Assembly (NCBI GenBank): GCA_037974665.1
Contig: CM075773.1
Span: 17,908,146 to 17,972,145, forward strand
DNA from: Ehretia macrophylla
Taxonomy: Eukaryota > Streptophyta > Magnoliopsida > Boraginales > Ehretiaceae
Length of the DNA stretch: 64,000 bases
Reading direction: 5' to 3'
The notes under the pieces were generated by a model that worked only from the letters and a program-made list of their open reading frames with translations, had not been told where the DNA came from and did no database searches. A program made the position numbers and the translations under genes. How positions within the stretch are numbered: the stretch's first letter is position 1; every line of letters starts with the position of its first letter. Of this stretch, positions 1 through 64,000 are shown one piece after another.

Positions 1-3000
1 CGCTACGTGAAGCGAAGTTGTCTTGCCCAAGCTGCCATCGGATTCGGTAACAGAAATGTGATGGATTAGGTTGCCGGCCTTCCCGCGGCGCACGACGTAC
101 GATCCGGGACGTAAAAACAGTACAAAAGCAGAAAAGTGTCCGGAAACTGATGAAAACGTTCGATTTTGGGCTCTGAAAAAATACCCAGCGAAGCAGGCTT
201 AGCTGCCCCATCGTGGAGCTCTCGGAGAGCTTTCCAACGGTATGCTGTGGGCCGCGTAACTCCTTACAGATCAAAAGTTATGGGCTCCGGAGCGACGGAC
301 ACTTGGTCCCAAGCCCCACGACCTCGGTTTGCGGGCCCAGCCGCTACGTGAAGCGAAGTTGTCCTGCCCAAGCTGCCGTCGAATTCGGTAACAGAAATGT
401 GACGGATTAGGTTGCCGGCCTTCCCGCGGCGCACGACGTACGATCCGGGACGGAAAAACAGTACAAAAGCAGAAAAGTGTCCGGAAACTGATGAAAACGT
501 TCGATTTTGGGCTCTGAAAAAATACCCTGCGAAGCGGGCTTAGCTGCACCGTCGTGGAGCTCTCGGAGAGCTTTCCAACGGTATGCTGTGGGCCGCGTAA
601 CTCCTTACGGATCAAAAGTTATGGGCTCCGGAGCGACGGACACCTGGTCCCAAGCCCCACGACCTCGGTTTGCGGGCCCAGCCGCTACGTGAAGCGAAGT
701 AGTCTCTCCCAAGGTGACGTCGGATTCGGTAACAGAAATTTGCCGGATTAGGGTGCCGGCCTTCCCGCGGCGCACGACGTACGATCCGGGACGCAAAAAT
801 AGTACAAAAGCAAAAAAGTGTCCCGAAACTGATTAAAACGTTCGATTTTGGGCTCCGAAAAAAGGCACAGCAAAGCAGGCTTAGCAGCCCCGTCGTAGAG
901 CTCTCGGAGAGCTTTCCAACGGTATGCTGTGGGCCGCGTAACTCCTTACGGATCAAGAGTTATGGGCTCCGGAGCGACGGACACCTGGTCCCAAGCCCCA
1001 CGACCTCGGTTTGCGGGCCCAGCCGCTACGTGAAGCGAAGTTGTCTTGCCCAAGATGCCGTCGGATTCGGTAACAGAAATGTGATGGATTAGGTTGCCGG
1101 CCTTCCCGCGGCGCACGACGTACGATCCGGGACGGAAAAACAATACAAATGCAGAAAAGTGTCCGGAAACTGATGAAAACGTTCGATTTTGGGCTCCGAA
1201 AAAATGCCCAGCGAAGCGGGCTTAGCTGCACCATCGTGGAGCTCTCGGAGAGCTTTCCAACGGTATGCTGTGGGCCGCGTAACTCCTTGCGGATCAAAAG
1301 TTATGGGCTCCGGAGCGACGGACACCTGGTCCCAAGCCCCGTGACCTCGGTTTGCGGGCCCAGCCGCTACGTGAAGCGAAGTTGTCTTGCCCAAGATGCC
1401 GTCGGATTCGGTAACAGAAATGTGATGGATTAGGTTGCCGGCCTTCCCGCGGCGCACGACGTACGATCCGGGACGGAAAAACAATACAAATGCAGAAAAG
1501 TGTCCGAAAATTGATGAAAACGTTCGATTTTGGGCTCCGGAAAAAGGCCCAGCGAAGCGGGCTTAGCTGCCCCATCGTAGCGCTCTCGGAGAGCTTTCCA
1601 ACGGTATGCTGTGGGCCGCGTAACTCCTTGCGGATCAAAAGTTATGGGCTCCGGAGCGACGGAGACCTGGTCCCAAGCCCCGTGACCTCGGTTTGCGGGC
1701 CCGGCCACAACGTGAAGCGAAGTTGCCTCGCCCATGGTGCCGTGGGATTCGGTGACAGATACGTGATGAATTAGGTTGCCGTCCTTCCCGCGGCGCACTA
1801 CGTTCGATCCGGGACGAAAAAACAGTACAAAAGCGGAAAAGTGTCCGAAAACTGATGAAAACGTTCGATTTTGGGCTCCGAAAAAAGGCCCAGCGAAGCG
1901 AGCTTGGCTGCCCCGTCGTAGGGCTCTCGGAGAGCTTTCCAACGGTATGCTGTGGGCCGCGTAACTCCTTGCGGATCAAAAGTTATGGGCTCCGGAGCGA
2001 CGGAGACCTGGTCCCAAGCCCCGCGACCTCGGTTTGCGGGCCCGGCCTCAACGTGAAGCGAAGTTGTCTTGTCCAAGGTGCCGTCGGATTCGGTAACAGA
2101 AATGTGATGGATTAGGTTGCCGGCCTTCCCGCGGCGCACGACGTACGATCCGGGACGGAAAAACAGTACAAAAGCAGAAAAGTGTCCGGAAACTGATGAA
2201 AACGTTCGATTTTGGGCTCTGAAAAAATACCCAGCGAAGCGGGCTTAGCTGCACCGTCGTGGAGCTCTCGGAGAGCTTTCCAACGGTATGCTGTGGGCCG
2301 CGTAACTCCTTACGGATCAAAAGTTATGGGCTCCGGAGCGACGGACACCTGGTCCCAAGCCCCACGACCTCGGTTTGCGGGCCCAGCCGCTACGTGAAGC
2401 GAAGTTGTCTTGCCCAAGCTGCCGTCGGATTCGGTAACAGAAATGTGATGGATTAGGTTGCCGGCCTTCCCGCGGCGCACGACGTACGATCCGGACGGAA
2501 AAACAGTACAAAAGCATAAAAGTGTCCGGAAACTGATAAAAACGTTCGATTTTGGGCTCTGAAAAAATACCCAGCGAAGCGGGCTTAGCTGCACCGTCGT
2601 GGAGCTCCCGGAGAGCTTTCCAACGGTATGCTGTGGGCCGCGTAACTCCTTACGGAACAAAAGTTATGGGCTCCGGAGCGACGGACACCTGGTCCCAAGC
2701 CCCACGACCTCGGTTTGCGGGCCCAGCCGCTACGTGAAGCGAAGTTGTCTCGCCCAAGGTGCAGTCGGATTCGGTAACAGAAATGTGACGGATTAGGTTG
2801 CCGGCCTTCCCGCGGCGCACGACGTACGATCCGGGACGTAAAAATAGGACAAAAGCAGAAAAGTCTCCAGAAAATGATGAAAACGTTCGATGTTGGGCTG
2901 CGAAAAAATGTCCAGCAAAGCGGGCTTAGCTGCACCCTCGTAGAGCTCTCGGAGAGCTTTCCAACGGTATGTTGTGGGCCGCGTAACTCCTTGCGGATCA

Positions 3001-6000
3001 AAAGTTATGGGCTCCGGAGCGACGGACACCTGGTCCCAAGCCCCACGACCTCGGTTTGCAGGCTCAGCCTCTACGTAAAGCGAAGTTGTCTCGCCCAAGG
3101 TGCAGTCGGATTCGGTAACAGAAATGTGACGGATTAGGTTGCCGGCCTTCCCGCGGCTCACGACGTACGATCCGGGACGGGAAAACAGTACAAAAGCAGA
3201 AAAGTGTCCGGAAACTGATGAAAACGTTCGATTTTGGGCTCCGAAAAAAGGCCCAGCGAAGCAGGCTTAGCTGCCCCGTCGTAGAGCTCTTGGAGAGCTT
3301 TCCAACGGTATGCTGTGGGCCTCGTAACTCCTTACGGATCAAAAGTTATGGGCTCCGGAGCGACGGACACCTGGTCCCAAGCCCCACGACCTCGGTTTGC
3401 GGGCCCAGCCGCTACGTGAAGCGAAGTTGTCTTGCCCAAGATGCCGTCGGATTCGGTAACAGAAATGTGATGGATTAGGTTGCCGGCCTTCCCGCGGCGC
3501 ACGACGTACGATCCGGGACGGAAAAACAATACAAATGCAGAAAAGTGTCCGGAAACTGATGAAAACGTTCGATTTTGGGCTCCGAAAAAATGCCCAGCGA
3601 AGCGGGCTTAGCTGCACCATCGTGGAGCTCTCGGAGAGCTTTCCAACGGTATGCTGTGGGCCGCGTAACTCCTTACGGATCAAAAGTTATGGGCTCCGGA
3701 GCGACGGACACCTGGTCCCAAGCCCCACGACCTCGGTTTGCGGGCCCAGCCGCTACGTGAAGCGAAGTTGTCTCTCCCAAGGTGACGTCGGATTCGGTAA
3801 CAGAAATGTGACGGATTAGGTTGCCGGCCTTCCCGCGGCGCACGACGTACGATCCGGGACGTAAAAACAGTACAAAAGCAGAAAAGTGTCCGGAAACTGA
3901 TGAAAACGTTCGATTTTGGGCTCCGAAAAAAGGCCCAGCGAAGCGGGCTTAGCTGCCCCGTCGTAGAGCTCTTGGAGAGCTTTCCAACGGTATGCTGTGG
4001 GCCTCGTAACTCCTTACGGATCAAAAGTTATGGGCTCCGGAGCGACGGACACCTGGTCCCAAGCCCCACGACCTCGGTTTGCGGGCCCAGCCGCTACGTG
4101 AAGCGAAGTTGTCTTGCCCAAGAGGCCGCCGGATTCGGTAACAGAAATGTGATGGATTAGGTTGCCGGCCTTCCCGCGGCGCACGACGTACGATCCGGGA
4201 CGGAAAAACAATACAAAAGCAGAAAAGTGTCCGGAAACTGATGAAAACGTTCGATTTTGGGCTCCGAAAAAATGCCCAGCGAAGCGGGCTTAGCTGCACC
4301 ATCGTGGAGCTCTCGGAGAGCTTTCCAACGGTATGCTGTGGGCCGCGTAACTCCTTACGGATCAAAAGTTATGGGCTCCGGAGCGACGGACACCTGGTCC
4401 CAAGCCCCACGACCTCGGTTTGCGGGCCCAGCCGCTACGTGAAGCGAAGTTGTCTTGCCCAAGATGCCGTCGGATTCGGTAACAGAAATGTGATGGATTA
4501 GGTTGCCGGCCTTCCCGCGGCGCACGACGTACGATCCGGGACGGAAAAACAATACAAATGCAGAAAAGTGTCCGGAAACTGATGAAAACGTTCGATTTTG
4601 GGCTCCGAAAAAATGCCCAGCGAAGCGGGCTTAGCTGCACCATCGTGGAGCTCTCGGAGAGCTTTCCAACGGTATGCTGTGGGCCGCGTAACTCCTTACG
4701 GAACAAAAGTTATGGGCTCCGGAGCGACGGACACCTGGTCCCAAGCCCCACGACCTCGGTTTGCGGGCCCAGCCGCTACGTGAAGCAAAGTTGTCTCGCC
4801 CAAGCTGCCGTCGGATTCGGTAACATAAATGTGATGAATCAGGTTGTCGGTCTTCCCGCGGCGCACGACGTACTATCCGGGATGGAAAAACAGTACAAAA
4901 GCAGAAAAGTGTCCGGAAACTGATGAAAACGTTTGATTTTGGGCTCTGAAAAAATACCCAGCGAAGCGGGCTTAGCTGCACCGTCGTGGAGCTCTCGGAG
5001 AGCTTTCCAACGGTATGCTGTGGGCCGCGTAACTCCTTACGGAACAAAAGTTATGGGCTCCGGAGCGACGGACACCTGGTCCCAAGCCCCACGACCTCGG
5101 TTTGCGGGCCCAGCCGCTACGTGAAGCGAAGTTGTCTCGCCCAAGGTGCAGTTGGATTCGGTAACAGAAATGTGACGGATTAGGTTGCCGTCCTTCGCGC
5201 GGCGCACGACGTACGATCCGGGACGAAAAAACAGTACAAAAGCAGAAAAGTGTCCGGAAACTGATGAAAACGTTCGATTTTGGGCTCCGAAAGAAGGCCC
5301 AGCGAAGCAGGCTTAGCTACCACGTCGTGGAGCTCTCGGAGAGCTTTCCAACGGTATGCTATGGGCCGCGTAACTCCTTACGGATCAAAAGTTATGGGCT
5401 CCGGAGCGACGGACACTTGGTCCCAAGCCCCACGACCTCGGTTTGCGGGCCCAGCCGCTACGTGAAGCGAAGTTGTCTCGCCCAAGGTGCCATCGGATTC
5501 GGTAACAGAAATGTGACGGATTAGGTTGCCGGCCTTCCCGCGGCGCACGACGTACGATCCGGGACGTAAAAACAGTACAAAAGCAGAAAAGTGTCCGGAA
5601 ACTGATGAAAACGTTCGATTTTGGGCTCTGAAAAAATACCCAGCGAAGAGGGCTTTGCTGCACCGTCGTGGAGCTCTCGGAGAGCTTTCCAGCGATATGC
5701 TGTGGGCCGCGTAACTCCTTACGGATCAAAAGTTATGGGCTCCGGAGCAACGGAGACCTGGTCCCAAGCCCCACGCCCTTGGTTTGCTGGCCCAGCCTCT
5801 ACGTGAAGCGAAGTTGTCTTGCCCAAGGTACCGTGGTATTCGGTAACAGAAATGGGATAGATTAGGTTGCCGGCCTTCCCGCGGCGCACAACGTACGATC
5901 CGGGACGGAAAAACAGTACAAAAGCAGAAAAGTGTCCGGAAATTGATGAAAACGTTCGATTTTGGGCTCTGAAAAAATACCCAGCGAAGCGGGCTTAGCT

Positions 6001-6968
6001 GCACCGTCGTGGAGCTCTCGGAGAGCTTTCCAACGGTATGCTGTGGGCCGCGTAACTCCTTACGGATCAAAAGTTATGGGCTCTGGAGCGACGGAGACCT
6101 GGTCCCAAGCCCCACGACCTCGGTTTGCGGGCCCAGCCTCTACGTAAAGCAAAGTTGTCTCTCCCAAGGTGCCATGGGATTCGGTAACATAAATGTGATG
6201 GATTAGGTTGCCGGCCTTCCCGCGGCGCACGACGTACGATCCGGGACGTAAAAATAGTACAAAAGTAAAAAAGTGTCCGGAAACTGATGAAAACGTTCGA
6301 TTTTGGGCTCCGAAAAAAGGCCCAGCCAAGCAGATTTGGCTGCCCCGTCATAAAGCTAACGGAGAGCTTTCCAACGGTATGCTGTGGGCCGCATAACTCC
6401 TTACGGATCAAAAGTTATGGGCTCCGAAGCGATTGAGACCTGGTCCCAAGCCCCACGACCTCGGTTTGCAGGCCCAGCCTCTACGTGAAGCGAAGTTGTC
6501 TTGCCCAAGCTGCCATCGGATTCGGTAACAGAAATGTGATGGATTAGATTGCGGGCCTTCCCGCGGCGCACGACGTACAATCCGGGACGGAAAAACATTA
6601 CAAAAGCAGAAAAGTGTCCGGAAACTGATGAAAACTTTCGATTTTGGGCTCCAAAAAAAGGCCCAGCGAAGCGGGCTTAGCTGCCCAGTCGTAGAGCTCT
6701 CGGAGAGCTTTCCAACGGTATGCTGTGGGCTGCGTAACTCCTTACGGATCAAAAGTTATGGGCTCCGGAGCGACGGACACCTGGTCCCAAGCCCCACGAC
6801 CTCGGTTTGCGGGCCCAGCCGCTACGTGAAGCGAAGTTGTCTTGCCCAAGATGCCGTCGGATTCGGTAACAGAAATGTGATGGATTAGGTTGCCGGCCTT
6901 CCCGCGGCGCACGACGTACGATCCGGGACGGAAAAACAATACAAAAGCAGAAAAGTGTCCGGAAACTG

Positions 6969-8672
6969 ATGAAAACGTTCGATTTTGGGCTCCGAAAAAA
7001 TGCCAGGCGAAGCGGGCTTAGCTGCACCATCGTGGAGCTCTCGGAGAGCTTTCCAACGGTATGCTGTGGGCCGCGTAACTCCTTACGGATCAAAAGTTAT
7101 GGGCTCCGGAGCGACGGACACCTGGTCCCAAGCCCCACGACCTCGGTTTGCGGGCCCAGCCGCTACGTGAAGCGAAGTTGTCTCGCCCAAGGTGCAGTCG
7201 GATTCGGTAACAGAAATGTGACGGATTAGGTTGCCGGCCTTCCCGCGGCGCACGACGTACGATCCGGCACGTAAAAACAGTACAAAAGCAGAAAAGTGTC
7301 CGGAAACTGATGAAAACGTTCGATTTTGGGCTCCGAAAAAAGGCCCAGCCAAGCGGGCTTGGCTGCCCCGTCGTAGAGCTCTTGGAGAGCTTTCCAACGG
7401 TATGCTGTGGGCCGCGTAACTACTTACGGATCAAAAGTTATGGGCTCCGGAGCGACGGACACTTGGTCCCAAGCCCCACGACCTCGGTTTGCGGGCCCAG
7501 CCGCTACGTGAAGCGAAGTTGTCTTGCCCAAGCTGCCGTCGGATTCGGTAACAGAAATGTGATGGATTAGGTTGCCGGCCTTCCCGCGGCGCACGACGTA
7601 CGATCCGGGACGTAAAAACAGTACAAAAGCAGAAAAGTGTCCGGAAACTGATGAAAACGTTCGATTTTGGGCTCTGAAAAAATACCCAGCGAAGCGGGCT
7701 TAGCTGCCCCATCGTGGAGCTCTCGGAGAGCTTTCCAACGGTATGCTGTGGGCCGCGTAACTCCTTACGGATCAAAAGTTATGGGCTCCGGAGCGACGGA
7801 CACTTGGTCCCAAGCCCCACGACCTCGGTTTGCGGGCTCAGCCTCTACGTTAAGCGAAGTTGTCTTGCCCAAGGTGCCATGGGATTCGGTAACAGAAATG
7901 TGTCGGATTAGGTTGCCGGCCTTCCCGCGGCGCACGACGTACGATCCGGGACGCAAAAACAGTACAAAAGCAGAAAAGTGTCGCGAAACTGATTAAAACG
8001 TTCGATTTTGGGCTCTGAAAAAATACCCTGCGAAGCGGGCTTAGCTGCACCGTCGTGGAGCTCTCGGAGAGCTTTCCAACGGTATGCTGTGGGCCGCGTA
8101 ACTCCTTACGGATCAAAAGTTATGGGCTCCGGAGCGACGGACACCTGGTCCCAAGCCCCACGACCTCGGTTTGCGGGCCCAGCCGCTACGTGAAGCGAAG
8201 TTGTCTCTCCCAAGGTGACGTCGGATTCGGTAACAGAAATGTCAAGGATTAGGTTGCCGGGATTCCCGCGGCGCACGACGTACGATCCGGGACGGAAAAA
8301 CAGGACAAAAGCAGAAAAGTGTCCGGAAACTGATGAAAACGTTCGATTTTGGGCTCCGAAAAAAGGCCCAGCAAAGTAGGCTTGCTGCACCGTCGTAGAG
8401 CTCTAGGAGAGCTTTCCAACAGTATGTTGTGGGCCGCGTAACTCCTTGCGGATCAAAAGTTATGGGCTCCGGAGCGACGGAGACCTGGTCCCAAGCCCCA
8501 CGACTTCGGTTTGCGAGCCCAGCCTCTACGTGAAGCGAAGTTGTCTTGCCCAAGGTGCCATGGGATTCGGTAACAGAAATGTGATGGATTAGGTTACCGG
8601 CCTTCCTGCGGCGCACGACGTACGATTCGGTACGGAAAAACAGTACAAATACAGAAAAATGTTCGAAAACTG
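6969..8672. repeat. 5-monomer higher-order repeat, copy 1 (1,704 bp)
   Basis: Starts at the ATGAAAACG of a monomer with the diagnostic TGCCAGGCGAAGCG (near 7,002). The following monomers carry, in order, CCCAGCCAAGCGGGCTTGG (7,346), TACCCAGCG with CCCCATCG, TACCCTGCG (8,024), and a divergent fifth monomer with CAGCAAAGTAGGCTTGC. The diagnostic monomer recurs at 8,673. The first four monomers match 17,878-19,200 at a constant offset of 10,909 bp. The fifth differs, so this copy is mosaic. Confidence 0.7.
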
Positions 8673-11600
8673 ATGAAAACGTTCGATTTTGGGCTCCGAA
8701 AAAATGCCAGGCGAAGCGGGCTTAGCTGCACCATCGTGGAGCTCTCGGAGAGCTTTCCAACGGTATGCTGTGGGCCGCGTAACTCCTTACGGATCAAAAG
8801 TTATGGGCTCCGGAGCGACGGACACCTGGTCCCAAGCCCCACGACCTCGGTTTGCGGGCCCAGCCGCTACGTGAAGCGAAGTTGTCTCGCCCAAGGTGCA
8901 GTCGGATTCGGTAACAGAAATGTGACGGATTAGGTTGCCGGCCTTCCCGCGGCGCACGACGTACGATCCGGGACGTAAAAACAGTACAAAAGCAGAAAAG
9001 TGTCCGGAAACTGATGAAAACGTTCGATTTTGGGCTCCGAAAAAAGGCCCAGCGAAGCGGGCTTAGCTGCCCCGTCGTGGAGCTCTTGGAGAGCTTTCCA
9101 ACGGTATGCTATGGGCCGCGTAACTCCTTACGGATCAAAAGTTATGGGCTCCGGAGCGACGGACACTTGGTCCCAAGCCCCACGACCTCGGTTTGCGGGC
9201 CCAGCCGCTACGTGAAGCGAAGTTGTCTCGCCCAAGGTGCCATCGGATTCGGTAACAGAAATGTGACGGATTAGGTTGCCGGCCTTCCCGCGGCGCACGA
9301 CGTACGATCCGGGACGTAAAAACAGTACAAAAGCAGAAAAGTGTCCGGAAACTGATGAAAACGTTCGATTTTGGGCTCTGAAAAAATACCCAGCGAAGCG
9401 GGCTTAGCTGCACCGTCGTGGAGCTCTCGGAGAGCTTTCCAACGGTATGATGTGGGCCGCGTAACTCCTTACGGATCAAAAGTTATGGGCTCCGGAGCGA
9501 CGGACACCTGGTCCCAAGCCCCACGACCTCGGTTTGCGAGCCCAGCCGCTACGTGAAGCGTAGTTGTCTTGCCCAAGCTGCCGTCGGATTCGGTAACAGA
9601 AATGTGATGGATTAGGTTGCCGGCCTTCCCGCGGCGCACGACGTACGATCCGGGACGGAAAAACAGTACAAAAGCAGAAAAGTGTCCGGAAACTGATGAA
9701 AACGTTCGATTTTGGGCTCTGAAAAAATACCCAGCGAAGCGGGCTTAGCTGCACCGTCGTGGAGCTCTCGGAGAGCTTTCCAACAGTATGCTGTGGGCCG
9801 CGTAACTCCTTACGGATCAAAAGTTATGGGTTCCGTAGCGACGGACACCTGGTCCCAAGCCCCACGACCTCGGTTTGCGGGCCCAGCCGCTACGTGAAGC
9901 GAAGTTGTCTCGCCCAAGGTGCAGTGGGATTCGGTAACAAAAATGTGACGGATTAGGTTGTCGTCCTTTTCGCGGCGCACGACGCGCGATTCGGTACGAA
10001 AAAACAGCGCAAAAGAAGAAATGTGTCCAAAAATTGATGAAAACTTTCAATTTTGGGCTCCGGAAAAAGGCCCAGCGAAGCGGGCTTAGCTGCCCCGTCG
10101 TAGAGCTCTTGGAGAGCTTTCCAACGGTATGCTGTGGGCCGCGTAACACCTTGCGGATCAAAAGTTATGGGCTCCGGAGCGACGGACAGTTGGTCCCAAG
10201 CCCCATGACCTCGGTTTGCGGGCCCAGCCGCTACGTGAAGCGAAGTTGTCTCGCCCAAGGTGCCGTCGGATTCGGTAACAGAAATGTGACGGATTAGGTT
10301 GCCGGCCTTCCCACGGCGCACGACGTACGATCCGGGACGGAAAAACAGTACAAAAGCAGAAAAGTGTCCGGAAACTGATGAAAACGTTCGATTTTGGGCT
10401 CCGAAAAAAGGCCCAGCGAAGCGGGCTTTGCTGCCCCGTCGTAGAGCTCTTGGAGAGCTTTCCAACGGTATGCTGTGGGCCTCGTAACTCCTTACGGATC
10501 AAAAGTTATGGGCTCCGGAGCGACGGACACTTGGTCCCAAGCCCCACGACCTCGGTTTGCGGGCCCAGCCGCTACGTGAAGCGAAGTTGTCTCGCCCAAG
10601 GTGCCATCGGATTCGGTAACAGAAATGTGACGGATTAGGTTGCCGGCCTTCCCGCGGCGCACGACGTACGATCCGGGACGTAAAAACAGTACAAAAGCAG
10701 AAAAGTGTCCGGAAACTGATGAAAACGTTCGATTTTGGGCTCTGAAAAAATACCCAGCGAAGCGGGCTTAGCTGCACCGTCGTGGAGCTCTCGGAGAGCT
10801 TTCCAACGGTATGCTGTGGGCCGCGTAACTCCTTACGGATCAAAAGTTATGGGCTCCGGAGCGACGGACACCTGGTCCCAAGCCCCACGACCTCGGTTTG
10901 CGGGCCCAGCCGCTACGTGAAGCGAAGTTGTCTTGCCCAAGCTGCCGTCGGATTTGGTAACAGAAATTTGGCGGATTAGGGTGCCGGCCTTCCCGCGGCG
11001 CACGACGTACGATCCGGGACGGAAAAACAGTGCAAAAGCATAGAAGTGTCCGGAAACTGATTAAAACGTCCAATTTTGGGCTGCGAAAAAATACCCAGCG
11101 AAGCGGGCTTAGCTGCACCGTCGTGGAGCTCTCGGAGAGCTTTCCAACGGTATGCTGTGGGCCGCGTAACTCCTTACGGAACAAAAGTTATGGGCTCTGG
11201 AGCGACGGACACCTGGTCCCAAGCCCCACGACCTCGGTTTGCGGGCCCAGCCGCTACGTGAAGCGAAGTTGTCTCGCCCAAGGTGCAGTCGGATTCGGTA
11301 ACAGAAATGTGACGGATTAGGTTGCCGGCCTTCCCGCGGCGCACGACGTACGATCCGGGACGTAAAAACAGTACAAAAGCAGAAAAGTGTCCGGAAACTG
11401 ATGAAAACGTTCGATTTTGGGCTCCGAAAAAATGCCCAGCAAAGCGGGCTTAGCTGCACCATCGTAGAGCTCTCGGAGAGCTTTCCAACGGTATGTTGTG
11501 GGCCGCGTAACACCTTACGGATCAAAAGTTATGGGCTCTGGAGCGACGGAGACCTGGTCCCAAGCCCCACGACCTCGGTTTGCGGGCCCAGCCGCTACGT

Positions 11601-11996
11601 GAAGCGAAGGTGTCTCGCCCAAGGTGCAGTCGGATTCGTTAATAGAAATGTGATGGATCAGGTTGTCGGCCTTCCTGCGGCTCACGACGTACGATCCGAG
11701 ACGAAAAAACAGTACAAAAGTAGAAAAGTGTCCGGAAACTGATGAAAACGTTGGATTTTGGGCTCCGAAAAAAGGCCCAGCGAAGAGGGCTTAGCTGCCC
11801 CGTCGTAGAGCTCTCGGAGAGCTTTCCAACGGTATGCTGTGGGCCGCATAACTCCTTACGGATCAAAAGTTATGGACCCCGGAGCGACGGACACTTGGTC
11901 CCAAGCCCCACGACCTCGATTTGCGGGCCCAGCCGCTACGTGAAGCGAAGTTGTCTCGCCCAAGGTGCCATCGGATTCGGTAACAGAAATGTGACG

Positions 11997-12337
11997 GATT
12001 AGGTTGCCGGCCTTCCCGCGGCGCACGACGTACGATCCGGGACGTAAAAACAGTACAAAAGCAGAAAAGTGTCCGGAAACTGATGAAAACGTTCGATTTT
12101 GGGCTCTGAAAAAATACCCAGCGAAGCGGGCTTAGCTGCACCGTCGTGGAGCTCTCGGAGAGCTTTCCAACGGTATGCTGTGGGCCGCGTAACTCCTTAC
12201 GGATCAAAAGTTATGGGCTCCGGAGCGACGGACACCTGGTCCCAAGCCCCACGACCTCGGTTTGCGGGCCCAGCCGCTACGTGAAGCGAAGTTGTCTTGC
12301 CCAAGCTGCCGTCGGATTTGGTAACAGAAATGTGATG
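11997..12337. repeat. Reference satellite monomer (341 bp)
   Basis: A representative monomer, phased to start at GATTAGGTTGCC, the point that corresponds to the ends of the homologous 5S-spacer segment. It holds A/T tracts at 12,046-12,050, 12,057-12,060, 12,065-12,068, 12,077-12,079, 12,086-12,089, 12,097-12,100 and 12,109-12,114. A 6-bp hairpin lies at 12,150-12,164. The TTTCCAACG motif is at 12,164-12,172 and the conserved AAAAGTTATGGGCTCC segment follows. It belongs to the homogenised subtype with TACCCAGCG after the last A-run and GCACCGTCG before the hairpin. Confidence 0.9.
12150..12164. repeat. Conserved 6-bp hairpin present in most satellite monomers
   Basis: AGCTCT-CGG-AGAGCT is a perfect 6-bp inverted repeat with a 3-nt loop, shown here in the reference monomer. 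It is retained in many satellite monomers and in the satellite-like part of several 5S spacers (for example 54,149-54,163). Frequent variants are AGCTCTTGGAGAGCT, which keeps the stem, and AGATCTCTTGGAG, which breaks it. Whether it has a function is unknown. Confidence 0.75.
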
Positions 12338-13649
12338 GATTAGGTTGCCGGCCTTCCCGCGGCGCACGACGTACGATCCGGGACGGAAAAACAGTGCAAA
12401 AGCAGAAAAGTGTCCGGAAACTGATGAAAACGTTTGATTTTGGGCTCTGAAAAAATACCCAGCGAAGCGGGCTTAGCTGCACCGTCGTGGAGCTCTCGGA
12501 GAGCTTTCCAACGGTATGCTGTGGGCCGCGTAACTCCTTACGGAACAAAAGTTATGGGCTCCGGAGCGACGGACACCTGGTCCCAAGCCCCACGACCTCG
12601 GTTTGCGGGCCCAGCCGCTACGTGAAGCGAAGTTGTCTCGCCCAAGGTGCAGTCGGATTCGGTAACAGAAATGTGACGGATTAGGTTGCCGGCCTTCCCG
12701 CGGCGCACGACGTACGATCCGGGACGAAAAAACAGGACAAAAGCAGAAAAGTGTCCGGAAACTGATGAAAACGTTCGATTTTGGGCTCCGAAAAAATGCC
12801 CAGCAAAGCGGGCTTAGCTGCACCGTCGTAGAGCTGTCGGAGAGCTTTCCAACGGTATGCTGTGGGCCGCGTAACTCCTTACGGATCAAAAGTTAAGGGC
12901 TCCGTGGCGACGGACACCTGGTCCCAAGCCCCACGACCTCGGTTTGCGGGCCCAGCCGCTACGTGAAGCGAAGTTGTCTCGCCCAAGGTGCAGTCGGATT
13001 CGGTAACAGAAATGTGACGGATTAGGTTGCCGGCCTTCCCGCGGCGCACGACGTACGATCCGGGACGTAAAAACAGTACAAAAGCAGAAAAGTGTCCGGA
13101 AACTGATGAAAACGTTCGATTTTGGGCTCCGAAAAAAGGCCCAGCGAAGAGGGCTTAGCTGCCCCGTCGTAGAGCTCTTGGAGAGCTTTCCAACGGTATG
13201 CTGTGGGCCGCGTAACTCCTTACGGATCAAAAGTTATGGGCTCCGGAGCGACGGACACTTGGTCCCAAGCCCCACGACCTCGATTTGCGGGCCCAGCCGC
13301 TACGTGAAGCGAAGTTGTCTTGCCCAAGCTGCCGTCGGATTCGGTAACAGAAATGTGAGGGATTAGGTTGCCGGCCTTCCCGCGGCGCACGACGTACGAT
13401 CCGGGACGGAAAAACAGTACAAAAGCAGAAAAGTGTCCGGAAACTGATGAAAACGTTCGATTTTGGGCTCTGAAAAAATACCCAGCGAAGCGGGCTTAGC
13501 TGCACCGTCGTGGAGCTCTCGGAGAGCTTTCCAACGGTATGCTGTGGGCCGCGTAACTCCTTACGGATCAAAAGTTATGGGCTCCGGAGCGACGGACACC
13601 TGGTCCCAAGCCCCACGACCTCGGTTTGCGAGCCCAGCCTCTACGTGAA

Positions 13650-14480
13650 GCGAAGTTGTCTCACCCAAGGTGCCATAGGGTTCGGGAACAGAAATGTGAT
13701 GGGGTAGGTTGCCGGCCTTCCCGCTGCGGACGACGTACGAGCCAGGATGGAAAGAGAGTACAAAAGCAGAAAAGTGTCCGGAAACTGATGAAAACGTTTG
13801 ATTTTGTGCTTAGAAAAAAGGCCCAGCGAAGCGGGCTTAGTTGCCCTGTCGTAGAGCTCTCAAAGAGCTTTCCAACGGTATGTTGTGGGCCACATAACTC
13901 CTTACGGATCAAAAGTTATGGGCTCCGGAGCGACAGAAACCTGGTTCCAAGCCCCACGACCTCGGTTTACGGGCCCAGCCTCCACGTGAAGTGAAGTTGT
14001 CTCGCCCAAGGTGCTGTGGGATTCGGTAACAGAAATGTGATGGATTAGCTTGCCGGCCTTCTCGCGGCGCACGACGTACGATCCAGGACGGAAAAACAGT
14101 ACAAGATCATAAAAGTGTCCAAACTGATGAAAACGTTCGATTTTGGGCTCCGAAAGAAGGCCCAGCCAAGCCAACTTAGCTGTCCCGTTGTAGAGCTCTC
14201 AAAGAGCTTTCCAACGGTATGCTGTGGCCTGCGTAACTCCTTATGTATCAAAAGTTATGGGTTCCAGAGTGACAGAGACCTAGTCCTAAGCCCCACGACC
14301 TTGGTTTGCGGGCCCAGCCTCTACGTGAAGTGAAGTTGTCTCGCCCAAGGTGCCGTGGGATTCGGTAACAGAAATGTGATGGATTAGGTTGCCGGCCTTC
14401 CCGCGGCACATGACGTACGATCCGGGACGTAAAAACAGTACAAAAGCAGAAAAGTGTCCGGAAACTGATGAAAACGTTCG
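13650..14480. repeat. Divergent satellite monomers interrupting a homogenised stretch
   Basis: About two and a half monomers here differ strongly from both neighbours, for example TTTTGTGCTTAGAAAAAAGG at 13,802-13,821, TCAAAGAGCTTTCC at 13,859 and 14,199, CTTATGTATC at 14,240 and a 3-bp loss in GTCCAAACTG at 14,116. They keep the family order and orientation. They look like older monomers that escaped recent homogenisation. Confidence 0.75.
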
Positions 14481-17400
14481 ATTTTGGGCTCTGAAAAAAT
14501 ACCCAGCGAAGCGGGCTTTGCTGCACCGTCGTGGAGCTCTCGGAGAGCTTTCCAACGGTATGCTGTGGGCCGCGTAACTCCTTACGGATCAAAAGTTATG
14601 GGCTCCGGAGCGACGGACACCTGGTCCCAAGCCCCACGACCTCGGTTTGCGGGCCCAGCCGCTACGTGAAGCGAAGTTGTCTTGCCCAAGCTGCCGTCGG
14701 ATTCGGTAACAGAAATGTGATGGATTAGGTTGCCGGCCTTCCCGCGGCGCACAACGTACGATCCGGGACGGAAAAACAGTACAAAAGCAGAAAAGTGTCC
14801 GGAAACTGATGAAAACGTTCGATTTTGGGCTCTGAAAAAATACCCAGCGAAGCGGGCTTAGCTGCACCGTCGTGGAGCTCTCGGAGAGCTTTCCAACATT
14901 ATGCTGTGGGCCGCGTAACTCCTTACGGATCAAAAGTTATGGGTTCCGTAGCGACGGACACCTGGTCCCAAGCCCCACGACCTCGGTTTGCGGGCCCAGC
15001 CGCTACGTGAAGCGAAGTTGTCTCGCCCAAGGTGCAGTCGGATTCGGTAACAGAAATGTGACGGATTAGGTTGCCGGCCTTCCCGCGGCGCACGACGTAC
15101 GATCCGGGACGTAAAAACAGTACAAAAGCAGAAAAGTATCCCGAAACTGATGAAAACGTTCAATTTTGGGCTTCGAAAAAAGGCCCAGCAAAGCGGGCTT
15201 GGCTGCCCCATTGTGGAGCTCTTGTAGAGCTTTCCAACGGTATGCTGTGGGCCGCGTAACTACTTATGGATAAAAAGTTATGGGCTCCGGAGCGACAGAG
15301 ACCTGGTCCCAAGCCCCGGGACCTCGATTTGCAGGCCCAGCCGCTACGTGAAGCGAAGTTGTCTTGCCCAAGCTGCCATCGGATTCGGTAACAGAAATGT
15401 GATGGATTAGGTTGCCGGCCTTCCCGCGGCGCACGACGTACGATCCGGGACGTAAAAACAGTACAAAAGCAGAAAAGTGTCCGGAAACTGATGAAAACGT
15501 TCGATTTTGGGCTCCGAAAAAAGGCCCAGCGAAGCGGGCTTAGCTGCCCCGTCGTAGATCTCTTGGAGAGCTTTCCAACGGTATGCTGTGGGCCTCGTAA
15601 CTCCTTACGGATCAAAAGTTATGGGCTCCGGAGCGACGGACACCTGGTCCCAAGCCCCACGACCTCGGTTTGCGGGCCCAGCCGCTACGTGAAGCGAAGT
15701 TGTCTTGCCCAAGATGCCGTCGGATTCGGTAACAGAACTGTGATGGATTAGACTGCCGGCCTTCCCGCAGCCCACGACCCACGATTCGGGACGGAAAAAC
15801 GGCACAAAATAAGAAAAGTGTCCCGAAACAGATGAAAACGTTCGATTTTGGGCTCCGAAAAAAGGCTAAGCGAAGCGGGCTTGGATGCCCCATTGTGGAG
15901 CTCTCGGAGAGCTTTCCAACGGTATGCTGTGGGGCGCGTAACTCCTTACGGATCAAAAGTTATGGGCTCCGTAGCGACAGAGACCTGGTCCCAAGCCCCA
16001 CGACCTCGGTTTGCGGGCCCAACCGCTACGTGAAGCGAAGTTGTCTCGCCCAAGGTGCAGTGGGATTCGGTAATAGAAATGTGATGGATTAGGTTGCCGT
16101 CCTTCCCGCGGTGCACGACGTACGATCCGGGACAGAAAAACAGTACAAAAGCAAAAAAGTATCCGAAAACTAATGAAAACATTCAATTTCGGGCTCCGAA
16201 GAAATGCCCAGCCAAGCGGGCTTGGCTGCCCCGTCGTAGAGCTCTTGGAGAGCTTTCCAACGGTATGCTGTGGGCCGCGTAACTACTTACGGATCAAAAG
16301 TTATGGGCTCCGGAGCGACGGACACTTGGTCCCAAGCCCCACGACCTCGGTTTGCAGGCCCAGCCGCTACGTGAAGCGAAGTTGTCTTGCCCAAGCTGCC
16401 GTCGGATTCGGTAACAGAAATGTGATGGATTAGGTTGCCGGCCTTCCCGCGGCGCACGACGTACGATCCGGGACGTAAAAACAGTACAAAAGCAGAAAAG
16501 TGTCCGGAAACTGATGAAAACGTTCGATTTTGGGCTCTGAAAAAATACCCAGCGAAGCGGGCTTAGCTGCCCCATCGTGGAGCTCTCGGAGAGCTTTCCA
16601 ACGGTATGCTGTGGGCCGCGTAACTCCTTACGGATCAAAAGTTATGGGCTCCGGAGCGACGGACACTTGGTCCCAAGCCCCACGACCTCGGTTTGCGGGC
16701 CCAGCCGCTACGTGAAGCGAAGTTGTCTTGCCCAAGGTGCCGTGGGATTCGGTAACAGAAATGTGACGGATTAGGTTGCCGGCCTTCCCGCGGCGCACGA
16801 CGTACGATCCGGGACGGAAAAACAGTACAAAAGTAGAAAAGTGTCCCGAAACTGATTAAAAGGTTCGATTTTGGGCTCCGAAAAAATACCCTGCGAAGCG
16901 GGCTTAGCTGCACCGTCGTGGAGCTCTCGGAGAGCTTTCCAACGGTATGCTGTGGGCCGCGTAACTCCTTACGGATCAAAAGTTATGGGCTCCGGAGCGA
17001 CGGACACCTGGTCCCAAGCCCCACGACCTCGGTTTGCGGGCCCAGCCGCTACGTGAAGCGAAGTTGTCTCTCCCAAGGTGACGTCGGATTCGGTAACAGA
17101 AATGTGACGGATTAGGTTGCCGGCCTTCCCGCGGCGCACGACGTACGATCCGGGACGTAAAAACAGTACAAAAGCAGAAATGTGTCCGGAAACTGATGAA
17201 AACGTTCGATTTTGGGCTCCGAAAAAAGGCCCAGCCAAGCGGGCTTGGCTGCCCCGTCGGAGAGCTCTCGTAGAGCTGTCCAAGGGTATGGTGTGGGCCG
17301 CGTAACTACTTACGGATCAAAAGTTATGGGCTCCGGAGCGACGGACACTTGGTCCCAAGCCCCACGACCTCGGTTTGCGGGCCCAGCCTCTACGTGAAGC

Positions 17401-17877
17401 GAAGTTGTCACGCCCAAGGAGCCATGGGATTCGGTAACAGAAATGTGATGGATTAGGCTGCCGGCTTTCCCCCGGCGCACGACGCACGATCCGGGACGAA
17501 AAAACAGTACAAAAGCATAAAAATATTCGGAAACTGATGAAAACGTTCGATTTTGGGCTCCGAAAAAAGGCCCAGCGAAGCGGGCTTAGCTGTCCCGTCG
17601 TAGAGCTCTCGGAGAGCTTTCCAACGGTATGCTGTGGGCCGCGTAACTCCTTACGGATCAAAAGTTATGGGCTCTGGAGCGACGGAGACCTGTTCCAAAG
17701 CCCCACGACCTCGGTTTGCGGGCCCAGCCGCTACGTGAAGCGAAGTTGTCTTGCCCAAGATGCCGTCGGATTCGGTAACAGAAATGTGATGGATTAGGTT
17801 GCCGGCCTTCCCGCGGCGCACGACGTACGATCCGGGACGGAAAAACAATACAAAAGCAGAAAAGTGTCCGGAAACTG

Positions 17878-19582
17878 ATGAAAACGTTCGATTTTGGGCT
17901 CCGAAAAAATGCCAGGCGAAGCGGGCTTAGCTGCACCATCGTGGAGCTCTCGGAGAGCTTTCCAACGGTATGCTGTGGGCCGCGTAACTCCTTACGGATC
18001 AAAAGTTATGGGCTCCGGAGCGACGGACACCTGGTCCCAAGCCCCACGACCTCGGTTTGCGGGCCCAGCCGCTACGTGAAGCGAAGTTGTCTCGCCCAAG
18101 GTGCAGTCGGATTCGGTAACAGAAATGTGACGGATTAGGTTGCCGGCCTTCCCGCGGCGCACGACGTACGATCCGGCACGTAAAAACAGTACAAAAGCAG
18201 AAAAGTGTCCGGAAACTGATGAAAACGTTCGATTTTGGGCTCCGAAAAAAGGCCCAGCCAAGCGGGCTTGGCTGCCCCGTCGTAGAGCTCTTGGAGAGCT
18301 TTCTAACGGTATGCTGTGGGCCGCGTAACTACTTACGGATCAAAAGTTATGGGCTCCGGAGCGACGGACACTTGGTCCCAAGCCCCACGACCTCGGTTTG
18401 CAGGCCCAGCCGCTACGTGAAGCGAAGTTGTCTTGCCCAAGCTGCCGTCGGATTCGGTAACAGAAATGTGATGGATTAGGTTGCCGGCCTTCCCGCGGCG
18501 CACGACGTACGATCCGGGACGTAAAAACAGTACAAAAGCAGAAAAGTGTCCGGAAACTGATGAAAACGTTCGATTTTGGGCTCTGAAAAAATACCCAGCG
18601 AAGCGGGCTTAGCTGCCCCATCGTGGAGCTCTCGGAGAGCTTTCCAACGGTATGCTGTGGGCCGCGTAACTCCTTACGGATCAAAAGTTATGGGCTCCGG
18701 AGCGACGGACACTTGGTCCCAAGCCCCACGACCTCGGTTTGCGGGCCCAGCCGCTACGTGAAGCGAAGTTGTCCTGCCCAAGCTGCCGTCGGATTCGGTA
18801 ACAGAAATGTGACGGATTAGGTTGCCGGCCTTCCCGCGGCGCACGACGTACGATCCGGGACGGAAAAACAGTACAAAAGCAGAAAAGTGTCCGGAAACTG
18901 ATGAAAACGTTCGATTTTGGGCTCTGAAAAAATACCCTGCGAAGCGGGCTTAGCTGCACCGTCGTGGAGCTCTCGGAGAGCTTTCCAACGGTATGCTGTG
19001 GGCCGCGTAACTCCTTACGGATCAAAAGTTATGGGCTCCGGAGCGACGGACACCTGGTCCCAAGCCCCACGACCTCGGTTTGCGGGCCCAGCCGCTACGT
19101 GAAGCGAAGTTGTCTCTCCCAAGGTGACGTCGGATTCGGTAACAGAAATGTGACGGATTAGGTTGCCGGCCTTCCCGCGGCGCACGACGTACGATCCGGG
19201 ACGTAAAAACAGTACAAAAGCAGAAAAGTGTCCGGAAACTGATGAAAACGTTCGATTTTGGGCTCCGAAAAAAGGCCCAGCGAAGCGGGCTTAGCTGCCC
19301 CGTCGTAGATCTCTTGGAGAGCTTTCCAACGGTATGCTGTGGGCCTCGTAACTCCTTACGGATCAAAAGTTATGGGCTCCGGAGCGACGGACACCTGGTC
19401 CCAAGCCCCACGACCTCGGTTTGCGGGCCCAGCCGCTACGTGAAGCGAAGTTGTCTTGCCCAAGATGCCGTCGGATTCGGTAACAGAAATGTGATGGATT
19501 AGGTTGCCGGCCTTCCCGCGGCGCACGACGTACGATCCGGGACGGAAAAACAATACAAAAGCAGAAAAGTGTCCGGAAACTG
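17878..19582. repeat. 5-monomer higher-order repeat, copy 2 (1,705 bp)
   Basis: Same order of diagnostic monomers as copy 1, with a fifth monomer carrying GTCGTAGATCTCTTGG (near 19,303). The TGCCAGGCG monomer begins at 17,878 and recurs at 19,583, exactly five 341-bp periods later. From about 18.34 to 19.65 kb it matches 30.28-31.6 kb at a constant offset of 11,938 bp. Beyond 19,583 the sequence continues as a block that matches 36.98-38.8 kb at offset 17,394. Confidence 0.75.
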
Positions 19583-21579
19583 ATGAAAACGTTCGATTTT
19601 GGGCTCCGAAAAAATGCCAGGCGAAGCGGGCTTAGCTGCACCATCGTGGAGCTCTCGGAGAGCTTTCCAACGGTATGCTGTGGGCCGCGTAACTCCTTAC
19701 GGATCAAAAGTTATGGGCTCCGGAGCGACGGACACCTGGTCCCAAGCCCCACGACCTCGGTTTGCGGGCCCAGCCGCTACGTGAAGCGAAGTTGTCTCGC
19801 CCAAGGTGCAGTCGGATTCGGTAACAGAAATGTGACGGATTAGGTTGCCGGCCTTCCCGCGGCGCACGACGTACGATCCGGGACGTAAAAACAGTACAAA
19901 AGCAGAAAAGTGTCCGGAAACTGATGAAAACGTTCGATTTTGGGCTCCGAAAAAAGGCCCAGCGAAGCGGGCTTAGCTGCCCCGTCGTGGAGCTCTTGGA
20001 GAGCTTTCCAACGGTATGCTATGGGCCGCGTAACTCCTTACGGATCAAAAGTTATGGGCTCCGGAGCGACGGACACTTGGTCCCAAGCCCCACGACCTCG
20101 GTTTGCGGGCCCAGCCGCTACGTGAAGCGAAGTTGTCTCGCCCAAGGTGCCATCGGATTCGGTAACAGAAATGTGACGGATTAGGTTGCCGGCCTTCCCG
20201 CGGCGCACGACGTACGATCCGGGACGTAAAAACAGTACAAAAGCAGAAAAGTGTCCGGAAACTGATGAAAACGTTCGATTTTGGGCTCTGAAAAAATACC
20301 CAGCGAAGCGGGCTTAGCTGCACCGTCGTGGAGCTCTCGGAGAGCTTTCCAACGGTATGCTGTGGGCCGCGTAACTCCTTACGGATCAAAAGTTATGGGC
20401 TCCGGAGCGACGGACACCTGGTCCCAAGCCCCACGACCTCGGTTTGCGAGCCCAGCCGCTACGTGAAGCGTAGTTGTCTTGCCCAAGCTGCCGTCGGATT
20501 CGGTAACAGAAATGTGATGGATTAGGTTGCCGGCCTTCCCGCGGCGCACGACGTACGATCCGGGACGGAAAAACAGTACAAAAGCAGAAAAGTGTCCGGA
20601 AACTGATGAAAACGTTCGATTTTGGGCTCTGAAAAAATACCCAGCGAAGCGGGCTTAGCTGCACCGTCGTGGAGCTCTCGGAGAGCTTTCCAACAGTATG
20701 CTGTGGGCCGCGTAACTCCTTACGGATCAAAAGTTATGGGTTCCGTAGCGACGGACACCTGGTCCCAAGCCCCACGACCTCGGTTTGCGGGCCCAGCCGC
20801 TACGTAAAGCGAAGTTGTCTCGCCCAAGGTGCCATGGGATTCGGTAACATAAATGTGATGGATTAGGTTGCCGGCCTTCCCGCGGCGCACGACGTACGAT
20901 CCGGGACGTAAAAATAGTACAAAAGTAAAAAAGTGTCCGGAAACTGATGAAAACGTTCGATTTTGGGCTCCGAAAAAAGGCCCAGCCAAGCGGGCTTGGC
21001 TGCCCCGTCGTAGAGCTCTTGGAGAGCTTTCCAACGGTATGCTGTGGGCCGCGTAACTACTTACGGATCAAAAGTTATGGGCTCCGGAGCGACGGACACT
21101 TGGTCCCAAGCCCCACGACCTCGGTTTGCGGGCCCAGCCGCTACGTGAAGCGAAGTTGTCTTGCCCAAGCTGCCGTCGGATTCGGTAACAGAAATGTGAT
21201 GGATTAGTTTGCCGGCCTTCCCGCGGCGCACGATGTACGATCCGGGACGTAAAAACAGTACAAAAGCAGAAAAGTGTCCGGAAACTGATGAAAACGTTCG
21301 ATTTTGGGCTCTGAAAAAATACCCAGCGAAGCGGGCTTAGCTGCACCGTCGTGGAGCTCTCGGAGAGCTTTCCAACGGTATGCTGTGGGCCGCGTAACTC
21401 CTTACGGATCAAAAGTTATGGGCTCCGGAGCGACGGACACCTGGTCCCAAGCCCCACGACCTCGGTTTGCGGGCCCAGCCGCTACGTGAAGCGAAGTTGT
21501 CTTGCCCAAGCTGCCGTCGGATTCGGTAACAGAAATGTGATGGATTAGGTTGCCGGACTTCCCGCGGCGTACGACGTAC

Positions 21580-22900
21580 GATCCGGGACGGAAAAACAGG
21601 ACAAAAACAGAAAAGTGTCCAGAAACTGATGAAAACGTTCGATTTAGGGCTCTGAAAAATTGCCCAGCGAAGCGGGCTTAGCTGCATCGTCGTGGAACTC
21701 TCGGAGAGCTTTCCAACGGTATGCTGTGGGCCGCGTAACTCCTTACGGATCAAAAGTTATGGGCTCCGGAGCGACGAAGACCTGGTCCCAAGCCCCTCGT
21801 CCTCGGTTTGCGAGCCCAGCCACAACGTGAAGCAAAGTTGCCTCACCCCAGGTGCCTTGAGATTCGGTAACAGAAATTTGATAGATCAGGCTGTCGGCCT
21901 TCCCGCGGCTCACGACGTACAATCCGGGACGGAAAAACCGCACAAAAGGAGAAAAGTGTCCAGAATCTAATGAAAACGTTCAATTTTGGGCTCCGAAAAA
22001 AGGCCCAGCGAAGCGGGCTTTGCTGCACCGTCGTAGAGCTCTCGGAGAACTTTCCAACGGTATGCTGTCGGCCGCGTAACTCCTTACGGATCAAAAGTTA
22101 TGGGCTCCGGAGCAACGAAGACCTGGTCCCAAGCCCCACGTCCTCGGTTTGCGGGCCCAGCCTCTACGTGAAGCGAAGCTTTCTCGCCCAAGGTACCGTT
22201 GGATTCGGTAACAGAAATGTGATGGATTAGGCTGCCGGCCTTCCAGCGGCGCACGACGTACGATCCGGGACGGAAAAACAGCACAAAAGCAGAAAAGTAT
22301 CCGGAAACTGATGAAAACGTTCGATTTCGTGCTCCGAAAAAAGGCCCAGCAAAGCGGGCTTAGTTGCACCATCGTAGAGCTCTCGGAGAGCTTTCCAACG
22401 GTATGCTGTGGGCCGCGTAACTCCTTACGGATCAAAAGTTATGGGCTCTGGAGCGACGGACACCTGGTCCCAAGCCCCACGACCTCGGTTTGCGGGCCCA
22501 GCCGCTACGTGAAGCGAAGTTGTCTCGCCCAAGGTGCAGTCGGATTCGGCAACAGAAATGTGATGGATTAGGCTACCGGCCTTCTCGCGGCGCACGACGT
22601 GCGATCCGGGACGAAAAAACGGTGCAAAAGTAGAAAAGTGTCCTGAAACTGATGAAAACGTTGAATTTTGGGCTCCGAAAAATGGCCCAGTAAAGCGGGC
22701 TTAGCTGCCCCGTCGTAGAGCTCTTGGAGAGCTTTCCAACGGTATGCTGTGGCCGCGTAACTCCTTACGGATCAAAAGTTATGGGCTCCGGAGCGACAGA
22801 CACTTGGTCCCAAGCCCCACGACCTCGGTTTGCGGGCCCAGCCTCTACGTGAAGCGAAGTTGTCTCGCCCAAGGTGCTGTGTGTTTCGGTAACAGAAATG
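21580..22900. repeat. Divergent satellite monomers
   Basis: Variants clustered here include CGACGAAGACC (21,773 and 22,113), CACAACGTGAAGC (21,820), AGATTCGGTAACAG (21,850), CAGAATCTAATG (21,961) and CTGTGGCCGCG with one base lost (22,748). The monomer near 21,650 (GATTTAGGGCTCTGAAAAATTGC) has a close relative at about 48,590, about 26.9 kb away, showing that exchange has moved even divergent types around the array. Confidence 0.7.
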
Positions 22901-24899
22901 TGATGGATTAGGTTGCCGGACTTCCCGCGGCGCACGACGTACGATCCGTGACGGAAAAACAGTACAATGGCAGAAAAGTGTCCGAAAACTGATGAAAACG
23001 TTCGATTCTGGGCTCCGGAAAAAGGCCCAGCGAAGCGGGCTTAGCTGCCCCGTCGTAGAGCTCTTGGAGAGCTTTCCAACGGTATGCTGTGGGCGGCGTA
23101 GCACCTTGCGGATCATAAGTTAAGGGCTCCGGAGCGACGGACAGTTGGTCCCAAGCCCCATGACCTCGGTTTGCGGGCCCAGCCGCTACGTGAAGCGAAG
23201 TTGTCTCGCCCAAGGTGCCGTCGGATTCGGTAACAGAAATGTGGTGGATTAGCCTACCGGCCTTCCCACGGCGCACGACGTACGATCCGGGACGGAAAAA
23301 CAGTACAAAAGCAAAAAAGTGTTCAGAAAATGACGAAAACGTTCGATTTTGGGCTCCGAAAAAAGGCCCAGCGAAGCGGGCTTTGCTGCCCCGTCGTAGA
23401 GCTCTTGGAGAGCTTTCCAACGGTATGCTGTGGGCCTCGTAACTCCTTACGGATCAAAAGTTATGGGCTCCGGAGCGACGGACACTTGGTCCCAAGCCCC
23501 ACGACCTCGGTTTGCGGGCCCAGCCGCTACGTGAAGCGAAGTTGTCTCGCCCAAGGTGCCATCGGATTCGGTAACAGAAATGTGACGGATTAGGTTGCCG
23601 GCCTTCCCGCGGCGCACGACGTACGATCCGGGACGTAAAAACAGTACAAAAGCAGAAAAGTGTCCGGAAACTGATGAAAACGTTCGATTTTGGGCTCTGA
23701 AAAAATACCCAGCGAAGCGGGCTTAGCTGCACCGTCGTGGAGCTCTCGGAGAGCTTTCCAACGGTATGCTGTGGGCCGCGTAACTCCTTACGGATCAAAA
23801 GTTATGGGCTCCGGAGCGACGGACACCTGGTCCCAAGCCCCACGACCTCGGTTTGCGGGCCCAGCCGCTACGTGAAGCGAAGTTGTCTTGCCCAAGCTGC
23901 CGTCGGATTCGGTAACAGAAATGTGATGGATTAGGTTGCCGGCCTTCCCGCGGCGCACGACGTACGATCCGGGACGGAAAAACAGTACAAAAGCAGAAAA
24001 GTGTCCGGAAACTGATGAAAACGTTCGATTTTGGGCTCTGAAAAAATACCCAGCGAAGCGGGCTTAGCTGCACCGTCGTGGAGCTCTCGGAGAGCTTTCC
24101 AACGGTATGCTGTGGGCCGCGTAACTCCTTACGGAACAAAAGTTATGGGCTCCGGAGCGACGGACACCTGGTCCCAAGCCCCACGACCTCGGTTTGCGGG
24201 CCCAGCCGCTACGTGAAGCGAAGTTGTCTCGCCCAAGGTGCAGTCGGATTCGGTAACAGAAATGTGACGGATTAGGTTGCCGGCCTTCCCGCGGCGCACG
24301 ACGTACGATCCGGGACGTAAAAACAGTACAAAAGCAGAAAAGTGTCCGGAAACTGATGAAAACTTTCGATTTTGGGCTCCTAAAAAATGCCCAGCAAAGC
24401 GGGCTTAGCTGCACCATCGTAGAGCTCTCGGAGAGCTTTCCAACGGTATGCTGTGGGCCGCGGAACTCCTTACGGATCAAAAGGTATGGGCTCCGGAGCG
24501 ACGGACACCTGGTCCCAAGCCCCACGACCTCGGTTTGCGGGCCCAGCCGCTACGTGAAGCGAAGTTGTCTCGCCCAAGGTGCAGTCGGATTCGGTAACAG
24601 AAATGTGACGGATTAGGTTGCCGGCCTTCCTGCGGCTCACGACGTACGATCCGAGACGAAAAAACAGTACAAAAGCAGAAAAGTGTCCGGAAACTGATGA
24701 AAACGTTGGATTTTGGGCTCCGAAAAAAGGCCCAGCGAAGAGGGCTTGGCTGCCCCGTCGTAGAGCTCTCGGAGAGCTTTCCAACGGTATGCTGTGGGCC
24801 GCGTAACTCCTTTCGCATCAAAAGTTATGGGCTCCGGAGCGACGGACACTTGGTCCCAAGCCCCACGACCTCGGTTTGCGGGCCCAGCCTCTACGTGAA

Positions 24900-27290
24900 G
24901 CGAAGTTGTCACGCCCAAGGAGCCGTGGGATTCGGTAACAGAAATGTGATGGATTAGGCTGCCGGCCTTACCGCGGCGCACGACGTACGATCCGGGACAA
25001 AAAAACAGTACAAAAGCAGAAAAGTGTCCGAAAACTGACGAAAACGTTCGATTTTGGGCTCTGAAAAAAGGCCTAGCGAAGCGGGCTTAGCTGCCCCGTC
25101 GTAGAGCTCTCGGAGAGCTTTCCAACGGTATGCTGTGGGCCGCGTAACTCCTTACGGATCAAAAGTTATGGGCTCCGGAGCGACGGAGACCTGTTCCCAA
25201 GCCCCACGACCTCAGTTTGCGGGCCCAGCCTCTACGTGAAGCGAAGTTGTCTCGCCCAAGGTGCCGTCGGATTCGGTAACAGAAATGTGATGGATTAGGC
25301 TGCCGGCCTTCCCGCGACGCACGACGCACGATCCGGGACGAAAAAACAGTACAAAAGAAGAAAAGTACCCGAAAACTGACGAAAACGTTCAATTTTGGGC
25401 TCCGAAAAAAGGCCCAGTAAAGCGGGCTTAGTTGCCCTGTCGTAGAGCTCTCGGAGAGCTTTCCAACGGTATGCTGTGGGCCGCGTAACTCCTTACGGAT
25501 CAAAAGTTATGGGCTCTGGAGCGACGGAGACCTGTTCCAAAGCCCCACGACCTCGGTTTGCGGGCCCAGCCTCTACGTGAAGCGAAGTTGTCTCGCCCAA
25601 GGTGCCGTGGGATTCGGTAACAGAAATGTGATGGATTAGGCTGCCGGCCTTCCCGCGGCGCACGACGCACGATCCGGGACGAAAAAACAGTACAAAAGCA
25701 GAAAAGTATCCGGAAACTGATGAAAACGTTCGATTTTGGGCTCCGAAAAAAGGCCCAGCAAAGCGGGCTTGGCTGCCCCGTCGTAGAGCTCTCGGAGAGC
25801 TTTCCAACGGTATGCTGTGGGCCGCGTAACTCCTTACGGATCAAAAGTTATGGCCTCCGGAGCGACGGAGACCTGTTCCAAAGCCCCACGACCTCGGTTT
25901 GCGGGCCCAGCCTCTACGTGAAGCGAAGTTGTCACGCCCAAGGAGCCGTGGGATTCGGTAACAGAAATGTGATGGATTAGGCTGCCGGCCTTCCCGCGGC
26001 GCACGACGTACGATCCGGGACGGAAAAACAGTACAAAAGCAGAAAAGTATCCGAAAACTGATAAAAAAGTTCGATTTTGGGCACTGAAAAAATACCCAGC
26101 GAAGCGGGCTTTGCTGCACCGTCGTGGAGCTCTCGGAGAGCTTTCCAACGGTATGCTGTGGGCCGCGTAACTCCTTACGGATCAAAAGTTATGGGCTCCG
26201 GAGCGACGGACACCTGGTCCCAAGCCCCACGACCTCGGTTTGCGGGCCCAGCCGCTACGTGAAGCGAAGTTGTCTTGCCCAAGCTGCCGTCGGATTCGGT
26301 AACAGAAATGTGATGGATTCGGTTGCCGGCCTTCCCGCGGCACACGACGTACGATCCGGGACGGAAAAACAGTACAAAAGCAGAAAAGTGTCCGGAAACT
26401 GATGAAAACGTTCGATTTTGGGCTCTGAAAAAATACCCAGCGAAGCGGGCTTAGCTGCACCGTCGTGGAGCTCTCGGAGAGCTTTCCAACATTATGCTGT
26501 GGGCCGCGTAACTCCTTACGGATCAAAAGTTATGGGTTCCGTAGCGACGGACACCTGGTCCCAAGCCCCACGACCTCGGTTTGCGGGCCCAGCCGCTACG
26601 TGAAGCGAAGTTGTCTCACCCAAGGTCCCGTGGGATTCGGTAATAGAAATGTGACGGATTAGGTTGCCGGCCTTCCCGCGGCGTACGACGTACGATACAG
26701 GACGAAAAATCAGTACAAAAGCAGAAAAGTGTCCGAAAACTGATGAAAACGTTCGATTTCGGTCTCCGAAAAAAGGCCCATCGAAGCGGGCTTGGCTGCC
26801 CTGTCGTAGAGCTCTCGGAGAGCTTACCAACGGTATGCTGTGGGGCGCGTAACTCCTTACGGATCAAAAGTTATGGGCTCTGGAGCGATGGAGACTTGTT
26901 CCCAAGCCCCACGACCTCGGTTTGCGGGACCAGCCTCTACGTGAAGTGAAGCTGTCTCGCCCAAGGTGCCATGTGATTCGGTAACAGAAATGTGATGGAT
27001 TAGGCTGCCGGCCTTCCCGCGGCGCAAGACGTACGATCCGGGACGGAAAAACAGTACAAAAGCAGAAAAGTATCCGAAAACTGACGAAAACGTTCGATTT
27101 TGGGCTCTAAAAAAAGGCCCAGTGAAACGGGCTTAGCTGCCCCGTCGTAGAGCTCTCAGAGAGCTTTCCAACGGTATGCTGTGGGCCGCGTAACTCCTTA
27201 CGGATCAAAAGTTATGGGCTCCGGAGCGCCGGAGACCTGTTCCAAAACCCCACGACCTCGGTTTCTGGGCCCAGCCTCTACGTGAAGCGA
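24900..27290. repeat. Divergent satellite monomers with ancestral-like variants
   Basis: Several monomers share CCTCTACGTG, GGTGCCGTGG or GGAGCCGTGG, GGAGACCTGTTCC and ACTGACGAAAACG. The first two resemble the 5S spacer more than the homogenised monomers do. Adjacent members (25.2-26.0 kb) resemble one another and form a small local family. GTCGAATTCGG at 27,312 also appears at 367, about 79 monomers away. Confidence 0.65.
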
Positions 27291-28106
27291 AGTTGTCCTG
27301 CCCAAGCTGCCGTCGAATTCGGTAACAGAAATGTGACGGATTAGGTTGCCGGCCTTCCCGCGGCGCACGACGTACGATCCGGGACGGAAAAACAGTACAA
27401 AAGCAGAAAAGTGTCCGGAAACTGATGAAAACGTTCGATTTTGGGCTCTGAAAAAATACCCTGCGAAGCGGGCTTAGCTGCACCGTCGTGGAGCTCTCGG
27501 AGAGCTTTCCAACGGTATGCTGTGGGCCGCGTAACTCCTTACGGATCAAAAGTTATGGGCTCCGGAGCGACGGACACCTGGTCCCAAGCCCCACGACCTC
27601 GGTTTGCGGGCCCAGCCGCTACGTGAAGCGAAGTTGTCTCTCCCAAGGTGACGTCGGATTCGGTAACAGAAATGTGACGGATTAGGTTGCCGGCCTTCCC
27701 GCGGCGCCCGACGTACGATCCGGGCCGGAAAAACAGTCCAAACGCAGAAAAGTGTCCCGAACCTGATTAACACGTTCGATTTTGGGCTCCGAAAAAAGGA
27801 CCAGCGAAGCGGGCTTAGCTGTCCCGTCGTAGATCTCTCGGAGAGCTTTCCAACGGTATGCTGTGGGCCTCGTAACTCCTTACGGATCAAAAGTTATGGG
27901 CTCCGGAGCGACGGACACCTGGTCCCAAGCCCCACGACCTCGGTTTGCGGGCCCAGCCGCTACGTGAAGCGAAGTTGTCTTGCCCAAGATGCCGTCGGAT
28001 TCGGTAACAGAAATGTGATGGATTAGGTTGCCGGCCTTCCCGCGGCGCACGACGTACGATCCGGGACGGAAAAACAATACAAAAGCAGAAAAGTGTCCGG
28101 AAACTG

Positions 28107-29811
28107 ATGAAAACGTTCGATTTTGGGCTCCGAAAAAATGCCAGGCGAAGCGGGCTTAGCTGCACCATCGTGGAGCTCTCGGAGAGCTTTCCAACGGTAT
28201 GCTGTGGGCCGCGTAACTCCTTACGGATCAAAAGTTATGGGCTCCGGAGCGACGGACACCTGGTCCCAAGCCCCACGACCTCGGTTTGCGGGCCCAGCCG
28301 CTACGTGAAGCGAAGTTGTCTCGCCCAAGGTGCAGTCGGATTCGGTAACAGAAATGTGACGGATTAGGTTGCCGGCCTTCCCGCGGCGCACGACGTACGA
28401 TCCGGCACGTAAAAACAATACAAAAGCAGAAAAATGTCCGAAAACTAATGAAAACGTTCGATTTTGGGCTGCGAAAAAAGGCCCAGCGAAGCGGGCTTGG
28501 TTGCCCCGTCGTAGATCTCTCGGAGAGCTTTCCAACGGTATGCTGTGGGCCGCGTAACTACTTACGGATCAAAAGTTATGGGCTCCGGAGCGACGGACAC
28601 TTGGTCCCAAGCCCCACGACCTCGGTTTGCGGGCCCAGCCGCTACGTGAAGCGAAGTTGTCTTGCCCAAGCTGCCGTCGGATTCGGTAACAGAAATGTGA
28701 TGGATTAGGTTACCGGCCTTCCCGCGGCGCACGACGTACGATCCGGGACGTAAAAACAGTACAAAAGCAGAAAAGTATCCGGAAACTGATGAAAACGTTC
28801 GATTTTGGGCTCTGAAAAAATACCCAGCGAAGCGGGCTTAGCTGCCCCATCGTGGAGCTCTCGGAGAGCTTTCCAACGGTATGCTGTGGGCCGCGTAACT
28901 CCTTACGGATCAAAAGTTATGGGCTCCGGAGCGACGGACACTTGGTCCCAAGCCCCACGACCTCGGTTTGCGGGCCCAGCCGCTACGTGAAGCGAAGTTG
29001 TCCTGCCCAAGCTGCCGTCGGATTCGGTAACAGAAATGTGACGGATTAGGTTGCCGGCCTTCCCGCGGCGCACAACGTACTATCCGGGATGGAAAAACAG
29101 TACAAAAGCAGAAAAGTGTCCGGAAACTAATGAAAACGTCCGATTATGGGCTCTGAAAAAATACCCTGCGAAGCGGGCTTAGCTGCACCGTCGTGGAGCT
29201 CTCGGAGAGCTTTCCAACGGTATGCTGTGGGCCGCGTAACTCCTTACGGATCAAAAGTTATGGGCTCCGGAGCGACGGACACCTGGTCCCAAGCCCCACG
29301 ACCTCGGTTTGCGGGCCCAGCCGCTACGTGAAGCGAAGTTGTCTCTCCCAAGGTGACGTCGGATTCGGTAACAGAAATGAGAAGGATCAGGTTGTCGGCC
29401 TTCCTGCGGCTCACGACGTACGATCCGGGATGAAAAAATAGTGCAAAAGCAGAATAGTATCCGAAAACTGATGAAAACGTTGAATTTTGGGCTCCGAAAA
29501 AAGGCCCAGCGAAGCGGGCTTAGCTGCCCCATCGTAGAGCTCTTGGAGAGCTTTCCAACGGTATGCTATGGGCCGCGTAACTCCTTACGGATCAAAAGTT
29601 ATGGGCTCCGGAGCGAAGGTCACCTGGTCCCAAGCCCCCTGACCTCGGTTTGCGGGCCCAGCCGCTACGTGAAGCGAAGTTGTCTCTCCCAAGGTGACGT
29701 CGGATTCGGTAACAGAAATGTGATGGATTAGGTTGCCGGCCTTCCCGCGGCGCACGACGTACGATCCGGGACGGAAAAACAATACAAAAGCAGAAAAGTG
29801 TCCGGAAACTG
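28107..29811. repeat. 5-monomer higher-order repeat, copy 3 (1,705 bp)
   Basis: Directly tandem with copy 4. The TGCCAGGCG monomer begins at 28,107 and again at 29,812. Monomer order matches copy 2, but the second monomer (near 28,448) has CGAAGCGGGCTTGGTTG and the fifth (near 29,441) is more divergent. The block structure is therefore already being overwritten by local exchange. Confidence 0.72.
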
Positions 29812-31520
29812 ATGAAAACGTTCGATTTTGGGCTCCGAAAAAATGCCAGGCGAAGCGGGCTTAGCTGCACCATCGTGGAGCTCTCGGAGAGCTTTCCAAC
29901 GGTATGCTGTGGGCCGCGTAACTCCTTACGGATCAAAAGTTATGGGCTCCGGAGCGACGGACACCTGGTCCCAAGCCCCACGACCTCGGTTTGCGGGCCC
30001 AGCCGCTACGTGAAGCGAAGTTGTCTCGCCCAAGGTGCAGTCGGATTCGGTAACAGAAATGTGACGGATTAGGTTGCCGGCCTTCCCGCGGCGCACGACG
30101 TACGATCCGGCACGTAAAAACAGTACAAAAGCAGAAAAGTGTCCGAAAACTGATGAAAACGTTCGATTTTGGGCTCCGAAAAAAGGCCAAGCTCGCTAAG
30201 CGAGCTTGGCTGCCCCGTCGTAGAGCTCTTGGAGAGCTTTCCAACGGTATGCTGTGGGCCGCGTAACTACTTACGGATCAAAAGTTATGGGCTCCGGAGC
30301 GACGGACACTTGGTCCCAAGCCCCACGACCTCGGTTTGCGGGCCCAGCCGCTACGTGAAGCGAAGTTGTCTTGCCCAAGCTGCCGTCGGATTCGGTAACA
30401 GAAATGTGATGGATTAGGTTACCGGCCTTCCCGCGGCGCACGACGTACGATCCGGGACGTAAAAACAGTACAAAAGCAGAAAAGTATCCGGAAACTGATG
30501 AAAACGTTCGATTTTGGGCTCTGAAAAAATACCCAGCGAAGCGGGCTTAGCTGCCCCATCGTGGAGCTCTCGGAGAGCTTTCCAACGGTATGCTGTGGGC
30601 CGCGTAACTCCTTACGGATCAAAAGTTATGGGCTCCGGAGCGACGGACACTTGGTCCCAAGCCCCACGACCTCGGTTTGCGGGCCCAGCCGCTACGTGAA
30701 GCGAAGTTGTCCTGCCCAAGCTGCCGTCGGATTCGGTAACAGAAATGTGACGGATTAGGTTGCCGGCCTTCCCGCGGCGCACGACGTACGATCCGGGACG
30801 GAAAAACAGTACAAAAGCAGAAAAGTGTCCGGAAACTGATGAAAACGTTCGATTTTGGGCTCTGAAAAAATACCCTGCGAAGCGGGCTTAGCTGCACCGT
30901 CGTGGAGCTCTCGGAGAGCTTTCCAACGGTATGCTGTGGGCCGCGTAACTCCTTACGGATCAAAAGTTATGGGCTCCGGAGCGACGGACACCTGGTCCCA
31001 AGCCCCACGACCTCGGTTTGCGGGCCCAGCCGCTACGTGAAGCGAAGTTGTCTCTCCCAAGGTGACGTCGGATTCGGTAACAGAAATGTGACGGATTAGG
31101 TTGCCGGCCTTCCCGCGGCGCACGACGTACGATCCGGGACGTAAAAACAGTACAAAAGCAGAAAAGTGTCCGGAAACTGATGAAAACGTTCGATTTTGGG
31201 CTCCGAAAAAAGGCCCAGCGAAGCGGGCTTAGCTGCCCCGTCGTAGATCTCTTGGAGAGCTTTCCAACGGTATGCTGTGGGCCTCGTAACTCCTTACGGA
31301 TCAAAAGTTATGGGCTCCGGAGCGACGGACACCTGGTCCCAAGCCCCACGACCTCGGTTTGCGGGCCCAGCCGCTACGTGAAGCGAAGTTGTCTTGCCCA
31401 AGATGCCGTCGGATTCGGTAACAGAAATGTGATGGATTAGGTTGCCGGCCTTCCCGCGGCGCACGACGTACGATCCGGGACGGAAAAACAATACAAAAGC
31501 AGAAAAGTGTCCGGAAACTG
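29812..31520. repeat. 5-monomer higher-order repeat, copy 4 (1,709 bp)
   Basis: Tandem neighbour of copy 3. It is 4 bp longer because its second monomer contains an enlarged inverted repeat at 30,186-30,210. Monomers three to five are the same types as in copy 2, and the TGCCAGGCG monomer recurs at 31,521. Confidence 0.75.
30186..30210. repeat. Enlarged perfect inverted repeat (11-bp arms, 3-bp loop)
   Basis: GCCAAGCTCGC, TAA, GCGAGCTTGGC: the arms (30,186-30,196 and 30,200-30,210) are exact reverse complements. In sister monomers the site reads AGCCAAG-CGGG-CTTGGCT, with 7-bp arms. This copy has longer arms and a net gain of 4 bp. The same place in the 5S spacers also carries palindromes, for example 61,541-61,556. 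Confidence 0.9.
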
Positions 31521-31639
31521 ATGAAAACGTTCGATTTTGGGCTCCGAAAAAATGCCAGGCGAAGCGGGCTTAGCTGCACCATCGTGGAGCTCTCGGAGAG
31601 CTTTCCAACGGTATGCTGTGGGCCGCGTAACTCCTTACG

Positions 31640-34000
31640 GATCAAGAGTTATGGGCTCCGGAGCGACGGAGACCTGGTTCCAAGCCGCGCGACCTCTGTT
31701 TGCGGGCCCAGCCTCTACGTGAAGCGAAGTTGTCTCGCCCAAGGTGCCGTGGGATTCGGTAACAGAAATGTGACGGATTAGGTTGCCGGCCTTCCCGCGG
31801 CGCACGACCTATGATCCGGGACGGAAAAATAGTACAAAAGCATAAAAGTGTCCGGAAACTGATTAAAACGTCCGATTTTGGGCTCCGAAAAAAGGCCCAG
31901 CAAAGCGTGCTTAGCTGCCACGTCGTAGAGCTCTCGGAGAGCTTTCCAACGGTATGCTGTGGGTCGCGTAACTCCTTACGGATCAAAAGTTATGGGCTCT
32001 AGAGCGACGGAGACGTGGTCCCAAGCCCCACGACCTCGGTTTGCGGACCCAGCCTCTACGTGAATCGAAGTTGTCTCGCCCAAGGTGCTATCGGATTCGA
32101 TAACAGAAATGTGATGGATTAGGTTGCCGTCCTTCCCGCGGCGCACGACGTACGATCCGGGACGGAAAAACAGTACAAAAGCAGAAAAGTGCCACGAAAC
32201 TGATGAAAACGTTCGATTTTGGGCTCAGAAAAAAGGCCCAGCGAAGCGGGCTTAGCTGCCCCGTCGTAGAGCTCTCGGAGAGCTTTCCAACGGTATGCTG
32301 TGGGCCGCGTAACTCCTTACGGATCAAAAGTTATGGGCTCCGGAGCGACGGAGACCTGGTTCCAAGCCCCACGACCTCGGTTTGCGAGCCCAGCCGCTAC
32401 GTGAAGCGTAGTTGTCTAGTCCAAGCTGCCGTCGGATTCGATAACAGAAATGTGATGGATTAGGTTGCCGTCCTTCCCGCGGCGCACGACGTACGATCCG
32501 GGACGGAAAAACAGTACAAAAGCAGAAAAGTGTCCAAAAACAGATGAAAACGTTCAATTTTGGGCTCAGAAAAAAGGCCCAACAAAGCGAGCTTCACTGC
32601 TACGTCGTAGAGCTGTCGGAGAGCTTTCCAACGGTATGATGTGGGCCGCGTAACTCCTTACCGATCAAAAGTTATGGGCTCCGGAGCGACGGAGACCTGG
32701 TCTCAAGCCCCACGACCTCGGTTTGCGGGCCCAGCCGCTACGTGAAGCGAAGTTGTCTCGCCCAAGGTGCAGTCGGATTTGGTAACAGAAATGTGACGGA
32801 TTAGGTTGCCGGCCTTCCCGCGGCGCACGACGTACGATCCAGGACGGAAAAACAGTACAAAAGCATAAAAGTGTAAGGAAACTGATTAAAACGTTCGATT
32901 TTGGGCTCCGAAAAAAGGTCCAGCAAAGCGGGCTTGCCTGCCCCGTCTTAGAGCTCTTGGAGAGCTTTCCAACGGTATGCTGTGGGCCGCGTAACTACTT
33001 ACGGATCAAAAGTTATGGGCTCCGGAGCGACGGACACTTGGTCCCAAGCCCCACGACCTCGGTTTGCGGGCCCAGCCGCTACGTGAAGCGAAGTTGTCTT
33101 GCCCAAGCTGCCGTCGGATTCGGTAACAGAATTGTGATGGATTCGGCTGCCGGCCATCCCGCGGCGCACGGCATACGATCTGGGACGGAAAAACAGTACA
33201 AAAGTAGAAAATTGTCCAGAAACTGATGAAAACGTTTGATTTCGGTCTCCAAAAAAAGGCCCAGCTAAGCGGGATTAGCTGCACCTTCGTAGTGCTCTCG
33301 GAGAGCTTTCCAACGGTATGCTGTGGGCCGCGTAACTCCTTACGGATCAAAAGTTATGAGCTCCGGAGCGACGGAGACTTGGTCCCAAGCCCCACGACCT
33401 CGGTTTGCGGGCCCAGCCGCTACGTGAAGCGAAGTTGTCTTGCCCAAGGTGCCGTTGGATTCGGTAACAGAAATGTGATGGATTAGGTTGCCGGCCTTCC
33501 CGCGGTGCACGACGTACGATCCGGGATGGAAAAACAGTACAAAAGCAGAAAAGTGTCCCAAAACTGATGAAAACGTTCGATTTCGGGCTTCGAAAAAATA
33601 CCCAGCGAAGCGGGCTTAGCTGCCCCATCGTGGAGCTCTCGGAGAGCTTTCCAACGGTATGCTGTGGGCCGCGTAACTCCTTACGGATCAAAAGTTATGG
33701 GCTCCGGAGCGACGGACACTTGGTCCCAAGCCCCACGACCTCGGTTTGCGGGCCCAGCCGCTACGTGAAGCGAAGTTGTCCTGCCCAAGCTGCCGTCGGA
33801 TTCGGTAACAGAAATGTGACGGATTAGGTTACCGGACTTCCCACGGCGCACGACGTACGATCCTGGACGGAAAAACAGTACAAAAGCAGAAAAGTGTCCG
33901 AAAACTAACGAAAACGTTTGATATTGGGCTCCGAAAAAAGGCCCAGCGAAGCGGGCTTGGCTACCCCGTCTTAGAGCTCTGTGAGAGCTTTCCAACGTTA
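31640..34000. repeat. Divergent satellite monomers
   Basis: This block follows the last 5-monomer repeat and carries many private changes, for example GACCTATGATCC (31,806), GTGCCACGAAAC (32,189), CCAACAAAGCGAGCTTCACTG (32,579), GTGTAAGGAAACTG (32,871) and GATTCGGCTGCC (33,140). Homogenised types resume near 34.1 kb. Confidence 0.65.
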
Positions 34001-34799
34001 TGCTGTGGGCCGCGTAACTCCTTACGGATCAAAAGTTATTGGCTCCGGAGCGACGGAGACCTGGTCCCAAGCCCCACGACCTCGGTTTGCGGGCCCAGCC
34101 GCTACGTGAAGCGAAGTTGTCTTGCCCAAGCTGCCGTCGGATTCGGTAACAGAAATGTGATGGATTAGGTTGCCGGCCTTCCCGCGGCGCACGACGTACG
34201 ATCCGGGACGTAAAAACAGTACAAAAGCAGAAAAGTGTCCGGAAACTGATGAAAACGTTCGATTTTGGGCTCTGAAAAAATACCCAGCAAAGCGGGCTTA
34301 GCTGCCCCATCGTGGAGCTCTCGGAGAGCTTTCCAACGGTATGCTGTGGGCCGCGTAACTCCTTACGGATCAAAATTTATGGGCTCCGGAGCGACGGACA
34401 CTTGGTCCCAAGCCCCACGACCTCGGTTTGCGGGCCCAGCCGCTACGTGAAGCGAAGTTGTCCTGCCCAAGCTGCCGTCGGATTCGGTAACAGAAATGTG
34501 ACGGATTAGGTTGCCGGCCTTCCCGCGGCGCACGACGTACGATCCGGGACGGAAAAACAGTACAAAAGCAGAAAAGTGTCCCGAAACTGATTAAAACGTT
34601 CGATTTTGGGCTCCGAAAAAAGGCCCAGCGAAGCGGGCTTAGCTGCTCCGTCGTAGATCTCTCGGAGAGCTTTCCAACGGTATGCTGTGGGCCGCGTAAC
34701 ACCGTACGGATCAAAAGTTATGGGCTACGGAGCGACGGAGACCTGGTCCCAAGCCCCACGACCTCGGTTTGCGGGCCCAGCCGCTACGTGAAGCGAAGT

Positions 34800-37700
34800 T
34801 GTCTTGCCCAAGATGCCGTCGGATTCGGTAACAGAAATGTGATGGATTAGGTTGCCGGCCTTCCCGCGGCGCACGACGTACGATCCGGGACGGAAAAACA
34901 ATACAAAAGCAGAAAAGTGTCCGGAAACTGATGAAAACGTTCGATTTTGGGCTCCGAAAAAATGCCAGGCGAAGCGGGCTTAGCTGCACCATCGTGGAGA
35001 TCTCGGAGAGCTTTCCAACGGTATGCTGTAGGCCGCGTAACTCCTTACGGATCGAAAGTTATGGGCTCCGGAGCGACGGACACCTGGTCCCAAGCCCCAC
35101 GACCTCGGTTTGCGGGCCCAGCCTCTACGTGAAGCGAAGTTGTCTTGCCCAAGGTGCCGTGGGATTCGGTAACATAAATGTGACGGATTAGGTTGCCGGC
35201 CTTCCCGCGGCGCACGACATACGATCCGGGACGGAAAAACAGTACAAAAGCAGAAAAGTGTCCCGAAATTGATTAAAATGTTCGATTTTGGGCTCCGAAA
35301 AAAGGCCCAGCGAAGCGAGCTTAGCTGCCCCGTCGTAGATCTCTTGGAGAGCTTTCCAACGGTATGCTGTGGGCCTCGTAACTCCTTACGGATCAAAAGT
35401 TATGGGCTCCGGAGCGACGGACACCTGGTCCCAAGCCCCACGACCTCGGTTTGCGGGCCCAGCCGCTACGTGAAGCGAAGTTGTCTCGCCCAAGGTGCCG
35501 TCGGATTCGGTAACATAAATGTGACGGATTAGGTTGCCGGCCTTCCCGCGGCGCACGACGTACGATCCGGGACGTAAAACCAGTACAAAAGCAGAAAAGT
35601 GTCCGGAAACTGATGAAAACGTTCGATTTTGGGCTCCGAAAAAAGGCCCAGCGAAGCGGGCTTAGCTGCCCCGTCGTAGAGCTCTTGGAGAGCTTTCCAA
35701 CGGTATGCTGTGGGCCGCGTAACTCCTTACGGATCAAAAGTTATGGGCTCCGGAGCGACGGACACTTGGTCCCAAGCCCCACGACCTCGATTTGCGGGCC
35801 CAGCCGCTACGTGAAGCGAAGTTGTCTTGCCCAAGCTGCCGTCGGATTCGGTAACAGAAATGTGAGGGATTAGGTTGCCGGCCTTCCCGCGGCGCACGAC
35901 GTACGATCCGGGACGGAAAAACAGTACAAAAGTAGAAATGTGTCAGGAAACTGATGAAAACGTTCGATTTTGGGCTCTGAAAAAATACCCAGCGAAGTGG
36001 GCTTAGCTGCACCGTCGTGGAGCTCTCGGAGAGCTTTCCAACGGTATGCTGTGGGCTGCGTAACTCCTTACGGATCAAAAGTTATGGGCTCCGGAGCGAC
36101 GGACACCTGGTCCCAAGCCCCACGACCTAGGTTTGCGGGCCCAGCCGCTACGTGAAGCGAAGTTGTCTCGCCCAAGGTGCCGTCGGATTCGGTAACAGAA
36201 ATGTGATGGATTAGGTTGCCGGCCTTCCCACGGCGCACGACGTACGATCCGGGACGTAAAAATAGTACAAAAGCAGAAAAGTGTCCGGAAACTGATGAAA
36301 ACGTTCAATTTTGGGCTCCGAAAAAAGGCCCAGTGAAGCGGGCTTAGCTGCCCCGTCGTAGATCTCTTGGAGAGCTTTCCAACGGTATGCTGTGGGCCTC
36401 GTAACTCCTTACGGATCAAAAGTTATGGGCTCCGGAGCGACGGACACCTGGTCCCAAGCCCCACGACCTCGGTTTGCGGGCCCAGCCGCTACGTGAAGCG
36501 AAGTTGTCTCTCCCAAGGTGACGTCGGATTCGGTAACAGAAATGTGACGGATTAGGTTGCCGGCCTTCCCGCGGCGCACGACGTACGATCCGGGACGTAA
36601 AAACAGTACAAAAGCAGAAAAGTGTCCGGAAACTGATGAAAACGTTCGATTTTGGGCTCCGAAAAAAGGCCCAGCGAAGCGGGCTTAGCTGCCCCGTCGT
36701 AGATCTCTTGGAGAGCTTTCCAACGGTATGCTGTGGGCCTCGTAACTCCTTACGGATCAAAAGTTATGGGCTCCGGAGCGACGGACACCTGGTCCCAAGC
36801 CCCACGACCTCGGTTTGCGGGCCCAGCCGCTACGTGAAGCGAAGTTGTCTTGCCCAAGATGCCGTCGGATTCGGTAACAGAAATGTGATGGATTAGGTTG
36901 CCGGCCTTCCCGCGGCGCACGACGTACGATCCGGGACGGAAAAACAATACAAAAGCAGAAAAGTGTCCGGAAACTGATGAAAACGTTCGATTTTGGGCTC
37001 CGAAAAAATGCCAGGCGAAGCGGGCTTAGCTGCACCATCGTGGAGCTCTCGGAGAGCTTTCCAACGGTATGCTGTGGGCCGCGTAACTCCTTACGGATCA
37101 AAAGTTATGGGCTCCGGAGCGACGGACACCTGGTCCCAAGCCCCACGACCTCGGTTTGCGGGCCCAGCCGCTACGTGAAGCGAAGTTGTCTCGCCCAAGG
37201 TGCAGTCGGATTCGGTAACAGAAATGTGACGGATTAGGTTGCCGGCCTTCCCGCGGCGCACGACGTACGATCCGGGACGTAAAAACAGTACAAAAGCAGA
37301 AAAGTGTCCGGAAACTGATGAAAACGTTCGATTTTGGGCTCCGAAAAAAGGCCCAGCGAAGCGGGCTTAGCTGCCCCGTCGTGGAGCTCTTGGAGAGCTT
37401 TCCAACGGTATGCTATGGGCCGCGTAACTCCTTACGGATCAAAAGTTATGGGCTCCGGAGCGACGGACACTTCGTCCCAAGCCCCACGACCTCGGTTTGC
37501 GGGCCCAGCCGCTACGTGAAGCGAAGTTGTCTCGCCCAAGGTGCCATCGGATTCGGTAACAGAAATGTGACGGATTAGGTTGCCGGCCTTCCCGCGGCGC
37601 ACGACGTACGATCCGGGACGTAAAAACAGTACAAAAGCAGAAAAGTGTCCGGAAACTGATGAAAACGTTCGATTTTGGGCTCTGAAAAAATACCCAGCGA

Positions 37701-39120
37701 AGCGGGCTTAGCTGCACCGTCGTGGAGCTCTCGGAGAGCTTTCCAACGGTATGCTGTGGGCCGCGTAACTCCTTACGGATCAAAAGTTATGGGCTCCGGA
37801 GCGACGGACACCTGGTCCCAAGCCCCACGACCTCGGTTTGCGAGCCCAGCCGCTACGTGAAGCGAAGTTGTCTTGCCCAAGCTGCCGTCGGATTCGGTAA
37901 CAGAAATGTGATGGATTAGGTTGCCGGCCTTCCCGCGGCGCACGACGTACGATCCGGGACGGAAAAACAGTACAAAAGCAGAAAAGTGTCCGGAAACTGA
38001 TGAAAACGTTCGATTTTGGGCTCTGAAAAAATACCCAGCGAAGCGGGCTTAGCTGCACCGTCGTGGAGCTCTCGGAGAGCTTTCCAACAGTATGCTGTGG
38101 GCCGCGTAACTCCTTACGGATCAAAAGTTATGGGTTCCGTAGCGACGGACACCTGGTCCCAAGCCCCACGACCTCGGTTTGCGGGCCCAGCCGCTACGTG
38201 AAGCGAAGTTGTCTCGCCCAAGGTGCAGTCGGATTCGGTAACAGAAATGTGACGGATTAGGTTGCCGGCCTTCCCGCGGCGCACGACGTACGATCCGGGA
38301 CGTAAAAACAGTACAAAAGCAGAAAAGTGTCCGGAAACTGATGAAAACGTTCGATTTTGGGCTCCGAAAAAAGGCCCAGCCAAGCGGGCTTGGCTGCCCC
38401 GTCGTAGAGCTCTTGGAGAGCTTTCCAACGGTATGCTGTGGGCCGCGTAACTACTTACGGATCAAAAGTTATGGGCTCCGGAGCGACGGACACTTGGTCC
38501 CAAGCCCCACGACCTCGGTTTGCGGGCCCAGCCGCTACGTGAAGCGAAGTTGTCTTGCCCAAGCTGCCGTCGGATTCGGTAACAGAAATGTGATGGATTA
38601 GGTTGCCGGCCTTCCCGCGGCGCACGACGTACGATCCGGGACGTAAAAACAGTACAAAAGCAGAAAAGTGTCCGGAAACTGATGAAAACGTTCGATTTTG
38701 GGCTCTGAAAAAATACCCAGCGAAGCGGGCTTAGCTGCCCCATCGTGGAGCTCTCGGAGAGCTTTCCAACGGTATGCTGTGGGCCGCGTAACTCCTTACG
38801 GATCAAAAGTTATGGGCTCCGGAGCGACGGACACTTGGTCCCAAGCCCCACGACCTCGGTTTGCGGGCCCAGCCGCTACGTGAAGCGAAGTTGTCCTGCC
38901 CAAGCTGCCGTCGGATTCGGTAACAAGAATGCGATGGATTAGCTTACCGGCCTTCCCGCAGCGCACGACGTACGATCCGGGACGAAAAAACAGTAAAAAA
39001 GCATAAAAGTGTCAGGAAACAGATGAAAATGTTCGATTTTGGGCTCTGAAAAAAGGCCCAGCAAAGCGGGATTAGCTGCCCCGTCGTAGATCTCTTGAAG
39101 ACCTTTCCAACGGTATGTTG
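34800..39120. repeat. 21-monomer segmental duplication, left copy
   Basis: Most positions match 41,961-46,281 at an offset of 7,161 bp, which is 21 monomers exactly. Shared rare variants include TGTCAGGAAAC with AGCGAAGTGGG (35,940-36,000 and 43,101-43,160), CACTTCGTCCC (37,469 and 44,630), CCAACAGTATG (38,087 and 45,248) and a run CAGTAAAAAAGCATAAAAGTG (38,992 and 46,153). Some internal monomers match better at 20 or 22 periods, for example 35,269 with 42,771, which points to later unequal exchange or conversion. Edges are approximate. Confidence 0.75.
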
Positions 39121-41960
39121 TGGGCCGCGTAACTCCTTACGGATCAAAAGTTATGGGCTCCGGAGCGACGGACACCTGGTCCCAAGCCCCACGACCTCGG
39201 TTTGCGGGCCCAGCCGCTACGTGAAGCGAAGTTGTCCTGCCCAAGCTGCCGTCGGATTCGGTAACAGAAATGTGACGGATTAGGTTGCCGGCCTTCCCGC
39301 GGCGCACGACGTACGATCCGGGACGGAAAAACAGTACAAAAGCAGAAAAGTGTCCCGAAACTGATTAAAACGTTCGATTTTGGGCTCCGAAAAAAGGCCC
39401 AGCGAAGCGGGCTTAGCTGCACCATCGTGGAGCTCTCGGAGAGCTTTCCAACGGTATGCTGTGGGCCGCGTAACTTCTTACGGATCAAAAGTTATGGGCT
39501 CCGGAGCGACGGACACCTGGTCCCAAGCCCCACGACCTCGGTTTGCGGGCCCAGCCGCTACGTGAAGCGAAGTTGTCTCGCCCAAGGTGCAGTCGGATTC
39601 GGTAACAGAAATGTGACGGATTAGGTTGCCGGCCTTCCCGCGGCGCACGACGTACGATCCGGGACGTAAAAACAGTACAAAAGCAGAAAAGTGTCCGGAA
39701 ACTGATGAAAACGTTCGATTTTGGGCTCCGAAAAAAGGCCCAGCGAAGCGGGCTTAGCTGCCCCGTCGTGGAGCTCTTGGAGAGCTTTCCAACGGTATGC
39801 TATGGGCCGCGTAACTCCTTACGGATCAAAAGTTATGGGCTCCGGAGCGACGGACACTTCGTCCCAAGCCCCACGACCTCGGTTTGCGGGCCCAGCCGCT
39901 ACGTGAAGCGAAGTTGTCTCGCCCAAGGTGCCATCGGATTCGGTAACAGAAATGTGACGGATTAGGTTGCCGGCCTTCCCGCGGCGCACGACGTACGATC
40001 CGGGACGTAAAAACAGTACAAAAGCAGAAAAGTGTCCGGAAACTGATGAAAACGTTCGATTTTGGGCTCTGAAAAAATACCCAGCGAAGCGGGCTTAGCT
40101 GCACCGTCGTGGAGCTCTCGGAGAGCTTTCCAACGGTATGCTGTGGGCCGCGTAACTCCTTACGGGTCAAAAGTTATGGGTTCCGGAGCGACGGAGACCT
40201 GGTCCCAAGCCCCACGACCTCGGTTTGCGGGCCCAGCCTCTACGTGAAGCGAAGTTGTCTCACCCAAGGTGCCATGGGATTCAGTAACAGAAAAGTGATG
40301 GATTAGGTTGCCGGCCTTCCCGTGGCGCACGACGTACTATCCGGGAAGGAAAAACAGACCAAAAGCCAAAAAGTGTCCGGAAACTGCTGAAAACGTTCAA
40401 TTTTGGGCTCTGAAAAAATACCCAGCGAAGCGGGCTTAGCTGCACCGTCGTGGAGCTCTCGGAGAGCTTTCCAACAGTATGCTGTGGGCCGCGTAACTCC
40501 TTACGGATCAAAAGTTATGGGTTCCGTAGCGACGGACACCTGGTCCCAAGCCCCACACCTTCGGTTTGCGGGCCCAGCCTCTACGTAAAGCGAAGTTGTC
40601 TCGCCCAAGGTGCCATGGGATTCGGTAACATAAATGTGATGGATTAGATTGCCGGCCTTCCCGCGGCGCACGACGTACGTTCCGGGACGTAAAAATAGTA
40701 CAAAAGTAAAAAAGTGTCCGAAAACTGATGAAAACGTTCGATTTTGGGCTCCGAAAAAAGGCCTAGCCAGTGGGGCTTGGCTGCCCCGTCGTAGAGCTCT
40801 TGGAGAGCTTTCCAACGGTATGCTGTGGGCCGCATAATTACTTACGGATCAAAAGTTATGGGCTCCGGAGCGACGGACACTTGGTCCCAAGCCCCACGAC
40901 CTCGGTTTGCGGGCCCAGCCGCTACGTGAAGCGAAGTTGTCTTGCCCAAGCTGCCGTCGGATTCGGTAACAGAAATGTGATGAATTAGGTTGCCGTCCTT
41001 CTCGCGGCGCACTACGTTCGATCCGGGACGAAAAAATAGTACAAAAGTGGAAAAGTGTCCGAAAACTGATGAAAACTTTAGATTTTGTGCTCTGCAAAAA
41101 GTCCTAGCGAAGCGGGCTTAGCTGCCCCATCGTAGCGCTCTCGGAGAGCTTTCCAACGGTATGCTGTGGGCCGCGAAACTCCTTGCGGATCAAAAGTTAT
41201 GGGCTCCGGAGCGACGGAGACCTGGTCCCAAGCACTGCGACCTCGGTTTGCGGGCCCAGCCTCTACGTGAAGCGAAGTTGTCCTGCCCAAGCTGCCGTCG
41301 GATTCGGTAACAGAAATGTGATGGATTAGGCTGCCGGCCTTCCCGCGGCGCACGACGTACGATCCGGGACGGAAAAACAGTACAAAAGCAGAAAAGTATC
41401 CGAAAACTGATGAAAACGTTCGATTTCGGGCTCTGGAAAAAGGCCCAGCGAAGCGGGCTTAGCTGCCCCGTCGTAGATCTCTTGGAGAGCTTTCCAACGG
41501 TATGCTGTGGGCCTCGTAACTCCTTACGGATAAAAAGTTATGGGCTCCGGAGCGACGGACACCTGGTCCCAAGCCCCACGACCTCGGTTTGCGGGCCCAG
41601 CCGCTACGTGAAGCGAAGTTGTCCTGCCCAAGCTGCCGTGGGATTAGGTAACAGAAATGTGATGGATTAGGCTGCCGGCCTTCCCGCGGCGCACGACGTA
41701 CGATCCGGGACGGAAAAACAGTACAAAATCAGAAAAGTATCCGGAAACTGATGAAAACGTTCGATTTTGGGCTCTGAAAAAAGGCCTAGCGAAGCGGGCT
41801 TAGCTGCCCCGTCGTAGAGCTCTCGGAGAGCTTTCCAACGGTATGCTGTGGGCCGCGTAACTCCTTACGGATCAAAAGTTATAGGCTCCAGAGCGACGGA
41901 GACCTGGTCCCAAGCCCCACTACCTCGGTTTGCGGGCCCAGCCGCTACGTGAAGCGAAGT

Positions 41961-44900
41961 TGTCTTGCCCAAGATGCCGTCGGATTCGGTAACAGAAATG
42001 TGATGGATTAGGTTGCCGGCCTTCCCGCGGCGCACGACGTACGATCCGGGACGGAAAAACAATACAAAAGCAGAAAAGTGTCCGGAAACTGATGAAAACG
42101 TTCGATTTTGGGCTCCGAAAAAATGCCAGGCGAAGCGGGCTTAGCTGCACCATCGTGGAGCTCTCGGAGAGCTTTCCAACGGTATGCTGTGGGCCGCGTA
42201 ACTCCTTACGGATCAAAAGTTATGGGCTCCGGAGCGACGGACACCTGGTCCCAAGCCCCACGACCTCGGTTTGCGGGCCCAGCCGCTACGTGAAGCGAAG
42301 TTGTCTCGCCCAAGGTGCCGTCGGATTCGGTAACATAAATGTGACGGATTAGGTTGCCGGCCTTCCCGCGGCGCACGACGTACGATCCGGGACGTAAAAC
42401 CAGTACAAAAGCAGAAAAGTGTCCGGAAACTGATGAAAACGTTCGATTTTGGGCTCCGAAAAAAGGCCCAGCGAAGCGGGCTTAGCTGCCCCGTCGTAGA
42501 TCTCTTGGAGAGCTTTCCAACGGTATGCTGTGGGCCTCGTAACTCCTTACGGATCAAGAGTTATTGGCTCTGGAGCGACGGAAACCTGGTCCCAAGCCGC
42601 GCGACCTCGGTTTGCGGGCCCAGCCTCTACGTGAAGCGAAGTTGTCTTGCCCAAGGTGCCGTGGGATTCGGTAACATAAATGTGACGGATTAGGTTGCCG
42701 GCCTTCCCGCGGCGCACGACATACGATCCGGGACGGAAAAACAGTACAAAAGCAGAAAAGTGTCCCGAAATTGATTAAAATGTTCGATTTTGGGCTCCGA
42801 AAAAAGGCCCAGCGAAGCGAGCTTAGCTGGCCCGTCGTAGAGCTCTCGGAGAGCTTTCCAACGGTATGCTGTGGGCCGCGTAACTCCTTACGGATCAAGA
42901 GTTATGGGCTCCGGAGCGACGGAGACCTGGTCCCAAGCCCCACGACCTCGATTTGCGGGCCCAGCCGCTACGTGAAGCGAAGTTGTCTTGCCCAAGCTGC
43001 CGTCGGATTCGGTAACAGAAATGTGAGGGATTAGGTTGCCGGCCTTCCCGCGGCGCACGACGTACGATCCGGGACGGAAAAACAGTACAAAAGTAGAAAT
43101 GTGTCAGGAAACTGATGAAAACGTTCGATTTTGGGCTCTGAAAAAATACCCAGCGAAGTGGGCTTAGCTGCACCGTCGTGGAGCTCTCGGAGAGCTTTCC
43201 AACGGTATGCTGTGGGCTGCGTAACTCCTTACGGATCAAAAGTTATGGGCTCCGGAGCGACGGACACCTGGTCCCAAGCCCCACGACCTAGGTTTGCGGG
43301 CCCAGCCGCTACGTGAAGCGAAGTTGTCTCGCCCAAGGTGCCGTCGGATTCGGTAACAGAAATGTGACGGATTAGGTTCCCGGCCTTCCCACGGCGCACG
43401 ACGTACGATCCGGGACGTAAAAATAGTACAAAAGCAGAAAAGTGTCCGGAAACTGATGAAAACGTTCGATTTTGGGCTCCGAAAAAAGGCCCAGTGAAGC
43501 GAGCTTAGCTGCCCCGTCGTAGATCTCTTGGAGAGCTTTCCAACGGTATGCTGTGGGCCTCGTAACTCCTTACGGATCAAAAGTTATGGGCTCCGGAGCG
43601 ACGGACACCTGGTCCCAAGCCCCACGACCTCGGTTTGCGGGCCCAGCCGCTACGTGAAGCGAAGTTGTCTCTCCCAAGGTGACGTCGGATTCGGTAACAG
43701 AAATGTGACGGATTAGGTTGCCGGCCTTCCCGCGGCGCACGACGTACGATCCGGGACGTAAAAACAGTACAAAAGCAGAAAAGTGTCCGGAAACTGATGA
43801 AAACGTTCGATTTTGGGCTCCGAAAAAAGGCCCAGCGAAGCGGGCTTAGCTGCCCCGTCGTAGATCTCTTGGAGAGCTTTCCAACGGTATGCTGTGGGCC
43901 TCGTAACTCCTTACGGATCAAAAGTTATGGGCTCCGGAGCGACGGACACCTGGTCCCAAGCCCCACGACCTCGGTTTGCGGGCCCAGCCGCTACGTGAAG
44001 CGAAGTTGTCTTGCCCAAGATGCCGTCGGATTCGGTAACAGAAATGTGATGGATTAGGTTGCCGGCCTTCCCGCGGCGCACGACGTACGATCCGGGACGG
44101 AAAAACAATACAAAAGCAGAAAAGTGTCCGGAAACTGATGAAAACGTTCGATTTTGGGCTCCGAAAAAATGCCAGGCGAAGCGGGCTTAGCTGCACCATC
44201 GTGGAGCTCTCGGAGAGCTTTCCAACGGTATGCTGTGGGCCGCGTAACTCCTTACGGATCAAAAGTTATGGGCTCCGGAGCGACGGACACCTGGTCCCAA
44301 GCCCCACGACCTCGGTTTGCGGGCCCAGCCGCTACGTGAAGCGAAGTTGTCTCGCCCAAGGTGCAGTCGGATTCGGTAACAGAAATGTGACGGATTAGGT
44401 TGCCGGCCTTCCCGCGGCGCACGACGTACGATCCGGGACGTAAAAACAGTACAAAAGCAGAAAAGTGTCCGGAAACTGATGAAAACGTTCGATTTTGGGC
44501 TCCGAAAAAAGGCCCAGCGAAGCGGGCTTAGCTGCCCCGTCGTGGAGCTCTTGGAGAGCTTTCCAACGGTATGCTATGGGCCGCGTAACTCCTTACGGAT
44601 CAAAAGTTATGGGCTCCGGAGCGACGGACACTTCGTCCCAAGCCCCACGACCTCGGTTTGCGGGCCCAGCCGCTACGTGAAGCGAAGTTGTCTCGCCCAA
44701 GGTGCCATCGGATTCGGTAACAGAAATGTGACGGATTAGGTTGCCGGCCTTCCCGCGGCGCACGACGTACGATCCGGGACGTAAAAACAGTACAAAAGCA
44801 GAAAAGTGTCCGGAAACTGATGAAAACGTTCGATTTTGGGCTCTGAAAAAATACCCAGCGAAGCGGGCTTAGCTGCACCGTCGTGGAGCTCTCGGAGAGC

Positions 44901-46281
44901 TTTCCAACGGTATGCTGTGGGCCGCGTAACTCCTTACGGATCAAAAGTTATGGGCTCCGGAGCGACGGACACCTGGTCCCAAGCCCCACGACCTCGGTTT
45001 GCGAGCCCAGCCGCTACGTGAAGCGAAGTTGTCTTGCCCAAGCTGCCGTCGGATTCGGTAACAGAAATGTGATGGATTAGGTTGCCGGCCTTCCCGCGGC
45101 GCACGACGTACGATCCGGGACGGAAAAACAGTACAAAAGCAGAAAAGTGTCCGGAAACTGATGAAAACGTTCGATTTTGGGCTCTGAAAAAATACCCAGC
45201 GAAGCGGGCTTAGCTGCACCGTCGTGGAGCTCTCGGAGAGCTTTCCAACAGTATGCTGTGGGCCGCGTAACTCCTTACGGATCAAAAGTTATGGGTTCCG
45301 TAGCGACGGACACCTGGTCCCAAGCCCCACGACCTCGGTTTGCGGGCCCAGCCGCTACGTGAAGCGAAGTTGTCTCGCCCAAGGTGCAGTCGGATTCGGT
45401 AACAGAAATGTGACGGATTAGGTTGCCGGCCTTCCCGCGGCGCACGACGTACGATCCGGGACGTAAAAACAGTACAAAAGCAGAAAAGTGTCCGGAAACT
45501 GATGAAAACGTTCGATTTTGGGCTCCGAAAAAAGGCCCAGCCAAGCGGGCTTGGCTGCCCCGTCGTAGAGCTCTTGGAGAGCTTTCCAACTGTATGCTGT
45601 GGGCCGCGTAACTACTTACGGATCAAAAGTTATGGGCTCCGGAGCGACGGACACTTGGTCCCAAGCCCCACGACCTCGGTTTGCGGGCCCAGCCGCTACG
45701 TGAAGCGAAGTTGTCTTGCCCAAGCTGCCGTCGGATTCGGTAACAGAAATGTGATGGATTAGGTTGCCGGCCTTCCCGCGGCGCACGACGTACGATCCGG
45801 GACGTAAAAACAGTACAAAAGCAGAAAAGTGTCCGGAAACTGATGAAAACGTTCGATTTTGGGCTCTGAAAAAATACCCAGCGAAGCGGGCTTAGCTGCC
45901 CCATCGTGGAGCTCTCGGAGAGCTTTCCAACGGTATGCTGTGGGCCGCGTAACTCCTTACGGATCAAAAGTTATGGGCTCCGGAGCGACGGACACTTGGT
46001 CCCAAGCCCCACGACCTCGGTTTGCGGGCCCAGCCGCTACGTGAAGCGAAGTTGTCCTGCCCAAGCTGCCGTCGGATTCGGTAACAGAAATGTGACGGAT
46101 TAGGTTGCCGGCCTTCCCGCGGCGCACGACGTACGATCCGGGACGAAAAAACAGTAAAAAAGCATAAAAGTGACAGGAAACAGATGAAAATGTTCGATTT
46201 TGAGTTCTGAAAAAAGACCCATCAAAGCGAGATTAGCTGCCCCGTCGTAGATCTCTTGGAGACCTTTCCAACGGTATGCTG
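41961..46281. repeat. 21-monomer segmental duplication, right copy
   Basis: Counterpart of 34,800-39,120 at +7,161 bp. The stretch 43.8-46.1 kb is almost identical to 36.6-38.9 kb. Part of the block near 46.24-46.79 kb repeats 43.85-44.40 kb after 2,387 bp (seven monomers). The same seven-monomer step links 37.07-37.79 kb to 39.46-40.18 kb. Confidence 0.75.
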
Positions 46282-47799
46282 TGGGCCTCGTAACTCCTTA
46301 CGGATAAAAAGTTATGGGCTCCGGAGCGACGGACACCTGGTCCCAAGCCCCACGACCTCGGTTTGCGGGCCCAGCCGCTACGTGAAGCGAAGTTGTCTTG
46401 CCCAAGATGCCGTCGGATTCGGTAACAGAAATGTGATGGATTAGGTTGCCGGCCTTCCCGCGGCGCACGACGTACGATCCGGGACGGAAAAACAATACAA
46501 AAGCAGAAAAGTGTCCGGAAACTGATGAAAACGTTCGATTTTGGGCTCCGAAAAAATGCCAGGCGAAGCGGGCTTAGCTGCACCATCGTGGAGCTCTCGG
46601 AGAGCTTTCCAACGGTATGCTGTGGGCCGCGTAACTCCTTACGGATCAAAAGTTATGGGCTCCGGAGCGACGGACACCTGGTCCCAAGCCCCACGACCTC
46701 GGTTTGCGGGCCCAGCCGCTACGTGAAGCGAAGTTGTCTCGCCCAAGGTGCCGTCGGATTCGGTAACATAAATGTGACGGATTAGGTTGCCGGCCTTCCC
46801 GCGGCGCACGACGTACGATCCGGGACGTAAAACCAGTACAAAAGCAGAAAAGTGTCCAAAAACTGATGAAAACGTTCGATTTTGGGCTCCGGAAAAAGGC
46901 CCTGCGAAGCGGGCTTAGCTGCCCCATCGTAGAGCTCTTGGAGAGCTTTCCAACGGTATGCTGTGGGGCGCGTAACTCTTTGCGGATCAAAAGTTATGGG
47001 GTCCGGAGCGACGGACACTTGGTCCCAAGCCCCACGACCTCGATTTGCGGGCCCAGCCGCTACGTGAAGCGAAGTTGTCTTGCCCAAGCTGCCGTCGGAT
47101 TCGGTAACAGAAATGTGAGGGATTAGGTTGCCGGCCTTCCCGCGGCGCACTGCGGACGATCCGGGACCAAAAAACAGGACAAAAGCAGAAAAGTGTCAGG
47201 AAACTGATGAAAACATTCGATTTTGGGCTCTGAAAAAATACCCAGCGAAGTGGGCTTAGCTGCACCGTCGTGGAGCTCTCGGAGAGCTTTCCAACGGTAT
47301 GCTGTGGGCTGCGTAACTCCTTACGGATCAAAAGTTATGGTCCCCGAAGCAACGGAGCCCTGGTCCCAAGCCCCACGACCTCGGTTTGCGGCCCCATCCC
47401 CTACGTGAAGCGAAGTTGTCTTGCCCAAGGTGCCGTCGGATTCGGTAACAGAAATGTGACGGATTAGGTTGCCGGCCTTCCCGCGGCGCACGACGTACGA
47501 TCCGGGACGTAAAAACAGTACAAAAGCAGAAAAGTGTCCGGAAACTGATGAAAACGTTCGATTTTGGGCTCCGAAAAAAGGCCCAGCGAAGCGGGCTTTG
47601 CTGCCCCGTCGTAGAGCTCTTGGAGAGCTTTCCAACGGTATGCTGTGGGCCTCGTAACTCCTTACGGATCAAAAGTTATGGGCTCCGGAGCGACGGACAC
47701 CTGGTCCCAAGCCCCACGACCTCGGTTTGCGGGCCCAGCCGCTACGTGAAGCGAAGTTGTCTTGTCCAAGGTGCCGTCGGATTCGGTAACAGAAATGTG

Positions 47800-50700
47800 A
47801 TGGATTAGGTTGCCGGACTTCCCGCGGCGCACGACGTACGATCCTGGACGAAAAAATAGTACAAAAGTAGAAAAGTGTCCGGAAACTAACGAAAACGTTC
47901 GATTTTGGGCTCCGAAAAAAGGCTCAGTGAAGCGGACTTGGCTTCCCCGTCGTAGATCTCTCGGAGAGCTTTCCAACGGTATGCTGTGGGCCGCGTAACT
48001 ACTTACGGATCAAAAGTTATGGGCTCCGGAGCGACGGAGACTTGGTCCCAAGCCCCACGACCTCGGTTTGCTGGCCTAGCCTCTACGTGAAGTAAAGTTG
48101 TCTCACCCAAGGTGCCGTGGGATTCGGTAACAGAAATGTGATGGATTAGGTTGTCGGCCTTCCCGCGGCGCACGACGTACGATCCATGACGGAAAAAAGT
48201 ACAAAGGCATAAAAGTGTCCTGAAATTGATGAAAATGTTCGATTTTGGGCTCTGAAAAAATACCCAGCAAAAGGGGCTTGGCTACCCCGTCGTAGAGCTC
48301 TCGGAGAGCTTTCCAACGGTATGCTGTGGGCCGCGTAACTCCTTACGGATCAAATGTTATGGGCTCCGGAGCGACGGACACCTGGTCCCAAGCCCCACGC
48401 CCCCGGTTTGCGGGTCCAGCCTCTACATGAAACGAATTTGTCTCGCCCAAGCTGCCGTCGGATTCGGTAACAGAAATGTGATGGATTAGGTTGCCGGCCT
48501 TCCCGCGGCGCACGACGTACGATCCGGGACCAAAAAACAGGACAAAAACAGAAAAGTGTCCAGAAACTGATGAAAACGTTCGATTTAGGGCTCTGAAAAA
48601 TTGCCCAGCGAAGCGGGCTTAGCTGCATCGTCGTGGAACTCTCGGAGAGCTTTCCAACGGTATGCTGTGGGCCGCGTAACTCCTTACGGTTCAAAAGTTA
48701 TGGGCTCCGGAGCGACGGAGACCTGGTCCCAAGCCCCACGCCCTCGGTTTGCGGGCCCAGCCGCTACGTGAAGCGAAGTTGTCTCGCCCAAGGTGCCGTG
48801 GGATTAAGTAACAGAAATGTGATGGATTAGGTTGCCGGCCTTCCCGCAGCGCACGACGCACGATTCGGGACGGAAAAACGTTACAAAAGAAGAAAAGTGT
48901 CCAGAAACTGATGAAAACGTTCGATTTCGGGCTCCGAAAAAAGGTCCAGCGAAGCGGGCTTAGCTGCCCCGTCGTAGAGCTCTTGGAGAGCTTTCCAATG
49001 GTATGTTGTGGGCCGCGTAACTCCTTACGGATCAAAAGTTATGTGCTCCGGAGCGACGGAGACCTGGTCCCAATCCCCACGACCTCGGTTTGCGGGCCCA
49101 ACCTCTACGTGAAGCGAAGTTGTCTCGCCCAAGGAGCCGTGGGATTCGGTAATAGAAATGTGATGGACTAGGCTGCCGGCCTTCCCGCGGCGCACGACGT
49201 ACAATACGGGATGGAAAAACAGTACAAAAGCAGAAAAGTGTCCGGAAACTGATGAAAACGTTCGATTTTGGGGTTCGAAAAAAGGCCCAGCTAAGCGGGC
49301 TTTGCTGCCCCGTCGTAGAGCTCTTGGAGAGCTTTCCAACGGTATGCTGTGGGCCTCGTAACTCCTTACGGATCAAAAGTTATGGGCTCCGGAGCGACGG
49401 AGACCTCGTCCCAAGCCGCGCGACCTCTGTTTACGGGCCCAGCCTCTACGTGAAGCGAAGTTGTCTCGCCCAAGGTGCCGTGGGATTCGGTAACAGAAAT
49501 GTGACGGATTAGGTTGCCGGCCTTCCCGCAGCGCACGACGTACGATCCGGGACGGAAAAACAGTACAAAAGCATAAAAGTGTACGGAAACTGATTAAAAC
49601 GTTCGATTTTGGGCTCCGAAAAAATGCCCAACGAAGCGAGCTTAGCTGCCCCGTCGTAGAGCTCTCGGAGAGCTTTCCAACGGTATGCTGTGGGCCGCGT
49701 AACTCCTTACGGATCAAGAGTTATGGGCTCCGGAGCGACGGAGGCCTAGTCCCAAGCCCCACGACCTCGGTTTGTGGGCCCAGCCGCTACGTGAAGCGAA
49801 GTTGTCTCGCCCAAGGTGCAGTCGGATTCGGCAACAGAAATGTGACGGATTAGGTTACCGGCCTTCTTGCGGCTCACGACGTACGATCCGGGACGAAAAA
49901 ACAGCACAAAAGCAGAAAAGTGTCCGGAAACTGATTAAAACGTCCGATTTTGGGCTCCGCAATAAGGCCCAGCAAAGCGGGATTAGCTGCCCCTTCGTAG
50001 AGCTCTCGGAGAGCTTTCCAACGGTATGCTGTGGGCCGCGTAACTCCTTACGGATCAAAAGTTATGGGCTCCGGAGCGACGGAGACTTGGTCCCAAGCCC
50101 CACGACCTCGGTTTGCGGGCCCAGCCGCTACGTGAAGCGAAGTTGTCTCGCCCAAGGTGCCGTTGGATTCGGTAACATAAATGTGATGGATTAGGCTGCC
50201 GGCCTTCCCGCGGTGCACGACGTACGATCCGGGACGGAAAAACATTACAAAAGCAGAAAAGTGTCCAAAAACTGACGAAAACGTTCAATTTTGGGCTCTG
50301 AAAAAGGCCCAGTGAAGCGGACTTAGCTGCCCCGTCGTAGAGCTCTTGGAGAGCTTTCCAACGGTATGCTGTGGGCCGCGTAACTCCTTACGGATCAAAA
50401 GTTATGGGCTCTGGAGCGACGGAGACCTGTTCCAAAGCCCCACGACCTCGGTTTGCAGGCCCAGCCTCTACGTGAAGCGAAGTTGTCACGCCCAAGGAGC
50501 CGTGGAATTCGGTAACAGAAATGTGATGGATTAGGCTGCCGGCCTTCCCGCGGCGCACGACGTACGATCCGGGACGGAAAAACAGTACAAAAGCAGAAAA
50601 GTGTCCGGAAACTGACCAAAACGTTCGATTTTGGGCTCAGAAAAAAGGCCCAGTGAAGCGGGCTTAGCTGCACCATCGTGGAGCTCTCGGAGAGCTTTCC

Positions 50701-53540
50701 AACGGTATGCTGTGGGCCGCGTAACTCCTTACGGATCAAAAGTTATGGGCTCCGGAGCGACGGACACCTGGTCACAAGCCCCATGACCTCGGTTTGCGAG
50801 CCCAACCTCTACGTGAAGCGAAGTTGTCTCGCCCAAGGTGCCGTCGGATTCGGTAACAGAAATGTGACGGATTAGGTTGCCGGCCTTCCCGCGGCGCACG
50901 ACGTACGATCCGGGACGTAAAAACAGTACAAATGCAGAAAAGTGTCCGGAAACTAATGAAAACGTTCGATTTTGGGCTCCGAAAAAAGGCCCAGCGAAGC
51001 GGACTTAGCAGCCCTGTCGTAGAGCTCTTGGAGAGCTTTCCAACGGTATGCTGTGGGCCGCGTAACTCCTTACGAATCAAAAGTTATGGGCTCTGGAGCG
51101 ACGGAGACCTGTTCCCAAGCCCCACGACCTCGGTTTCCGGGCCCAGCCACTACGTGAAGCGAAGTTGTCTAGCCCAAGGAACCGTGGGATTCGGTAACAG
51201 AAATTTGATGGACTAGGCTGCCGGCCTTCCCGTGGCGCACGACGTACGATCCGGGACGGAAAAACAGTACAAAAGCATAACATTGTCTGGAAACTGATGA
51301 AAACGTTCGATTTCGGGCTCTGAAAAAAGACCCAGCAAAGCGGGCTTGGCTACCCCGTCGTAGAGCTCTCGGAGAGCTTTCCAACGGTATGCTGTGGGCC
51401 GCGTAACTCCTTACGGATCAAAAGTTGTGGGCTCTGGAGCGACGGAGACCTGGTCGCAAGCCCCACGACCTCGGTTTGTGGGCCCAGCCTCTACGTGAAG
51501 CGAAGTTGTCTCGCCCAAGGTGCCGTGGGGTTCGGTAACAGAAATTTGCCTGATTAGGTTGCCGGCCTTCCCGCGGCGCACGACGTACGATCCGGGACGA
51601 AAAAACAGTACAAAAGCATAAAAGTGTCCGGAAACTGATTAAAACGTCCGATTTTGGGCTCCGAAAAAAGGCCCAGAGAAGCGAGCTTCGCTGCCCCGGC
51701 GTAGAGCTCTCGGAGAGCTTTCCAACGGTATGCTGTGGGCCGCGTAACTCCTTACGGATCAAAAGTTATGGGCTCCGGAGCGACGGACACCTAGTCCCAA
51801 ACCGCACGACCTCGGTTTGCGGGCCCAGCCGCTACGTGAAGCGAAGTTGTCTCGCCCAAGGTACAGTCGGATTCGGTAACAGAAATGTGATGAATTAGGT
51901 TCCCGTCCTTCCCGCGCCGCACTCCGTTCGATCCGGGATGAAAAAACTGTACAAAAGCCGAAAAGTGTCCGAAAACTGATGAAAACGTTCGATTTTGGGC
52001 TCCGGAAAAAGGCCCAGCGAAGCGGGCTTGGCTGTCCCGTCGTGGAGCTCTTGGAGAGCTTTCCAACGGTATGCTGTGGGCCGCGTAACTCCTTGCGGAT
52101 CAAAAGTTATGGGCTTCGGAGCGACGGAGACCTGGTCCCAAGCCCCACGACCTCGGTTAGCGGGCCCAGCCTCTCCGTGAAGCGAAGTTGTCTCGCCCAA
52201 GGTGCCATCGGATTCGGTAACAGAAATGTGACGGATTAGGTTGCCGGCCTTCCCGCGGCGCACGACGTACGATCCGGGACGTAAAAACAGTACAAAAGCA
52301 GAAAAGTGTCCGGAAACTAATGAAAACGTTCGATTTTGGGCTCTGAAAAAATACCCAGCGAAGCGGGCTTAGCTGCACCGTCGTGGAGCTCTCGGAGAGC
52401 TTTCCAACGGTATGCTGTGGGCCGCGTAACTCCTTACGGATCAAAAGTTATGGGCTCCGGAGCGACGGACACCTGGTCCCAAGCCCCACGACCTCGGTTT
52501 GCGGGCCCAGCCGCTACGTGAAGCGAAGTTGTCTTGCCCAAGCTGACGTCGGATTCGGTAACAGAAATGTGATGGATTAGGTTGCCGGCCTTCCCGCGGC
52601 GCACGACGTACGATCCGGGACGGAAAAACAGTACAAAAGCAGAAAAGTGTCCGGAAACTGATGAAAACGTTTGATTTTGGGATCTGAAAAAATACCCAGC
52701 GAAGCGGGCTTAGCTGCACCGTCGTGGAGCTCTCGGAGAGCTTTCCAACGGTATGTTGTGGGCCGCGTAACTCCTTACGGATCAAAAGTTATGGGTTCCA
52801 GAGCGACGGACACCTGGTCCCAAGCCCCACGACCTCAGTTTGCGGGCCCAGCCTCTACGTGAAGCGAAGTTGTCTTGCCCAAGCTGCCGTCGGATTCGGT
52901 AACAGAAATGTGATGGACTAGGATGCCGGCCTTCCCGCGGCGCACGACGTACGATCCGGGACAGAAAAACAGTACAAAAGCAAAAAAGTATCCGGAAACT
53001 GATGAAAACGTTCGATTTCGGGCTCTGAAAAAATACCCTGCGAAGCGGGCTTAGCTGCACCGTCGTGGAGCTCTCGGAGAGCTTTCCAACGGTATGCTGT
53101 GGGCCGCGTAACTCCTTGCGGATCAAAAGTTATGGGCTCCGGAGCGACGGACACCTGGTCCCAAGCCCCACGACCTAGGTTTGCGGGCCCAGCCACAACG
53201 TGAAGCGAAGTTGTCTCGCCCAAGGTGCCGTCGGATTCGGTAACAGAAACGTGACGGATTAGGTTGCCGTCCTTCCCGCGGCGCACGACGTACGATCCGG
53301 GACGGAAAAATAGTACAAAAGCATAAAAGTGTCCGAAAATTGATGAAAACATTCGATTTTGGGCTTCGAAAAAAGGCCCAGTGAAGCAGGCTTGGCTGCC
53401 CCGTCGTAGAACACTTGGAGAGCTTTCCAACGGTATGCTGTGGGCCGCGTAACTCCTTACGGATCAAAATTTTGGGCTCTGGAGTGACGGACACTTAGTC
53501 CCAAGCCCCACGACCTCGGTTTGCGGGCCCAGCCGCTACG
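47800..53540. repeat. Divergent satellite edge next to the 5S array
   Basis: The last 17 or so monomers before the 5S array are the longest mainly divergent run. They contain small deletions (GGAAAAAAGTACAAAGG at 48,191; CTCTGAAAAAGGCC at 50,296), mixed variants and no clear multi-monomer block. One homogenised patch (about 52.25-52.75 kb) is embedded. Divergent array ends are expected when unequal exchange homogenises mainly the interior. Confidence 0.7.
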
Positions 53541-53545
53541 GAGCG
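53536..53545. other. Junction of satellite array and 5S rDNA array
   Basis: Up to 53,540 the sequence is satellite (CCCAGCCGCTACG). From 53,541 it continues as 5S spacer (GAGCGACGGAGACCTGGTCAC). The spacer enters about 59 bp earlier in the monomer than the satellite left off, since the equivalent GAGTGACGG already occurred at 53,482. The joint is therefore out of register and duplicates about 59 bp of the shared family. Only a CG or ACG overlap is visible at the break. Confidence 0.85.
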
Positions 53546-53656
53546 ACGGAGACCTGGTCACAAGCTCTACGCCCTCGGTTTGCGGGCCCAGTCTCCACGT
53601 GAAGAGAAGTTGTCTTGCCCAAGGTGCCGTGGGATTCGATAATAGAAATGTGGTGG
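53541..53656. repeat. Truncated satellite-like spacer segment at the array edge
   Basis: Only the last 116 bp of the usual 339-bp spacer segment is present before the first 5S gene. The left part was replaced by satellite at the 53,540/53,541 joint. The remainder (CTCCACGTGAAGAGAAG, GATTCGATAATAG) is of the 5S-spacer type, not the satellite type. Confidence 0.85.
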
Positions 53657-53686
53657 GTAAAGTATCTTGGCAACCCTAACCGGAGC

Positions 53687-53700
53687 AAAAAAATTGAAAA
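53687..53700 (-). terminator. Pol III terminator of 5S copy 1
   Basis: On the minus strand, TTTT begins 3 bp after the gene end (53,700-53,697), followed after CAA by TTTTTTT (53,693-53,687). Runs of four or more T on the non-template strand stop Pol III. The second run is T7 in copies 1-5, T9 in copy 6 and mostly T8 later. Confidence 0.85.
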
Positions 53701-53702
53701 GG

Positions 53703-53821
53703 GGGGTGCAACACGAGGACTTCCCAGGGGGTCACCCATCCTAGTACTACTCTCGCCCAAGCACGCTTAACTTCGGAGTTCTGATGGGATCCGGTGCATT
53801 AGTGCTGGTATGATCGCACCC
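53703..53821 (-). rRNA. 5S ribosomal RNA, copy 1 (consensus)
   Basis: This encodes the 119-nt 5S rRNA of the large ribosomal subunit, made by RNA polymerase III. The sense strand begins GGGTGCGATCATACC and ends CGTGTTGCACCCC, so its ends pair (helix I). The internal promoter is complete: box A at nt 50-64 (AGTTAAGCGTGCTTG), the intermediate element at nt 67-72 and box C at nt 80-97 (AGGATGGGTGACCCCCTG). Upstream are a TATA-like ATAAAG at -27 to -22, GC at -14/-13 and C at -1. Downstream are T4 and T7. The sequence equals the array consensus, shared exactly by copies 8 and 14. It is the gene nearest the satellite and is transcribed toward it. Its downstream spacer is truncated but the terminator is intact. 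Confidence 0.98.
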
Positions 53822-53849
53822 GTCATGTTGAGGGCACAATTCCTTTATG
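53822..53849 (-). promoter_or_regulatory. Upstream Pol III promoter of 5S copy 1
   Basis: Read on the minus strand, ATAAAG lies at -27 to -22 (53,848-53,843), GC at -14/-13 and C at -1 (53,822). This fits the plant 5S pattern of a TATA-like box near -28, GC near -12 and C at -1. Nearly the same 28 bp stands before all 16 copies. Exceptions are single changes before copies 6 and 12 and a 2-bp deletion before copy 13. Confidence 0.8.
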
Positions 53850-53883
53850 TGTTAACGGTTCACAGTCCCAGCTTAGAGATATG

Positions 53884-53907
53884 GCCCATTCAAAAGGCCC
53901 AATGGGC
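53884..53907. promoter_or_regulatory. Hairpin with paired TGGGCC motifs upstream of 5S copy 1
   Basis: GCCCATT (53,884-53,890) and AATGGGC (53,901-53,907) form a 7-bp inverted repeat around a 10-nt loop, at about -63 to -86. On the sense strand two TGGGCC motifs lie here. TGGGCC/T motifs are known plant promoter elements (site II) bound by TCP factors. Most units keep both motifs; the unit upstream of copy 11 has GGTCCATTGGGC. A role in 5S expression is inference only. Confidence 0.4.
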
Positions 53908-54240
53908 TTAACGACAACCCATCCGCTTCAACAACGCAGCATCCTCGCAAGACGTGATATCGACGCATTGTAGGGTCCCCTAATGTGCCACGAGTAAGGT
54001 TGTCGTCCTTTTAACAGCTCACGACGTACGATCCGGGACGGAAAAACAGAGCAAAAGAAGAAAAGTAGCCCGAAACTGATGAAAACGTTCAATTTTGAGC
54101 TCCGAAAAGGGCACAGCGAGCTAGCTACCTGCCCCCGTCGTAGAGCTCTCGGAGAGCTTTCCAACGGTATGCTGTGCGCCGCGTAACTCCTTACGGATCA
54201 AAAGTTATGGGCACCGGAGCGACGGAGACCTAGTCACAAG

Positions 54241-54259
54241 CCCTGCGCCCTGCGCCCTC
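54241..54259. repeat. 7-bp duplication marking the 683-bp 5S unit class
   Basis: CCCTGCGCCCTGCGCCCTC has a 7-bp GCGCCCT step where most units have CCCTACGCCCTC. The same class recurs near 55,601 (CCCTGCGCCCTGCTACCTC) and 56,284. It accounts for the 683-bp spacings 1-2, 3-4 and 4-5. The class occurs only in the first five units next to the satellite. Confidence 0.85.
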
Positions 54260-54385
54260 GTTTTGCGGGACCAGCCTCCCCGTGAAGAGAAGTTGTCTTG
54301 CCCGAGGTGCCGTGGGATTCGATAATAAAAATGTGGTGGGTAAAGTATCTTGGCAAACCTAACTGGAGCAAAAAAATTGAAAAGG

Positions 54386-54504
54386 GGGGTGCAACACGAG
54401 GACTTCCCAGGGGGTCACCCATCCTAGTACTACTCTCCCCCAAGCACGCTTAACTTCGGAGTTCTGATGGGATCCGGTGCATTAGTGCTGGTATGATCGC
54501 ACCC
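54386..54504 (-). rRNA. 5S ribosomal RNA, copy 2
   Basis: One substitution from consensus, C67G, at the first base of the intermediate element. Boxes A and C, the upstream element and both T-runs are intact. Probably functional unless the promoter change matters. Confidence 0.95.
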
Positions 54505-54676
54505 GTCATGTTGAGGGCACAATTCCTTTATGTGTTAACGGTTCACAGTCCCAGCCTAGAGATATGGCCCATTCAAAAGGCCCAATGGGCTTAACGACAA
54601 CCCATCCGCTTCAACAACGCAGCATCCTCGCAAGACGTGATATCGACGCATTGTAGGGTCCTCTAATGTACCGCGA

Positions 54677-55015
54677 GTAAGGTTGTCGTCCTTTTAACAG
54701 CTCACGACGTACGATCCGGGACGGAAAAACAGAGCAAAAGAAGAAAAGTAGCCCGAAACTGATGAAAACGTTCGATTTTGAGCTCCGAAAAGGGCACAGC
54801 GAGCTAGCTACCTGCCCCCGTCGTAGAGATCTCGGAGAGCTTTCCAACGGTATGCTGTGCACCGCGTAACTCCTTACGGATCAAAAGTTATGGGCACCGG
54901 AGCGACGGAGACCTGGTCACAAGCCCTACGCCCTCGGTTTGCGGGCCCAGCCTCCACGTGAAGAGAAGTTGTCTTGCCCAAGGTGCCGTGGGATTCGATA
55001 ATAGAAATGTGGTGG
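54677..55015. repeat. Reference satellite-like segment of the 5S spacer (339 bp)
   Basis: This segment starts at the GTAA of GAGTAAGGTTG and ends just before the GTAA of GGTGGGTAAAG. It aligns along its whole length with one satellite monomer. The best stretches are the A-tract region, the core from the hairpin region to GGTATGCTGTG, and CCGCGTAACTCC through AAAAGTTATGGGC, the last differing by only a few bases in this copy (AGATCTCGG, GTGCACCGCG). The first 30 bp or so (CCTTTTAACAGCTC against CCTTCCCGCGGCGC) and the short palindromic stretch before the hairpin are the least alike. Confidence 0.9.
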
Positions 55016-55061
55016 GTAAAGTATCTTGGCAACCCTAATCGGAGCAAAAAAATTGAAAAGG

Positions 55062-55180
55062 GGGGTGCAACACGAGGACTTCCCAGGGGGTCACCCATCC
55101 AAGTACTACTCTTGCCCAAGCACGCTTAACTTTGGAGTTCTGATGCGATCCGGTGCATTAGTGCTAGTATGATCGCACCC
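55062..55180 (-). rRNA. 5S ribosomal RNA, copy 3 (degenerate)
   Basis: Five substitutions: C15T, C35G, G48A, G68A and A80T. G68A hits the intermediate element and A80T the first base of box C. G48A and G68A are C-to-T changes on the opposite strand at CpG sites, as expected from methylcytosine decay. Length, flanks and terminator are normal. It may be silent or a decaying copy. Confidence 0.88.
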
Positions 55181-55744
55181 GTCATGTTGAGGGCACAATT
55201 CCTTTATGTGTTAACGGTTCACAGTCCCAGCCTAGAGATATGGCCCATTCAAAAGGCCCAATGGGCTTAACGACAACCCATCCACTTCAACAACGCAGCA
55301 TCCTCGCAAGACGGGATATCGACGCATTGGAGGATCCCCTAATGTGCAACGAGTAAGGTTGTCGTCCTTTTAACAGCTCACGACACACGATCCGGGACGG
55401 AAAAACAGAGCAAAAGAAGAAAAGTAGCCTGAAACTGATGAAAACGTTCGATTTTGAGCTCCGAAAAGGGCACGGCGAGCTAGCTACCTGCCCCCGTCGT
55501 AGAGCTCTCGGAGAGCTTTCCAACGGTATGCTGTGCGCAGCGTAACTCCTTACGGATCAAAAGTTATGGGCACCGGAGCGACGGAGACCTAGTCACAAGC
55601 CCTGCGCCCTGCTACCTCGTTTTGCGGCCCCACCCTCCCGGTGAAGAGAAGGTGTCATGCCCAAGGTGCCGTGGGATTCGATAATAAAAATGTGGTGGGT
55701 AAAGTATCTTGGCAACCCTAACCGGAGCAAAAAAATTGAAAAGG

Positions 55745-55863
55745 GGGGTGCAACACGAGGACTTCCCAGGGGGTCACCCATCCTAGTACTACTCTCACCC
55801 AAGCACGCTTAACTTCGGAGTTCTGATGGGATCCGGTGCATTAGTGCTGGTATGATCGCACCC
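55745..55863 (-). rRNA. 5S ribosomal RNA, copy 4
   Basis: One substitution, C67T, a CpG transition in the intermediate element, at the same base that is changed in copy 2. Promoter boxes, upstream element and T-runs are otherwise intact. Confidence 0.95.
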
Positions 55864-56427
55864 GTCATGTTGAGGGCACAATTCCTTTATGTGTTAACGG
55901 TTCACAGTCCCAGCCTAGAGATATGGCCCATTCAAAAGGCCCAATGGGCTTAACGACAACCCATCCACTTCAACAACGCAGCATCCTCGCAAGACGTGAT
56001 ATCGACGCATTGTAGGGTCCCCTAATGTGCCACGAGTAAGGTTGTCGTCCTTTTAACAGCTCACGACGTACGATCCGGGACGGAAAAACAGAGCAAAAGA
56101 AGAAAAGTAGCCCGAAACTGATGAAAACGTTCCATTTTGAGCTCCGAAAAGGGCACGGCGAGCTAGCTACCTGCCCCCGTCGTAGAGCTCTCGGAGAGCT
56201 TTCCAACGGTATGCTGTGCGCCGCGTAACTCCTTACGGATCAAAAGTTATGGGCACTGGAGCGACGGAGACCTGGTCACAAGCCCTGCGCCCTGCGCCCT
56301 CGTTTTGCTGGCCCAGCCTCCCCTTGAAGAGAAGTTGCCTTGCCCAAGGTGCCGTGGGATTCGATAATAAAAATGTGGTGGGTAAAGTAACTTGGCAACC
56401 CTAACCGGAGCAAAAAAATTGAAAAGG

Positions 56428-56546
56428 GGGGTGCAACACGAGGACTTCCCAGGGGGTCACCCATCCTAGTACTACTCTCGCCCAAGCACGCTTAACTTCG
56501 GAGTTCTGATGGGATCCGGTGCATTAGTGCTGGTATGATCGCAGCC
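56428..56546 (-). rRNA. 5S ribosomal RNA, copy 5
   Basis: One substitution, G3C, which would unpair one base of helix I between the two ends of the RNA. The internal promoter, upstream element and terminator match consensus. Probably transcribed, perhaps less stable. Confidence 0.94.
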
Positions 56547-57105
56547 GTCATGTTGAGGGCACAATTCCTTTATGTGTTAACGGTTCACAGTCCCAGCCTA
56601 GAGATATGGCCCATTCAAAAGGCCCAATGGGCTTAACGACAACCCATCCGCATCAACAACGCAGCATCCTCGCAAGACGTGATATCGACGCATTGTAGGG
56701 TCCTCTAATGTGCCGCGAGTAAGGTTGTCGTCCTTTTAACAGCTCACGACGTACGATCCGGGACGAAAAAACAGAGCAAAAGAAGAAAAGTGGCACGAAA
56801 CTGATGAAAACGTTCGATTTTAGGCTCCAAAACGGGTTCAGCAAGCAAGCTTGCTGCCCACGTTGTAGAGCTTTCGGAAAGCTTTCCAACGGTATGCTGT
56901 GCGCCGTGTAGCTCCTTACGGATCAAAAGTTATGGGCACCGAAGCGACGGAGACCTGGTCACAAGCCTTACGCACTCGGTTTGCGGGCCCAGCCTCCACG
57001 TGAAGCGAAGTTGTCTTGCCCAAGGTGCCGTGGGATTCGATAATAGAAATGTGGTGGGTAAAGTATCTTGGCAACCCTAACCGGAGCAAAAAAAAATTGA
57101 AAAGG

Positions 57106-57224
57106 GGGGTGCAACACGAGGACTTCCCAGGGGGTCACCCATCCTAGTACTACTCTCGCCCAAGCACGCTTAACTTCGGAGTTCTAATGGGATCCGGTGC
57201 ATTAGTGCTGGTATGATCGCACCC
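57106..57224 (-). rRNA. 5S ribosomal RNA, copy 6
   Basis: One substitution, C39T, outside the promoter boxes. The 5' flank has one change (GAAGGC for GAGGGC on the plus strand, near -11). The second terminator run is T9, the longest in the array. Confidence 0.95.
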
Positions 57225-57782
57225 GTCATGTTGAAGGCACAATTCCTTTATGTGTTAACGGTTCACAGTCCCAGCCTAGAGATATGGCCCATTCAAAAGG
57301 CCCAATGGGCTTAACGACAACCCATCCGCTTCAACAACGCAGCATCCTCGCAAGACGTGATATCGACGCATTGTAGGGTCCTCTAATGTGCCGCGAGTAA
57401 GGTTGTCGTCCTTTTAACAGCTCACGACGTACGATCCGGGATCGAAAAATAGAGCAAAAGAAGAAAAGTGGCCCAAAATAGATGAAAGCGTTCGATTTTG
57501 AGCTCCGAAAAGGGCACAGCAAGCTAGTTTGCTACCCCAGTCGTAGAGTTCTCAGAGTGCTTTCCAACGGTATGCTGTGCGCCTCGTAACTCCTTACGGA
57601 TCAAAAGTTATGGGCACCGGAGCGACGGAGACCTAGTCACAAGCCCTACGCCCTCGGTTTGCGGGCCCAGCCTCCCCGTGAAGAGAAGTTGTCTTGCCCA
57701 AGGTGCCGTGGGATACGATAATAGAAATGTGGTGGGTAAAGTATCTTGGCAACCCTAACCGGAGCTAAAAAAATTGAAAAGG

Positions 57783-57901
57783 TGCGTGCACCCCGAGGAC
57801 TTCCCAGGGGGTCATCCATCCTAGTACTACTCTCGTCCAACCACGCTTAACTTCGGAGTTCTGATGGGATCCGGTGCATTAGTGCTGGTATGATCACACC
57901 T
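57783..57901 (-). pseudogene. 5S rRNA pseudogene, copy 7
   Basis: Nine substitutions: G1A, C6T, C61G, G66A, G87A, T109G, T111G, C117G and C119A. C61G lies in box A and G87A in box C. The changes at both ends damage helix I. The copy is full length with no indel, so it is a recently decayed member. It keeps its upstream element and T-runs, so transcription cannot be excluded. Confidence 0.85.
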
Positions 57902-58459
57902 GTCATGTTGAGGGCACAATTCCTTTATGTGTTAACGGTTCACAGTCCCAGCCGAGAGATATGGCCCATTCAAAAGGCCCAATGGGCTTAACGACAACCC
58001 ATCCACTTCAACAACGCAGCATCCACGCAAGACGTGATATCGACGCATAGTAGGGTCCTCTAATGTGCCGCGAGTAAGGTTGTCGTCCTTTTAACAGCTC
58101 ACGACGTACGATCCGGGACGGAAAAACAGAGCAAAAGAAGAAAAGTGACCCGAAACTGATGAAAACGTTCAATTTTGAGCTTGGAAAAGGGCAAAGCGAG
58201 CTAGCTGGCTGCCCCCGTCGTAGAGCTTTCAGAGAGATTTCCAACGGTATGCTGTGCGCCTCGTAACTCCTTACGGATCAAAAGTTATGGGCACCGGAGC
58301 GACGGAGACCTGGTCACAAGCCCTACGCCCTCGGTTTGCGGGCCCAGCCTCCACGTGAAGAGAAATTGTCTTGCCCAAGGTGTCGTGGGATTTGATAGTA
58401 GAAATGTGGTGGGTAAAGTATCTTGGCAACCCTAACCGGAGCAAAAAAAATTGAAAAGG

Positions 58460-58578
58460 GGGGTGCAACACGAGGACTTCCCAGGGGGTCACCCATCCTA
58501 GTACTACTCTCGCCCAAGCACGCTTAACTTCGGAGTTCTGATGGGATCCGGTGCATTAGTGCTGGTATGATCGCACCC
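58460..58578 (-). rRNA. 5S ribosomal RNA, copy 8 (consensus)
   Basis: Identical to copies 1 and 14 over all 119 nt. Box A is at 58,529-58,515, the intermediate element at 58,512-58,507 and box C at 58,499-58,482. Upstream element and terminator (T4, then T8) are intact. With copy 14 it is the best candidate for an active gene here. Confidence 0.98.
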
Positions 58579-59136
58579 GTCATGTTGAGGGCACAATTCC
58601 TTTATGTGTTAACGGTTCACAGTCCCAGCCTAGAGATATGGCCCATTCAAAAGGCCCAATGGGCTTAACGACAACCCATCCGCTTCAACAACGCAGCATC
58701 CTCGCAAGACGTGATATCGACGCATTGTAGGGTCCTCTAATGTGCCGCGAGTAAGGTTGTCGTCCTTTTAACAGCTCACGACGTACGATCCGGGACGGAA
58801 AAACAGAGCAAAAGAAGAAAAGTGGCCTGAAACTGATGAAAACGTTCAATTTTGAGCTCGAAAAAGGGCACAGCGAGCTAACTGGCTGCCCCCGTCGTAG
58901 AGCTCTCAGAGAGCTGTCCAACGGTATGTTGTGCGCCTCGTAACTCCTTACGGATCAAAAGTTATGGGCAACGGAGCGACGGAGACCTAGTCACAAAACC
59001 TACGCCCTCGGTTTGCGGGCCTCCCCTCCGCGTGGAGAGAAGTTGTTTTGCCCAAGCTGCCGTGGGATTCGATAATAGAAATGTGGTGGGTAAAGTATCT
59101 TGGCAACCCTAACCGGAGCAAAAAAAATTGAAAAGG

Positions 59137-59255
59137 GGGGTGCAACACGAGGACTTCCCAGGGGGTCACCCATCCTAGTACTACTCTCGGCCAAGCACGC
59201 TTAACTTCGTAGTTCTGATGGGATCCGGTGCATTAGTGCTGGTATGATCGCACCC
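59137..59255 (-). rRNA. 5S ribosomal RNA, copy 9
   Basis: Two substitutions, C46A and G66C, neither in the core of box A or box C. Flanks and T-runs are intact. Probably functional. Confidence 0.94.
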
Positions 59256-59812
59256 GTCATGTTGAGGGCACAATTCCTTTATGTGTTACCGGTTCACAGT
59301 CCCAGCCTAGAGATATGGCCCATTCAAAAGGCCCAATGGGCTTAACGACAACCCATCCGCTTCAACAACGCAGCATCCTCGCAAGACGTGATATCGACGC
59401 ATTGTAGGGTCCTCTAATGTGCCGCGAGTAAGGTTGTCATCCCTTTAACAGCTCACGACGTACGATCAGGGACGGAAAAATAGAGCAAAAGAAGAAAAGT
59501 GTCCCGAAACTGATGAAAACGTTCAATTTTGAGCTCGAAAAAGGGCACAGCAAGCTAGTTGGCTGCCCCGTCGTAGAGCTCTCAGAGAGCTTTCCAATGG
59601 TATGATGTGCGCCTCGTAACTCCTTACGGATCAAAAGTTATGGGCACCGGAGCGACGGAGACCTGGTCACAAGCACTACGCCCTCGGTTTGCGGGCCCAG
59701 CCTCCACGTGAAGAGAAGTTGTCTTGCCCAAGGTGCCGTGGGATTCGATAATAGAAATGTGGTGGGTAAAGTATCTTGGCAACCCTAACCGGAGCAAAAA
59801 AAATTGAAAAGT

Positions 59813-59931
59813 GGGGTGCAACACGAGGACTTCCCAGGGGGTCACCCATCCTAGTACTACTCTCGCCCAAGCACGCTTAACTTCGGAGTTTTGATGGGAT
59901 CCGGTGCATTAGTGCTGGTATGATCGCACCC
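59813..59931 (-). rRNA. 5S ribosomal RNA, copy 10
   Basis: One substitution, G41A, outside the promoter boxes. Just past the 3' end the flank reads AC before TTTT instead of CC. Probably functional. Confidence 0.95.
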
Positions 59932-60488
59932 GTCATGTTGAGGGCACAATTCCTTTATGTGTTAACGGTTCACAGTCCCAACCTAGAGATATGGCCCATT
60001 CAAAAGGCCCAATGGGCTTAACGACAACCCATCCGCTTCAACAACGCAGCATCCTCGCAAGACGTGATATCTACGCATTGTAGGGTCCTCTAATGTGCCG
60101 CGAGTAAGGTTGTCGTCCTTTTAACAGCTCACGACGTACGATCCGGGATGGAAAAGCAGAGCAAAAGAAGAAAAGTGGCCCAAAACTGATGAAAACGTTC
60201 GATTTTGATCTCCGAAAAGGGCACATCAAGCTAGCTTGCTGCCCCCTTCATAGTGCTCTCAGAGAGCTTTCCAACGGTATGCTGTGCGCCTCATAACTCC
60301 TTACGGATCAAAAGTTATGGGCACCGGAGCGACGGAGACCTGGTCACAAGCCCTACGCCCTCGGTTTGTGGGCCCAGCCTCCACGTGAAGAGAAGTTGTC
60401 TTGCCCAAGGTGCCGTGGGATTCGATAATAGAAATGTGGTGGATAAAGTATCTTGGCAACCCTAACCGGAGCAAAAAAAATTGAAAAG

Positions 60489-60607
60489 GGGGTGCAACAC
60501 GAGGACTTCCCAGAGGGTCACCCATCCTAGTGCTACTCTCGCCCAAGCGCGCTTAACTTCGGAGTAATGATGGGATCCGGTGCATTAGTGCTGGCATGAT
60601 CGCACCC
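60489..60607 (-). rRNA. 5S ribosomal RNA, copy 11 (degenerate)
   Basis: Six substitutions: A13G, G41T, A42T, T59C, T76C and C94T. T59C is in box A and C94T in box C. The adjacent G41T and A42T pair suggests a single event. The G-run after the gene end is one base shorter. Probably impaired. Confidence 0.87.
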
Positions 60608-60997
60608 GTCATGTTGAGGGCACAATTCCTTTATGTGTTAACGGTTCACAGTCCCAGCCCAGAGATATGGCCCATTCAAAAGGTCCATTGGGCTTAACGA
60701 CAACCCATCCGCTTCAACAACGCAGCATCCTCGCAAGACGGGATATCGACGCATTGTAGGGTCCTCTAATGTGCCGTGAGTAAGGTTGTCGTCCTTTTAA
60801 CAGCTCACGACGTACGATCCGGGATGGAAGAACAGAGCAAAAGAAGAAAAGTGGCCCGAAACTGATGAAAACGTTCGATTTTGAGCTCCGAAAAGGGCAC
60901 AGCAAGCAAGCTTGCTACCCCCGTCGTAGAGCTCTCAGAGAGCTTTCCAACGGTATGTTGTGCGCCTCGTAACTCCTTACGGATCCAAAGTTATGGG

Positions 60998-61006
60998 CAC
61001 CGGTTT
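60998..61006. other. 37-bp deletion in one 5S spacer
   Basis: At CAC-CGG-TTT the spacer lacks 37 bp present in other units, between CAC|CGGAGCGACGG and CGCCCT|CGGTTT. CGG flanks the missing segment on both sides and one copy remains, the mark of slippage or microhomology joining. This makes the 640-bp spacing between genes 11 and 12. Confidence 0.9.
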
Positions 61007-61128
61007 GCGGGCCCAGCCTCCACGTGAAGAGAAGTTGTCTTGCCCAAGGTGCCGTGGGATTCGATAATAGAAATGTGGTGGGTAAAGTATCTTGGCAACC
61101 CTAACCGGTGCAAAAAAAATTGAAAAGG

Positions 61129-61247
61129 GGGGTGCAACACGAGGACTTCCCAGAGGGTTACCCATCCTAGTACTACTCTCGCCCAACCACGCTTAACTTC
61201 GGAATTCTGATGGGATCCGGTGCATTAGTGCTGGTATGATCGCACCC
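61129..61247 (-). rRNA. 5S ribosomal RNA, copy 12 (degenerate)
   Basis: Four substitutions: C44T, C61G, G89A and C94T. Three lie in box A or box C. C94T is shared with copy 11 and C61G with copy 7, which points to exchange of variants between copies. The spacer on its 3' side carries the 37-bp deletion. The 5' flank has one change near -3. Confidence 0.88.
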
Positions 61248-61540
61248 GCCATGTTGAGGGCACAATTCCTTTATGTGTTAACGGTTCACAGTCCCAGCCT
61301 AGAGATATGGCCCATTCAAAAGGCCCAATGGGCTTAACGACAACCCATCCGCTTCAACAACGCAGCATCCTCACAAGACGTGATATCGACGCATTGTAGG
61401 GTTCTCTAATATGCCGCGAGTAAGGTTGTCGTCCTTTTAACAGCTCACGACGTACGATCCGGGAGGGAAAAACAGAGCAAAAGAAGAAAAGTGGCCCGAA
61501 ACTGATGAAAACGTTCGATTTTGAGCTCCGAAAAGGGCAC

Positions 61541-61556
61541 AGCAAGCTAGCTTGCT
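61541..61556. repeat. Perfect 16-bp palindrome in a 5S spacer
   Basis: AGCAAGCTAGCTTGCT is its own reverse complement. Related units have partial forms, such as TCAAGCTAGCTTGC near 60,227 and GCGAGCTAGCTACC near 54,114. It lies at the monomer position that carries the enlarged inverted repeat at 30,186-30,210 in the satellite. Confidence 0.85.
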
Positions 61557-61805
61557 GCCCTAGTCATAGAGCTCTTAGAGAGCTTTCCAACGGTATGTTG
61601 TGCGCCTCGTAACTCCTTACGGATCAAAAGTTATGGGCACCGGAGCGACGGAGACCTGGTCACAAGCCCTACGCCCTCGGTTTACGGGCCCAGCCTCCAC
61701 GTGAAGAGAAGTTGTCTTGCCCAAGGTGCCGTGGGATTCGATAATAGAAATGTGGTGGGTAAAGTATCTTGGCAACCCTAGCCGGAGCAAAAAAAATTGA
61801 AAAGG

Positions 61806-61924
61806 GGGGTACAACACGAGGACTTCCTAGGGGGTCACCCATCCTAGTACTACCCTCGCCCAAGCACGCTTAACTTTGGTGTTCTGATGGGATCCAGTAC
61901 ATTTTTGATGGTATGATCGCACCC
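61806..61924 (-). pseudogene. 5S rRNA pseudogene, copy 13
   Basis: Ten substitutions, the most in the array: G17T, C20A, T21A, C26T, C29T, T45A, G48A, A71G, G97A and C114T. G97A falls at the end of box C and A71G in the intermediate element. A 2-bp deletion upstream moves the TATA-like box about 2 bp closer to the start. Both the internal and the external promoter are thus altered, so this is very likely silent. Confidence 0.88.
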
Positions 61925-61950
61925 GTCATGTTGAGGGCACAATTTTTATG
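61925..61950 (-). promoter_or_regulatory. Altered upstream promoter of 5S copy 13
   Basis: The plus strand reads CACAATTTTTATG where the other copies read CACAATTCCTTTATG. The 2-bp loss changes the TATA-like box to ATAAAA and puts it at -25 instead of -27. This weakens the case that copy 13 is transcribed. Confidence 0.75.
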
Positions 61951-62463
61951 TGTTAACAGTTCACAGTCCCAGCCTAGAGATATGGCCCATTCAAAAGGCC
62001 CAATGGGCTTAACGACAACCCATCCGCTTCAACAACGCAGCATCCTCGCAAGACGTGATATCGACTCATTGTAGGGTCCTCCAACGTGCCGCGAGTAAGG
62101 TTGTCGTCCTTTTAACAGCTCACGACGTACAATCCGGGACAGAAAAACAGGGCAAAAGAAGAAAAGTGGCCAGAAACTGATGAAAACGTTCGATTTTGAG
62201 CTCCGAAAAGGGCACAGCGAGCTAGCTTGCTGGCCCCGTCATAGAGCTCTCAGAGTGCTTTCCAACGGTATGCTGTGCGCCTAGTACCTCCTTACGGATC
62301 AAAAGTTATGGGCACCGGAACGACGGAGACCTGGTCACAAGCCCTACGCCCTCGGTTTACGGGCCCAGCCTCCACGTGAAGAGAAGTTGTCTTGCCCAAG
62401 GTGCCGTGGGATTCGATAATAGAAATGTGGCGGGTAAAGTGTCTTGGCAACCCTAACCGGAGC

Positions 62464-62480
62464 AAAAAAAATTGCAATGG
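62464..62480 (-). terminator. Single-run Pol III terminator of 5S copy 14
   Basis: The plus strand reads AAAAAAAATTGCAATGG in place of the usual AAAAAAAATTGAAAAGG. The gene-proximal TTTT is lost on the sense strand, leaving only the distal T8 run as a stop. Confidence 0.8.
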
Positions 62481-62599
62481 GGGGTGCAACACGAGGACTT
62501 CCCAGGGGGTCACCCATCCTAGTACTACTCTCGCCCAAGCACGCTTAACTTCGGAGTTCTGATGGGATCCGGTGCATTAGTGCTGGTATGATCGCACCC
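62481..62599 (-). rRNA. 5S ribosomal RNA, copy 14 (consensus)
   Basis: Identical to the array consensus. Upstream element intact. The terminator differs: the first T4 run is broken (ATTGC on the sense strand) and only the distal T8 run at 62,464-62,471 remains, so the primary transcript may carry a longer 3' tail before trimming. Confidence 0.97.
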
Positions 62600-63157
62600 G
62601 TCATGTTGAGGGCACAATTCCTTTATGTGTTACCGGTTCACAGTCCCAGCCTAGAGATATGGCCCATTCAAAAGGCCCAATGGGCTTAACGACAACCCAT
62701 CCGCTTCAACAACGCAGCATCCTCGCAAGACGTGATATCGACTCATTGTAGGGTCCTCTAATGTGCCGCGAGTAAGGTTGTCATCCTTTTAACAGCTCAC
62801 GACGTACGATCCGGGAGGGAAAAACAGAGCAAAAGAAGAAAAGTGGTCCGAAACTGATGAAAACGTTCGATTTTGAACTCCGAAAAGGGCACAGCAAGCT
62901 AGGTTGCTGCTCTCGTCGTAGAGCTCTCAGAGAGCTTTCCAACGGTATGTTGTGCGCCTCGTAACTCCTTACGGATCAAAAGTTATGGGCACCGGAGCGA
63001 CAGAGACCTAGTCACAAGACCTACGCCCTCGGTTTGCGGGTCCAGCCTCCCCGTGAAGCGAAGTTGTCTTGCCCAATGTGCCTTGGGATTCGATAATAGA
63101 AATGTGGTGGATAAAGTATCTTGGCAACCCTAACCGGAGCAAAAAAAATTGAAAAGG

Positions 63158-63276
63158 GATGTTCAACACGAGGACTTCCCAGGGGGTCACCCATCCTAGT
63201 ACTACTCTCGCCCAAACACGCTTAACTTCGGAGTTCTGATGGGATCCGATGCATTAGTACTGGTATGATCGCACCC
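63158..63276 (-). rRNA. 5S ribosomal RNA, copy 15 (degenerate)
   Basis: Six substitutions: C18T, C28T, C61T, C114A, C117A and C118T. Three at the 3' end break helix I and C61T is in box A. All six change a C on the RNA strand. The terminator T-runs remain. Probably a decaying copy. Confidence 0.87.
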
Positions 63277-63826
63277 GTCATGTTGAGGGCACAATTCCTT
63301 TATGTGTTAACGGTTCACAGTCCCAGCCTAGAGAGATGGCCCATTCAAAAGGCCCAATGGGCTTAACGACAACCCATCCGCCTCAACAACGCTTGTAAGA
63401 TGTGATATCGATGCATTGTAAGGCACTCTAATTTCCAGCAAGTAAGCTCTTTGTCCTTTTAACAGCTCACGACGTACGATCTGGGACTGAAAAACAGAGC
63501 AAAAGAAGAAAAGTGGCCCGAAACTGATGAAAACGTTCGATTTTGAGCTCCGAAAAGGGTACAGGGAGCTAGCTTGCTGCCCCATCGTAAAGCTCTCAGA
63601 GAGCTTTCCAACGGTATGCTGTGCACCTCGTAACTCCTTACGGATCAAAAGTTATGGGCACCGGAGCGACGGAGACCTGGTCACAAGCCCTACGCCCTCG
63701 GTTTGCGGGCCCAGCCTCCACGTGAAGAGAAGTTGTCTTGCCCAAGGTGCCATGGGATTCGATAATAGAAATGTGGTGGGTAAAGTATCTTGGCAACCGT
63801 AACCGGAGCAAAAAAAATTGAAAAGG

Positions 63827-63945
63827 GGGGTGCAACACGAGGACTTCCCAGGGGGTCACCCATCCTAGTACTACTCTCGCCCAAGCACGCTTAACTTCGG
63901 AGTTCTTATGGGATCCGGTGCATTAGTGCTGGTATGATCGCACCC
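63827..63945 (-). rRNA. 5S ribosomal RNA, copy 16
   Basis: One substitution, C39A, at the base changed to T in copy 6. Boxes, flanks and T-runs are intact. The spacer on its 3' side has lost about 8 bp (CAACGCTTGTAAGATG against CAACGCAGCATCCTCGCAAG near 63,387). The next unit is cut by the window edge. Confidence 0.95.
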
Positions 63946-64000
63946 GTCATGTTGAGGGCACAATTCCTTTATGTGTTAACGGTTCACAGTCCCAGCCTAG

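Follow-up and report, generated by a model that had tools for sequence, protein, structure and literature searches.

A 341-bp satellite and the core of the 5S rDNA spacer form one sequence family in Ehretia macrophylla

Satellites derived from 5S rDNA are known from few cases. In Plantago lagopus, a B-specific cluster, PLsatB, has a monomer of 325 bp that resembles 5S rDNA and reportedly arose by an amplification that included 5S rDNA fragments (PMC6410184). Satellites derived from the 35S spacer are described in tomato (PMC2679016) and in Phaseolus and Vicia (PMC12692304). In Prosopanche panguanensis, short reads place 5S rDNA at >15% of the genome, and the 5S genes of Hydnoraceae are highly divergent (PMC12222929). 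In Esox, 5S rDNA is reported at >20,000 copies, and at ~200,000 by slot blot, on 30–38 chromosomes, with degenerate 5S units proposed as seeds of satellites (PMC5437419). Here we describe a phenomenon of this known kind, on an unusual scale, in Ehretia macrophylla.

In the window, the 64,000-nucleotide stretch of DNA analysed here, two families that occur genome-wide meet at a breakpoint that is out of register. Its features are as follows.

1..53538, + strand: satellite array of one subfamily, 157 x 341 bp, without 5S gene (Tandem Repeats Finder, Rfam, monomer alignment; right edge from best split)
53539..53539, no strand: breakpoint between satellite and 5S array, where the phase jumps back ~60 bp within the shared segment (best split)
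53539..53702, + strand: truncated first spacer, comprising the end of the shared segment and the 3′ flank of the first 5S gene (sequence; best split)
53703..63945, − strand: 16 5S rRNA genes (Rfam; unit alignment)
53822..53996, + strand: 5′ flank of one of the 5S genes, as an example of the 677-bp type (sequence; comparison of 5S types)
53982..53999, + strand: left copy of an imperfect direct repeat, AATGTG...GTAAGG, matching the satellite junction (sequence; shuffle test)
54330..54345, + strand: right copy of the direct repeat, AATGTG...GTAAAG (sequence; shuffle test)
54680..55015, + strand: example of a spacer segment homologous to one monomer (sequence; spacer alignment)

Two arrays on one molecule

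Tandem Repeats Finder reports positions 1–53,540 of the window as a single array with a period of 341, 157.0 copies and 93% matches. The 157 monomers cut from it (150 of 341 bp, five of 340, one of 339 and one of 345) have a mean pairwise identity of 93.0%; 341 bp is about two nucleosome lengths. No higher-order structure is apparent, the mean identity of monomers k apart being flat at 0.928–0.936 for k = 1–39; the peak within that range lies at k = 21. An Rfam search of the window found no 5S gene inside the satellite and placed all 16 genes, every one on the − strand, at 53,703–63,945. The preliminary description, of a ~53-kb satellite with ~157 copies of 341 bp and lacking the 5S gene, thus stands.

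The 5S genes, which we take to resemble plant 5S genes, are tandem, and a run of T (terminator) is read after the gene in the window sequence. The units are plain head-to-tail repeats of gene and spacer, with start-to-start spacings of 675–683 bp (exceptions: 640 and 669, once each), and three of the 15 complete window units have a gene that matches the consensus exactly. The 172-bp 5′ flank described earlier is present, with the correction that it lies upstream of genes reading leftwards. A Pfam match to 'putative plant transposon protein' is sub-threshold (39.3 bits; cut-off 45). The 16 genes are merely the window's share of a longer 5S array: 3-kb samples of contig C10 from 15.0 to 18.8 Mb contain 5S throughout, save one at 17.90 Mb, which is satellite, and one at 15.5 Mb, which contains neither family.

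Dividing positions 53,401–53,702 between satellite and 677-bp unit by best split puts the satellite's final base at 53,538. The two arrays are joined on one molecule, as previously proposed; the edge is corrected to this position, and register is lost across the join.

One sequence family, genome-wide

Satellite and spacer core belong to a single sequence family. Specifically, positions 176–511 of the spacer consensus (558 bp, from the 15 complete window spacers, each of which holds one such segment) align in the same orientation with a single complete turn of the monomer, with 300 of 339 positions identical, 4 gaps and an E value of 5e-122. Since this corresponds to 39 differences, the earlier estimate by eye, about 40 differences in 340 from end to end, is correct. 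Chance similarity, or similarity confined to a short common motif, had been named as the outcome that would break the link; it is ruled out by that E value across 339 bp.

As whole pieces, the gene and its flanks are no more similar to the satellite than shuffled sequence, the score being reached in 179 (+) and 182 (−) of 200 shuffles for the 5S gene, 120 (+) and 34 (−) for the 5′ flank, and 35 (+) and 11 (−) for the 3′ flank. At this level the claim that gene, 5′ flank and terminator leave no trace in the satellite is borne out; beyond the segment, the sole satellite likeness in the flanks is the left edge, ~19 bp, of the 677 type. Two attributes of an rDNA-spacer-derived satellite are present, in that the whole monomer is homologous to an rDNA spacer and the arrays are tandem, gene-free and outside rDNA, with 13 satellite-only loci.

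The window arrays are small parts of very high-copy families. Whole-genome pattern counts gave 214,840 matches for a 5S-gene 25-mer with ≤3 mismatches (control, 0), 507,107 for the segment core (control, 1) and 264,157 for the satellite junction (control, 3). No pattern matched in 42 loci without the family, and the junction pattern did not match in the 36 calibrated 5S loci. In the calibration, which compared totals with totals on fetched loci, the gene pattern and BLAST gave 109 and 110 genes in 27 677-type loci and 17 and 18 in nine 532-type loci. Satellite monomers are estimated at ~264,000–292,000 genome-wide, and satellite and 5S together make up, by estimate, 13–16% of the 1.58-Gb assembly, about one seventh. 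The satellite occurs at scattered positions among the sampled loci, the systematic survey comprising the first 40 of 100 planned points, all on contigs C1–C7. The exact 119-bp 5S consensus has 2,611 copies, about 1% of the 5S matches, and two flank patterns leave ~34,000 5S-gene matches unexplained. Among the matches listed, the exact copies lie on C1 at 0.87–1.49 Mb, a candidate region for active 5S loci, which may form a small homogeneous subset.

A second, more divergent 5S type has a 532-bp unit (nine loci: L046 and eight hand-picked from a match list) with the segment at the same place as in the 677-bp type. In both types the segment sits between homologous promoter-side and terminator-side flanks, and it was therefore in the spacer before the types split. 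In particular, the first ~30 bp of the 5′ flank are common to both types, the remainder being absent from the 532 type, and the score of the right flanks against each other is reached by 0 of 2000 shuffles.

We compared consensus sequences of the genome-wide satellite (S), the window satellite (W), the 677-type spacer segment (R; 101 segments, one of them, from L046, of the 532 type) and the 532-type segment (X). S and R agree against W at 23 columns, S and W against R at 18, and R and W against S at 1, with all three different at 5. Within the genome-wide satellite, W is a derived subfamily, and W and R branch separately from a sequence close to the satellite consensus. The sole two–two split, (S,W) versus (R,X), rests on 5 sites in 338 gapless columns. 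In unrooted trees, window monomers (a random 20 of 156 in one tree, 12 of 156 in the other) group on the satellite side with monomers of other chromosomes. The second tree, with 100 satellite, 45 randomly drawn non-window 677-type and nine 532-type segments (truncated spacer L046u1 excluded), resolves three clean clades; satellite and spacer sequences do not intermix, and neither group lies within the other. Loci L001, L002, L004, L006 and L007, overlapping or window-internal, were excluded from the spacer and unit sets and from the 677-type calibration loci, and L001 and L019 from the satellite consensus and tree sets, L019 being kept in the locus calibration.

Origin of the satellite

A local origin of the window satellite, out of the 5S array it touches, is improbable in the extreme. 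Adjacency on the molecule and 88% identity would favour it, but R and W share a single column against S, compared with 23 and 18 columns for the other pairings, the join is out of register, and the window monomers fall beside those of other chromosomes. W and R branch separately, and the window satellite was therefore not made from the adjoining array; the contrary claim of the preliminary description is not supported, both arrays belonging to genome-wide families. The tree proposed as a check, run here on subsets, speaks against the local origin. An assembly artefact, in the join at 53,539 or in the array sizes, is very unlikely: long tandem arrays are prone to assembly errors, and two other sampled loci (L059 and L075) contain runs of N, but the window contains no N, 13 of 20 contigs supplied family-bearing loci, and two satellite estimates concur (264,157 by junction; 292,267 by difference).

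The satellite probably arose long ago from a 5S spacer by recombination between direct repeats. In the 677 type, imperfect direct repeats of ~19 bp bracket the segment (score reached by 4 of 2000 shuffles), 348 bp apart in the unit listed above and 341 bp apart in the unit consensus, and the satellite junction resembles the left copy to the same degree (4 of 2000). To the right, its likeness to the flanks of R and X is weak (355 and 83 of 2000). The left repeat is absent from the 532-bp type (1015 of 2000), which counts against a spacer origin, as do that weak likeness on the right, the central position of the satellite consensus in the family, the greater diversity of satellite arrays (79–88% between loci) and the ~34,000 5S-gene matches left over by the two flank patterns. 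Nor is the 677 spacer seen forming the junction today, the fresh tandem junction predicted for its segment having 3 matches, each with 3 mismatches. It is possible, if somewhat doubtful, that the satellite is the older and that, before the types split, a 5S spacer took up a stretch of it just over one monomer in length, the enlarged unit then spreading. A stretch of that size would likewise place a repeat at each end, and the same central consensus, diverse arrays and junction-like left edge of the 677-type segment fit it; moreover, the 677-type spacer without the segment would be ~200 bp, an ordinary length for a 5S spacer. However, 677-type spacers without the segment number 0 (exact anchors, gap 0–30) against 10,890 for the same anchors with a gap of 345–375, although this is weak evidence because homogenisation could have erased them, and the pre-capture spacer of the 532-bp type would, from the consensus, be only ~77 bp. 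Of the earlier proposal, end-to-end homology holds, spacer origin is favoured and local derivation is not; one genome does not fix the direction.

For the favoured spacer origin, the first event would most likely have been recombination, in an ancestral genome, between the short imperfect repeats AATGTG...GTAAGG flanking the spacer core; alternatively, a small circle may have formed between the repeats and then been amplified. The core would thereby have been freed without 5S gene, 5′ flank or terminator, and the gene-free unit would have spread over many chromosomes, diversifying into local subfamilies, while gene-bearing units, of at least two types, would have amplified separately to ~200,000 copies. 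In the window, one satellite subfamily is broken off and abuts a 5S array of the 677-bp type. We infer the direction, the circle or unequal exchange, and heterochromatic silence.

Across 96 sampled units, the mean difference from consensus is 0.025 for the gene, 0.033 for the 5′ flank, 0.046 for the segment and 0.041 for the 3′ flank. In the older units (12, from four loci assigned to this class after their lower identities were seen), the values are 0.048, 0.091, 0.090 and 0.075, and the gene is therefore better kept there. In the 15 window units they are 0.024, 0.020, 0.042 and 0.049, so that here the 5′ flank is no less conserved than the gene. Among the younger of the sampled units, gene variation (0.0216) is near that of the 5′ flank (0.0252). 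It seems unlikely that the 341-bp segment is itself what amplifies, alone and with the 5S gene, most 5S genes being passengers of a satellite; the few exact consensus copies among the 5S matches and the similar gene and flank variation in younger units would fit this reading. The question is raised of how functional 5S genes stay uniform when the exact consensus accounts for so few matches.

Comparison with known systems

One assembly unites gene-free arrays, two 5S types sharing a segment, a junction motif and ~200,000 5S genes, and origin, direction and gene loss are therefore testable by comparing close relatives. As in Prosopanche panguanensis, 5S rDNA ranks among the plant's most abundant repeat classes; a 5S-spacer satellite, present in Ehretia, is not among the features described in the portion of that account drawn on here (PMC12222929). 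Esox is a fish, and a gene-free spacer satellite is likewise not among the features described in the cited part of that report (PMC5437419). PLsatB, as portrayed in the part of its report cited here, is also a strongly amplified, 5S rDNA-related plant satellite, but it is confined to a B chromosome, whereas the Ehretia family lies on many chromosomes and retains the spacer alone (PMC6410184). The satellites of tomato, Phaseolus and Vicia resemble it in being a spacer amplified without the rRNA gene, but, according to the cited portions of those reports, they stem from the 35S intergenic spacer, whereas the Ehretia satellite relates to that of 5S (PMC2679016, PMC12692304). PcP190 of frogs and the Hoplias centromeric repeat are, in the partial accounts used here, 5S-derived satellites as well; PcP190 retains a 120-bp region that resembles the 5S gene, whereas the Ehretia satellite retains only spacer.

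Layout of the satellite and the adjoining 5S array

The window contains a satellite block, a truncated spacer to its right, and then 16 minus-strand 5S rRNA genes, spaced 675–683 bp apart except for one step of 640 bp and one of 669 bp. Judged by Rfam score, the three weakest of these 5S copies (86.9–91.2 bits) are each isolated, with higher-scoring copies on both sides. The features are:

1–53,538: satellite, 157 monomers of 341 bp
53,539: switch from the satellite subfamily to the spacer of 677-type 5S units (types named by unit length)
57,783–57,901: low-scoring 5S copy
60,489–60,607: low-scoring 5S copy
61,806–61,924: low-scoring 5S copy

Each of the 15 complete spacers contains one segment alignable over its full length with a single monomer, and the window monomer consensus is identical to the spacer segment consensus at 300 of 339 positions. 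No 5S gene was found within 1–53,538, and the 5S gene and its flanks are no more similar to the satellite than shuffled sequence is. The preliminary description of a gene-free satellite that lies beside a 5S array, with a monomer that aligns to a segment of the 5S spacer, is confirmed. Monomers 21 apart are 0.936 alike, versus ~0.930 otherwise, and a weak higher-order repeat is possible. At 53,539 the phase steps back by ~60 bp, inside the segment; this site is a break between two blocks and not the birthplace of the satellite.

Kinship of satellites and spacer segments

Three consensus sequences were derived: S from 88 satellite monomers and R from 101 spacer segments (including a single 532-type segment), all lying outside the window, and W from 156 window monomers. 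S and R share 316 identical positions (22 mismatches, 2 gaps), S and W also 316 (23 mismatches, 3 gaps), and W and R 301 (36 mismatches, 5 gaps). In the three-way alignment, 294 columns are the same, 23 have S and R against W, 18 have S and W against R, 1 has R and W against S, and 5 differ in all three. W and R are thus separate branches off an S-like sequence, and the neighboring array is not the source of the window satellite; the earlier proposal of a satellite made of the array beside it is not supported, just one column uniting R and W. Satellites of different places are 79–88% alike and lie at a similar distance from spacers (81–85% on average), and a first tree of 224 segments kept satellites and spacers apart, a single case excepted.

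There is also another 5S type, more divergent and with 532-bp units, which forms arrays on several chromosomes and was sampled on contig C18 (L046):

L046 and L089–L096 (sampled loci; contigs C18, C17, and C1): 532-type 5S loci

Among the matches listed, scored 532-type matches fall on C18, C17, and C1, and the 532-type left-edge pattern falls on at least 10 contigs. The 415-bp spacer consensus (10 sequences from 9 loci) comprises ~30 bp of promoter-side flank, then the segment, then a terminator-side flank that has its homolog in the 677-type spacer; the remainder of the 677-type 5′ flank is missing. The segment is common to both spacers and was therefore part of the spacer before the types split. 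With the 532-type segment (X) added, 275 columns are the same, W stands alone in 23, X in 18, R in 12, and S in 1, R goes with X in 5, and 4 have three states. When 100 S sequences are placed in a tree with 45 R and 9 X sequences, each group forms one clade without misplacement (supports 0.76, 0.994, and 0.999); being unrooted, the tree gives no direction.

Genome-wide extent and state of the 5S genes

The genome comprises 1.58 Gb in 20 contigs. The window lies on contig C10 at 17,908,146–17,972,145. Across 14–20 Mb of C10, 18 samples of 3 kb contained 5S in 12, satellite only in 4, and neither in 2, and two extra C10 samples, at 3.0 and 4.4 Mb, both contained 5S. Twenty further samples, 6 of them sited on known 5S hits, gave 5S in 8, satellite only in 4, and neither in 8. 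A systematic survey covered 40 of 100 points planned across the genome, all 40 on C1–C7 and half of them 6 kb, half 700 bp long; it gave satellite only at 5 and 5S at 3. N runs occur at two survey points (L059, 1987 bases; L075, 106 bases).

Whole-genome pattern counts, with control counts of 0 to 3
5S gene (25-mer): 115,668 + 99,172 = 214,840
677-type 5′ flank: 169,369
532-type left edge: 11,590
Segment core: 507,107
Satellite junction (monomer-to-monomer boundary): 264,157

The gene pattern found 109 genes versus 110 by BLAST at 677-type loci and 17 versus 18 at 532-type loci; the junction pattern found 134 junctions in the window versus 157 monomers, and had no match in the fetched 5S loci. 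No pattern matched in 42 fetched loci lacking the family. From unit lengths, 5S rDNA is estimated at 115–145 Mb (7–9% of the genome) and the satellite at 90–100 Mb (~6%), together 13–16%, with the qualification that diverged copies escape the patterns and that the assembly may collapse or inflate arrays. About 34,000 gene matches exceed what the two flank patterns explain; candidate readings are a third type, truncated units, or more diverged units. A search of open-licence literature found no description of this 341-bp satellite/5S-spacer family, which may well be published.

Among the 96 complete units sampled, 9 carry a gene identical to the consensus (in the window, 3 of 15 do), and exact copies of the 119-bp gene number 2,611 genome-wide versus 214,840 25-mer matches (~1.2%); the sample is richer in exact genes perhaps because many samples sat on best matches. 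Most of these 5S arrays look satellite-like. The first 100 exact copies among the matches listed all lie at C1:866,383–1,494,202 (0.87–1.49 Mb), a candidate active 5S locus.

Origin and direction

In the 677-type unit consensus, AATGTG stands on both sides of the segment, 341 bp apart, and is prolonged imperfectly to ~19 bp. The score between left and right copies was reached in 4 of 2000 shuffles, as was that between the left copy and the satellite junction. The 532-type left edge shows no such likeness to the junction (1015 of 2000), and for the right flanks against the junction the score was reached in 355 (R) and 83 (X) of 2000. If the ~19-bp repeats recombined, or if a circle arose between them, the product would be a monomer without gene, 5′ flank, or terminator.

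A spacer that had captured a satellite piece slightly over one monomer long would look alike. The same position of the segment in two 5S types speaks for the segment as old spacer, as does the count of empty 677 spacers of the sought form (0, versus 10,890 control matches), with the caveat that homogenization could have removed them. Of the fresh junction predicted for a present-day 677 spacer there is practically no trace (3 matches, each with 3 mismatches), which may count against the segment as old spacer. On balance we lean toward the direction from spacer to satellite.
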